Source: Tetrapyrgos nigripes (taxonomy: Eukaryota; Basidiomycota; Agaricomycetes; Agaricales; Campanellaceae). From it: DNA of 64,000 nt. Below, in pieces: positions 1 through 64,000 of the stretch (positions are counted from its first letter, which is position 1; each line of letters opens with the position of its first letter). The position numbers and the translations under genes were made by a program. The stretch is taken from the NCBI GenBank assembly GCA_013368315.1, contig JAACJM010000193.1, positions 95,489 through 159,488 of the forward strand, read 5' to 3'. The notes below the pieces were generated by a model. The model did no database searches. It saw only the letters and a list, made by a program, of their open reading frames with translations, and was not told the origin of the DNA.

Positions 1-728
1 CTACCGTATACAACCACAGCTTTCAGAACGACCCAAACGAGCCAGTAGGTATAGTATTGCATGCACCTAGAAATAAAGAAGCCTCAGAATCAAAGGGTAG
101 ATATAGGATTTATCTCAATTGGAATTTACTGACGCCTGGAAAGTAAAAAGCAGAAATATTGATGTTCAGAGCCAGAGATATGGCGTTATGATTAAAAAAC
201 AAGGATGTGATGAATTGAATGAAGGCGTATGCACTTACCCTAATACTCATCGTCGAGAAGCTCACCACCGTCACAGGAATTGTTCCAACCAACCCCAAAT
301 ATCGGATGATAAGGAAGCAATAAGAGGATAAGATTTTAGGCCGTGACCAAATGTAGTTGACTTCATCACCTGAAACAACATCAATCACATACGAAAACAT
401 CACAGTTAACTACTATGAAATTAGATAGAAGTTAGGCAGAACTCACCAAAAGTGATAATATGCTCCCAAAAAAGAATCACTATGAAACATGCGTCTGCGG
501 GTCACAAAACTGTCCAGTCGAAAGCTTCCAAAGATGACGTACTGATACCCAGGAGATACATGTACCTATGAACCATTCTGCAGACCCGCCGAATATTAGG
601 ACCAGTCTGTATTCGGAACAGGCAACAATGTGTGGCGAACGGGAAAGGGAGCTGGGGGCAAGGACATAGAAGAAATAGAACGGAGGTACTCACATCTGCC
701 CAACGCCGGGATGGCTGTCCTGATCCAT
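1..728 (-). CDS. DUF6533-type fungal membrane protein, 5' exons (runs off window)
   Basis: Exons on the minus strand fit 728-694, 606-566, 494-447 and 369-239 with GT..AG introns of 46-87 bp. They join in frame to 85 codons starting MDQDSHPGVGQ. The product has a hydrophobic helix (FIVILFWEHI) followed by FGDEVNYIWSRPK and another helix (CFLIIRYLGLVG). The pattern 'helix, DEVxYIWxRP, helix' is the hallmark of the DUF6533 domain at the N-terminus of many Agaricomycete multi-pass membrane proteins of unknown function. A further exon nearer the window edge reads YYTYWLVWVVL, but I could not join it cleanly. The 3' part lies outside the window. A TATA element sits about 98 bp upstream of the start. 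The family call rests on motif recognition and the role is unknown. Confidence 0.72.
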
Positions 729-825
729 AATGCCGATAATATGTTCCTCCGGACTCTAGGACGAGATCGTTTTAATTTGGAGAGAAGAGGGGCAGGAATG
801 CTCGATAGAGACTCAACTAGTGCAT

Positions 826-833
826 CCTTTTAT
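826..833 (-). promoter_or_regulatory. TATA box of the DUF6533 gene
   Basis: TATAAAAG on the minus strand, about 98 bp upstream of the inferred ATG at 728. The spacing is compatible with a short 5' UTR. Confidence 0.5.
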
Positions 834-840
834 AAAGGCC

Positions 841-2430
841 TTTCGGTTTCACAAAATAGGTGTTAGCAAATGCCGTCGCTGCATACCTGCATGAGGATTC
901 AAAGTATTCATCCCAGAATTCGGATTGACCTGGCCTTTTTATTTTTGACAGTGGCGGCTGTCCGAAACGGTCAATCTCTGGGCGATTCAATCGGACAGTG
1001 AAGTCCTTGTTCTCGGAAACGTATGTTCATTGTGTACTCTCATTTAAATGTACCTCGCAAACCTGTATGAATGGCACTGAGACTTAGTCATCATTGAGAC
1101 TCGAGAGTAAATAGTTTTATGCATATTGGATGTCTTGACTCTTATGGCCCTAGCTGTTTTCGGCTGTTTCAACTTTCACTGGTCCGTAAGCTCGGTTCAT
1201 TTTCGAAGATGTTCTTTACTCCGTTCCACAGTGTTCCTTTCATACAATTGTGGCTGTTTAGTCCCAGTGAAAAACTTACCGGTGGAGAATGGCTGAGTAC
1301 GAGCGAATCAGATAATAATTTAGGGAACAGCACGGAAATTTTTTTAACCCGGCCCCGCCACGGTGGAGATGGCCGCAGGGACTTAGGGCTAGACGCGATG
1401 ACCGACGTGCGTGTTGTTCTGTCTAATCATCTTGTTGTTCGTTCACGGGTTTCTCGAAAGAAAAATAATAGGCAAATTACAAGAAGTCCTGAAACAGCGA
1501 CTTCCCCCGGGTATATTCGAAACGAGACTCGAAAGGCGCTATCTACGATATGGGAGAGGAGGGAGGGAGGGTATCTCGAAGTGGAATAGATATAACTATC
1601 AAAACTCGTGAATAAGTGAGATATAGTAGAAGGATGATAATACTTACCCAAGAGACTCGTGGATCAGTGATGAGATGCAGAAGGATGATAAGTGGGTGAG
1701 TCTCTTGGGTAGATGAAGTACTATAATGTAAAAATCAAATGAGAAGTAAAACATGTATAGAGATAAGGATGTAAGAGAAGGAAGGATGTAAGAAATGTGA
1801 TACTTAAAATGACGATACATGAAAGAGAAGTTGATACGAGTATGAGAAGTCACGGAGACGTGTATTGAGGCCACGGAGGCACAACGGGTGTGTAGCCCTG
1901 AGGCGTCAACCTTAAATTCCACGGAGGTAATTATACTGAGGTCCTACACGCGGAGCGTTGAGGGAAGAATGAAAGAAGAAATTTTGAGTAAGTACTCACA
2001 TTGATGACTAGACCTTTGTAAAGGCCCTTTAAAATAAGACTCAACGTAGTACGGTACAGCCGAACTACTATTCTACTCTGTCCCGTGACCATGCCCCTAT
2101 CTCCTTGGCCCCAAGGGCGGCGATGCGTTTTCTGCAGACTTAAATCACGAGTTTTTCCTGCAATTTCTAGCTTGAAAAGGTCAGAATATATCTGCCAGTA
2201 TTTGCTGCTGAAATATCGATTTTCCATTTAAAGCTGGCAATTCAGCACCAAAATACTTGGACTTTTTTCTTCAGGCTATAAACCATGAGAAAAAGTCATG
2301 ATTTGCCCTCTCCAAACGTAGCGACGTCCTCGTCGCTATCACCTCTAAGTCACAAAGCCGCCCTTACTCTGACGGTGTCGCAAGTAATTAGATCCCGTCT
2401 AAAGGTACCACCGATGTCCGTACCGTCCGG
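841..2430. other. Intergenic, no recognisable gene
   Basis: No open frame here has a recognisable domain. The 1.5-1.9 kb part is purine-rich. It holds a 13-bp inverted repeat (1646-1658 with 1698-1710, core CCCAAGAGACTC) that could be the edge of a small transposon or a hairpin, with nothing else to support it. Confidence 0.4.
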
Positions 2431-2439
2431 AACGCCATC

Positions 2440-3180
2440 ATTCCTTCCGTCGTCATCCCTGGAACTCTTCTTTTCTACTCCGATCTTCTAGTGTCCTCTG
2501 CGCCTCGAACAACTGCGTAGCCTTCCTTGGTTGAAATGCCCACAGTCTCTGGAATTTGCCTGCAGCTAAAATTTTCAAGGAAATTCCATCCACTTCTTCA
2601 CTTTCCAACGTCTCCGGCTTGTAAGAATTGGCTATTTATTCCTGATGCGCCGTGGCTGCGACCACCTAGACAACAAATTTCGCTTGAACTTGAAGGTGTA
2701 ATCTACATCACTACGGTGGACCTGAACCAGCTGGCCTTTGCGGAACACCACCACCACCCTTGGGACCGTTTTGGGACACGCCTGTCAAATGCAATTTTCC
2801 GCCTCTCTGCATGTTGTATGGTGGCGTGATACCCGTCAAGACGCTGTTGTGCCACGTATGCCATCGGGCTGTCGACGTCGTCTGGTCTCAGAATTGACGA
2901 CGTCTGGTCTCAGAATTGACGAGCTCTCTTCAACAGGTGTCGGCTCTGTGTTGAGCACCAGTCCAAGTAGGAGTTCCTTTGGGGAGAACTGCCTGAAGAT
3001 ACAGTTCTTTATGAGCCAGAGAGCCTCTTCGAGATGGTCGGGCCATGTATGAGGTACATTTGCTGCTGTGAGCACGATGGACTTCAACTCTAACATTCTT
3101 CGTAGTACTATCTATTTGTATTCCATGATTCCTTGATGAAGTAACACTACGGCCTTATATGGCATAGTAAGATTCCAGTT
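2440..3180 (-). pseudogene. Ty3/gypsy pol remnant (integrase C-terminal part)
   Basis: On the minus strand a degraded reading runs through LRRMLELKSIVLTAANVP, WPDHLEEALWLIK, then GQLVQVHRSDVDYTFK and LLSRWSQPRRI. These are the late integrase-core and post-integrase segments of fungal Ty3/gypsy polyproteins: the 'W..HL.EALW' helix followed by the 'G.LV.VY...LD.T...ERKL..RW..P.R' barrel. Stops and frame changes interrupt it, and neither LTRs nor an upstream pol are present. A 22-bp perfect tandem duplication (2880-2923) lies inside. Dead fragment; family confidence moderate. Confidence 0.55.
2880..2923. repeat. 22-bp tandem duplication
   Basis: Two adjacent copies of a 22-bp unit beginning GTCTGGTCTCAGAATTGACG lie within the gypsy remnant. 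Confidence 0.85.
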
Positions 3181-3883
3181 ATCTTTCTTATCTACGGCTA
3201 GGTATCCAGCAGCTGCCCTTCCATCTGACTATCTGAAAGAGCCTCGTAACTTGCCACGCGAAGCGATGGCTCTTTACCCCAGTACTTTTTTGCCACAGGG
3301 AAGAGATCCGCATTGGAAAACATTGCGGCAAGTGCTTGAAAGAAAAAAATAAATACTGTAAATAGGCATCGGAACGGAAAGGCGAATACAATTCAATTTG
3401 ACTTTTCTGCACTCATATTCGCAGTCCATATTGGTGCCCATATGTCCTTTCGGATGCATATATGCAACCATGTCCAGAGCCTCAATTTGAGGTCCTTTTG
3501 TACTTTTTCCATAGGTTTGATATGCCATGTATACCAAAAGACTTCCAATTATCTCTCAGAGATAGATTTAGTTAAGTTTGTATAGAAATTTGTCTCTTTT
3601 TGGCGTGTTGTCCATTGTCAGGCACTGAACACGCTGCTGACAGCGCTATACATGCTCTAGCATTAGAGACTTCCTCGAGTTCTGATTGACCCACCTGCGA
3701 AAAGCCATCATTTCAAAAACGCAACTTTTCAGTTCTGGTCACGTTATTGGGACACTTTTCATCCCGGTGATTCTGAACCGTCGCACAGCGCAAAAGTTTT
3801 TTCAATGTGAGTGGGAAATTAAACCATTGACATTTTTGGGAAGATTAAAAGGCAGTTCAAAGCAATAAAAAGAAGCTTCAGAT
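3181..3883. other. Intergenic, one dispersed repeat
   Basis: No supported gene. Holds one copy (3241-3272) of the dispersed motif GCCTCGTAACTTGCCAcGCG that recurs at 8487 and 9294. Confidence 0.4.
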
Positions 3884-6685
3884 ATGACACCACTCGATAA
3901 TAGCTCTAATCAAACTTGTACTGGAAACCAGGGGAATTTCTTTCCTGAAGCCCGTGACTTCGAGATTATAGGCTCAACTATTAATAATATTGGGGGAAAT
4001 GTAAACTACAATACCTGTAAGTAGCTAAGCAGATCTCATACTAATAGGATACTTCATTGAGTCATTTGCAGATCTGCAAGAACGCACACCAAAGGTGAAT
4101 AATGAATCATATTTCTCATAAAAGTGTCAACTGACCAGTTCCAGGAAATTACAGCACGGTGTGTATATGCCTACCATCAACAAGAATTCTATCTGATTTC
4201 CATAATCTCAGTGATCTGCTTCTTCGAACACCTCAAGCTCCAGCTGTATTCACTGGTAGATCCAACCTGGTAACAGAAGCAGTGAACATCCTGTGTGAAA
4301 CCAACCAGGTCCACATCGCTATTCTCGGAGCTGGAGGAATAGGCAAAACATCTGTTGCCTTGCACATCATGGAAAATCCACAGATCAAGGGGAAATTTGC
4401 TGGGAGATGCTACTTTATTCCTTGTGAAATGCTTCTTGATGCAACAGCCCTTGTTCAAGGATTGGTGCAGGCCATTGGATTACAAGTGACAAAAGGAAAA
4501 GATTCTTTGAAATTGTCACTGGACTATCTCAAAGGTTGTCAAAGGGTCTTATTGACTCTGGATAATTTTGAGACCCCCTGGAACAGCAAAGACCAGAGTG
4601 ACATTAAGAACCTGATTGAAATGATCTGTAGCCTCAAGTCACTAGCAGTCATTGTGACTATGAGAGGAATTGATGGCCCTGGACAAATCAAATGGCATAA
4701 GCTTGGAGGTCAATCAGGTTTGCCTGCTCTTGAGCTTGGTCCAGCCAAAGAAGCTTTTTTTTCTTTCTCTTCAGATGGGGATATCACAATTGAGAAAGAG
4801 GATCCTATTTTGGAGAGGCTACTAATTCAGATGGATGGTATGCCTTTGGCCATTTTGATAATAGCACAGCTTGCCAAAAGACTATCATTGAAAGTCTTAA
4901 TGGAACAGTGGATAGCCAGAAGACAACAATTCTAAACAAGTTTACACTCGGAGAGCAGGCAAACAGGCTTACTAGTATTGAAGTATCAATTGAGCTGACT
5001 CTCAGCATTATTAGGGGACAGCTCTCTCCAATAGGAGAAAACGTCTTGAGGCTTGTTGCTTCACTACCAAGTGGAATCCCAGACTGGATGGAAAATTTAC
5101 CCAAAATGCTTCCTAATGCAACACTACAGGCTGTCATCCTAAAAAATTCTTGCCTTATTTATGAGGCAGGTGACAAGACCCTCAAAATACTGACACCAGT
5201 TGGTGAATACTTCTTGAAGATTTTGCATAAAAGCAAAGATCTTGAAGATCAGATCTGGCAGTTTTATGATTCATTCATAGACAGTTTACCTCATAATTCT
5301 GTTGCAGGAGATATTCAGCTTGGCCTACATGTGGGAAATATCCTGAAAATTCTTGAAATACAGATTGAGAAGTCGTTTCAAAGGTCACATATGAGTGTGT
5401 TACAGCAATTGTGTAAATATTCACAATATTCTTCGGGGGTTGTGCCATTGGTTGAGAAATATTTAAAGTGGCAGTCACAGATGAATTTGAGTGATCAAAC
5501 TGAACTGATGTTTCTACAAGAAAATATGTTGACTTTTATGGGAGAATATCAAAAGGCTGTGTCAGTAATAAATCATGTGCAGGAGCTTTATGAGCGTCAG
5601 ATATCCCAAGTGGCTAGTAGTTCAAAAGCGATTGTGAGCACTAGCAGTATATTTATGAACAACACAAAAATACATGCAAAATGTGATCAAAGATTAGGAA
5701 GGATCTTTTACTATCAGAGTAATTATCCACAATCACGAGAGAAATTACAGCAGGCTAAGGATTTATACAAAAGCATTGGAGATATGGAAGGAGTTGCTGA
5801 GTGCTTGAAAATCCTGGGTATTATATGCTGGGATCTAAGAGAATACATGGATGCAAAGACATGCTCCAGCAAGCCAAACAGCAATTTGAGAGGCTGGGAT
5901 CTAGGCTTGGAGCTGCTCAATGCTTGAAAAGCTTGGGAGATATATGTTGGACACTAAGCCAATATGAGGATGCAAAAAGCTTACTTGAACGAGCCAAAGA
6001 GCAATTTGAGCGGCTTGGATACAGACTTGGAGTTGCAGAATGCCTGAAAAGCCTAGGGGACATGTGCTGCATGCAAAACCAATACAAGGATGCAGAATCC
6101 ACAATTCAGCAAGCTAAGAGGCAATTTGAGGGGCTTGGTGACAGGATGGGAGCTGCTCAATGCTTGCAAACATTGGGAGATATATGCCGGGTACTAAATC
6201 AACCCAAGGACGCAACAGTCATGCTTCAGCAAGCCAAAGAGCAGTTTGAGGGGGTTGGTCACAGGTTGGCAGCTGCTCAATGCTTGCAAAGCCTGGGAAA
6301 TATATGCTGGATGCACCGCCAATATGACAAAGCAAAAGACATGCTTCAGCATGGCCGAGTCCAATTTGAGGAGCTTGGTCACTGGTTGGAAGCTGCTCAC
6401 TGCATGTGCAGTCTTGGAATAATTGATCATAAGACAGGCCATATTTTGGATGCCATAGCCAGCCTTAAAAAAGCAAAAGAATACATTGAAGCTACTCAAA
6501 TGCCACAGGAGGATTCTGTTTGTGTAAACTTCCTTCAGAGGATTAATGCTTTTTCAGCAGTATTGGAAAGACAGGCAGAATCAATGGAGGTTACAAGTCA
6601 GGATGTTGATGCTTTGGCAGTAGCAGTGGAAAATCAGACAGAATCAATGGAGACTGGAAGTGAGAAATCCTGTCAAATTGTGTGA
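3884..6685 (+). CDS. NLR-type STAND NTPase (NB-ARC + TPR), two frameshifts
   Basis: Spliced model: 3884-4016, 4072-4094, 4145-4158, 4212-6685, giving about 881 residues if two missing bases are allowed for. The N-terminus is a short domain ending GSTINNIGGNVNYNT, a signature seen at the start of many mushroom NLRs. Walker A is GAGGIGKTS (about residues 96-104), Walker B LLTLDNF (about 170), and GMPLA (about 265) is the GxP motif. The second half is a run of 40-residue TPR units (pattern A..LL..AK.QFE.LG.RLGAAQCL.SLGDIC), as in oligomerising signal proteins. The last residues are CQIV, resembling a CaaX prenylation box. Breaks: one base is missing near 4911 and one near 5855, each at a short homopolymer (expected GGAA and AAAA runs), so sequencing error or early decay are both possible. 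By family, the role is ligand-triggered oligomerisation in heterokaryon or immune-like responses; the ligand is unknown. Confidence 0.85.
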
Positions 6686-7523
6686 AGAATTTTGGACTTT
6701 TCTGCTTTTTCCTTTATGTTTTGTATTACCACTGACTCTCACAATGAAATAAGCCATTTGAGATTTTGATTATAATTCTTAAAATTATGTGTGCTGCTTT
6801 TCTGGTATTGAATCATAAGAGAAATTCAAGCAGGGACTCAACACTGACTTTTTTTTTTTACAACTACAGCTAATCAAGATATATGCAATCCTTCAATCTC
6901 TGTACAAGTCATGAATCATGTCTGTTCTTCTTGCTTCTTTCATTACGAGGCCCTTTAGGCCGAGTTAACTTATGTCGACCTCGCAATTGAGTAGCAAATG
7001 TTTCCACGGGTTCTAAATTTCACACGCCACTTCAGTGCTCCGAAATGACCGAAATGACTGAGACGCTCAACTGACATGTCATCGCGTCATCCATACTTCC
7101 CTCCGTCGACGTTCATGACGACACAGGCCCCACCAGCCAGCAAGATGAGCTTCAGACGCGTTACCTTCCCTCGGCAGCCATCACAAGTCATCAAGAACTG
7201 CTCTCTGCATCACTGTTGCTACCTCTAAACCTTCCAAGGTCAATTTAAAAGCATAGATAGAGCTTTGTGGGGAAATTAGGACACTTTGGCTGCACAACAG
7301 ATGCTTATCTTTGTCTCCCCTTGACCTTTTTCTGTATGTGATGTGTCAATCTTTTAGCTCCCATTGAGAAATTGCTGTATTCCTTCAAGTGTCCTGACTT
7401 TATCCCTTTCAGACATCTGCATGGTCTATGTCACTTCTACTCCATCTTTTCTCAAGGTTTGTTAAGGGTTCGTGTCCTGTCCCCTGATTTCCTTTTCAGT
7501 ACCTTTCAAGTGCATATATGTAT
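6686..7523. other. Intergenic
   Basis: AT-rich 3' flank of the NLR gene. Contains TTACGAGGCC at 6943-6952 followed by GGCCGAGTTAACTTA, repeated at 8909-8945 and possibly the terminus of a small element. No gene seen. Confidence 0.4.
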
Positions 7524-7531
7524 TTGGTCGT

Positions 7532-8125
7532 CGGTGTTGCTGCGGTCTGGGCTGGGCCTGGCCCTCCTCAAATTTCCTGGCCCTTGACCCGGCCCTCAAG
7601 GGCTGGGCCAGGCCAGGGTCAGGCCGGGGTCAGCCCTGGTCAGCCCTGGTTCACACTGATATTTTTTTTTCTTAAGAGGTAGGTCAAAAAAACCCATAAA
7701 TACTTATGAATACCCTTTTTATCTATGTAGATTAATCTATAATACAGTACTTGAGGCCAAAAGGAGCTCAATCATGTCTGAGCTCAACATCCCAAGCTAT
7801 GGGAACAATCTTGGAACTTGCTGAGCATTACTGTTACAGTGGTACATCACTATACAGGTGTCTAGGACACTAAGTTAGCTAATTACTGTATACAGAATTC
7901 TGTCTGACAAATCGAGATGGCTGTTTAAAGTGGCCACTCTAGGTCATACAGAAAGCCAAGGTCCTGAGGGCCAGACAGGGTCAACCCTCCTCTCCAACGC
8001 CTGACCCTTGACCCGACCCTTGAAGGCCGGGTCAGCCCAGGGTCAGTGGCTGTACGGGGTCATTGGGGTCGGTCTAGGGCGGGTCAGTGGCCAATGGGGT
8101 CATGACCCGGACCACAGCAAGACTG
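7532..8125. mobile_element. hAT-like MITE (594 bp)
   Basis: Termini are inverted repeats: left CGGTGTTGCTGCGGTCTGGG, right (reverse complement) CAGTCTTGCTGTGGTCCGGG. The flanks are TTGGTCGT (7524-7531) and TTGGTTGT (8126-8133), an 8-bp target duplication with one mismatch, as hAT transposons make. The subterminal parts are full of GGGTCAG / CTGACCC motifs. No coding sequence, so non-autonomous. It differs from the MITEs at 53 and 61.9 kb but shares the design of GC-rich CCCG/GGGTCA subterminal repeats. Confidence 0.7.
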
Positions 8126-8133
8126 TTGGTTGT

Positions 8134-10512
8134 TACATGTTCAGTGTCTAATGCTTTCCTCATTTCTCTTGTCTTTCTAGTATGCTTGCAATACCTCCAA
8201 GCCTCTCTCTTTCCTTCAATGATGCTGCCACCACCACCCTTCAAACGTCATCAAGAACTGCTAACCCAGCTGTCGCTCACGTTCCATCATGTTGCATGTG
8301 TCCATGGTCCAGCAGTATCTTTGGCTTCTCTTTTATCATGTCTCATCCTTTCCCATGTACGTATACATAATAATTACTATTTGGCATGCATTATAGACCC
8401 CAAGAGTTTCGTTCCTTGCAATGAGAGAATGAGAGGCTGAGAGCCATTAAGCTTAGTGAATATATTGTATATCATATATTCCAAGGGCCTCGTGACTTGC
8501 CATGCAAAGTAGTGGCACCTTTCCCCAGTTCAATATCTCCTCTTGGTACTAGATCAAGGCCTGTTACCTATAGCTCCTATCTTTGATTAGCCTTAGTCCC
8601 TAACGAGGCATTTGTTGACGTTACCGATTCTTTAGAAATTACAACCAGATTTATCCTTCGCCTTGAAGGGAGATGGACTTCGAATAAAATGTAGACACAC
8701 GTTTAACATGGCTATGTTTCTTGATTTATGATATTCAAATACTATGACCCACTAACAAGTACGTCATTAGGAACCCCACCGATTCACACGGTACATTTTC
8801 GCTTGAGCAGTTCAGAAGTTAGAATAAGGTGTGGCACCACTAAGCTCTATCATAAGCATAGCTGGCCAGAGAATGTAATAAGGTAGACTCAAAGTATGCT
8901 TCTGAGAATTACGAGGCCTCGTAATAATTAGGCCGAGTTAACTTAGGTCACCTTTAATTCAATAGCAACTGTCGAATTTTCATACCTTTCGCTTTCACCC
9001 AACCTTCACCATACGATATGTAAGTATTCATGTAACGATGTACATGTATACGCCTCAGTTCATTATGCGAGCATCAGAAAAAGCCGGGATTTACAGTTGC
9101 CTGCCTTGACGGCAGCCATACGGCAACTTGCCCTGCCTTTATTCGGTTGTACAAGCCGAATCAAGCCGGGCGAGATTTGCATTCAAGTTCTATGTACGGG
9201 CATTGCACAATCATTTTTCTCGTTCTTACATGGAATCTCTACTGTATGATATTCTGTATCATTAATATGGCTAACACTGAGACCGGACTATGGGCCTCGT
9301 AACTTGCCATGCGAAGCAGTGGCATATATCGCATCATATCCCGTTGTAAATACCAGCATCACACCTTCCACATTTGCGCCAACCTTCACCACCCAAATCC
9401 CTTCCTTTTTCTATTTAGCATGTACTTCAAAACACACAGTACCTCACTCCTATTTATACCTCATGTCTGCCCTTTTGGCTTTGCAAAAACATTTATTTTT
9501 GATACATGTTACCACTGACACCTCTCAGAATGCAGCACATGGCACATTTCACCTTCCACATTTCCGGCTTGATCCAGCTATCTTCATATTACCAAAATAG
9601 GTCGTGTGTATAAGTACAAGCCGATAAGCAATCGTTGATCCGCTTATGTATCTCTGCCCAAGTCCGTTGAAGTTGAAGTTGGACTTGAGAGATTTCTAGG
9701 CTTTTCTAGGTTGCAGGGGAGGGTAAATTGTTGCTGGTATCAGCAGGAGATTTTCCAGAAAGCTCGGGGGTCTCCTGCCCGTTTACATGAGTCGTAATGC
9801 CTTATTTCCTGCTGTTCGGGGACATCCGATGTCACTTCCCACGCTCTCTATTAGACACGCCCTTTGTTTCCCTCGATTCAGCTTGACTCCAAGTCCCTCA
9901 GCGCTTAACAGACTTGGAAGGTGAAAAGCAGAACTCCTGAAGGTAGAAACTAACTTTGCTGATTTGAAATGCCGTATATTTTGATGTGAAAGTTTTAATT
10001 GAGTCAGCTGCGCTGAGATGTGCGTTGTGGAAATGAAGCAAAACGGGAGGTGGCTTTATGACGTACGAGTTTTGAATTGTATGTGTTCATAAAGGGACGA
10101 TGTGGCTCAGGAAATGTGGAATCTATTTTATGCTGTAGGCAAAATAGGGGATTCTCTGGCAAGTACTACCGATTTGTACAGATATTCAATGTTTCCTGAG
10201 ACTGGAAGGTGGAAAAGGGGAGAAACGTGGAATAAATTTCCAATAATGATCCGATAGGCATATTTCCCAGTGGCCGAAGAAGCAACGTTGCTTATGTTGC
10301 CCTGGTTACGCGTTGGTCCGAGGGTTAGAGAGTATAGCGATGAAAATAGTATTACAATTTGCAGTACATAGCAACACTAGAGCAACATCCCGTCGAAGAG
10401 AGAGTACTATCAGGCGACAAGTCCTGGCGTAGAAGTGGGTCTGAATCCGCATTCCCGGTGAGTAATACAGGACTTACATAAATCAAAACATGGAGACCTA
10501 CCATTCCACGAA
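8134..10512. other. Intergenic with dispersed repeat motifs
   Basis: No gene recognised on either strand in 2.4 kb. Holds two copies of GCCTCGTrACTTGCCATGC (8487, 9294) and one TTACGAGGCC...GGCCGAGTTAAC segment (8909-8945), so small unclassified elements probably make up part of it. Confidence 0.4.
9294..9325. repeat. Dispersed repeat GCCTCGTrACTTGCCAyGC
   Basis: A 30-bp sequence conserved at 3241-3272, 8487-8516 and here. Its first bases are the reverse complement of ACGAGGCC found at 6945 and 8911, so it may be a terminal inverted repeat. Confidence 0.45.
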
Positions 10513-11100
10513 CTAGGACATTGGGTCGGCCTTCGAAGCAGTTTGCAAAATCATATCGGCTGCTTTTTCTGCTACACCGTATACTCCCAGAGTGGAATGA
10601 GGAAAGACACCAAGTGGTATGATTGAAGCATCTACAACTCGTAGATTTGTTGTTCCTGATCCGATCCCATTTGCTTGGTTTCAGCAAAGAGAAGCCTAGC
10701 GATGAATATATTTCTTACTGTCTGTATACCAAAAGCTCAGGTGACACAACTCCTCCCACCTCCTGCGGCATCATTGAATTACTCCCAATGAAATGGGTTC
10801 CTGGACGATAAAAGTCGAGCGCCCATGTTCTCCATGCATCATGGCTGGCATTAACGGCAGGAAGACCAATGGTTGCGGATGCGGTATTATTTATCAAATT
10901 CCTGAAAGGAGGTGTTGAAGCAGCAAGGCCAAGACGACGAGCTGCATGAATGAAAATCTCGATGTCAGACTCCAAAGTCAGATATTGTGGATCTGCGACT
11001 GGGAATGCAAAAGGACCTGTGGTATTGATATGTACTGATCCTCTGGACAAAGGCAGAATCGAGTAAGTCACGAGGCCCAGTGTAACACCGGCACCTAGAT
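10513..11100 (-). pseudogene. GMC oxidoreductase, C-terminal fragment
   Basis: The minus strand encodes the C-terminal part of a glucose-methanol-choline oxidoreductase (FAD-dependent, aryl-alcohol oxidase-like). Visible segments are LPLSRGSVHINTTGPFAFPV, then TNSMMPQEVGGVV-like SNSMMPQEVGGVVSPELLVY. After an intron-sized gap come [20 protein letters not shown] and [13 protein letters not shown] with a stop at 10,515-10,513. By homology this covers the substrate-domain end and the signature returning to the FAD fold (VVDASIIP). The N-terminal FAD-binding GxGxxG part is absent. In its place the reading runs into TGCGTCCA repeats at 11,098-11,190. The intron phase does not join perfectly. Broken remnant. 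Confidence 0.8.
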
Positions 11101-11190
11101 TTTTGCGTCCAGGTGCGTCCAGGTTTTGCGTCCTGCGTCCGAATGCGTCCAAGTGCGTCCACGTGCGTCCGTATGTATTCATGCGTCCAT
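11098..11190. repeat. Degenerate TGCGTCCA microsatellite-like cluster
   Basis: About nine copies of TGCGTCC(A/G/T) spaced 8-12 bp apart replace the upstream part of the GMC gene. The same core is found inside the 22-bp unit of the large array at 26.7-30.1 kb. Confidence 0.75.
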
Positions 11191-11630
11191 CGGCTTGGCA
11201 TCATCATAGGTTTGCATCTCACTCGTTTTCCACTATATACTGGCCAGTCTAGTATCTGTAGATGTTTCTGTAACTTAAGTAGAAAAAAGTATGTAGAAAA
11301 AAGTGTGTAGTAGGAAAATGCGTGTACTAGTAGTAGAAAAAGGATGTACTAGGAAATGCGTTGACTCGGAATTGAATGACCGCTCGGAGTTACGCATGAG
11401 AAAAACTGGCTATGCGTCTGGCGCCAATGGCGCCACCTTAGTTTCACACAAAAATGATGGGATTTTAGCGTTGTATAAAAGGAGCGGGCTGTCGTCGGCA
11501 ATTCCTTTTTGCATTTTCCCCCACTTTCGCAACCTTCAGAGCAATACAGTTCAGAGTAAGAATGTCCAGTTGGTTTGTATGTAGAACAATCATCGTAGAT
11601 TAGGCTATTGCTCACTTAGACTACCATATA
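11191..11630. other. Intergenic, GTAGTAGAAAAA-rich
   Basis: A small degenerate repeat of TGTAG(TA)GAAAAA occupies 11,275-11,360. No gene recognised. Confidence 0.4.
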
Positions 11631-11639
11631 TGTAGCAAG

Positions 11640-13212
11640 GCTGGCGCAAACGGCTGGCCAAATGGCTGTACCCAGACTCAGAAAGTGAGAGTCCTCGAGA
11701 AAATGTGGAACCACCACGTAAAAAGCGCAAATTTATTGTTGTTGACTCAGATGGTTGGTATTTAAAATTATGACAGTCATCCCTTGCAGGTACTTAGAAC
11801 ACAGGTGGAAGACCTTTATCCAAAACATCAAACCCAAGCAATTTAGCTTCAATACTCTAGCACAAAGAGTTTTGTAAGTGTTTGATTTCTTTTCTCACTT
11901 TGAGAAATTGCTAAAACAGTTGCTATAGTGCAGGCCAGGGTGTTCTTGTCAGACCAACTTCATCCCAGCTTTATTACTATCCAGCACGGCTCATAGCTCA
12001 CACATCAAAAGGGTGGACCTTGCAGATGTGGTGTGGCATTGAGAACAACCTTCACGGTCAATTACTCCATGGAATTCCAATGTCACACATTGTTGATGGG
12101 TTGTATGGAGATCATGGCCAGAGGCGGAAAATAAGGGTGAGGTTCATCCATTGTACTGCAAATGTCTGAGTACTGAGTGGTGCTCCCTAGCTCAGCAAAT
12201 ACAAGCGTCCCCACCTTGTTCAAGTTGAAGAGTCAGAGGAAACTTTGCTAGCCAACTGGAAAGCTGTCAAATTCTCCTCTGAAATTGAGGAGGCACTTTG
12301 ACCCCACTTTGACTTGCTTTGCCAATTATTTCTTGACCCAGAAAAGGCTCTCATTGAAGAAGTACCTGCATTGGAGTTTACGGAGAATGGGAAGCCTTTC
12401 TGCACTAGGACTGGTGAAATATTGGGAGCACTCAAACCAGGAAAGCATCTTTACTATAAAGGTGGCCTACTTCTGAATGATGTTGCTGGTGTCTCAAATT
12501 GGTTCCATGTCCATCTACCTAATGCTTCTCAAACACACCCAACTCATTTTGTACTTCCTGAAGCTCATGCTCGAACACTTCTTTTTGCTCACCGACATCG
12601 TGGAGAGTTTGTGACTGATGTGTCTTCAGATTCATCTATTATGGGGTGGGATATCTTGATTCGAGCATGGCAGAGGTTGAAGGATTATGATGGTTTGACA
12701 GTGGATGGCAAGGTTCCTCAAAAGAGAGCTGATGTGAATTATGAAGCCATTGCTGTTCTGGATAAAATTATGTTTGATAGGTCAGTGAGAGCTGGGCAGG
12801 CAGGAAATCAGCAGTGGGGTTTAGATTCAGGCCCAAATGAGGATTTGTGGGATCCATATCTTGATGATCCTTACAATTATGATGTGGGAGAGGAAAGAGA
12901 AGGTAGTGAGACTGAGTGGCAGGTGGGTTTTCTGGTGATCATAGATCTCCTGTGCAGTAATTGAAATCATTTTCAGATAGATCGGACCTGATTATGATTA
13001 AGAAGAGGAAGAGAATAAAAGTAGCCAAACATCCACCCAATACAAAGCCCAGACCAACAGCTAAGGTGGGTAAAATGCAGCAGGGGGGACTTCAGACAGT
13101 AGCAGATAATGAACAAAAGACAGCATCATCAGGGAGAGAGGTGCATGGCAATACAGAACAAGGGAGAAAGTCTGGAAAGGGAGGGAAAGAGAAAAAGAAC
13201 AAGAGGAAATGA
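11640..13212 (+). pseudogene. Unrecognised nuclear-type gene, broken
   Basis: Readable exon-like blocks follow one another. An acidic start (LYPDSESESPRENVE) is followed by the nuclear-localisation-like PPRKKRKF. Then come HRWKTFIQNIKPKQFSF and a block YYYPARLIAHTSKGWTLQMW with HGIPMSHIVDGLYGDHGQRR. A 216-residue block (12,314-12,964) holds RTGEILGALKPGK and DLWDPYLDDPYNYD, and a Lys-rich tail (MIKKRKRIKVAKH) ends at 13,212. An in-frame TGA at 12,299 sits between EEAL and PHFDLLCQLFLD, and the last junction changes frame. I do not know the family. The 'YYPxRLI...GWT..MW' block suggests a small beta-barrel reader domain, but that is only an impression. It lies upstream of the helicase on the same strand and may have moved with it. 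Confidence 0.45.
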
Positions 13213-15036
13213 TACAGATCATTTGCATTACGAGGCCGAAATGAAATGAAGGACGAGTTCATTACACTCCATTTCCGCGTGTGGCTATGTCTATTCGGTG
13301 TATTTACCGTCTTCCGCGGAAAGATTGCCGTTACCGTACATTACGTCACCTAATTTTGTCATCTTACGGAGACGTTAAGGGTGAGTATCATTGTCAGTAA
13401 TGGTGGTGTTTTATTTTCGGAAGAGGTAATAAGTGAAAAGGGCATATAATCTATTTTAAATCCAGAAAAACAGAAACTGGAAGACAGCGTTAGCACTAAA
13501 GCTAAAGACATGCACCCGACTGCCTACGAAAACTCCAACAGATTCTATTTTGCACTAATTGGCCATGGAACGCCAAGCTAAAACCATATGTCTTGCCGTT
13601 ACGTTCCTATGCACTGGAGGAAATATTGAAGGGAGAAAGGCAAAATAAATAAATCAAAAAAAAAAAACACGAAATACTCACTGATCCTCGTTTGTACTAC
13701 CCGACACTACTGCTGCCACTAAAGTCAATACAGTCTGTCCCTTTCTTTCTTGATCTTCAAACTTTGTGACTTCCAAATCATACTTAGTCTGGCCCCATAG
13801 GCTCTGGAGCCAATAAACCAATAGCAGCAGTGGCGAATGCAAGAGGAAGAGTGATACTAGAGTTTCGGCATATAACATTGATTGGGGAATCTAGAAACGA
13901 GCGAGAACGTTGAAGTAAATTGATATAATAACGACAAATCTTAACGAACACTTACTCTTTTTTTCTTTCTTTCTTTCTTTTTCTTTCTTCCTTTCTTCCT
14001 TTCTTTTTCTGAAACAGTACCTTCACTGTCTGCGTTCCGAGATTCTCTCTTATTGGTAGTATCATTAAACCTTGTAAACGTACCAGTAAACACGGGGAGC
14101 GTCGGAGCAATTGTCAGGTCGATGAGGAATATTAGGATGACGTCCGTAGTGGTGTATTAGGGAATATTTGCATTGTGAGTCTTTTTTTTCTGTCTTGGGC
14201 CTGGATCGTGATTTCTGATATAACAATTCTGAGATGCCCTTTCTTCCCGGCATAACCAATGAACGGATATGTTGAACCATTGTTTGGATGTGGAAAAAGC
14301 GTCTCAGTCACTCATGAAAGGTAAACATGTGTTGGTATGGTTCTATGTTATCCTTCCCGTATATTAACCTGTAGATCAATCCAAAATCTCATGATCACTG
14401 GCAGGAGAGCTCAAGCACGAGTTGATCAAAGATCAGTGATTGACGCTGGTATCGGCAGTGGTGTATACCCAGCTGCGTAGATAAAGGTAATTGGCCCTTG
14501 TGGAAATTGCATCGAATCCGCCTAGGTCATTGAATTATTTATATTTATTGAGACAGAATGGTCTGCACCCCACAATGAAGATACACATTTGACGCGTGTT
14601 TGCCATGCTCATGGTGGACCTTGTGGCTGTGGCCACTTGTCAGACACCACGCAAACAGTGTATTCTCCTGAACCTATACTATCTGGCCATGGGTGTCAAA
14701 ACACTTGTAATACTTTCGGTTATCCATGCATCATATCTCTCTCAGCAAAAAGTCAACACTGAACACTCTGCAATCGATGACTCTGTATGTCCTATAGCAA
14801 GGGTATCTAACATGAGGATCGGTCACTACAAATACCCACGTCCTCATAATCTGAACACTCTTCGATTGACGGGTCTAGGGTACTGTAGCAACAATCAGTA
14901 AGGTAATAGACGCAGACAAGTTGGAAAGCCAGTCTTACACATACGCCAGACGTCTAATATCGCGGAGATCCCTTGAAGAACAGTCAATGACATTGCCATC
15001 AATGACTTTGAGTGCCAACACTGCTGAGGCCAAAGA
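13213..15036. other. Intergenic; possible truncated minus-strand gene at its right end
   Basis: No gene identified with confidence. On the minus strand, 15,303-14,935 gives an uninterrupted protein-like reading (SIEDLVLPSSWVVWDPLAN) that overlaps the first part of the helicase frame and could be a host gene cut by the helicase element. I do not recognise it. A pyrimidine microsatellite lies at 13,954-14,011. Confidence 0.35.
13954..14011. repeat. CTTT-rich pyrimidine microsatellite
   Basis: Interrupted (CTTT)n tract of 58 bp. Confidence 0.85.
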
Positions 15037-15336
15037 CCATATGTGACAATTGAAATCCGTTTTCGTTGTGGATGTTGCGACAAACAGAAATCCGTTAGAA
15101 ATACCCCAGTTAACAATGTTGGCCAACGGGTCCCAAACCACCCAGGAAGAAGGCAACACCAAATCTTCAATCGACCAATGAACCAACGAACATGGATGAT
15201 CCAAAGAACAATGTCGGGAATCTGCAACCTGCAACTGTGTGCCAATAGGAACAATAACCGGTTCCCCACACGTTGGAATCAAAATACCCTTCAAGCAATC
15301 CATTTTGATGTACGTGAACAGCGCAGGCAATTAGAC

Positions 15337-17408
15337 ATGCAAGAGATGACAGATTTACTGGTCAATATGGGATGGACAAATGCAAAATGTGACTTGAAAA
15401 GCCGTATACCAGCCTCTTTTGACTATCCCTTCAAAAGTTCAAATGCATGGAGATTGGAAATTGCAAAAATGAAAGGAAATGTGATAACAGATAGATTAAA
15501 ACAGAACAAAAACAAGCCAAATACCTTTCCTAATAAATTTCCTGATCAAGTAGAAATCCCCGATCAACATATATTTGAGGAGAAATTTAAGAGCAATCAG
15601 ACAAAAAAACTCATAGACGATTTATGTATCAAATTTAACTTGAATCTACAGCAAGAACGGGCTTTTTGTATTATTGCAAACCATGCAGTCAGTTCAATTT
15701 CAGACCAGTTGAAGATGTATATTGGTGGTATGGCAGGTACAGGTAAAACTCAAGTGCTGAAAACTCTCAGAGAGTTCTTTAAACAAAGAGATCAAAGTCA
15801 TTGCATGATAGTAGTTGCACCAACTGGAACTGCAGCAGCTTTACTTCAAGGCTCCACTTATCACTCAGTGTTTGGGATCAATTCATCAGAGGAGGGTGAG
15901 TTTTGGAAAATGTCTATATCACAAATTTGTTCCAGACTAAGTGGTGTAGATTATGTTTTTTTAGATGAAGTTTCAATGCTTTCATGTAAAGACCTGTATA
16001 AAATCAGTGCTAAGATGGCCACTGCTTTGAATCAGCCTCTCCTTCCATTTGGTGGGGTTAGTATGATATTTGCTGGTGATTTTGCACAATTGCCACCAGC
16101 AATGGGTGGTGAAAGTGTCTCATTATATAGCCATACCATAGGTTCCAGTTCTTCAGACCAACAAGCTAGTATTGGAAAATATTTATGGCATCAGGTCAAC
16201 ACTGTAGTACTCTTGAGGAAAAACTGTCGGCAAACTGGGGATTCAGATAGAGATATAAAATTTCGTCAAGCATTGGAGCACATGAGATATAAGAAATGCA
16301 CTACAGAGGATATTACTTTCTTACGGTCATTGATATCAGACCCTTCAAATGAATCTCGTTCTATTGATAACCCTCATTTCATACTTCAATAATTTTAACT
16401 TACAACAAACACAAGGACGTGGCTAATGAACTGGGCAGTAAACGATTTGCTGCAGAGACAGGACAAGTGCTCACGCACTTTTTCTCTGATGATGAGCAGG
16501 TTGTTTTTGATGAACCTCCTTCTAAAACTCATGATCGCAAACGCAAACGGAGAAAGGCTACAAAACACCAAATTGATGATCAAGTACAGCAGCAACTTTG
16601 GAAGCAATCCCCTTCAACTAACACTATGCAAATTCCTGCAACTCTGTCCCTGTGTAAAGGTTTGCCTGTGATGATTTGCTTCAATGGTGCAACTGAGCTT
16701 TGTATAACAAAAGGTCAAGAAGGCACAGTACATGGATGGCAAGCTAGGAAAGGAAAGCATGGTCAACTAGTGCTGGATGTGCTGTATGTCAAACTGGAAA
16801 AGCCTCCTACAGATGTCCATTTCAAAGACCTCCCCCTCAATGTTGTTCCTATTATCCCAAATACAAGGTGTATTAACTGTAAACTGCCTGACAACAGGAT
16901 CATTCAGATCTCTAGAACTCAAGTTGAGGTCCTGCCTAATTTTGCAATGACTGACTTTGCTTCACAAGGAAAAACACGTGACCCCAATGTTGCAGATATA
17001 TACAATAGTCGTGATTTTCGGGCCATTTATACTGCTTTGTCAAGGAGCTCCAGTGCAGATGGGACTATGATCTTACAGGGTTTTAATGTTAATCATATTA
17101 CAGGTGGAATAGGCAATAAAGGTGGATATCGTCAAGAACTAAGGGAGATGGAAATTTTAAATGACATCACTAAGTTACGTGCAGATCATAAATTGCCTCA
17201 TTCAATTATTGGGGACTTGAGGGGATCACTCATACAACAATATAGATCACATTTTGGAAATAGACATACACCTGAAGAGCTTCATGACAGTTTAGTATGG
17301 GATGCAGATGAGAAATTTGAGTCTACATTGGACAAAGAGATTTCTTGGAAAATTCTAGGAGAAAAAGAAAAAACAAAACCTCCAGCAAAAAAAAAAGCAA
17401 TCAGGTAA
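15337..17408 (+). CDS. PIF1-like DNA helicase, one frameshift
   Basis: SF1B helicase. Walker A is GGMAGTGKTQ (15,724-15,753), Walker B VFLDEVSML (about 15,955), motif III GDFAQLPPA (about 16,075). The C-terminal motifs are TDFASQGKTRD (about 16,950) and YTALSRSSSADGT (about 17,027), the last being the motif VI region shared by PIF1 and Helitron helicases. A Lys-rich stretch (RKRKRRKATKH) and a Lys-rich C-terminus suggest nuclear location. The two halves are joined by a one-base loss in a T run near 16,378 (NPHF to HTSIILTYNKHKD). The upstream start is uncertain: ATG 15,337 precedes the first helicase-like residues, and an earlier in-frame ATG at 15,043 lies in sequence that may belong to another gene. 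Expected activity is ATP-driven 5'-3' DNA unwinding. Mushrooms carry expanded, often transposon-linked PIF1-like genes. Its stop lies 90 bp before element A. Confidence 0.85.
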
Positions 17409-17497
17409 TTTTATGCCTATTCAGATAATCAATCAAGATTACAATGAAATGAAGGGTGACTCAACTTCTAGTATTCAAGATGTGACACATAACTCTA

Positions 17498-18784
17498 CAC
17501 TGGGTGCAAACACTTGTAAATCCTCTGCTTTACTGAGGTTTTACAAGAGTATTACACCAAGCCAATCAATATGTAAGACTCCTTGTCATACATTAGTATT
17601 ACAAGAGACAGAAAAAATTAGAACAACCTTGTATGACCATTGTAAGTCACAAAGAAATACCATGGACTTTCAGTGTGACTTGCTGTCACTGTATACCCTT
17701 GGTGGATATACTGTGGAATTACACAGGAATTTCAGAGTGACTTTTTGTCACAATATGTCATGTAGTAAGACACATAAGAAATACTGGAGTATTTCAGTGT
17801 GACAGATAATCACAGTATGACAAACAGTAAGGCAAGAGAGATTTACAAAGAACTTACAAGGAAGCAAAATCTGCAGGAAATTTACAAAGTGACAATCAAG
17901 TCACAGTAATACACTTGTAAGACTAGCTGTATTATGAAGGAATTACAAGAAAGATTTGCTACAAACACTGGTAAATCCTCAGCCTTACTGGAGTATTACA
18001 AGAGTATTATGGGGAACCAATCAATATGTAAGTTGGCTTGACTTACAAGTGTATTACAAAATAGACAAAAAATGAGGACTATTCTGAAAGACCATTGTAA
18101 GCTGCAAGGACATACCATGGACTTTGAGTGTGAGGCTTTGTCACAGTATAGCATTGAAGAGCATACAGTGGAATTACAAGGTGACTTTTTTGTCACAGTA
18201 TGTCTTCTTGTAAAACAGAACTGAAATACCAGGGTATTTCAGTGTGAGATAATGTCACAGTAAGACAATTTGTAAACCAAGGAAAATTTACAGAGGACTT
18301 ACCAGAAGGTAGAACTTGAAAGTCTTGGGTAAGACTGCTCATATTTACACAGAATTTACGGAGGGACAGCTGTGTCACAGTAATACCCTAGAAAGACTTG
18401 TGGTTTTACAAGGGAATTACAAGATGCAGGTTTTAAAAGTCTATCTCGTAAGTCTCTGGAAAAAACCTGCATGCTAAATGGAGAATATACAGTGTGACAG
18501 ACTGGTCACAGTAAGACACTTGTAAGTCACAAGACATTACAATGACTGTACGGAAAAGTGACTATTTTGTAAGTCATCATGTATATCCAATGGACTTACA
18601 AGAGACTTGTTGGATGGATTTGCAGTGCATGTCAATTAAGTAATACAGAAGGGCTTACTGAAAATTTACAGGATGTAATACAATGAATTCATTCAACCAG
18701 GTCAATTGAATGTCACTAAATATAAATAGACAGCTCAGGCTGGACTGTGTCTGCCTTGTCATCTTCGTCTGCTCAGTCTGTTAC
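17498..18784 (+). repeat. Subterminal arm of element A (left)
   Basis: About 1.29 kb with more than twenty TTACAAG/CTTGTAA-type motifs in both orientations and TGTGACA/TGTCACA pairs (for example TGACTTTTTGTCACA), spaced roughly every 20-40 bp. Such dense short subterminal motifs are typical transposase-binding regions of CACTA elements. Near-identical copies lie at 25,396-26,681 (inverted), 35,287-36,589 and 42,546-43,830 (inverted). Confidence 0.85.
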
Positions 18785-20821
18785 GTCTGCCTCGTCTGCC
18801 TCGTCTGCCTCGTCTGCCTCGTCTGCCTCGTCTGCCTCGTCTGCTCCGTCTGCCTCGTCTGCCTCGTCTGCCTCGTCTGCTTCGTCTGCCTCGTCTGCTC
18901 CGTCTGCTCCGTCTGCTCCGTCTGCTCCGTCTGCCTCGTCTGCCTCGTCTGCCTCGTCTGCCTCGTCTGCCTCGTCTGCCTCGTCTGCCTCGTCTGCCTC
19001 GTCTGCCTCGTCTGCCTCGTCTGCCTCGTCTGCCTCGTCTGCCTCGTCTGCCTCGTCTGCCTCGTCTGCCTCGTCTGCCTCGTCTGCCTCGTCTGCCTCG
19101 TCTGCCTCGTCTGCCTCGTCTGCCTCGTCTGCCTCGTCTGCCTCGTCTGCCTCGTCTGCCTCGTCTGCCTCGTCTGCCTCGTCTGCCTCGTCTGCCCTCG
19201 TCTGCCTCGTCTGCCCCGTCTGCCTCGTCTGCCCCGTCTGCCTCGTCTGCCCCGTCTGCCTCGTCTGCCCCGTCTGCCTCGTCTGCCCGTCTGCCCCGTC
19301 TGCCTCGTCTGCCTCGTCTGCCCCGTCTGCCTCCGTCTGCCTCGTCTGCCCCGTCTGCCCCGTCTGCCTCGTCTGCCTCGTCTGCTCCCCGTCTGCCTCG
19401 TCTGCCCCGTCTGCCTCGTGTGCCTCGTCTGCTCCGTCTGCCTCGTCTGCCTCGTCTGCTCCGTCTGTCTCGTCTGCCTCGTCTGCCCCGTCTGCCTCGT
19501 CTGCCTCGTCTGCTCCGTCTGTCTCGTCTGCCTCGTCTGCCCCGTCTGCCTCGTCTGCCCCGTCTGCCTCGTCTGCCCCGTCTGCCTCCGTCTGCCCCGT
19601 CTGCCTCGTCTGCCCCATCTGCCTCGTGTGCCTCGTCTGCTCCATCTGCCTCGTCTGCCTCGTCTGCTCCGTCTGCCTCGTCTGCCTCGTCTGCCTCGTC
19701 TGCCTCGTCTGCTCTGTCTGCCTCGTCTGCCTCGTCTGCTCCGTCTGTCTCGTCTGCCCGTCTGCCTCGTCTGCCCCGTCTGCCTCGTCTGCCTCGTCTG
19801 CTCCGTCTGCCTCGTCTGCCTCGTCTGCTCCGTCTGTCTCGTCTGCCTCGTCTGCCCCATCTGCCTCGTCTGCCCCGTCTGCCTCGTCTGCCCCGTCTGC
19901 CTCCGTCTGCCCCGTCTGCCTCGTCTGCCCCGTCTGCCTCCGTCTGCCCCGTCTGCCTCGTCTGCCTCGTCTGCCTCGTCTGCTCCGTCTGCCTCGTCTG
20001 CCCTGTCTGCCTCGTCTGCCTCGTCTGCTCCGTCTGCCTCGTCTGCCTCATCTGCTCTGTCTGCCTCGTGTGCCTCGTCTGCTCCGTCTGCCTCGTCTGC
20101 CTCGTCTGCGCTGTCTGTCTCGTCTGCCTCGTCTGCTCTGTCTGTCTCGTCTGCTCTGTCTGCCTCGTCTGCCTCGTCTGCCCCGTCTGCCTCGTCTGCC
20201 CCGTCTGCCTCGTCTGCCTCGTCTGCGCCGTCTGTCTCGTCTGCCTCGTCTGCTCCGTCTGTCTCGTCTGCCTCGTCTGCCCTGTCTGCCTCGTCTGCCT
20301 CGTCTGCCCCGTCTGCCTCGTCTGCCTCGTCTGCCCCGTCTGCCTCGTCTGCCTCGTCTGCCTTGTCTGCCTCGTCTGCTCCGTCTGCTCTCTGTCTGCC
20401 TCGTCTGCTCCGTCTGCCTCGTCTGCCCCGTCGTCTGCCTCGTCTGCCTCGTCTGCCCCGTCTGCCTTGTCTGCCTCGTCTGCCTCTGTCTGCCTCGTCT
20501 GCCTCGTCTGCCCCAGTCTGCCTCGTCTGCCTCGTCTGCCTCGTCTGCCCCATCTGCCTCGTCTGCCTCGTCTGCCCCGTCTGCCTCGTCTGCCTCGTCT
20601 GCCCCGTCTGCCTCGTCTGCCCCGTCTGCCTCGTCTGCCTCGTCTGCTCCGTCTGCTCCGTCTGCCTCGTCTGCTCTGTCTGCCTCGTCTGCCTCGTCTG
20701 CCTCGTCGCCTCGTCTGCTCCGTCTGCCTCTGTCTGCTCCTGTCTGGCTCATCTGCCCCGTCTGCCTTGTCTGCCCCGTCTGCCTTGTCTACCCCGTCTG
20801 CCTTGTCTGCCCCGTCTGCCC
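18785..20821. repeat. 9-bp minisatellite, unit GTCTGCCTC (element A left)
   Basis: About 225 tandem units GTCTGCNNC, mostly GTCTGCCTC with CCC, TCC, CTT and TCT variants. The unit is a multiple of three and has no stops, so all six frames stay open for up to 2 kb. The resulting Ser/Ala, Cys/Leu/Val, Arg/Leu/Pro, Asp/Glu/Ala, Gln/Thr/Arg and Gly/Arg polymers are not evidence of protein. Confidence 0.95.
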
Positions 20822-23800
20822 AGCCGTAGCTGTAACTGCTACACATAGTATACTGATAGTACTCTGCTGGGCACAATGCGTAGTTTGTAGAGGCTTATCT
20901 GTACCTATATTATGGTATGATACTATGCATAGTGAATCACTGTTCCACCCCATACCATGCATAGTATATCCCATTTTATTTTCGCATATCACGCATAGTA
21001 AGCCACTGTGCCAGCCCTATACCATGTGTAGTATTGCATACCATGCGTAGTAAGCCACTGTGCCCCTTAGGGGGCAGTAGGGCGGGTTTTTCTCAAGCCT
21101 CAAAATTTGATGGGAGGTGCAGGCCGTCGATAGGGCCCTGAATCTGCAAATGGAATAGGGGTAGTAGCTGTGGCTGGCTCAGAAAATGCAAAATAAATTC
21201 CTGGAGCCGGCAATGAAAAGTGATATAAGTATATAAGAGGATGTATTTTGGGTCACTGAATTCAAATATCCAATCAGATTCGCAATACCTGCAGTGGCTA
21301 TAGAGATATGGCCAAAATACTGTCCAAAATACAGCGAATAGCAGGATGGGTACTGGCCATTGCATCCAATCAGCTCTGATCATTATGGAAATTGGTAGGA
21401 TACTGCTTTTGGATTATATAAACTTGGGAATAACATTTATTTCATTATATAATCAATGTCTAGTGAGATATCCTCAATTTACTCTCAAAAAAGTGAAAAT
21501 TTGGGATGGCCATGGACACTACATGTTATAGCATCTAATATAGTTATGGATATGCTTACTAGGGTATTCTGTGTCATTGAATCAGAATATCCACTTGGAT
21601 AAGCTCTATATTCTGTGGTTCTGGTGATATGGAATACTTACTCCTAAATATAGGTACCTGTGGCACCCACAAATATGCAACTTATAAATTTGTTTGAGAG
21701 GGTGGATAAATGTCCATTAATACTTTCAATCAGAATATAAAGTCATATTCTTCATATCTTGAAGATACAAGACTCTATTTTCAATTTATTTCCCAAGAAT
21801 TGCCACAAAAGCGAAAAAAGTGAGATGGCCATGGAGAGGGCATGGTATGGCATCCAATACAGCTATGTATATGTCTATTGAAGTAGTCCGGGTCCTTGAA
21901 TCCAAATATCCACTTAGATTGGCTCTATAAGCTGTGGCTACTCTGCTATTGAAGACTTACTCCCAAGCATGGGTACCTGTGGCACCTGTAAATATGTATC
22001 TTAAAAAACTGTGGAGATAGGTGGATAACTGTTTATCAAAGCCCCAAACAACAATATGAGGTCATATGTTCCATATCCCCAAGATCCAAGACTCTATTCC
22101 CAATTTATTACTCAAAAAGCGAAAATAGTACCTTTTGGAACCATATACATGGGCATATCTCATTCCAGAGGTTACTGGAGGCACTCATACTATGTATTTC
22201 ATGTTTTAGTACCACTTAAAAGATGATCAGCCATCCAAAATATCTAGCAGATGTTCTAGGTACATGCACCAGGTTAAAGTCAAACTGAGTTGCAGATAAT
22301 GATACTTATAGGACTTAAGGCTATATCTGAACATGTATTTCAGTGAGAACTTCCAAACTGCCAGTAACACAAGAATTATGGCTTAGAATGATGGGAGGAT
22401 AGTCAGAATGCCAGTCTCAAAGCCAAAAGATAGGTATATGTGTCAATGAAGGTGAAAATTAAGGCTATCTTTGCTGTCTGGGGAATAAATTGAGAATAGA
22501 GTCTTAGAACTTAGGGATATAGGGGATATGACTTCATATTACTGTTTGGTACATCAATCAACACTTTTAAACCCACTCAACCTATTTTATAAAGTACATA
22601 TTTGCAGGTGCCACAGGTACCCACGTTTGGGGGTAAGTCTTGAATAGCAGAGTACCCATAGCCTATAGAGCCAATCCGAGTGGATATTAGGATTCCACAA
22701 CCAAATTTATCTTAGTAGGCATATCCATGATCATATTGGATGCCACACCATGCCCTGTGCATGGCCATTCCTCTTTTTTCACTTTTGTGGCAATTTTTGG
22801 GGAATAAATTGAAAATAGAGTCTTGTATTTTGAAGATATCAAAAACATGACTGTATATTATGATTAAGGGTATTAATGAACATTTATCCACCCTCTCAAA
22901 CAAATTTATAAGTTGCATATTTGTGGATGCCACAGGTACCTATATTTAGGGGTAAGTATTCCATATCACCAGAACCACAGAATATAGAGCTTATCCAAGT
23001 GGATATTCTGAGTCAGGGACACAAAATATCCTTGTAAGCATATCCATAATTATATTAGATGCTATAACATGCAGTGTGCATGGCCATCCCAAATTTTTCA
23101 CTTTTTTGAGAGTAAATTGAGGATATCTCACTAGACATTGATTATATAATAAAATAAATGTTATTCCCAAGTTTATAGAATCCAAAAGCAGTATCCTACC
23201 AATTTCCATAATGATCAGAGCTGATTGGATGCAATGACCAGTACCCATCCTGCTATTTTGCTGTATTTTGGAAAGTATTTTGGCCATACCTCTATACCCA
23301 CTGCAGTTATTGCAAATTTGATTGGATATTTGGATTCAGCGACCCAAAATACACCCTCTTATATACTTACATCACTGTATTTTGAAGATATCAAAAACAT
23401 GACTGTATATTATGATTAAGGGTATTAATGAACATTTATCCACCCTCTCAAACAAATTTATAAGTTGCATATTTGTGGATGCCACAGGTACCTATATTTA
23501 GGGGTAAGTATTCCATATCACCAGAACCACAGAATATAGAGCTTATCCAAGTGGATATTCTGAGTCAGGGACACAAAATATCCTTGTAAGCATATCCATA
23601 ATTATATTAGATGCTATAACATGCAGTGTGCATGGCCATCCCAAATTTTTCACTTTTTTGAGAGTAAATTGAGGATATCTCACTAGACATTGATTATATA
23701 ATAAAATAAATGTTATTCCCAAGTTTATAGAATCCAAAAGCAGTATCCTACCAATTTCCATAATGATCAGAGCTGATTGGATGCAATGACCAGTACCCAT

Positions 23801-24311
23801 CCTGCTATTTTGCTGTATTTTGGAAAGTATTTTGGCCATACCTCTATACCCACTGCAGTTATTGCAAATTTGATTGGATATTTGGATTCAGCGACCCAAA
23901 ATACACCCTCTTATATACTTACATCACTTTTCATTGCCGGCTCCAGGAATTTATTTTGCATTTTCTGAGCCAGCCACAGCTACTACCCCTATTCCATTTA
24001 CAGATTCTGGCCCCTACTGACCGCCTGCACCTCCTATCAAATTTTGAGGCGTGAGAAAAACCAGCCCTCCTGGCCCCTAAGGCCCTGCCTATCGCCACAT
24101 CAAATTACCAGCTGTGGGAAAAACCTGCCAAATTTACTTAAGGTATACCATGCGTGGTATAGTAGAATATTGTGCACACAATGCATAGTATGAAAATAGC
24201 CATACAATGCATCATATGCTCACCCAAAGTATACACAGAGAAAGGACTGTTGACTACGCATTGTGTTGTGTGAGTGCTGCCTGTATACTATGCATGGCAG
24301 TTACAACTACT
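20822..24311. other. AT-rich palindromic core of element A
   Basis: The core begins and ends with clusters of CATGCRTAGTA-type motifs (20,840-21,060; 24,140-24,300). Inside, 21,090-21,720 is repeated inverted at about 22,900-23,300 and again at about 23,470-24,060, so the core is itself a large imperfect palindrome. No coding sequence is supported: a 98-residue frame that occurs twice is simply carried by a tandem duplication. Confidence 0.7.
22824..23927. repeat. 552-bp tandem duplication
   Basis: Units 22,824-23,375 and 23,376-23,927 appear identical by eye, implying very recent duplication. The junction falls at ATCACTGTATTTTGAAG. Confidence 0.85.
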
Positions 24312-25395
24312 GGTGGTCTGCCTCGTCTGCCCCATCTGCCTCGTCTGCCTCATCTGCCTCATCTGCGTCGTCTGCCTTGTCTGCGTCGTCTGCGTCGTCT
24401 GCCTTGTCTGCGTCGTCTGTGTCGTCTGCCTCGTCTGCCTCGTCAGCATCGTCTGCTCCGTCTGCTCCATCTGCCTCGTCGAGACGGAGCAGACAGAGCA
24501 GACGAGGCAGACGGGGGAGACGGAGCAGACAAGGCAGACAGAGCAGACGGAGCAGACGAGGCAGACGGGGGAGATGGAGCAGACGAGGCAGATGGAGCAG
24601 ACGGAGCAGACGAGGCAGACGAGGCAGACAGAGCAGACAGAGCAGACAGAGCAGACGGGGCAGCTGGAGCAGACAAGGCAGACAAGGCAGACGGAGCAGA
24701 CAAGGCAGACAAGGCAGACGAGGCAGACAAAGCAGACGGAGCAGACAAGGCAGACAAGGCAGACAAGGCAGACGGAGCAGACAAGGCAGACAAGGCAGAC
24801 GGAGCAGACAAGGCAGACCAGGCAGACGGAGCAGACCAGGCAGACCAGGCAGACGGAGCAGACAAGGCAGACCAGGCAGACGGAGCAGACAAGGCAGACG
24901 AGGCAGACGGAGCAGACGAGGCAGACGAGGCAGACGGAGCAGACGAGGCAGACGAGGCAGACGGAGCAGACAGCGCAGACGAGGCAGACGAGGCAGACGG
25001 AGCAGACGAGGCAGACGAGGCAGACGGAGCAGACAAGGCAGACAAGGCAGACGGAGCAGACGAGGCAGACGGAGCAGACGAGGCAGACGGAGCAGACGAG
25101 GCAGACGAGGCAGACGGAGCAGACGAGGCAGACGAGGCAGACGGAGCAGACGAGGCAGACGAGGCAGACGAGGCAGACGAGGCAGACGAGGCAGACGAGG
25201 CAGACGAGGCAGACGAGGCAGACGAGGCAGACGAGGCAGACGAGGCAGACAAGGCAGACGGGGCAGACAAGGCAGACGGGGCAGACAAGGCAGACAAGGC
25301 AGACAAGGCAGACAAGGCAGACGGGGCAGACAAGGCAGACAAGGCAGACAAGGCAGACAAGGCAGACGGGGCAGACAAGGCAGACAAGGCAGACG
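24312..25395. repeat. 9-bp minisatellite, right arm of A, with orientation switch
   Basis: 24,312-24,480 reads GTCTGCCTC. At 24,480 (GCCTCGTC then GAGACGGAGCAGAC) it flips to GAGGCAGAC for about 100 units to 25,395. Confidence 0.93.
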
Positions 25396-26681
25396 TAACA
25401 GACTGAGCAGACGAAGATGACAAGGCAGACACAGTCCAGCCTGAGCTGTCTATTTATATTTAGTGACATTCAATTGACCTGGTTGAATGAATTCATTTTA
25501 TTACATCCTGTACATTTTCAGTAAGCCCTTCTGTATTACTTAATTGACATGCACTGCAAATCCATCCAACAAGTCTCTTGTAAGTCCATTGGATATACAT
25601 GATGACTTACAAAATAGTCACTTTTCAGTAAAGTCATTGTAATGTCTTCTGACTTACAAGTGTCTTACTGTGACCAGTCTGTCACACTGTATATTCTCCA
25701 TTTAGCATGCAGGTTTTTTCCAGAGACTTACGAGATAGACTTTTAAAACCTGCATCTTGTAATTCCCTTGTAAAACCACAAGTCTTTCTAGGGTATTACT
25801 GTGACACAGCTGTCCCTCCGTAAATTCTGTGTAAATATGAGCAGTCTTACCCAAGACTTTCAAGTTCTACCTTCTGGTAAGTCCTCTGTAAATTTTCCTT
25901 GGTTTACAAATTGTCTTACTGTGACATTATCTCACACTGAAATACCCTGGTATTTCAGTTCTGTTTTACAAGAAGACATACTGTGACAAAAAAGTCACCT
26001 TGTAATTCCACTGTATGCTCTTCAATGCTATACTGTGACAAAGCCTCACACTGAAAGTCCATGGTATGTCCTTGCAGCTTACAATGGTCTTTCAGAATAG
26101 TCCTCATTTTTTGTCTATTTTGTAATACACTTGTAAGTCAAGCCAACTTACATATTGATTGGTTCCCCATAATACTCTTGTAATACTCCAGTAAGGCTGA
26201 GGATTTACCAGTGTTTGTAGCAAATGTTTCTTGTAATTCCTTCATAATACAGCTAGTCTTACAAGTGTATTACTCTGACTTGATTGTCACTTTGTAAATT
26301 TCCTGCAGATTTTGCTTCCTTGTAAGTCCTTTGTAAATCTCTCTTGCCTTACTGTTTGTCATACTGTGATTATCTGTCACACTGAAATACTCCAGTATTT
26401 CCTATGTGTCTTACTACATGACATATTGTGACAAAAAGTCACCCTGAAATTCCTGTGTAATTCCACAGTATATCCACCAAGGGTATACAGTGACAGCAAG
26501 TCACACTGAAAGTCCATGGTATTTCTTTATGACTTACAATGGTCATACAAGGTTGTTCTAATTTTTTCTGTCTCTTGTAATACTAATGTATGACAAGGAG
26601 TCTTACATATTGATTGGCTTGGTGTAATACTCTTGTAAAACCTCAGTAAAGCAGAGGATTTACAAGTGTTTGTACCCAGTG
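25396..26681 (-). repeat. Subterminal arm of element A (right, inverted)
   Basis: Inverted near-identical copy of 17,498-18,784, ending in CCCAGTG at 26,681. Confidence 0.88.
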
Positions 26682-29600
26682 GGGTGTGTGCAGGTTGCGT
26701 CCAGGGTGCGCGTAGGTTGCATCCAGATTGCGCGCAGGTTGCGTCCAGGGTGCGTGCAGGTTGCGTCCAGAGTGTGCGCAGGTTGTGTCCAGAGTGCGCC
26801 CAGATTGCGCGCAGGTTGCGTCCAGGGTGCGCGCAGGTTGCGCCCAGAGTGCGCGCAGGTTGCGCCCAGATTGCGCGCAGGTTGCGTCCAGGGTGCGCGC
26901 AGGTTGCGTCCAGAGTGCACACAGGTTGCACCCAGAGTGCGCGCAGGTTGCGCCCAGAGTGCGCGCAGGTTGCGCCCAGAGTGCGTGCAGGTTGCGCCCA
27001 GAGTGCGCGCAGGTTGCGTCCAGAGTGTGCGCAGGTTGCGTCCAGAGTGCGCGCAGGTTGCGTCTAGAGTGCGGGCAGGTTGCGTCCAGGGTGCACGCAG
27101 GTTGCGTCCAGAGTGCATGCAGGTTGTGTCCAGGGTGCGCGCAGGTTGCGTCCAGGGTGTGCGCAGGTTGCGTCCAGAGTGCGCGCAGGTTGCGCCCAGA
27201 TTGCGCGCAGGTTGCGTCCAGGGTGCGCGCAGGTTGTGCCCAGAGTGCACGCAGGTTGCGCCCAGAGTGCGCGCAGGTTGCGTCCAGAGTGCGGGCAGGT
27301 TGCGTCCAGAGTGCGCGCAGGTTGCGTCCAGAGTGCGCGCAGGTTGCGTCCAGAGTGCGCGCAGGTTGCGCCCAGAGTGCGTGCAGGTTGCGTCCAGAGT
27401 GCGCGCAGGTTGCGTCCAGAGTGCGTGCAGGTTGCGTCCAGGGTGCGTGCAGGTTGCGTCCAGGGTGCGCGCAGGTTGCGTCCAGATTGCGCGCAGGTTG
27501 CGTCCAGGGTGCATGCAGGTTGCGTCCAGAGTGCGCGCAGGTTGTGTCCAGAGTGCGCCCAGATTGCGCGCAGGTTGCGCCCAGAGTGCGCGCAGGTTGC
27601 GCCCAGAGTGCGGGCAGGTTGCGTCCAGAGTGCGGGCAGGTTGCGTCCAGGGTGCACGCAGGTTGCGTCCAGAGTGCATGCAGGTTGCGTCCAGGGTGTG
27701 CGCAGGTTGCGTCCAGGGTGTGCGCAGGTTGCGTCCAGGGTGTGCGCAGGTTGCGTCCAGAGTGCGCGCAGGTTGCGCCCAGATTGCGCGCAGGTTGCGT
27801 CCAGGGTGCGCGCAGGTTGCGCCCAGAGTGCACGCAGGTTGCGCCCAGAGTGCGCGCAGGTTGCGTCCAGAGTGCGGGCAGGTTGCGTCCAGGGCGCACG
27901 CAGGTTGCGTCCAGAGTGCGCGCAGGTTGCGTCCAGAGTGCGCGCAGGTTGCGTCCAGAGTGCGCGCAGGTTGCGCCCAGATTGCGCGCAGGTTGCGTCC
28001 AGAGTGCGCGCAGGTTGCGTCCAGGGTGCGCCCAGAGTGCGTGCAGGTTGCGCCCAGGGTGCACGCAGGTTGCGTCCAGGGTGCGCTGCGTGCAGGTTGC
28101 GTCCAGAGTGTGTGCAGGTTGCGTCCAGAGTGCGCACAGGTTGCGTCCAGAGTGCGTGCAGGTTGCGTCCAGAGTGCGCACAGGTTGCGTCCAGAGTGCG
28201 CGCAGGTTGCGTCCAGAGTGCACGCAGTTTGCGCGCAGGTTGCATCCAGAGTGCATGCAGGTTGCGTCCAGGGTGTGCGCAGGTTGCGTCCAGGGTGTGC
28301 GCAGGTTGCGTCCAGAGTGCGCGCAGGTTGCGCCCAGATTGCGCGCAGGTTGCGTCCAGAGTGCGCGCAGGTTGCGCCCAGAGTGCGCGCAGGTTTCGTC
28401 CAGAGTGCGTGCAGGTTGCGTCCAGAGTGCACGCAGGTTGCGTCCAGAGTGTGCGCAGGTTGCGTCCAGAGTGCGCGCAGGTTGCGCCCAGAGTGTGCGC
28501 AGGTTGCGTCCAGAGTGCGTGCAGGTTGCGTCCAGATTGCGCGCAGGTTGTGCCCAGATTGCGCGCAGGTTGCGTCCAGAGTGCGCGCAGGTTGCGCCCA
28601 GAGTGCGCGCAGGTTGCGTCCAGAGTGCGTGCAGGTTGCGTCCAGGGTGTGTGCAGGTTGCGTCCAGGGTGCGCGCAGGTTGCGTCCAGATTGCGCGCAG
28701 GTTGCATCCAGGGTGCGTGCAGGTTGCGTCCAGAGTGCGCGCAGGTTGTGTCCAGAATGTGCCCAGATTGCGCGCAGGTTGCGTCCAGGGTGCGCGCAGG
28801 TTGCGCCCAGAGTGCACGCAGGTTGTGCCCAGATTGCGCGCAGGTTGCGTCCAGGGTGCGCGCAGGTTGCGTCCAGAGTGCACACAGGTTGCACCCAGAG
28901 TGCGCGCAGGTTGCGCCCAGAGTGCGTGCAGGTTGCGCCCAGAGTGCGCGCAGGTTGCGCCCAGAGTGCGCGCAGGTTGCGCCCAGAGTGCGCGCAGGTT
29001 GCGCCCAGAGTGCGCGCAGGTTGCGTCCAGAGTGCGGGCAGGTTGCGTCCAGAGTGCGGGCAGGTTGCGTCCAGGGTGCACGCAGGTTGCGTCCAGAGTG
29101 CATGCAGGTTGCGTCCAGGGTGTGCGCAGGTTGCGTCCAGAGTGCACACAGGTTGGGCCCAGATTGCGCGCAGGTTGCGTCCAGGGTGCGCGCAGGTTGC
29201 GCCCAGAGTGCACGCAGGTTGCGCCCAGAGTGCGCGCAGGTTGCGTCCAGAGTGCGTGCAGGTTGCGTCCAGGGTGCGTGCAGGTTGCGTCCAGAGTGCG
29301 TGCAGGTTGCGTCCAGGGTGCGTGCAGGTTGCGTCCAGGGTGTGCGCAGGTTGCGTCCAGAGTGCGCGCAGGTTGCGTCCAGAGTGCGCGCAGGTTGCGT
29401 CCAGAGTGTGCGCAGGTTGCGTCCAGGGTGCGCCCAGAGTGCGTGCAGGTTGCGCCCAGGGTGCGCGCAGGTTGCGCCCAGAGTGCGCGCAGGTTGCGCC
29501 CAGAGTGCGCACAGGTTGCGCCCAGAGTGCGCGCAGGTTGTGTCCAGGGTGCGCGCAGGTTGCGCCCAGAGTGCACGCAGGTTGCGCCCAGAGTGCGCGC

Positions 29601-30118
29601 AGGTTGCGTCCAGAGTGCGTGCAGGTTGCGTTCAGAGTGCGTGCAGGTTGCGTCCAGAGTGCGTGCAGGTTGCGTCCAGAGTGCGCGCAGGTTGCGTCCA
29701 GAGTGCACACAGGTTGCGTCCAGAGTGCGCGCAGGTTGCGTCCAGCGTGCGCGCAGGTTGCGTCCAGAGTGCGCGCAGGTTGCGTCCAGAGTGCGCGCAG
29801 GTTGCGTCCAGAGTGCGCGCAGGTTGCGTCCAGAGTGCACGCAGGTTGCGCCCAGAGTGCGCGCAGGTTGCGTCCAGAGTGCACGCAGGTTGCGTCCAGA
29901 GTGCGGGCAGGTTGCGTCCAGGGTGCGGGCAGGTTGCGTCCAGAGTGCGCGCAGGTTGCGTCCAGAGTGCGCGCAGGTTGCGTCCAGAGTGCGCGCAGGT
30001 TGCACCCAGATTGCGCACAGGTTGCGTCCAGAGTGTGCGCAACCTGCACGCACTCTGGGCGCACCCTGGACGCAACCTGCGCGCACTCTGGACGCAAACT
30101 GCGTGCACTCTGGACGCC
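26682..30118. repeat. 22-bp minisatellite (element C)
   Basis: About 150 copies of a 22-bp unit with core GCAGGTTGCGTCCAGAGTG and frequent GTCC/GCCC and AGAG/AGGG variants. Near 30,040 the array flips orientation (GTGTGCGCA then ACCTGCACGC), and the last 80 bp are inverted. Long open frames in every phase follow from the absence of stops in the unit and do not indicate a protein. Confidence 0.93.
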
Positions 30119-30550
30119 GCCACCTGCGCACTTTTGTCACACTGAAATACTTCTGTATTTCTTGGCTGTATTACCTAATGTATTACTGTGACACCATGTC
30201 ACTCTGAAATTTCCCTGTAATCCAACTTGTCTTACAGCAGTCTTACAGCATTGCTCCCAAAATTTCTTCTCTCTGTAATACTTCTGTAATCCAAGGCAGA
30301 ATACTTGTTGAATGGCTTGGTGTAAGTTTGCTGTAATCCCTATGTAGGGCACTGGATATACAGGGATTTGGCCTCTGAAATCTCCCTGTAATACAACTTG
30401 TCTTACAGCAGTCTTACAGCATTGATCTGGAAAATTCTTCTCTCTGTAATACCTCTGTAATACAAGGTGGATTACTTATTGAATGACTTGTTGTAAGGTC
30501 ACTGTAATACCTCTGTATGGCAGATGATTTACAGGGATTTGCCTCCAGTG
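30119..30550 (-). repeat. Subterminal arm of element C
   Basis: TGTAATAC/TTACAG-rich. It contains a direct duplication with a period of about 174 bp: CTCTGAAATTTCCCTGTAAT near 30,201 recurs near 30,374, with matched CTTGTCTTACAGCAGTC blocks. It is diverged from the A/B arm but shares the terminal 40-bp pattern. Confidence 0.8.
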
Positions 30551-31014
30551 GCATCTTCGATACACACAGAGAAGAGTCCGAGTTCGGAGAAGCAGCGTTG
30601 TTGGAATTCTATCAGGATGGGTTACCACCCAAACTCCGAGAAGCAGTTGGAAGAACGTATCCAAAGTGGGACGACTTCGAAGAGTATAAGGAAAGAGCTG
30701 TGGAGCTTCATTTAGAATGGTTGAAGGAACGGGAAAGACAAGGACGCTGGAAAACTACTTCAACATCGAAGAGTAGTCCAGGTCCGGGGAGAACAGTAGC
30801 AAGCGTCAATGCGCTTATGAATATGGGACCAGGTGCTAACTTGTCTTCCAATCCACTGCCTAAGCTGACACCTGATGAAAGGGACCGACTCCGAAAATTA
30901 GGAGCATGCTTCACGTGTAGACAAACCGGACACATGAGTAACGAATGTCCGACATACCCAAGGACGTCATCTCAAAACACTTCCCAAACCTTTCCCTCCT
31001 CTCGTTCGGTTTGA
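30551..31014 (+). pseudogene. gag: Ty3/gypsy gag, C-terminal part with zinc knuckle
   Basis: The reading FGEAALLEFYQDGLP to EEYKERAVELHLEW resembles the end of the gag capsid domain. A CCHC zinc knuckle (CFTCRQTGHMSNEC, CX2CX4HX4C) follows for RNA binding. The N-terminal capsid half is absent because element C borders it. An in-frame TGA (31,012-31,014) separates gag from the pol frame, which continues in the same phase. In a live element this could be a programmed stop, but given the other lesions it is as likely a nonsense change. Confidence 0.8.
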
Positions 31015-34000
31015 ACAGTCGAAACCGCATCTCCACCACCAGTAACGGTAGCTCAGGCATCCTCATTCCGAAACACAATCAAGGACATTTCTGACATGGT
31101 TAACAGGGTTAAAGGATTGGAAGGAGAAGAAAAGGAACAAGCAACCATCTATTTAAAAGACATCATATCTAAATTGAATCACTCCTCTGCTACGTCGTCA
31201 GTAGGAGTAGAACAGTACACCGGACAGTTAAAGAACAATCGATATAGTGTGTTATACCCCTCTAGTGAGCGAATCTTTCCTTCAGAAATAAGAATGTCAG
31301 CAATCACTCGTAACAGACAGATACCATCAATCACACTCAAAACTGAATTAATCGGCAAAGTTACCGGTAGAAAAATCGATGCAAACGCTCTAATCGACAG
31401 CAGTGCAGAAGGCATAATCATCAATGGCCAGTTCACACAAAAACATCAACTCACCCTTCTTCCTATTAAAAACGTCGACGGCTCTGAAAACACCATGGGA
31501 TGGGTGCGAGAATACACTATCCAAAATCTCCGTATCTATTCCCAAAACAGCGAAGCATACCACGAAGAAAAGGCCGAGTTCTATGTAACGGACATCGGGG
31601 ATCACAATATAATCCTCGGTACCGACTGGTTGGAACATAATCCAACTATAAACTGGTCGGACTCACGGGTAGACATGACTAGATGCCCAGAAACATGCAT
31701 CACGGCAAAACCTCCCGTTCTCCATTTGAAAACTAAATCCTTGAAATCCACAGTCGTTAATCCGAGAACCCACCACAAGGATTACCAAGTCAGATGGTTA
31801 GAACCAGTTGCCCAACCAAAAGTTGCAGGGCGACGCCGTCGAATTCCTATTCGATCTTTCCACCGAAGTTCAGAGGTAACAGCGATCTTTACCGAAGACG
31901 ATTGCGGTAGAGATACGATCCCAGAACGGTGGGAACAGGATGTAATGGAGGAATTGTTGGGGAAGGAAGAAAGGATAGATGAAGAGGCGCCAGGAACACC
32001 AAACCTGAACATCCGCGCGGGGTTCACAAAGGCACAAGAACTTGCAGAGGCAGCCCAGAACGTCCAGGTTGATGTACCTCTTAAAGATAAGATTCCTTTG
32101 CAATATCATCAGTTCTTACGAGTCTTTGACAAACAAACCTCAGAACGATTACCGAAACGTGGCGAATGGGATCATGCTATCGAGTTAAAACCGGACTTTG
32201 AACCACGCCCCTGCAAGACATATCCTTTATCCCCAAATGAACAAAAGGAACTGGATGAATTCATCAAGGAAAACTTAGAGAAAGGATATATAAGACCGTC
32301 GAAATCTCCTATGGCAAGTCCCTTCTTCTTTGTAAAAAAGAAAGACGGAAAACTACGACCAGTACAGGACTACCGTGCTTTAAACAAAGGAACTGTCAAA
32401 AACGAATACCCCCTACTGCTTATATCGGAACTCGTAGACAAACTCAAAGGGACACGAATATTTTCCAAGGTCGACCTTAGATGGGGATATAACAATGTAC
32501 GCATTAAGAAGGGAGATGAATGGAAAGCGGCGTTTAAAACCAACCATGGCCTCTTCAAACCAACGGTGATGTTTTTTGGTCTTATGAACTCTCCAGCTAC
32601 ATTCCAAGCGATGATGAACACTCTATTCAAGGACCTGATCGACTCTGGAAAAGTTGTGATCCACATGGACGATATTCTCATATTCACAGAATCACTAGAA
32701 GACCATCGATACATGGTGAAACAAGTATTGGCACGACTCCATGATAACGACTAATACGCTAAACCGGAAAAATGCACTTTCGAAACCGATTCAGTGGAAT
32801 TCCTTGGCCTTATCGTTTCACACAACACATTGGTGATGGACCCAGTCAAGGTTGAAGGCATGACCAAATGGCCAGTCCCATGCAACGTCAAAGACGTACA
32901 ATCATTCCTCAGCTTCAGAAACTTTTACCGTCGTTTTATATGCGATTTCTCAAAAATCGCACGACCACTGTTCGATCTCACGAAAAAGGAGCACCCATGG
33001 GAATGGTCTGAGGAAGCTCAAACGGCTTTCCAAGCACTCAAAGATACGTTTACGACTTCATCAGTCCTTCTCATGCCTGATCATTCTAAACCATACCGAG
33101 TAGAAGTTGATGCGTCAGATTACGCTATGGGAGGTATCCTGCAACAACAAGGCCCAGATGATAAATGGCATCCAGTAGCCTACCTGTCAAAAGTGTTATC
33201 CGAAACTGAACAGAATTACAACATTCACGACAAAGAACTGCTAGCGATCATACGCGGACTTGAAGCCTGGCAACACTACCTTGAAGGTGGACCGCATACC
33301 ATCGAAATCTTAGATACTTCACCACCGCTCAGAAACTTAGCCGACGACAAGCAAGAATGGCCTTATTTCTGACCAGATTCGACTTTACACTTATGCACAA
33401 ACCCAGGAACTTGAACCAAAGTGACCCGCTCTCTCAGAGATCAGATCATAAAGAGGGGGTCGAAAACGACAACAAAGACAGAGTCTTGCTTGACCCCAGG
33501 TTCTTCAGGATCCGAGCAACAAGGCCGGGAACGGTAACTGCAATAGGAGATACAGAATTGAAGAGGCAGATTAAGGAATGTCCGAAAAAGGATGCTGAAG
33601 TCGTGAGTGCGTTACAAACCATCTTTAACAACGGACCACGTGCGTTGGCGAAAAATCTACAGGAATGGAATTACGAAGACGGAATCATCTTGTTCAGAGG
33701 AAAGATCTACATCCCGAACGACCAACAACTCAGACAGGACATTGTTAAAATGCATCACGACAGCCTTACTGCAGGACACCTGGGACGATTCAAAACATAT
33801 GAACTCGTCAGTAGAGAATTCTGGTGGCCTGGTATGTCAGTATTCGTTCGTAACTATGTTGAAGGATGCGCTACTTGTCAGTTGACCAAGGCAAATAACT
33901 GCCTGGCGCATGTACCATTAATTCCGAACGAAATACTGGAACGACCCTTTGGCACCATTACAACCGACTTCATCACGATCTGCCAGAATGCGACAGCTTC

Positions 34001-35011
34001 AATGCAATTCACATCACAGTCGACCGTTCAACAAAAACAATTGTCATTTCTCCATGCAGAAAAGATATCGATAGTGACGGAACAATTGACCTATTGTTCG
34101 ACAACACTTGGCAAAGATACAGCCTCTGGGACAAAATGATATCTGACCGCGGACCTCAATTCGCAAGCCAAGTAATGAAAGGAATCTACACTAAGTTAGG
34201 TATCACTTCGGCACTCAGTACAGCTTATCATCTGCAAACAGATGGCGAGACAGAAAGGTTCAATCAAGAACTTGAACAATACCTTCGAACCTTGTGTAAC
34301 TACCGCCAGGACGATTGGGTTAAATACCTACCTTACGCTGAATTCTGTCACAATACCTGAATTCATTCAGCAACCAGGAAATCGCCGTTCGAACTCCTCC
34401 ATGGATATCTACCCTGGCTCTTCCCTTCCATCAACCTGACTTCACACATGCCAAAGGTTGAAGAACGCCTCCAGAACTTAGATACTCTGCGAGAGGAACT
34501 AAAAGCAAGTCTGGCGACAGCAGCAGAACTGATGAAAGAACAAAACAAAGACCACACGAAGGAAGGAATAAAGTTTAAAGTTGGGGACAAAGTACTGCTA
34601 GACGGAAAGAATTTGAAGACAACGAGACTGAAAGCTAAGTTGGCAAATCATCGTCACGGACCGTTTGAAATCACTGACGTTATCAGTGAAGTCAACTACC
34701 GACTCAAATTACCGAATAGCTGGCGCATTCACCCAGTATTCCACGCTTCACTCCTATCGCAGTACAAAGAAACCGAAGCCCACAGAGTGAATTATCTGGG
34801 AGAAGCGGCGGAGTTACTTCCCGAAGACAACGAATACGATGTGGAAGCAATTTTAGATTCAAAACCAACGAGAAACCGTCAGGGAGTACAGTACCTTGTC
34901 AAATGGTTGGACTATGCTGATTCAGAAAATTCATGGGAACCAGCGTCAGGATTGACGAAGGTGAAGGAGATGATCGAGACCTTCCATCAACAGCACCCAG
35001 ATGCATATTGA
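31015..35011 (+). pseudogene. pol: Ty3/gypsy pol polyprotein with chromodomain, broken
   Basis: Protease: ALIDSSAEG where DSGA is expected (Gly to Ser), plus NIILGTDWL. Reverse transcriptase: FFVKKKDGKLRPVQDYRALN and, at the catalytic box, HMDDILIF (Tyr replaced by His). TAA at 32,752. RNase H: VEVDASDYAMGG and the tether AQKLSRRQAR; a deletion near 33,308 removes the TDH-type segment and shifts frame. Integrase: HHDS..AGH...CATCQ zinc finger, then a frameshift near 33,975, ISDRGPQF, DGETERFNQELEQYLR; TGA at 34,358. The C-terminus is a chromodomain (EYDVEAILDSK, YLVKWLDY, SWEP), which in chromoviruses directs integration to modified histones. Function would be reverse transcription and integration, but at least five lesions make it inactive. 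Confidence 0.92.
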
Positions 35012-35286
35012 CCCAAGAATCTGATATGCCCCGGAACAACGGTGCGTTCACTAGGAATCGCCATGGAAGACATCTGGCGAAGTACCCGTGTGCTTCAAGC
35101 GAAAGCACAACTCCAAGGAGAAACACTGTTGCGAACCATTGGTATTCTTTGCCCTCCTTCACACCCCACTCGGCAATCGAACTCAGACTTTTGTCATCAT
35201 TCATCAATCGCATTCCCTCATTAACGGCGTTTACTGTCAAACCCGTCTCCAATGATAACATGACCGATCAGTTAACATTTACACCA

Positions 35287-36589
35287 CACTGGGTGCAAAC
35301 ACTTGTAAATCCTCTGCTTTACTGAGGTTTTACAAGAGTATTACACCAAGCCAATCAATATGTAAGACTCCTTGTCATACATTAGTATTACAAGAGACAG
35401 AAAAAATTAGAACAACCTTGTATGACCATTGTAAGTCACAAAGAAATACCATGGACTTTCAGTGTGACTTGCTGTCACTGTATACCCTTGGTGGATATAC
35501 TGTGGAATTACACAGGAATTCAGAGTGACTTTTTGTCACAATATGTCATGTAGTAAGACACATAAGAAATACTGGAGTATTTCAGTGTGACAGATAATCA
35601 CAGTATGACAAACAGTAAGGCAAGAGAGATTTACAAAGAACTTACAAGGAAGCAAAATCTGCAGGAAATTTACAAAGTGACAATCAAGTCACAGTAATAC
35701 ACTTGTAAGACTAGCTGTATTATGAAGGAATTACAAGAAAGATTTGCTACAAACACTGGTAAATCCTCAGCCTTACTGGAGTATTACAAGAGTATTATGG
35801 GGAACCAATCAATATGTAAGTTGGCTTGACTTACAAGTGTATTACAAAATAGACAAAAAATGAGGACTATTCTGAAAGACCATTGTAAGCTGCAAGGACA
35901 TACCATGGACTTTCAGTGTGAGGCTTTGTCACAGTATAGCATTGAAGAGCATACAGTGGAATTACAAGGTGACTTTTTTGTCACAGTATGTCTTCTTGTA
36001 AAACAGAACTGAAATACCAGGGTATTTCAGTGTGAGATAATGTCACAGTAAGACAATTTGTAAACCAAGTAAAATTTACAAAGGACTTACCAGAAGGTAG
36101 AACTTGAAAGTCTTGGGTAAGACTGCTCATATTTACACAGAATTTACAGAGGGACAGCTGTGTCACAGTAATAACCTAGAAAGAATTGTGGTTTTACAAG
36201 GGAATTACAAGATGCAGGTTTAAAAAGTCTATCCCGTAAGTCTCTGGAAAAAACCTGCATGCTAAATGGAGAATATACAGTGTGACAGACTGGTCACAGT
36301 AAGACACTTGTAAGTCACAAGACATTACAATGACTTTACTGAAAAGTGACTATTTTGTAAGTCATCATGTATATCCAATGGACTTACAAGAGACTTGTTG
36401 GATGGATTTGCAGTGCATGTCAATTAAGTAATACAGAAGGGCTTACTGAAAATTTACAGGATGTAATACAATGAATTCATTCAACCAGGTCAATTAAATG
36501 TCACTAAATATAAATAGACAGCTCAGGCTGGACTGTGTCTGCCTTGTCATCTTCGTCTGCTCAGTCTGCACCATCTGCCTCATGGGCTC
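35287..36589 (+). repeat. Subterminal arm of element B (left)
   Basis: Near-identical to 17,498-18,784; small differences include one T fewer in AGGAATTTCAGAG (17,730 against 35,517). Confidence 0.88.
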
Positions 36590-39385
36590 CGTCTGCTCCG
36601 TCTGCCTTGTCTGCCCCGTCTGCCTTGTCTGCCTTGTCTGCCCTGTCTGCCTTGTCTGCCTTGTCTGCCCTGTCTGCCTTGTCTGCTCTGTCTGCTTCGT
36701 CTTCTTCATCTGCCTCGTCCGCCCCGTCTGCCTCGTATGCCTCGTCTGCCCCGTCTGCCTCGTCTGCACTGTCTGCCTCATGGGCACCGTCTGCTCCGTC
36801 TGCCTTGTCAGCCCCGTCTGCCTTGTCTGCCTTGTCTGCCATGTCTGCCTTGTCTGCTCTGTCTGCTTCGTCTTCTTCATCTGCCTCGTCCGCCCCGTCT
36901 GCCTCGTCCGCCCTGTCTGCCTCGTCTGCCCCGTCTGCCTCGTCCGCCCCGTCTGCCTCGTCCGCCCCGTCTGCCTCGTCTGCCCCGTCTGCCTCGTCCG
37001 CCCCGTCTGCCTCGTCCGCCCCGTCTGCCTCGTCCGCCCCGTCTGCCTCGTCCGCCCCGTCTGCCTCGTCTGCCTCGTCTGCCTCGTCTGCCCCGTCTGC
37101 CTCGTCTGCCTCGGCTGCCCCGTCTGCCTCATCTGCCCCGTCTGCCCTGTCTGCTCCGTCTGCCTCGTCTGCCTCGTCTGCCTCGTCTGCTCCGTCTGCC
37201 TCGTCTGCTCCGTCTGCCTCGTCTGCTCCGTCTGCCTCGTCTGCTCCGTCTGCCTCGTCTGCTTCGTCTGCCTCCTCTGCTTCGTCTGCCTCGTCTGCTC
37301 CGTCTGCCTCGTCTGCTCCGTCTGCCTCGTCTGCTCCGTCTGCCTCGTCTGCTTCGTCTGCCTCCTCTGCTTCGTCTGCCTCGTCTGCTCTGTCTGCTCT
37401 GTCTGCCTCGTCTGCTCTGTCTGCTCTGTCTGCTCTGTCTGCCTTGTCTGCCTTGTCTGCCCTGTCTGCCTCGTCTGCCTCGTCTGCTCAGTCTGCCTTG
37501 TCTGCTCCGTCTGCCTCGTCTGCCTTGTCTGCTCCATCTGCCTCTTCTGCCTCGTCTGCTCCGTCTGCCTCGTCTGCCTCGTTTGCCTTGTCTGCTCCGT
37601 CCGCCTCGTCTGCTCCCTCTGCCTTGTCTGCCTTGTCTGCCTTGTCTGCCTTGTCTGCCTCGTCTGCCTCGTCTGCCTCGTCTGCCTCGTCTGCCCCGTC
37701 TGCCTCGTCTGCCCCGTCTGCCTCGTCTGCCCCGTCTGCCTCGTCTGCCCCGTCTGCCTCGTCTGCCCCATCTGCCTTGTCTGCCTTGTCTGCCCCGTCT
37801 GCCCCGTCTGCCTCGTCTGCCCCGTCTTCCTCGTCTGCCTCGTCTGCCCCGTCTGCCTCGTCTGCCTCGTCTGCCCCGTCTGCCTCGTCTGCCTCGTCTG
37901 CTCCGTCTGCCTCGTCTGCCTCGTTTGCCTTGTCTGCTCCGTCTGCCTCGTCTGCTCCCTCTGCCTTGTCTGCCTTGTCTGCCTTGTCTGCCTTGTCTGC
38001 CTTGTCTGCCTTGTCTGCCTTGTCTGCTTCGTCTGCCTCGTCTGCCTCGTCTGCCTTGTCTGCTTCGTCTGCCTCGTCTGCTCTGTCTGCTCTGTCTGCC
38101 TTGTCTGCCTTGTCTGCCTTGTCTGCCTTGTCTGCCTCGTCTGCTTCGTCTGCCTTGTCTGCTCTGTCTGCTCTGTCTGCCTTGTCTGCCTTGTCTGCCC
38201 TGTCTGCCTCGTCTGCCTCGTCTGCTCCGTCTGCCTCGTCTGCTCCGTCTGCCTCGTCTGCCCCGTCTGCCTCGTCTGCCTCGTCTGCCCCGTCTGCCTC
38301 GTCTGCCTCGTCTGCTCCGTCTGCCTCGTCTGCCTCGTTTGCCTTGTCTGCTCCGTCTGCCTCGTCTGCTCCCTCTGCCTTGTCTGCCTTGTCTGCCTTG
38401 TCTGCCTTGTCTGCCTTGTCTGCCTTGTCTGCCTTGTCTGCTTCGTCTGCCTCGTCTGCTCTGTCTGCTCTGTCTGCCTTGTCTGCCTTGTCTGCCTTGT
38501 CTGCCTTGTCTGCCTTGTCTGCTTCGTCTGCCTCGTCTGCTCTGTCTGCTCTGTCTGCCTTGTCTGCCTTGTCTGCCCTGTCTGCCTCGTCTGCCTCGTC
38601 TGCTCCGTCTGCCTCGTCTGCTCCGTCTGCCTCGTCTGCTCCGTCTGCCTCGTCTGCCTTGTCTGCTCCATCTGCCTCGTCTGCCTCGTCTGCTCCGTCT
38701 GCCTCGTCTGCCTCGTTTGCCTTGTCTGCTCCGTGTGCCTCGTCTGCTCCCTCTGCCTCGTCTGCCTTGTCTGCCTTGTCTGCCTTGTCTGCCTTGTCTG
38801 CCTTGTCTGCTCCCTCTGCCTCGTCTGCCTCGTCTGCCTCATCTGCCTCGTCTGCTCCCTCTGCCTTGTCTGCCTTGTCTGCCTTGTCTGCCTTGTCTGC
38901 CTTGTCTGCCTTGTCTGCCTTGTCTGCCTTGTCTGCCTTGTCTGCCTTGTCTGCCTTGTCTGCCCCGTCTTCCTCGTCTGCCCCGTCTTCCTCGTCTGCC
39001 TCGTCTGCCCCGTCTGCCTCGTCTGCCTCGTCTGCCCCGTCTGCCTCGTCTGCCTCGTCTGCCTTGTCTGCCCCGTCTGCCTCGTCTGCCCCGTCTTCCT
39101 CGTCTGCCTCGTCTGCCCCGTCTGCCTCGTCTGCCCCGTCTGCCTCGTCTGCCTCGTCTGCCCCGTCTGCCTCGTCTGCCTCGTCTGCTCCGTCTGCCTC
39201 GTCTGCCTCGTCTGCTCCGTCTGCCTCGTCTGCCTCGTTTGCCTTGTCTGCTCCGTCTGCCTCGTCTGCTCCCTCTGCCTCGTCTGCCTCGTCTGCCTCG
39301 TCTGCTTCGTCTGCCTCGTCTGCTCTGTCTGCCTTGTCTGCCTTGTCTGCCTTGTCTGCCTTGTCTGCCTTGTCTGCCTCATCTG
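36590..39385. repeat. 9-bp minisatellite (element B left)
   Basis: About 310 units GTCTGCNNC. Higher-order repeats are visible: the rare variant block CCTCGTTTGCCTTGTCTGC occurs five times (about 37,577; 37,918; 38,333; 38,708; 39,233), spaced 340-525 bp. Confidence 0.93.
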
Positions 39386-40274
39386 GCTCACACCAGTAGT
39401 TGTAACTGCCATGCTTAGTATACAGGCAGTACTCACACAACACAATGCGTAGTCAACAGTACTTTCTCTGTGTATACTTTGGGTGAGCATATGATGCATT
39501 GTATGGCTATTTTCATACTATGCATTGTGTGCACAATATTCTACTATACCACGCATGGTATACCTTAAGTAAATTTGGCAGGTTTTTCCGACAGCTGGTA
39601 ATTTGATGTGGCGGTAGGCAGGGCCTTAGGGGCCAGTAGGGCGGGTTTTTCTCACGTCTCAAAATTTGATAGGAGGTGCAGGCGGTCAGTAGGGGCCAGA
39701 ATCTGCAAATGGAATAGGGGTAGTAGCTGTGGCTGGCTCAGAAATGCAAAATAAATTCCTGGAGCCGGCAATGAAAAGTGATGTAAGTACATAAGAGGGT
39801 GTATTTTGGGTCGCTGAATCCAAATATCCCATTAAATTTGCAATAACCACAGTGGGTATAGAGATATGGCCAAAATACTGTCCAAAATACAGCAAAATAG
39901 CAGGATGGGTACTGGTCATTGCATCCAATCAGCTCTGATCATTATGCAAATTGGTAGGATACTCCTTTTGGATTCTATAAACTTGGGAATAATATTTATC
40001 CTATTATATAATCAATGTCTAGTGAGATATCCTCAATTTACTCTGAAAGAGGTGAAAATTTTGGGATGGCCATGGACACTACATATTATAGCATCTAATA
40101 TAATTATGGATATGCTTACAAAGATATTTTGTGTCCCTGAATCAGAATATCCACTTGGATAAGCTCTATATTCTGTGGTTCTGGTGATATGGAATACTTA
40201 TCCCTAAATATAGGTACCTGTGGCATCCACAAATATGCAACTTATAAATTTGTTTGAGAGGGTGGATAAATGTT
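39386..40274. other. Core of element B
   Basis: 889 bp matching one half of the core of A: the CATAGTA-type motif cluster 39,400-39,560, then sequence related to 21,090-21,720. It joins the right array abruptly within GTGGATAAATGTTCGAGGC, so the second half of the palindrome was lost here. Confidence 0.75.
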
Positions 40275-42545
40275 CGAGGCAGACAAGGCAGACAAGGCAG
40301 ACGGAGCAGACGGGGCAGACGAGGCAGACGGGACAGACGAGGCAGACGAGGCAGACGGGGCAGACGGGGCAGACGGGGCAGACGAGGCAGACGAGGCAGA
40401 CGGAGCAGATGAGGCAGACGAGGCAGACGGAGCAGATGAGGCAGACGGAGCAGACGAGGCAGACGAGGCAGACAGAGCAGACGAGGCAGACGGAGCAGAC
40501 GAGGCAGACGAGTCAGACGAGGCAGACAGAGCAGACCAGGCAGACGGAGCAGACCAGGCAGACCAGGCAGACCAGGCAGACGGGGCAGACCAGGCAGACG
40601 GGGCAGACCAGGCAGACCAGGCAGACGGAGCAGACCAGGCAGACCAGGCAGACCAGGCAGACGGGGCAGACCAGGCAGACCAGGCAGACAGAGCAGACCA
40701 GGCAGACGGGGCAGACCAGGCAGACCAGGCAGACCAGGCAGACAGGGCAGAGGAGGCAGATGGAGCAGACAAGGCAGACAAGGCAGACGGGGCAGACAAG
40801 GCAGACAAGGCAGACGGAGCAGACAAGGCAGACAAGGCAGACAAGGCAGACAAGGCAGATGAGGCAGACGGAGCAGACAAGGCAGACGAGGCAGACGAGG
40901 CAGACAGAGCAGACGAGGCAGACGAGGCAGACAGAGCAGACGAGGCAGACGAGGCAGACGGGGCAGACGAGGCAGACGAGGCAGACGGGGCAGACGAGGC
41001 AGACGAGGAAGACGGGGCAGACGAGGCAGACGGGGCAGACGGGGCAGACGAGGCAGACAAGGCAGACGGGGCAGACAAGGCAGACGGGGCAGACGAGGCA
41101 GACGGGGCAGACGAGGCAGACGAGGAAGACAGGGCAGACGAGGCAGACGAGGAAGACAGGGCAGACGAGGCAGACGAGGAAGACAGGGCAGACGAGGCAG
41201 ACGAGGAAGACGGGGCAGACGAGGCAGACGAGGAAGACGGGGCAGACAAGGCAGACGAGGAAGACGGGGCAGACGAGGCAGACGGGGCAGACGGGGCAGA
41301 CGAGGCAGACGAGGCAGACGAGGCAGACAGAGCAGACGGGGCAGACGAGGCAGACGGGGCAGACGGGGCAGACGGGGCAGACGAGGCAGACGAGGCAGAC
41401 GGGGCAGACGGGGCAGACAGGGCAGACGAGGCAGACGGAGCAGACGAGGCAGACGGAGCAGACGAGGCAGACGGAGAAGACGAGGCAGACGAGGCAGACA
41501 GAGCAGACGAGGCAGACGAGGCAGACGAGGCAGACGGGGCAGATGGGGCAGACGAGGCAGACGAGGCAGACGGGGCAGACGAGGCAGACGAGGAAGACGG
41601 GGCAGACGAGGCAGATGAGGAAGACGGGGCAGACGAGGCAGACGGGGCAGACGGGGCAGACGAGGCAGACGAGGCAGACGAGGCAGACAGAGCAGACGGG
41701 GCAGACGAGGCAGACGGGGCAGACGGGGCAGACGGGGCAGACGAGGCAGACGGGGCAGACAGGGCAGACGAGGCAGACGGGGCAGACGGGGCAGACGAGG
41801 CAGACGGGGCAGACAGGGCAGACGAGGCAGACGGAGCAGACGAGGCAGACGGAGCAGACGAGGCAGACGGAGAAGACGAGGCAGACGAGGCAGACAGAGC
41901 AGACGAGGCAGACGAGGCAGACGAGGCAGACGGGGCAGATGGGGCAGACGAGGCAGACGAGGCAGACGGGGCAGACGAGGCAGACGAGGAAGACGGGGCA
42001 GACGAGGCAGACGAGGAAGACGGGGCAGACGAGGCAGACGAGGCAGACGGGGCAGACGAGGCAGACGAGGCAGACGAGGCAGACGGAGCAGACGGGGCAG
42101 ACGAGGCAGACAGGGCAGACGGGGCAGACGGGGCAGACGAGGCAGACGGGGCAGACAGGGCAGACGAGGCAGACGGGGCAGATGGGGCAGACGAGGCAGA
42201 CGGGGCAGACAGGGCAGACGAGGCAGACGGAGCAGACGAAGCAGATGGAGCAGACGAGGCAGACGGAGCAGACGAGGCAGATGAGGCAGACGGAGCAGAC
42301 AAGGCAGACAAGGCAGACAAGGCAGACAAGGCAGACAAGGCAGACAAGGCAGACAAGGCAGACAAGGCAGACAAGGCAGACGGGGCAGACAAGGCAGACA
42401 AGGCAGACAAGGCAGACAAGGCAGACGGGGCACACAAGGCAGACAAGGCAGACAAGGCAGACAAGGCAGACGGGGCAGACAAGGCAGACAAGGCAGACAA
42501 GGCAGACAAGGCAGACGGGGCCGACAAGGCAGACAAGGCAGACGT
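40275..42545. repeat. 9-bp minisatellite (element B right, inverted)
   Basis: About 250 units of GAGGCAGAC and variants, including a GAGGAAGAC variant. A block of about 44 units seems duplicated (GGGGCAGATGGGGCAGAC at about 41,535 and 41,931). Confidence 0.93.
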
Positions 42546-43830
42546 AACAGACTGAGCAGACGAAGATGACAAGGCAGACACAGTCCAGCCTGAGCTGTCT
42601 ATTTATATTTAGTGACATTTAATTGACCTGGTTGAATGAATTCATTGTATTACATCCTGTAAATTTTCAGTAAGCCCTTCTGTATTACTTAATTGACATG
42701 CACTGCAAATCCATCCAACAAGTCTCTTGTAAGTCCATTGGATATACATGATGACTTACAAAATAGTCACTTTTCAGTAAAGTCATTGTAATGTCTTGTG
42801 ACTTACAAGTGTCTTACTGTGACCAGTCTGTCACACTGTATATACTCCATTTAGCATGCAGGTTTTTTCCAGAGACTTACGAGATAGACTTTTTAAACCT
42901 GCATCTTGTAATTCCCTTGTAAAACCACAATTCTTTCTAGGTTATTACTGTGACACAGCTGTCCCTCTGTAAATTCTGTGTAAATATGAGCAGTCTTACC
43001 CAAGACTTTCAAGTTCTACCTTCTGGTAAGTCCTCTGTAAATTTTACTTGGTTTACAAATTGTCTTACTGTGACATTATCTCACACTGAAATACCCTGGT
43101 ATTTCAGTTCTGTTTTACAAGAAGACATACTGTGACAAAAAAGTCACCTTGTAATTCCACTGTATGCTCTTCAATGCTATACTGTGACAAAGCCTCACAC
43201 TGAAAGTCCATGGTATGTCCTTGCAGCTTACAATGGTCTTTCAGAATAGTCCTCATTTTTTGTCTATTTTGTAATACACTTGTAAGTCAAGCCAACTTAC
43301 ATATTGATTGGTTCCCCATAATACTCTTGTAATACTCCAGTAAGGCTGAGGATTTACCAGTGTTTGTAGCAAATCTTTCTTGTAATTCCTTCATAATACA
43401 GCTAGTCTTACAAGTGTATTACTGTGACTTGATTGTCACTTTGTAAATTTCCTGCAGATTTTGCTTCCTTGTAAGTTCTTTGTAAATCTCTCTTGCCTTA
43501 CTGTTTGTCATACTGTGATTATCTGTCACACTGAAATACTCCAGTATTTCTTATGTGTCTTACTACATGACATATTGTGACAAAAAGTCACTCTGAAATT
43601 CCTGTGTAATTCCACAGTATATCCACCAAGGGTATACAGTGACAGCAAGTCACACTGAAACTCCATGGTATTTCTTTGTGACTTACAATGGTCATACAAG
43701 GTTGTTCTAATTTTTTCTGTCTCTTGTAATACTAATGTATGACAAGGAGTCTTACATATTGATTGGCTTGGTGTAATACTCTTGTAAAACCTCAGTAAAG
43801 CAGAGGATTTACAAGTGTTCACACCCAGTG
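42546..43830 (-). repeat. Subterminal arm of element B (right, inverted)
   Basis: Inverted near-identical copy of the left arm. Confidence 0.88.
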
Positions 43831-44470
43831 CCATACAAACCATCAACTATAAAAGATCTCTTTCCACAACGGAGAACTACAGAACATCATCCACCACTAC
43901 CAGTCCAACAACAATCATCCACACTCTCGTCATAACAATGCCTACCACTTCCTCCACCGATACTATCGCTCATACCGCACACCCAACCAACAGAGGGCGT
44001 TGTACCTACGGAAAACACTCAGGACGTTAATGTCGACTCTCAAAACAGCACGCAGGACCTCACAACGGATGTCAACGCTGCACGTGGGGAGGAGAGGATG
44101 GACCAGGACAATGTAGATTGGGCAGAGGACATTGAGCTAGATGTGTCGTTCAGTGGACATCCCTACGAGCAGAGCACAGAGGGAACTTGGGATGGGGAGA
44201 CAGCAGTATATGGGGCGCACACGTCACCCTACAGTATGATAACGACGATGAAGGGAATGGAGCAGGCTGGGGAACAGCGACCGACACAACAGGATGGGGG
44301 GACTTGACCGACTGGAACGACCCTAGGTGGAGTATTACAAACTACATGACGGGCTGGGACAACTTAGAGAAGTATTGGCCGAGTCAAGGGGACATAGACA
44401 GACGACTTCGGAAACAATGGGTGGAGCACTGGAAAACTAGCTTGCTGAGCTCCGGTGAAAGCTCATCCTA

Positions 44471-44482
44471 AAGAGGGGGTAA
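44471..44482 (+). promoter_or_regulatory. Polypurine tract of the Ty3/gypsy element
   Basis: AAGAGGGGGTAA immediately before the LTR start TGTCACG. Plus-strand DNA synthesis primer site in this class. Confidence 0.75.
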
Positions 44483-45130
44483 TGTCACGAATCGCTCCCC
44501 GCCTACTCATTTCTTTTCTATTCTTTTCCCTCTACTACTTATTTCCCACTTTAACCCCATAAACATCAATCATTTCTCATCATCGTCTATAGTTACCATC
44601 TCTACAGATCTATGACTCATACTTTTATCTCCTCCGATTCCTATCTCCATGGACATTCTCACTGTCAATCATTCCTTATGATCCAGTACCTTCATCTATC
44701 CATATTTAACTCTTTACTCTCTCGCCTTTGACATTTCCACATGATACCGTCTATTATTACTTACTTGTTCCCATCTGCTCATATTTTACTTATATACCTG
44801 TGATCTTTGTAACCAATTCCTTAGTTCGTTCACTTCGTCTCTGCTCCGTACTTTTACTACGCAGTGTTGAGCCTAGTCAGCTTACTGTCTCCCTATCTCC
44901 CTATCTCTCTTGATCAATCTATTCTCTTGTAACCGGCTTTCTCGTATTGTGTGACTTGGGTGGTTATTGAGTGTACTGACAACCTTGACAGTTTGACGGT
45001 TTTGACCTTGGTTTATGCATACTTCCACTGTTCCCATGATCGTTTTTGCACCAGCTTTAAGGAGCTTAGCATGCGCACGATGCATTGTTTTATGGGCACC
45101 TCACATAGGAAATATTTGTGACTATTGACA
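44483..45130 (+). repeat. 3' LTR of the Ty3/gypsy element
   Basis: Starts TGTCACGAATCG right after the polypurine tract and probably ends TGACA at 45,126-45,130, giving matching TGTCA..TGACA ends and 648 bp. The 3' boundary is inferred, because no second LTR is present to compare. Confidence 0.6.
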
Positions 45131-45321
45131 AGTCCGAATTTCCAGCAACTTTCTTTCTTCTTTGTCTGCCCTCTCCTCGCCTCTCTTTGCTTTCCTCATC
45201 TGGCTTCAGAGTTCAGCACTCGCAGATATCACAGCTAGTTCAGTACGTCGTATCATTCTTTGTGCCATGAAACAGTCTCAGACATTTCTTTGTTTTCTTT
45301 GTAGAGATCCAGACTTCCGTC

Positions 45322-48300
45322 ATGGAAGCAACTACAGATGTAAGTCATGATTTTCGCATGAGAGGAGATTTCTATTGACAGTTCCGTACGATTCACCACA
45401 GAGAATGGATGAAGACAGACTCGAAGTATTGACCTCTCCAATGTCTTCCAGCTTTATCTCATTTCAGCCGCGCACTGCAGGATTTCATACAAAATCCCCT
45501 GCTGCCTACCAGCTTAAACTTGAATACTGTGTGCATTATCAGTTTTTCTTCTTGTATATAACTGCGGTGTTCAGTCCTTTCTGCTAGGGGACACCTCAGT
45601 CAGCCATTTCCGACGCGACGGAATCAGGCTCACAGGCTGAAGTAGATGAAGTAATGGCTTCTTTGGTAGTGCGCTGTCTATGCACTCCTCAAAACGCCGC
45701 CGTATTGATTCATCGCAGGACCAGGGATTCGAAGCTGTCAGGGAACCTGGTGGTTCTTCAAATCCAGAGTCAACAGGGCTGGAATCGCGTGAGGTATGTA
45801 TGTTCTCTATACCATCTCTCTAAACACGATTATATGGTTCAGGAGCAGGAATCGTCAGGCGCTGTAAAGTCGAAGCCGCCTGGAACTGATCACTCAACAC
45901 CACGTTTTAATCCTTCAAAGAGGCATAGGAGTGAGGTAAGCTTTGCCCAATCTTCTTTATTATCGTGCTGAAAAGGTCTATTAGGGCAAACATCCTTCAC
46001 AGGTTCGCGTGGCCATAGGCATTGACCTCGAGCTGCTTCAGAACCTAAGGAAAGACAACAAGTCACTCCGACAGGAAATACTGAGACTCCAGGTTCTTTT
46101 TTTTGCTGCTTACCTGCTCGCCATCATGTCATACTCAGACGTTCTTTTTCAGTTGGTGTCTCAACTTGCTAAAAGGGAGAAAGACAGAGCTGTGGTGAGT
46201 TCTGCACTGACGAGACTGGCGTTATTTAGGCTCATGCATTGAATAGACTGAAAGGGAGGCTTTAGAAAAGGAGAAGCTTACTCTGGAACAGGCCAACCAT
46301 TCTGTACCAGAAGCTCCAATGGATGTACAGGTAAGTTGCACCCTCATCAACACCCAAGATTCTTGTATTCGGCCATGATCTGATTAAGGCCTTACAGAAA
46401 GATAACGACGAGCTCAAGAAGATGGTGGAGGAACTCAAGGTTTGCCCTAACTACTTCCTTCTCTGTGTCATGGCTTACTCAAACAATTTCTTTAGCTGGA
46501 GATCGAATCGGCTAAAATGGAGAAAGATTGGGCGACAAGCAGCCTTGACACCGTCACGGTGAGTTTTACCTTACCAACGTATTCCTTGGACTCATGCAGT
46601 CAATAGGCTGAAAATGAAAATCTGACCATGGAGAAGTCGTCGCTGGAAAAGACCAACTCTACCATCCAAGCAGCCCTGCGGAAGGCTGAGGTAAGAACGA
46701 CCATGGTTTGCATCACTGACGGGACTGATGTCTTTAAAAGGAACGGCTAGACCAACTCATCCGGGAGAAAGATGAAGAAATAGAAAGGTTGAAGAAGGAG
46801 AAGGCAGAACACCCTACAGCTGAACAAGTACGAAATGGGGATGGTGTTGATTTGGTGAGTCCTTTGTCTCAGCACGTCTTTCATAGTTCTGAATAGGAAA
46901 CAGGCCTCTCTTCAAGCCAAGATAAAGAAGTACGAGGAGGAAAAGGAACGACTTCAGTGCAGCACTGAGTCAGAGGTTGTGAGTCTGCACGTCAGTCATC
47001 CTCAGTTCATTTCGTATATTCTGAGATATGAATTCCTGAATATCATTCTCGTTTTCAGGAACAATTGGTTACCACTCAAGGAGCACGTAAAGACAATGCC
47101 GAATGACTGGTGGGTCTGGTTCCGCAATATGTCATCCATAACCAAGCTGAACACCGGCAAACAGACTGCTCTTCAAAAAGAGACAGTATGTATTTAGCTG
47201 GCTTTTTCTCGTCTTGAACAGGATGTTGATGAAGATTTTAGCAAGTGAAGCAAACTGAGCAAGAGGTGCAAATCAAGACATTGGGTGTTAGTCATATTTA
47301 TCCTCGTCTATCGTCAAGCTGACAAATACCTGACTGCCAAATCGAAAGTGAATGACCTGCAGAACGAGAACACCCAAATCAAGGTGCACTTCATCTGGAT
47401 TACTGTTCCCAACTGCCTCACTCACACTGTTTCAGGGTGTAATCTGGAGGATCAAACAGTTCGTGGATGCTTAGTTTTGTCCTAAGTGTTGTTGACAGTT
47501 CTTCAGGAGAAAGAGAAGTCAGAATTGCGCGGCTGAATCGAATCACTTGAACAGGAAGCCAGAAAGACAGTGCCTGGTGAAAATGAGGAGTCACTTCTCC
47601 AGGAAAAGGAACTGGAGATCGAGGCGCTAACCAAGGGTAAACAAGATGCTGAGGTACCACATGCGTCTCTGGACTTATTGCCAGGTGTACTGAAGTTATT
47701 ACTTTCAGCGGGAAGTGTCAGAGCTCAAGCAAGTGAAGGCCGACCTTGGAGTGGAACTCAAAGGCTTAAGAGTAAGTAACTCCTTTAGCACGCCATATTT
47801 ACAAGGGTCAACTTTAACATTTTAGGACAAAGCCAATCAGCTGGGGAAAGAGAACACCCAAATTAAGGTGCATTTTATCTGGATTTTTGTTCCCAATTGC
47901 CTCACTCACACCGTTTCAGGATGAAGCCGAGACGAAAATATGTGACTTGGAGGATTAAGCGGTGCATGGGTGCTTGGTTTTGTCCTAATCATTGTTGACA
48001 ATTCATCAGGAGAGAGAGAAGTCAGAACTGCGCGGGCGAATCGAGTCACTTGAGGAGGAAGGCAGGAAGACACCGCCAGATGAGTTTGAGGAGTCCCTTC
48101 TCCAGGTCCGTATGATTTCTATCTCTCTGAGTTTCTTCTTTTGACAGGCATTATCTGTCAGAGTGAACTGAGGACTATGAAGATACAAGCCCAGGAAGAT
48201 AAACTGGAGATCAAGGTGCTAACTGAGGGTAAACAAGAGGCTGAGGTACCACACACGTCTCTGGACTTATTGCCAGGCATACTGAACTTGTTACTTTCAG

Positions 48301-51300
48301 CGGGAAGTTTCAGAGCTCAAGCAAGTGAAGGCCAACCTTGGAGTGGAACTCAAAGACTTATGAGACAAAACCTTCTCTAATGCGCCATATCAGTGAGCTT
48401 AACATCTTTTTAGGACAAAAATCATCAGAGTGAGAAGACAGTTGATGAACTTCGGAAAGAATTCGATCAAGTTGTGAAAGCCAACCAGGGCTGGAGTACC
48501 AAATACGAAAGACTCAAAGATCAAGTCGATGAACTTTTGGAAGAAGGCGATAAGTTGTCGGAGAGCTGTAATAACAATTACAATGAGCTTCAGGTATTTT
48601 TACTTGGTCGGGTTTTCCTTTAAATCCATTTACTCAAACGATCTTATTCACCCAGGCAGCCCAGGAAGAGATCAGTAGATTAGAGGAGCTCGCGGAGAAG
48701 TATGAGGTGGGTAGACAACCTAGCTCTGTTTACGCAGCTGATGCCTCGTCATTTGTCAGAGTGAAACTACTTCAGAGAAAAACCAGCGTTTGGTGAGTTA
48801 CACACTATTTTATGGAGAAGAGGAACTCATTATGCTTACAGAAGGCTGAAGTATGTCTCGATTTCTGATTTCTGATATAAACTGTTCAGACTTATCACTT
48901 TCCTAGGAGGATCTGAAGAAAGCAAGAGATGATTTTGCAAAAGCCAAGGTATTTTCCAGATTTTCTGTATATACCTGGATGATTGAGCCTGCAAATTCAG
49001 GAGGACCTTGCTGGACAGAGCCTAAACTGTCACATGGTGCGCAGATTCACTGTTATCTCTGATTTGTCTCCTATTGAACTCGGACATTTACAGAATCTGC
49101 AGCAGCAATGCAAAGAGGCTTCAAAAACGATCAAGGATTTGGAGAAAGAGACAGAGAAGCTGAGGCAAGAGGCTCAAGAACGGGAAGAGAAAATAATTCA
49201 GCTTCAAGTGCGTCTTATTGCTGGTTTTTCCCTCCTTTCACTAATATGCCAGCATACTGCTAGGCTTGTCTTGAAAGCCCCCTTCAAGACATCGAGGACA
49301 CTGCTGTGAGTTACAATACTGGCTTCTTCACAACCTATTCACTGAACAGAACAATGCTAGCACGACAGCCTGCAGGACCAGTTGACTGATGCTCAGAAGG
49401 AGATGGTCACGTTGAAGGTGAGCAGTAGTGCGCCCTAATTCAGGCCCGTTTTTCACCGCATTTTTCCAGGCCCAGTTGACAGAATCCATTGTATGTTTCA
49501 TGATCCATGATGAATGTTTCAGTTGTAACCTCGAGTCCTCATGTTGCAGGCTAACGTTTGAAATGTGACTGCAACTGCAAACGAGAAACTCGCCAAGCAG
49601 AACGAGGCCCTGAAAGCACGAAACGAACGTATTTTAGTGTTGGAGAAAGAGATCGCAAAACTGAAGGTGAGCACTGAGCTGAAGTCTCAAAGATATTTCA
49701 GTCACTCACAGGTCTGCGTGTACAGAAAAAGCCTGAAGATGGGCTGCCTGTGGAACCAAAGCCAGTTCCACCAAGGCCAGGACAGTCTTCAAGATCGGGA
49801 CCGAAATTGAAGGCGAGCTAAACTTTCAAGGATGTTTTCAATCACTCACAGGCCTGCATGTACAGGGAAAGGCTGCAGTTAGGCCGTCTGTGGAAACAGA
49901 ATCAGAAGGATCAGGACCGTCTTCAAAACCAGGGCCGTCTTCAAGACCAGGACCGTTGTCTTCGAGAACAGGACTGTTGTCTTCGAGAACAGGACTGTTG
50001 TCTTCGAGAACAGGACTGTTGTCTTCGAGAACAGGACTGTTGTCTTCGAGATCAGGATCGTCTTCAAGGTCAAGCCTGTCTTTGCAGACAGAGGCAGACT
50101 CTGAACGGTGTTTGCGGCCAGGAGCATTGTCAGCAAAGCCTTCAGTCAATGTGGATTCAGAGATAGATGATTCTCCTTTTAGCACTCGTCAGACTTTGAA
50201 AGGAGCCAATGTGACCACAGAACTTTATGCAATCTTAGAGACCGAGGCTGCAGAGTCAAAGAAGAAGCCTTCATATGTTTCTAAACCGATTGTGAGGTTC
50301 TTGACACGCTTCCTCAACCAGACACTAATCAAACGTAGTTGACCGCAAAGTTTCCCTGGACACAGAAGTCCTCCCCTTATGTGAGTGTTGACCTGCTTTC
50401 TACCGTATAATTAATCTGACTCTCATTGCAGACTCCCAGTGGCAAAAAGCAGAGAGAGGAGGAATGGATTAGAGGACGCAAGTCCAGAGTACGAGACTTG
50501 TTCAGCAATGTGAGCATCACTTACAATGATATAGTCTTTTATTAACTTCTTTGCCGTTCCAGGACAACGATGATAGTGATGACAGCGCGCATGTAAGTCA
50601 GCTTTCAATTCGTGTAATGCTATGGATTTTAAAGCAAACGTCGCGCTCTGACCGTCCACAAGAGGGCCACGATGCCAATGTGGAGGACAATGACGATGAT
50701 AGTGAATGCAATACAGACGAGGAGAATAAGGAAGAGCGTGATGATCATGTTGTGAGAAGGAGATACGGACGAATGGAGATTTGGAAGAGGTGGGAGGCAG
50801 AACAACAGAACAATAATCTCAAGGTGAGTTAACTTTGCTAGAGTCCACAATGGTTGCTCATTCCGATATTGTGGAACAGGCACTTGTCCGTGCAGTTGTA
50901 CTGGCGTTTTTTGGGTGCAAACATCTCTATCATTGTTTTTCCCATCCACAGGTCTCTGATGAACGCCTTCAGAACTTCTTGCAAGACGATATCAACGTTC
51001 ATGGGCCTAAGCTAGTGTATAGCTTCCTCGACTTGCACGTGTCATCCACAAATAAAATGCTGGAATCTGACTGGAATTGAATGGTTGTAAAGATTCTTGC
51101 TGATGAATGCCGAGAAATCTTTACTTGCTGCAAAGACAAATGCTTTGGGATGGAAGAACCCAACTGGAAGGGAATGATCAGGAAACGACTGCGTCCCATC
51201 ATGCAGACCGCATTGTTAGCACAACCCAAATTTCCTGGCGAGTCCCTTAGACTCAGACTTAAGCGTGTCTACGAAGAGCACAAGAAGGTCAAACTGCGAA

Positions 51301-51836
51301 ACACAGCCAACAACATCTTGCATGCAGTGAGTGCTGACCAACGTTTTTTCATTCTGCTTGTAGTTACTTAATGTCATTCAGAAATACCACGTCCGTGCAA
51401 GTGTCGCCACTATCATGGTTCAAGCTATGCATAACGAAGGGGGTTTGGAGACATGGATGTATATTTTGAAGGTCTTGATGATGCTGGAGCACGAGGGAAT
51501 GTCGGACGAGGAAGATGCGGATGAACCTATGGAGGACGGAGAAATGATGTGAACAAGAAGGGTTCTTGTTTTGCCATGGAGGGCAGAAAGTTTTGGGAGG
51601 CTTTTTGCGAAGTAGAGGACACTATTTTCTCCCATCAAGGAAAGCGACGAGTCCACTGCAAGTGCACTGAGAAGGTCTCCACAAAAAATTGGCCTATACC
51701 TAAAGGGTTGCCGAGAGCTTTTTTCAATGAGAGTTATCTCGAAGAGATTAGCAAGTTTGAGTGGAAAGTCCAGGCGCTGGAGTTCATCGACAATGGCTTT
51801 GTCCTTCGTGAAATGGATGACATTCCTGACTTCTAA
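45322..51836 (+). CDS. Large coiled-coil protein, many small exons; partly broken
   Basis: The start METATTD-like exon (ATG 45,322: MEATTD) is followed by a Ser/Pro-rich region, then a long coiled coil on many phase-0 exons: 45,843-45,935, 46,003-46,092, 46,153-46,194, 46,247-46,330, 46,398-46,439, 46,496-46,558, 46,607-46,690, 46,741-46,854, later 48,414-48,593, 48,656-48,706, 48,760-48,792, 48,842-48,850 (9 nt), 48,909-48,950, 49,094-49,207. Typical text is [14 protein letters not shown] and [21 protein letters not shown] 21-bp repeat encodes SSRTGLL units. An acidic segment ([26 protein letters not shown]) precedes a globular C-terminus ([39 protein letters not shown]). Breaks: frame loss near 46,897, TGA near 47,105 and at 51,078, frame change near 51,545. 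Scaffold-like; family unknown. It may be a decaying member of an expanded mushroom family. Confidence 0.6.
47360..48370 (+). repeat. Internal duplication in the coiled-coil gene
   Basis: Two diverged copies of an exon-intron block: GAGAACACCCAAATCAAGGTG (47,368 region) recurs near 47,850, and GACTTATTGCCAGG with AGCTCAAGCAAGTGAAGGCC (near 47,680) recurs near 48,270. Exons and introns were duplicated together and the second copy has drifted. Confidence 0.7.
49957..50060 (+). repeat. 21-bp coding minisatellite
   Basis: About five tandem units starting TTGTCTTCGAGAACAGG. In the gene frame each adds seven residues (SSRTGLL). Confidence 0.9.
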
Positions 51837-51839
51837 CTA

Positions 51840-52322
51840 GTAACCACATATGTATAAACATGTAGTTCGATTCCTATTAATCATTAGATGTTTGGTTCTA
51901 AATGTGTGTGATGTCTCCATTGAGTCCCGCCTATGCCAGCACTGTTCTCTTGTGACAAGCAAAAGATTATCGATCAACACCCAATTCCCGACGTGGATCC
52001 AATACCTGACTTCAGCCAACCTGGTGCCAGCTAGCTTCAGATTGCCCGCATGTCTTAACTTCTGAGTTATCTTTGGAGATTGTGAGAGGGTGGGGAGCTG
52101 ACTCCGGGCAAGATTGGTTGAGGAAAGCGAGATAGAATGGGACTGAAGTTGGTCTCTGATTTCAAACTCGGGTCTTGCATTTTGCCTACAACGAATACAT
52201 TATAATGTGTTTACTGGCTTCTTCAAAGTTCCATTGAGAAAAAGCTTGTAAAAGGCAAATTGTCAAGTCCACTCCTTTGCGACAGAGCAGCTCACACTCC
52301 ATAATATGTTGTAAATTCATCA
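51840..52322. other. Intergenic
   Basis: Convergent 3' ends of the coiled-coil gene and the DJ-1-like gene. No feature seen. Confidence 0.4.
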
Positions 52323-53561
52323 TCACCCTCTTCTTTCTGACTCAACTCTACCATACTTATAAACATTGTCGCCATTTAAGTGCTTGAGCAATGCAGCACC
52401 GAGATCTTGACCTAGGGCGAGTGGCGGAGTCAAATCGGTTACAAAGTCACATAGATGAAGACACATACCTGCAGTGACACCTGAAGGCGTCCATATGTGC
52501 TTATCATCATTGAGGACCCAATGAGCATGTGGAACCTGTCCTTATCCTTCGTATCTTCCTATAACAGACGAGTCAAGTGAGTCCCTTGAAAGTTAAAAAC
52601 TTACAGTGACAATGTTGAAACAACTTTTATTGGTGGTAGCCCGTTTTTTGTTCACTAGGCCAGTACGGGCAAGGAGCCAAGAACCAGTGCATATTGTCAA
52701 CAAGTATTTTGCTTCACGTTTGAGGAAGCCGAATAAAGAAGGATCAATAGCGTCCACAGTCGCAGGATCAGCTAAAGAAGCAGAACCATGATCAGTAGGT
52801 ACGATTCTCTTTAGTTTAGTATTATGAGAACATACTGGGACCACCTGGTACCATGATAATATCATAGTGCGTGTCGGTGTCTTTATACGTTTTGGAGGGC
52901 AAAAGCACAGGTTCAGTACCTGGATAGACAGGATCCAAAGAGTGGGAGAGATACTCAGCCTGAATCCCGCAATCAGGAAGCTTGGGATTAGGGAACAGTA
53001 CGAGTATCCCGTGGGTGAAAATTTCCAACCCATACCCGTACCCACCAAAACCCGTACCTGTGAAGACGGGTCAGGGGTCTGGACAGGTCCAACGGGTCAG
53101 AGCGAAAACCCGTGGGATAATAGCATGTACTTACTAACTCGACGAAATAAGGGAAACTGCAAGTATGGGATCTCTTTCAGTGACTAAATAGTGTAAATCC
53201 TTCATCAAATAACTGATTAGAATTCATGGTTCGACGTTACAGTTGGTGATGACGGGTTGAATACCCGTAAGATGGGTCTCAGGTTTTAGGCAGGTTTGGA
53301 TATGCTGACCCGTACCCGTACCCACCAAACCCATACCCCCTAACCCGTCATTTACCCGCCAACCTGCACTATTCCCTACTTGGGATACAGAACCGTGTAA
53401 GTAGTCAGGTTGTAGACTGACATAGCACCGAGAATCTCGAGATGACCTTGAAAATCAAGCATAGTCAGCTTGGGGTAGAGGCAGACTGCCATCTTGTAGA
53501 CGGTCTTGGGGTTGAAGGTCGTGGTCATCATGAAGGCTGTGGTTGTGTTCAATTCTGACAT
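52323..53561 (-). pseudogene. DJ-1/PfpI family protein gene interrupted by a MITE
   Basis: With the insertion and one copy of its 8-bp duplication left out, the exons (53,561-52,836; 52,771-52,605; 52,535-52,469; 52,411-52,323) total 651 bp and join in frame to 216 residues, the usual size for class I glutamine-amidotransferase-like DJ-1/PfpI proteins. Motifs: MAVCLYPKLTMLDFQGHLEIL (first strand with the conserved Glu), YDIIMVPGGP, and TICTGSWLLARTGLV with the nucleophile-elbow Cys, then VPHAHWVLNDDKHIWTPSG. The fold is used in glyoxalase, hydratase or chaperone-type reactions; substrate unknown. The MITE begins TAGGG after ..YPK and supplies an immediate stop, so as it stands the gene makes only about the first 60 residues. 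The rest of the gene has no other lesion, so the insertion is recent. Confidence 0.85.
52989..53378. mobile_element. hAT-like MITE (390 bp) inside the DJ-1-like gene
   Basis: Terminal inverted repeats TAGGGAACAGTACGAGT and (right end, reversed) TAGGGAATAGTGCAGGT. Exact 8-bp target duplication CTTGGGAT (52,981-52,988 and 53,379-53,386). Inside are many ACCCGTACCC / GGGTCAGG motifs. Non-coding. Confidence 0.9.
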
Positions 53562-54463
53562 TGGGTTCAAGAGTGGATAATAGGGTAAACTCTCTCCATT
53601 TATAAGTCTGCAAGCCATACAGCACCTTAGTTGAATGAAGAGAAAGAAAAGAACAAGAGTACACGTACCTTCTCTAGTCTACGTGGACCAATATCCCCCT
53701 AAGCCCTGTGAGGAGTGCTGATTCCGCAGTCCTTTCATTTTCCCTCTCCCAGTTACATTCACATTCCTATCCATCCCGTTCCAAATTGCACCCATACTCT
53801 CACTAGGCCTTGCACTCGTATCACCATTACTCTAACCTGAACAAAAGTCCCTGTATTTGTCATCGACAGAACACCTAAGGCACCAAGCAAAAGAGATAAG
53901 TGGCCGTGTTTCCTGTTTCCTGCAAGCAGAGCCAGCTCACCTCAACGACAAGACACAGACCAAGACACAGACCAAGAAGCTTTCTGATGTATGCAATAAC
54001 AGGATGAGGGTGGGTAACACACGTGCATTCAGTGCGCTCCTCCGAACCGTAACTTGGGACTGGGGACTGACCAAGATGAGCTTGAACAGATGGTTACTGT
54101 GTTGCTAAAAAGAGTAGTAATCTGTAGTTTGTACATTATATTTGAATATGCACGAAATGCGTGGGAGAAGTGCTCTCCAGTATCGAAAATCAAGGGTTTG
54201 GTGCACACGAAGCAGCGAAAAGCGACGAGCAGAGTGCACTTTTCAAGCGAGTGTTGCGTGATTTGCGCCCTTTCAGTTTCTGGGCACAGAAAGATAAAGT
54301 ACCTGACAACAAATAGTAATACAATACCTTTGTCTTTCTGACCCCAAAAAGGAAATCTTTCAGTGGCTCAAAAGTAATTGTTTCGTATCCTAGAAAGTTA
54401 TTGTTTGCTTGCAAATTTCTGCTGGCAGGTTGCATATGGATGTGTATCCAGCTTCATTTCCTT
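53562..54463. other. Intergenic
   Basis: Upstream region of the DJ-1-like gene and the trailing end of the Helitron remnant. No recognisable gene. Confidence 0.4.
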
Positions 54464-54940
54464 TTATGTGGCAAAAATTAGCTGATTTACTAGGTAGAAA
54501 GTATTTGACTGGGTCAGCATATTGGTATAACTTTCACTCATGTTTCTGCCACTAGAATTAAAGGCCCAGGTGCAGTGATATGAAGATGGAAGGATTTTAC
54601 GCTGACCAATACTATTCAGGTCAGCATCTCTTGCCAGTGCATCCTCCAACCCCTGGTAAAGAGAAGCCTGGAGCTCTTCTTGATGATTGCGTAAATAGTC
54701 CAAACGATTCTGGTCTGCACTGGCCCATAGATCAACAGCATAGTGCTGGAGAAGTCGACCAGCACACAAAATAGTGAAAAACTCGTTTTGGCATGGATGT
54801 AAGCAGAACACGGCATAGCAGGTCTGGGTTAACCAATGTGGCTCCTCCTTATCAGGCTGATGCAGTCAGAGGCCCCAATGCTATCCCAATTCACCTTGAG
54901 GGAAAAGCAGAACATAATGAAGTGGTGCATATGCAGCGTG

Positions 54941-55370
54941 TGTCATGATGTCTATATTTGGTACTATTTATTTCTTCTTATCTCCGTATCCTCGGACCTT
55001 TACACCATTTGACTCTTGTTCCACATGCTACGCACCGGACCTTTCATTTCTCCAATACAGCTTCAATACAGCTTCTTGACAGCTTCCTTTACAGCTTTAC
55101 TTTTACATATATAAACCCTGCTCTGACACCTGGTTCCCCATCTTGACCTCTTCGTCGTTGAGACCAGGTGTGTATTCTCCTTTTCATTACTTCTTTCACC
55201 TTTACTGATGGGCACTGTAGTTCCAGTACTTACTGCTGCCTGTTAGGTATTTAATACATTCTTCGTCGTTGGGACCAGTTCCAGTACTTACTGCTGTCTG
55301 TTAGTCTGTTAGATGAGTCGAGCCTGTAGCTCCTCGTTATCGCTATCTAAGTGCTTGCCTCTTTGTGACA
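54941..55370 (+). repeat. 5' LTR of the second LTR element
   Basis: TGTCATGATGTC at the start and TGTGACA at the end (TGTCA..TGACA), 430 bp, followed by TTAGGTCAAGATCCC, where a primer-binding site is expected. Contains an internal duplication of TTCTTCGTCGTTG.GACCAG plus CCAGTACTTACTGCTG.CTG (about 55,150-55,310). Confidence 0.65.
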
Positions 55371-55438
55371 TTAGGTCAAGATCCCTTACTGCACCGGTGG
55401 CCTCTGTATAGGTCGCCCTTGCAGGTACTACTGCCACC

Positions 55439-57131
55439 ATGTCTGGACAATACGCCGCACCATCCTCAGTCTCTGATTCATCTGTCTCTGCATCTCCCCC
55501 ACCATCTCCGACACCATTGCTCTGTGTAGATTGGCTACATGGTCTTGACTTAACAGATCAGAAGCACGTCAGCTTTGATATCGACAGCTACCTTGAAAAC
55601 GGAGAAGAACTCTACAACAACTGCCAGCAACAGCCTTGTCCCCATGCTCATCAATCCATCCCCCAGGTCCGCTACTACTTCTGGGAAGGAGAAAACAGTA
55701 TAATCCTACCCAGCAACCCAGCCCTACTCCGCTCCCACCTCCTATGCCTTGCCTTCAGCCACCTGCCATTCTCCGGTCCTGAATCTAGTACTTCCACTGT
55801 TCCATCACCAGACATCACTCACACCCCACTACCGCTATCTGCTCCACCTTCTGCCATACCAACAGCCCGTCCCAGTCCTACACTCATACCCAATCCATCC
55901 CCTCTTCCTGTGTCACCAGCCCCACTCAGTCCCATTGCTCCCCCAATCACTGACATCAACATGTCCTCTGCCGCCCTTGAAAACCTCCTCCAGGCTCTGG
56001 TCAACAACCAGAACCAGCTGCAGCAGGCAATCACCAATTTGGTCAATAGACCTACCCATGAATCCTCAGACAAAACTGCCAAACCAGCCCCATTCAAAGG
56101 CGAACCAGCCAAACTCGACTTGTTCCTATCTCTTCATTCTCTGGGCTGGAGAACAAAAGCGGCTCAAACTTGACAGTGGGAAACTCGATCCACGGAAGTG
56201 CATTGCAGAAGCACTCCTTATGATGGAAGGACCTGCTGCAGAATGGGCCGCAGAGTATGCTTGTCATATCAGCAGAGTCCGAGCAGATGAAGCTGGAGCA
56301 GTCTTCCCCTGGGAAGGGAACTGGGACAACTTCACCCACGCACTAAAAGTTCGATTCGGGGTAGCAAACAAGCAGCAGCTGGCCAAGAACAAGCTCGAGG
56401 CACTGAAACAGGGAGATAAAACAGTTGCGGAGTTCTCTCAGATTTTCAAGATGTGGGCAGAGAAGACTGGGTTCTCGGATCAGGAGCTCCAGTACAAGTT
56501 CTGAAAGCGCCTTCATAAGGACCTGTTGTTCCCATTAGCAAATGTGGAGCTAGGACAGAAGGAGATCCCTAAAAACCTAGACGAGCTGATCAACCGAGCA
56601 CTTCATGTGGAACAGACCCTAGCAGAGTTTGTAGGAAAACCAGTCACTGGCCCTACCCCATCCCTCTCCAGATTCCCCTCTGCACGAGACCCTAACGCCA
56701 TGTACGTTGACGCCTCCTGTACTGAGCGTCCCCAGGGTAACGGATGCACCTTCATGGACTACCAGAAGGTGATGCAGGAGTGCTGCTACAGCTGCGGTTC
56801 CAAGGATCACATGAAACAAGATGGGAACCACGGACATGACAAGTGTGACTACTGTGAGAGGATGGGTCATCACTCTTCCGTCTGTCAGGACCGATACATA
56901 GGTCGACCCAGAGGAGGGGGTCGAAGTAGACAACGTGTGGCTGCCACTATTAGTGACACCTTTAGTCTTTTCCCTGATGATCCACCCTCTCCTACCCCTG
57001 CCGCTGCCCCCACTGCTACTGCCGCCGCTTCCTCATCCACTGAATCGCCATCTACACTCTCTGCCTTGCAACAATCTATCGCCGATCAAACTGCCTTACT
57101 CCGTAACATCGCTAACCAACAGGGTTTTTGA
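55439..57131 (+). pseudogene. gag: gag of the second LTR element
   Basis: Begins MSGQYAAPSSVSDSS 69 bp after the LTR. A Pro/Ser-rich N-terminus precedes a capsid-type region (ITNLVNRPTHESSDKTAKP, WAAEYACHISRVRADEAG, LAKNKLEALKQGDKTVAEF) of the retrotransposon gag fold. Two zinc knuckles follow: CYSCGSKDHMKQ (first half only clear) and CDYCERMGHHSSVC (CX2CX4HX4C). Lesions: frameshift near 56,130 and TGA at 56,502, where KF is followed by KRLHKDLLFPLA. Structural protein of the retroelement particle; broken. Confidence 0.82.
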
Positions 57132-57237
57132 AACGGGTGTCCATTCCCACCACAGTGTGAACACCCCTGAATACCCATATGCTCTCTTGTTCCTCGTACG
57201 ATTCTATTCCCTCATGTACCATATCCAGTATCCCTGA

Positions 57238-57385
57238 AATAGAATCTTGTGCTTCTCACTTCTGTATACATGTGAAACTCCGAGGAAGACAAAATGAGGC
57301 AGTGGTAGTGGCGATGGTTGACAGCGGAGCTACAGGACTGTTCCTGGGACAGTCATTTGTAAAGTGGCACCAAATCCAAATATAG
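57238..57385 (+). pseudogene. Aspartic protease start of the second LTR element
   Basis: VVAMVDSGATGLFLGQSFV carries the intact D-S-G-A catalytic motif of retrotransposon proteases. It ends at KWHQIQI with a stop, and the polyprotein does not continue. Confidence 0.75.
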
Positions 57386-59420
57386 ACGTCATGTCAGCAT
57401 GTCCATCACCTCTCACTGTGAATTTCCTTCTCCAACTATCTCAGGGCGTAGGCAAAGAACAATGTCTCGGGGATCAGCAGTCTGGGTACTATTGCCAGGT
57501 ACAACCACTGTGACCTCGTCAGCGGTAGGAAGGTTATATCGCCGTCTGTCTTGGCCTGGCATAACTCACAGAGAGACTGTGTAGTCGGGAGCATCCGGAT
57601 ACTGTTGGAGGATTTTGTAGGAGTAGGGATTGACAGCTCAGATGAGATTCTGTAAATTCTCCATAGTGTCGTGTTTGAGGTTGCCATTTCAATGCATTCA
57701 GTACTGAAGAGCAGCTCGAGGATCAATAATGTAAAGTTGAGCATAACTCGGAGCTCTCCCTTCATGTGGCAGTAATATTCCTGACATATGTTTCAATTCC
57801 CCATGTATACGAAAGACAGGAGGCCCATGACCACGGTAGTTAATACTGTTGTCAACAGAAACACGAACCGACGTGAAAGCCAGCGCTGCATTATACTGAG
57901 CAATGTTCTCCTGAAACTCCTTGGCTTGGTGGTCATCTTCAACATAGAGCTGAAACAAATAATCTGGGGGCTGTTGTAGAAGTGGTAGACAAATCTGGCC
58001 ATGCTTGCAGCACATGCCAAAGTCAGGTGCAGCAGCAGGAGATCTGGAAGTCTTTTCTCGAAATCAATGGAGAGCACCACAATGAGCACATGTGTACTCC
58101 ATTCGGCCAAGATCATGCAGCAGAGGTTCAATATAAGGACGTCGGGCTGCACAGAAAAGACCAGTAGTACCAATGAAAGGTGCATAGTCGGGATGGAAAC
58201 CCTCGTCTACAATAGTAGTTAGTTACCATTTTCAGCTGGTTATGCATGAAATTGACATACCATTTGGTCGGGGCTCCTCATCATCACTGTCATTGTTAGG
58301 AAGAGGCAATGGAGAGTGAGGGCGAGGATTTGCAGAAGAACAGTTTCCTGAAGGTCCTGTACACAAACATTATCAGTAAACGTGACAAAAACAGCAGAAG
58401 AAAACATACGTTGATGTTGTTGGACAGCCATTGCAAGAGGGGTAAACAGCTGGTGCTGTCCACATTGAGAAGGATCTGAAAAAGTGTGAGGGATCAGAAA
58501 AGCACAATTCAGAATGTACAGTAACATACCTTGGAGTGCTGACCTCTGATTTTGACTGCTTGAAGGGGTAGGTGTCGAAGGACCTTGAGGATGCTTTCTC
58601 AGCCAGAGAGGATAAGAAATGACGATGGACGTGTACATACCACTTGCACGTTCTCTTCTTTCTCGTTCCCAGTGTGCACGCTGAGCCAGAGTTCATCTGT
58701 CCAGTTGTTTGTTATCTAGAGCAGTAATGTCAATATAACTCTCACCAACAAAGCAGTTCGTGACGTACCATTAGGAGTGTTCTGTGTCGGAGGCAGCGTC
58801 AGTAGTCCATTGCATTGTTGTCTTTCTTCGGCTTCCCGTACTCGTCTTCTCAGTTGGCTGGCACGTCGACAGTTGACTGAATTTTGAGTAGTAGGTGTCT
58901 GCAACTGCACAGCTTTCTCAGCTGCCTCTCGTTCACAGCAATGGTGTTGCACAAGAGAGAGATTGTTGACAGGTGAGAGTGGTTGCTGAGATGTTGAAGG
59001 CTCAGGATGATGACGCTGGAGAGATATTGAGCCAAAACAGTAAATGATAGTGACCAAATGTCTCACCGAACTCAGAGTAGGAGTAGAAGGGCGTTGTCCA
59101 GTTTCTACATTGATGGTGGGGAACTAAGAAAAGTTAGGTTGCATTTTAAGCTCTTCAAATGAAGCACGTACAGGAAGCTGAAAGCCATGAAACTGAGGTT
59201 GTGGTTCTCTGCTATTGCCCACAAAAACATCATTTTCATTATTTGGCCCTAAAGTGATTGTACGGCGTCACCTGGGTGTGTTTGCGAGGTTTTGATTAAC
59301 TTGAGCTTCACGAACAGCATTACAGACACGGTGTTGATGTCTTTGGGGAGTGTTAAGCAAGTTGTCTTGAGATTCGGAGGGCCTGAAAGAGACATGTCAG
59401 CACTCGTAATACTCAACATT

Positions 59421-61871
59421 CAACCATTGACCTACATTCACAGTCACGGACAGACTCGAATGAAACACATATTGTATCGCTTTTCTCCAGAGTCACATTC
59501 GCTTCTAGAAGTTTCAAGAACCACGGCACAGGCACATCCAGTGAGAGTATGTTCTAACATTTCTAGCATTGATTCAGCAAGAGAAAAAGATTTCTTATTC
59601 TGTAGAAGATCGAGCATTAACATAGGAATAGTAACGGTAGACTACTCATAATTTAGGATAGGGAGGTGACCAGAGGTAATGCATATGAGTTACTCCACGT
59701 TTCTAGGAGAAAGGTTCATTTAGTACGATTAGAATGAAGGGTACGTGAACAGACACACAATGAAAACAGGACACAGTACATCATCACCCAGCCCTTGTGA
59801 CCATCCAACTGCATGGTCAGGTAAGGGCTCCAGCAGTGGAATCTCATCTTCAATCACACTCTTCTCTTGACCCAAGGTGCTACTGTGTCCTGAGGTAGTG
59901 CTTTGCATGGACAACCTAGATGTAACCTTTAATTAGAGAGGACACAGGCAGGAAGTGGTACATGTGTACTTACATTGGATTAGGGACTCGGATCTTAGGA
60001 TTTAGGGAGATGTTGGCACTGGATCTGTGAAGAAATTGAGAGGATGTCAAACATGGATACTAAGACCACTCACAATGGCAAGCAAACGGATGGAAAAGTT
60101 TGGCTATGCATGCTTGTTGAGCTTGAAGAAGTAAAGGACTTGGACCCTTTTTAATGCGTCGCATAGTGGAAAGTACTTGAGTGAAAATTCTGGAAAAGAC
60201 ATAGAAGCGGGATTCTGTACAGCAGGTAGAAGCCTATTCTATCTGCACCAGAAGACGAAACAAATTTGTCTTCAGATTTTGAGCAGTACCAAAACGAATT
60301 CGGATGCCAGTGCATGGCGCCAGGTGAGTGGGTGAAAAAGGGAGACCAAGAAACCCGAAGTAATATTTAGACTCACACATGAAAGCCAGTGGGACCGTTC
60401 GGTGGTCACTAGTCACCCTTCAATGCAGCCAGCAGGGGCCTTCAGAATGGTCCAGGAAAGATAGAGAGAGGGAGGGAAGCCTGGCAGTGCATGGTGGTTG
60501 GAGAGAGTAAGGCAGGCCTCAGCTATCAGAATCGTTGACCCAAAACACGTGCAGCTTTCAGCAAATACCGGTAATGATGCAAACAGGCAGCAGCCAATCA
60601 GAGTATACTTGAAGTTTATCAAGCACGAACAAACAGTCATCTTTTGTAGGGTAGATGATGCCTCTATGATCCCTACACTACATGTTGAGGTCTCATGCAA
60701 TACTGATACACCATAGAAGAGCATAACCATGCTCTGAGTGTGCAAAGGTAGGGAATTTTGGTCAGAAATTGAATTTCAGTCATACAACTGATTTTTGATC
60801 ATACACAATCAGAATTCTCCTGAGGTATGTATCTACTATTGCTGTAATTACTTTCACAGACAACAGGGACAGTCTTTTTCATGAAAGAAATTTCTGGGGA
60901 AGTACAGCTCAACCGGGGGGAATCTGTAAAGAGGACACCTGAATTTCAGTCATACACTCCGAATTTTGATCATACTTGGATCATACAGAATTTCATCATG
61001 GTGCCCACTGTGGTTCAGATTATTGGGGAAGTAGGACCTTACAATGACCTTAGCCCAAGTAAATCTCCTCTAAAAAATCATGTAGTAGAAAACAAGATGG
61101 ACCATATAGCAGACGCGTAATGTGTTCGAACTTCGTGCACATCGACACGCCAAGGCCCAACATTCACATGATGCTGACGCATGGTGTGGACACATCATGG
61201 TTCCCCATCAGTTTCCTGTCAACACTGCTCCTTCCTCTACTCTCTGCTCTCCACCTTTCCCTTCTCTCAATCTTTCTGCCAGACTCGGACTCCTTACTCA
61301 AGGGTCAAGAGTGTTCCACACCCAGCTCTGCGGTCAGCCCTGGCACATGACTCCACTCTCATTCTCTGACAATTTACAAAAAAATACGCAGTGGCCCACA
61401 TCCTGGTTTGGAATATGAGGTGAAACTTTGGTCTAGTGGTGATGTTGAAGGTCTTAGTTTGTTTGCAGAGTGTGCAGAGGAGCGTAACGTGTACGCTGAG
61501 TATCAACGTGATGTGCATGTGAGACTGAGGACGATGGACGATTGTACATGTAGGACTAGGTGGGAGAAGCTGCCTGCCAATTTCCTCACTGGTGAAAGTG
61601 CTATTAAATTAGAAGATAAGACATTTGCATTTGTACAGTTTACGGTGTAGTTACAAGACGATAATGTACTGTAATTTAAGAACGCGCAACGTATTGTGGA
61701 TTGCAATTTTGGAGTAAGAATGCAACACATGGACCTTGGTCCAGAGTCATGGACCTCACTGGTACATGGCCTGATTCTCCTTGAGACCTTGAGGCCTGAG
61801 CGTTGTGTACTAGTTGTGTACTATGGATAGCTCTGGTTATCTTGGCGGTACGTTTTATAAAAGTGCCTATG
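59421..61871. other. Mostly unassigned, possible Helitron 5' exons
   Basis: Short exon-like frames on the minus strand near 59.7-59.9 kb (EKSVIEDEIPLLEPLPDHAV) could be the start of the Helitron gene. The rest shows no recognisable gene. A sequence AATTTCAGTCATACA..CTGA.TTTTGATCATAC occurs twice (about 60,770 and 60,943). Confidence 0.35.
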
Positions 61872-61879
61872 GTTGAACC

Positions 61880-62305
61880 TAGAGAACAGTACGGGTATCC
61901 CGTGGGTCAAATTTTCTGACCCGTACCCGTACCCGCCAAAACCCGTACCCGTGATGACGGGTCAAGGGTAGCAGCGGGGCAGACAGGTCAGAAGCAAAAC
62001 CCGCAGGATACGGGTATATGCCGGGTACATTTATATACTACTTAGCTACATATCACTGAGTACGTCTACGATATCATCATAACCCTCTGGCATCTCAATA
62101 TCCTCTGCGTTTTGATCACTAACCTCCAGTTTCTAAATTTTCAAAGGTAGTGCCGACAGCAGCAGCCCCCAGTACTGGCGGGTCTGATTACCCGTGCGGC
62201 GGGTCACGGGTTTGATGCGGGTTGATAAAACCTTACCCGTACCCGTACCCGTCAAACCCGTACCCCCTGACCTGCCAATTACCCGTGAACCCGCGCTATT
62301 CCCTA
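61880..62305. mobile_element. hAT-like MITE, second copy (426 bp)
   Basis: Same family as 52,989-53,378: ends TAGAGAACAGTACGGGT and (reversed) TAGGGAATAGCGCGGGT, exact 8-bp duplication GTTGAACC (61,872-61,879 and 62,306-62,313), rich in ACCCGTACCCGTACCCG. Confidence 0.9.
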
Positions 62306-62422
62306 GTTGAACCACAGCTTTTATAAAATGGTTTGCATGGTTATGCCATGGATTTTATAAAGCCCCGCGTCATGGGGTGCATCGGAAGGCAAGAAAAAGG
62401 CAATCGTCACGTACTACTATTT

Positions 62423-63081
62423 GCATCATCCGCATAAGTTCGTCCAGCTTTCCCCCCATCATCTCTTTCAATATTTGTTGTCCATTTTGAATGTCACAGA
62501 GGTAGGCAATGATCTCTTCATGGTCAGATCAGACGACAATGGCGAAGTCCGCTTGCCACTGGCTCGTAGTGCCAGTCAATGCCAGCTAGACGGTATACGA
62601 TCATTAGCTCTGGTACTCAAACGAAGATAATCTGTGAGATACCTGGAACTTTAAGAAACAATCGGCAATGTCTTCTTTACACTGATTGATATCTCCTTGG
62701 ATCCGCTCTTGATGAAACAAGCCTCCTACCCAAGAACCGGGCCAAGTTTTTGCTCTGTCCGTGACACTGACGATACATGTATTCACACCCTTAAAGGCAG
62801 CGTCCAAGGTATTCGGCGGCGTTGGTCTGTATTTCTCGACGGCTAGCAGCAATTCATGGCACAGGTCGCACAATCTAGTACGAGCGGCTGGATCGGTGGA
62901 ACGATTAGCAAAAGGATAGCAGGAAGAAACAGATTACGCACCGATTCGCAGCGACGTTCTGGCATGCTGTAATGAAGGCACAAAGCGCGTCTACTCCTAC
63001 CGCCAACCCTGGGACTGGTGCGAACTCAGCTGCAACCTGAGCAGCGGATTTCCCTAGAGATAGCCACGTGGATTCAGCCAT
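62423..63081 (-). pseudogene. N-terminal helical domain as on fungal NLRs/kinases, orphan
   Basis: Exons 63,081-62,942 and 62,874-62,643 join in frame to 124 codons beginning [15 protein letters not shown]. Visible helices are [20 protein letters not shown] and LCDLCHELLLAVEKYRPTPP, ending GDINQCKEDIADCFLKFQ. A third exon from 62,585 (SQWQADFAIVV) meets TGA at 62,531-62,529, after which the same frame continues SDHEEIIAYLCDIQNGQQIL to about 62,423. This layout (alpha-helical bundle, then a brace helix with DHEExIxYLxxIQNxQ) resembles the MLKL-like four-helix adaptor/effector domains that precede kinase or NTPase modules in mushrooms. No such module follows, and the downstream side carries a MITE. 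Family call by pattern only. Confidence 0.5.
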
Positions 63082-64000
63082 ACAGACGGGGTATAGGGAA
63101 CGATGGCTTGAAGAATTATCGTGTTAGCATAGAGTTCGAATCAGCATCTTCAGAAGATGTGGTGTGGCGAGAGAGGACAATTGTTGTCAGGAAGTTCTTC
63201 CAACTGCTTCCGACTTAGTTGAGTCTACTACACACTTCGAGTGATACGTCGATGGGTATTTTCCGATCCAGGTCCCAGAAGCCCAAAGATGGTCGGAAAT
63301 GAAGATTCCCTTCCGTACCTTCCTAAATCGTTTGGATTTGCCGGCGATTGACCCGCCCTCCCCATTTGACTCTGAGTTGCCGTCTTGACCACGAAATACA
63401 TATTTTTGGATTTTGTGTCATGGTGTGATTTCCTTTTCTGACGATGGTGGAGGCCGTGAGCAGGAGGAGGAGGAAAAGGAGGAGGAGGAGGAGGAGGAGG
63501 AGGAGGAGCGGTTTAGGCTGGGATCAAGAACTGATACGCCGCCGCCAGGAGAAGCCTCGTGCTGCCCAGTGTCCTTGTCTTTTTTCAAAGGACAGCGCTG
63601 GGATTGGATGTAAAGCTGCTGTCCGTCCTTTGTCTTCACCTCGATGTCTTTATTTCATTTTTCTGTTTTATTTTCCTTCTTGTTTCGTTTTTTTTTTCGT
63701 CGCGTCATTCTGACCAACTGACTGGCCAGGGTTCACGCCAATATTACGCTCCCAACGCTGCCAGTAGTGCCTCCACACTCTCTTCTTTAAACCCACTATA
63801 CCTACATATCCCTGTCCCCTGACTCTGCTCACCCGAATCCGTACCCGACATTCCTAGCATTATTATAATAATATTATTAATAATTAATATCCGGCGTAAG
63901 AACCTGCGCCGCCGGTCAAACCGTATGCTTCTGCTTCTTGGACTTCTAGGCCCTGGATCGGATAATACCCATCGACACTGTACTCACACACTTCTGACGC
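63082..64000. other. Right-edge region without recognisable gene
   Basis: Promoter side of the helical-domain gene. Contains the GGA microsatellite, a T-rich tract (63,650-63,705) and an AT-rich stretch (63,850-63,890). No supported coding sequence. Confidence 0.4.
63461..63509. repeat. GGA trinucleotide microsatellite
   Basis: About 15 GGA/GAG triplets with one AAAA interruption. Confidence 0.9.

Follow-up and report, generated by a model that had tools for sequence, protein, structure and literature searches.

A family of transposons with CACTG ends and mirror-image 9-bp satellite arms in the basidiomycete Tetrapyrgos nigripes

Described relatives and layout of the locus

FB is the foldback element of Drosophila, and a middle domain between the arms is, as we understand this class, no strict requirement. 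In the portions of the published descriptions available here, the arms of Tetris, also from Drosophila, are built of repeats of about 220 bp and its target duplications measure 8-10 bp (PMC4079207), and some arms of Galileo, a member of the P superfamily, carry repeats of about 210 bp (PMC3573991). As far as those portions go, FB, Galileo and Tetris resemble the family described here in that long inverted arms dominate the element, tandem repeats vary in number and copies often lack a transposase. The present family differs from the Drosophila foldbacks in its 9-bp unit, its arrays of several kb, the direct junction of these arrays in 26 of 33 elements and its 3-bp duplication. CNIRT6, a CACTA element of Cryptococcus neoformans whose movement has been seen, combines inverted repeats of 24 bp and CACTG ends with duplications of 3 bp (PMC12810828), and Puccinia EnSpm elements have CAC..GTG ends and 3-bp duplications (PMC12730594). 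Our family shares its ends and duplication length with both, and a basidiomycete host with CNIRT6. In contrast, CNIRT6 has the 24-bp repeats and a transposase gene of its own, and fungal EnSpm elements encode a transposase and, in some cases, a TET/JBP dioxygenase (PMC12730594); the excerpts of both descriptions make no mention of satellite arms. A fungal foldback element with tandem-repeat arms was absent from the literature matches listed, themselves partial texts. The first-pass annotation, which knew of no fungal element with minisatellite arms, agrees with those matches, although the plan has precedent in Drosophila (PMC4079207, PMC3573991). A foldback architecture best known from Drosophila is thus seen in a fungal, CACTA-like element, and the family seems to be a new design within a known class of transposons.

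The window is the whole 64,000-nt stretch of DNA analysed, and all coordinates are positions in it. The interval 17498-43830 holds two elements, A and B, which are members of one transposon family:

17498..26681, no strand: element A, 9184 bp; ends of the CACTGGGTG type, right end CACTGGGTACAAAC; flanks CTA/GGG
17498..18746, + strand: left arm of A, motif-dense
18749..20820, + strand: 9-bp satellite of A, unit GTCTGCCTC
20821..24315, no strand: nested element in the + satellite of A; ends CAGCCGTAGCTGTAACTGC / CACCAGTAGTTGTAACTGC (CA..TG); 7-bp duplication GTCTGCC
24316..24480, + strand: satellite of A resumed, reaching the centre; junction GTCGAGAC
24482..25414, - strand: satellite of A, inverted
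25433..26681, - strand: right arm of A, inverted copy of the left arm
26690..30550, no strand: what is left of another, related type of element with a 22-bp satellite, GCAGGTTGCGTCCAGAGTGCGC; abuts A
30551..35286, + strand: polyprotein of a Gypsy-type LTR retroelement, split over several broken frames; domains RVT_1 and Integrase_H2C2
35287..43830, no strand: element B, 8544 bp; duplication CCA/CCA; empty sites found
35287..36534, + strand: left arm of B, 1248 bp
36537..39389, + strand: 9-bp satellite of B
39391..40274, no strand: truncated half of an A-type nested element; of its two ends, CACCAGTAGTTGTAACTGCC alone was found
40275..42579, - strand: 9-bp satellite of B, inverted
42582..43830, - strand: right arm of B, 99.4% identical to the left

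What had been described earlier from the letters proved largely real (the ends, the arms, the arrays and the duplication of B), with the exception of a shared palindromic core; A itself has no duplication. The CACTGG ends were borne out together with the borders 17498-26681 and 35287-43830. The interval had been given for A and B; positions 26682-35286 belong to neither. They hold the remnant of a related family that A adjoins, with 149 satellite units on the + strand and then 3 on the - strand, a right arm that begins near 30118 and finishes at 30550 with GCCTCCAGTG, and no left arm seen within 26690..30550, and the Gypsy-type element that is the host of the B insertion.

Read from left to right, a member of the family consists of a motif-dense arm of 1248 bp, an array of GTCTGCCTC, an inverted array and an inverted arm, and this plan is kept across element sizes of 0.8 to 15.6 kb. 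In 26 of the 33 elements read end to end the two arrays join head to head, separated by no more than 25 bases, so that these 26 lack the middle domain known from foldback elements. Long inverted arms with tandem repeats make up most of the element, as in that class.

Ends, target sites and probable class

The terminal 25-mer has 549 matches genome-wide (at most two mismatches), against none for the reversed 25-mer used as a control; these ends are scattered across numerous contigs and imply a copy number of a few hundred. The termini, CACTGG or CACTGGG, agree with the CACT(A/G) of CACTA/EnSpm elements. A perfect 3-bp target duplication flanks 31 of 33 complete elements, which were chosen from pairs of perfect or near-perfect ends and therefore over-represent intact copies. 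Shuffled pairing of the flanks gave a mean of 2.1 and a maximum of 9 such matches, and a 4-bp match was found in none of the 33. The first-pass annotation had proposed CACTG borders with 3-bp duplications throughout the genome as its own test, and it passes in these 31, with perfect ends over-sampled. The exceptions are A, where no 3-bp duplication is seen between CTA and GGG, and element L031. One copy of 768 bp (L030), made of pieces of arm alone, keeps TCA/TCA. For B, the CCA duplication first reported was confirmed. When its flanks were joined and searched in the genome, with 40 of 168 candidates scored, 38 of the 41 matches listed crossed the junction, the best at 96% over 300/300 bases, and copies of the retroelement that hosts B retain the site uninterrupted.

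Up to the first satellite unit the arm measures 1248 bp, and not the 1.29 kb first given; the description of it as motif-dense and inverted stands. Its commonest 8-mer is present in 7 copies, compared with a mean maximum of 2.9 and a highest value of 5 in 300 dinucleotide shuffles. Two motifs picked after looking, TTACAAG and GTCACAGTA, occur 14 and 6 times against shuffle means of 0.43 and 0.04, respectively. Repeated subterminal motifs of this kind are characteristic of CACTA/EnSpm elements. The CACTG ends, the duplications of 3 bp and the subterminal motifs are all in keeping with fungal CACTA/EnSpm elements of the non-autonomous sort, and we believe that A and B are probably non-autonomous foldback transposons of this type. 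The CACTA/EnSpm assignment made at first reading is the best fit on these three counts, with no transposase tied to the family. A transposase encoded at another locus would recognise both the CACTGGG ends and the subterminal motifs of the 1.25-kb arms, and the observed ends, duplications and empty site would reflect excision followed by insertion at a 3-bp staggered cut. The family members themselves seem to make no protein.

The near-identity reported for the four arms of the window was reproduced (98.4-99.5% pairwise). Across elements, the mean arm difference was 0.93% within an element and 1.65% between elements, and a within-element value this low appeared in 0 of 10,000 shuffled pairings, while the own partner was the nearest arm in only 20 of 48 cases. 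As the arms of one element are alike beyond chance, occasional exchange between its inverted arms may hold them together. The amplification had been called recent, a word that needs care given the 1.65% between elements and a within-element likeness that may reflect exchange.

Candidate transposases and the nested core

We compared transposase matches with 69 end pairs, made by hand by adjacency (one pair, C28, is apparently not a single element) from listings of about 100 of 549 and of 249 ends. Transposase_21, with 117 matches in the genome, lies inside 2 of the 69 (C96 and C34), where 0.5 would be expected by chance. Among the matches listed, KDZ lies inside 3 (0.7 expected; 150 of 345 KDZ candidates scored) and Plavaka inside none (0.7 expected). 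By position relative to these hand-made pairs alone, none of the three transposases could be tied to the family. In one copy (L026) an arm holds an extra 4.7 kb with a Harbinger-like frame (DDE_Tnp_4), which is not a family gene.

It is unlikely that a Plavaka-type transposase moves the family. The genome contains 163 Plavaka matches, and the excerpted description gives PlavakaB duplications of 2 or 3 bp, but it also gives ends of CATCA..TGATG for PlavakaB and TGT..ACA for PlavakaA (PMC12730594), and the end pairs enclose none of the Plavaka matches listed.

We give somewhat less credit still to movement by KDZ transposases, with elements C31 and C155 as full-length parents and A and B as internal deletions. 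Parts of CxC2 and KDZ genes are present in C155 (15.6 kb, TTA/TTA, arms at 97% and 96%) and in C31 (right half alone read, arm at 97.7%), and, as judged by eye, arm edges have four more KDZ matches on their inner side (C226, C243, C143, C348). The satellite edge of C31 also resembles the core edge of A, which together with the gene parts made KDZ a candidate resident transposase; comparison with two other copies overturned this. In C42, a KDZ element of the C31 type has the same terminus, CAGCTGTAGCTG, followed by a gag-like frame and no satellite, and in C82 a relative of the C155 KDZ region (79%) can be aligned as far as the satellite edge, beyond which sequence other than satellite follows. 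Moreover, KDZ duplications are given as 7-8 bp (PMC12730594), or 4-8 bp for Cryptococcus KDZ2/3 (PMC12810828), in the parts of these papers available, and not as the 3 bp found in 31 of the 33 host elements. On these comparisons, the KDZ genes inside the two elements look like nested insertions. The KDZ segment of C155 shows no clear 7-bp duplication because it is bounded by arrays of opposite orientation.

The palindromic core that had been attributed to both A and B is not part of the plan. In A it is a separate element 3.5 kb long, internally inverted-repeated, placed inside the + array and off the axis, with its own CA..TG ends and its own duplication of 7 bp. In B it amounts to 0.89 kb with a single such end, and 25 of the 33 elements have no match to it. 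In the three copies with both flanks readable, the duplication is exact in two (A and L032) and agrees in 5 of 7 letters in the third (C238). Its terminus, CAGCTGTAGCTGTAA, recurs in the KDZ copies found in C31 and C42, with one difference in A. Kyakuja (KDZ) elements share the CA..TG ends and 7-bp duplication, whereas the nested element of A has long inverted repeats, which Kyakuja as described lack (PMC12730594), and no KDZ transposase, there being no open frame of at least 180 aa wholly inside it. Judged from these sequence features, the core looks like a KDZ-type insertion, and the satellite would have received insertions of this different transposon. The phase of the 9-bp array makes the duplication length of a nested insertion readable, so that such arrays are a natural trap for other transposons.

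The satellite arrays

The opposite orientation of the 9-bp arrays in the two arms was confirmed in A and B. Under lax matching, with up to 2/9 mismatches, 9-bp units make up 33% of A and 57% of B, compared with 1005 of 36000 window bases away from the elements. Array length ranges from nearly none to several kb, with ends and duplications intact throughout. Mirror-image arms consisting largely of a 9-bp repeat could fold into hairpins. In unit order, the longest run shared by the left and right arrays of one element exceeded that with every other element's right array in 7 of 31 elements; in the remaining 24 at least one other array did as well or better, which indicates that the arrays evolve largely independently.

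The satellite would be carried as cargo, its observed variation in length arising by slippage and unequal exchange. A bolder possibility, which seems rather doubtful, is that transposition and repair of a CACTA-type element themselves grow the 9-bp arrays. The element would then be a hairpin that lengthens itself, spreads inverted satellites through the genome and thereby provides landing pads for a second transposon, KDZ. If so, the relative with a 22-bp satellite would make satellite growth a property of this transposon group and not an accident of one unit. Most copies read carry the inverted pair of arrays, which ties mobile elements directly to the birth of satellites.

That the copies are ordinary dispersed or subtelomeric satellite with chance borders, or an assembly artefact, is very improbable: A has no duplication and adjoins the satellite of another element, and assembly is known to be error-prone across long near-identical arrays, but the 31 of 33 duplications, the empty sites and the ends on many contigs argue against it, and matching duplications are not expected from wrongly joined halves. 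Least credible of all is that the satellite encodes repeat proteins, since the unit GTCTGCCTC is free of stop codons in all six frames, which makes the open frames that run through the arrays on both strands, roughly 250-1000 aa long, automatic, several of them being open simultaneously on both strands; these frames were rejected as coding evidence. Gene callers are likely to predict false repeat proteins in such arrays.

Elements A and B and their relatives

In its genomic context (G000:C188:95489-159488, within an assembly of 98.5 Mb and 587 contigs), the window carries two foldback transposons in which an arm and a 9-bp satellite array are followed by an inverted array and an inverted arm:

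17498-26681, element A
35287-43830, element B

The four arms are 98.4-99.5% identical in pairwise comparison and about 1248 bp long, measured from the CACTGGGT end up to the first unit of the GTCTGCCTC array. Arm motifs are far more frequent than in dinucleotide shuffles, and positions 10-362 and 464-807 form a diverged internal duplication (about 75% match). Upstream, PIF1-like helicase frames (PF05970, 15043-17408), perhaps the end of a Helitron, stop about 90 bp ahead of element A, and positions 4159-6685 hold a STAND/NB-ARC NTPase frame and, after it, frames with TPR repeats.

The genome search with the arm that the first-pass annotation had called for (40 of 454 candidates scored) disclosed 45 matches, 40 of them nearly full-length copies of 98-100% identity and five partial. 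The terminal 25-mer (CACTGGG type, two mismatches at most) was found 273 times forward and 276 times reverse, with 0 and 0 in the reversed control. End pairs defined 33 complete elements (28 whole, three assembled from adjoining stretches, A and B), all with perfect 25-mers at both ends except A and B; part-element loci (L045-L052) and arm-only loci (L001-L010) were excluded from this count. Identical 3-bp flanks were present in 31 of the 33, the exceptions being A (CTA/GGG) and L031 (TAA/AGT), and random re-pairing of the flanks, in 5000 trials each, produced a mean of 2.1 identical cases and a maximum of 9. None of the 33 showed matching 4-bp flanks, and the A+T content was 76% in the duplications versus 56% in the flanks. 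The 3-bp target duplication proposed earlier thus holds for the family, but A itself lacks one.

Element B is located behind a Gypsy-type polyprotein. When its flanks were joined with a single CCA, 41 matches were listed (40 of 168 candidates scored), and 38 of these ran across the junction, the top match covering the full 300 bases at 96%; the other three were B's two separate flanks and one left flank only. Since 38 of the 41 listed matches cross the junction, B is an insertion for which a precise empty site exists. The family of A and B is real, large and well preserved, and consists of CACTA-like foldback elements with minisatellite arms. It resembles fungal CACTA elements in its CACTG ends and 3-bp duplications, features given for CNIRT6 in the available text of PMC12810828 and for EnSpm of Puccinia in that of PMC12730594.

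Satellite arrays and arm divergence

The smallest element measures 768 bp and the largest 15.6 kb, with 21 of the 33 below 5.5 kb. Of their 202,849 bases, 41% are 9-bp satellite. The satellite's most frequent unit consists of GTCTGC and then CTC, CTT, TCC or CCC (10,589 units parsed, one mismatch allowed). A head-to-head array junction with no more than 25 bases between the arrays was found in 26 of the 33; the junction GGATAGAC or its complement GTCTATCC recurs in L020, L021, L033, L037, C144 and C238, and most other junctions differ. Locus L030 holds only arm pieces from both sides and almost no satellite, yet still has its duplication, so that the satellite is probably dispensable for insertion.

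Of 66 arms, 55 were full length, and 24 elements with two full arms were compared. The mean arm difference was 0.93% within one element versus 1.65% between elements, and none of 10,000 shuffled pairings came as low as 0.93%; in only 20 of 48 cases, ties included, was the partner arm the nearest. These figures fit a partial exchange between arms, both within and between elements. For array order, 7 of 31 elements showed greater agreement within the element than in any cross comparison.

A TATA-like CTAAATATAAATAG (or CTGAATATAAATAG) stands at the arm inner edge, directly before the satellite, in 49 of the 55 full arms (for example, window 36504-36517), and could drive transcripts into the arrays. 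In L026, a Harbinger-like transposase frame (DDE_Tnp_4, 4064-5445) lies in an insert inside an arm, where the arm match stops at position 955 and restarts at 953, a 3-bp overlap.

The core as a nested insertion

The segment between the satellite stretches had been taken for a shared palindromic core belonging to the plan of the elements. This reading failed: A's core (20821-24315) is a separate lodger inside the (+) array, which continues on both sides of it, and is off centre (A's centre falls near 24481), and core matches occur in only 8 of 33 elements. It starts with CAGCCGTAGCTGTAACTGC, ends with the complement of CACCAGTAGTTGTAACTGC and is flanked by two GTCTGCC copies. B's core is a 0.89 kb, one-ended fragment of the same kind. 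The core of L032 has CTGCCCC on both sides, and that of C238 is in the (-) array, with flanks agreeing in 5 of 7 letters (counted as an inexact copy).

Core-type termini, in varying orientations and array positions, were found in A, B, L022, L032 and C238, as well as in L046, which was read in part. The terminus CAGCTGTAGCTGTAA is exact in L022, L032, C238 and L046 and has one difference in A; it also ends the KDZ copies of contigs C31, where it adjoins satellite, and C42, where it adjoins a gag-like frame (our label) present too at window 55749-56504. The available text of PMC12730594 describes Kyakuja elements with 7-bp duplications and CA..TG ends. Judging from termini and duplication length, we infer that the core may have been moved by KDZ. 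KDZ-type elements recur within 9-bp satellites in varied phases and orientations (window 20821-24315, L022, L032, L041/L042, L046, L051), as if insertion into satellites were favoured or tolerated.

A wider group of ends and the transposase

Ends of the type CACTGG[A/C/T] with the same spacing numbered 119 + 130 in the genome (reversed control, 0), and the 30 listed with letters were of CACTGGAAG, CACTGGAGG and CACTGGATG types. End pairs were separated by 569 bp in several instances and by 2-17 kb in others; the 569-bp spacing, which recurs for instance at C41:234688-235256, C60:302130-302698 and C82:225785-226353, probably marks a miniature element family. Another miniature element is inside the KDZ gene region of contig C155:

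L044:2484-2762, miniature element of 279 bp, CACTGGGTGC ends, CTA/CTA duplication

Window 26690-30550 is the remnant of a second type of satellite-bearing element, with CACTGGAGGCAAATC as its surviving end. Its satellite has a 22-bp unit and reverses direction near 30041, with 149 units in forward and 3 in reverse orientation. The remnant's right arm matches portions of the A/B arm at 66-78% similarity. Since no left arm was seen in this remnant and element A adjoins it there, the junction reflects either a rearrangement or a join made in assembly. Locus L035 is inserted in an array of this 22-bp type.

A CACTA-type transposase would serve the A/B family. Profile matches in the genome numbered at least 117 for Transposase_21, at least 163 for Plavaka and at least 173 for KDZ, and CxC2 genes are also present. 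Judged by gene families, the KDZ, CxC2 and Plavaka genes, together with the STAND/NB-ARC gene and its TPR frames, suggest that the genome is that of a basidiomycete. Within 69 hand-paired spans, Transposase_21 was found in two (C96:187604 and C34:24887; 0.5 expected), KDZ in three (C31, C155 and C37; 0.7 expected) and Plavaka, among the matches listed, in none (0.7 expected). The C34 span, 12 kb long and bounded by CACTGG[A/C/T]-group ends, is the leading candidate for an autonomous relative.
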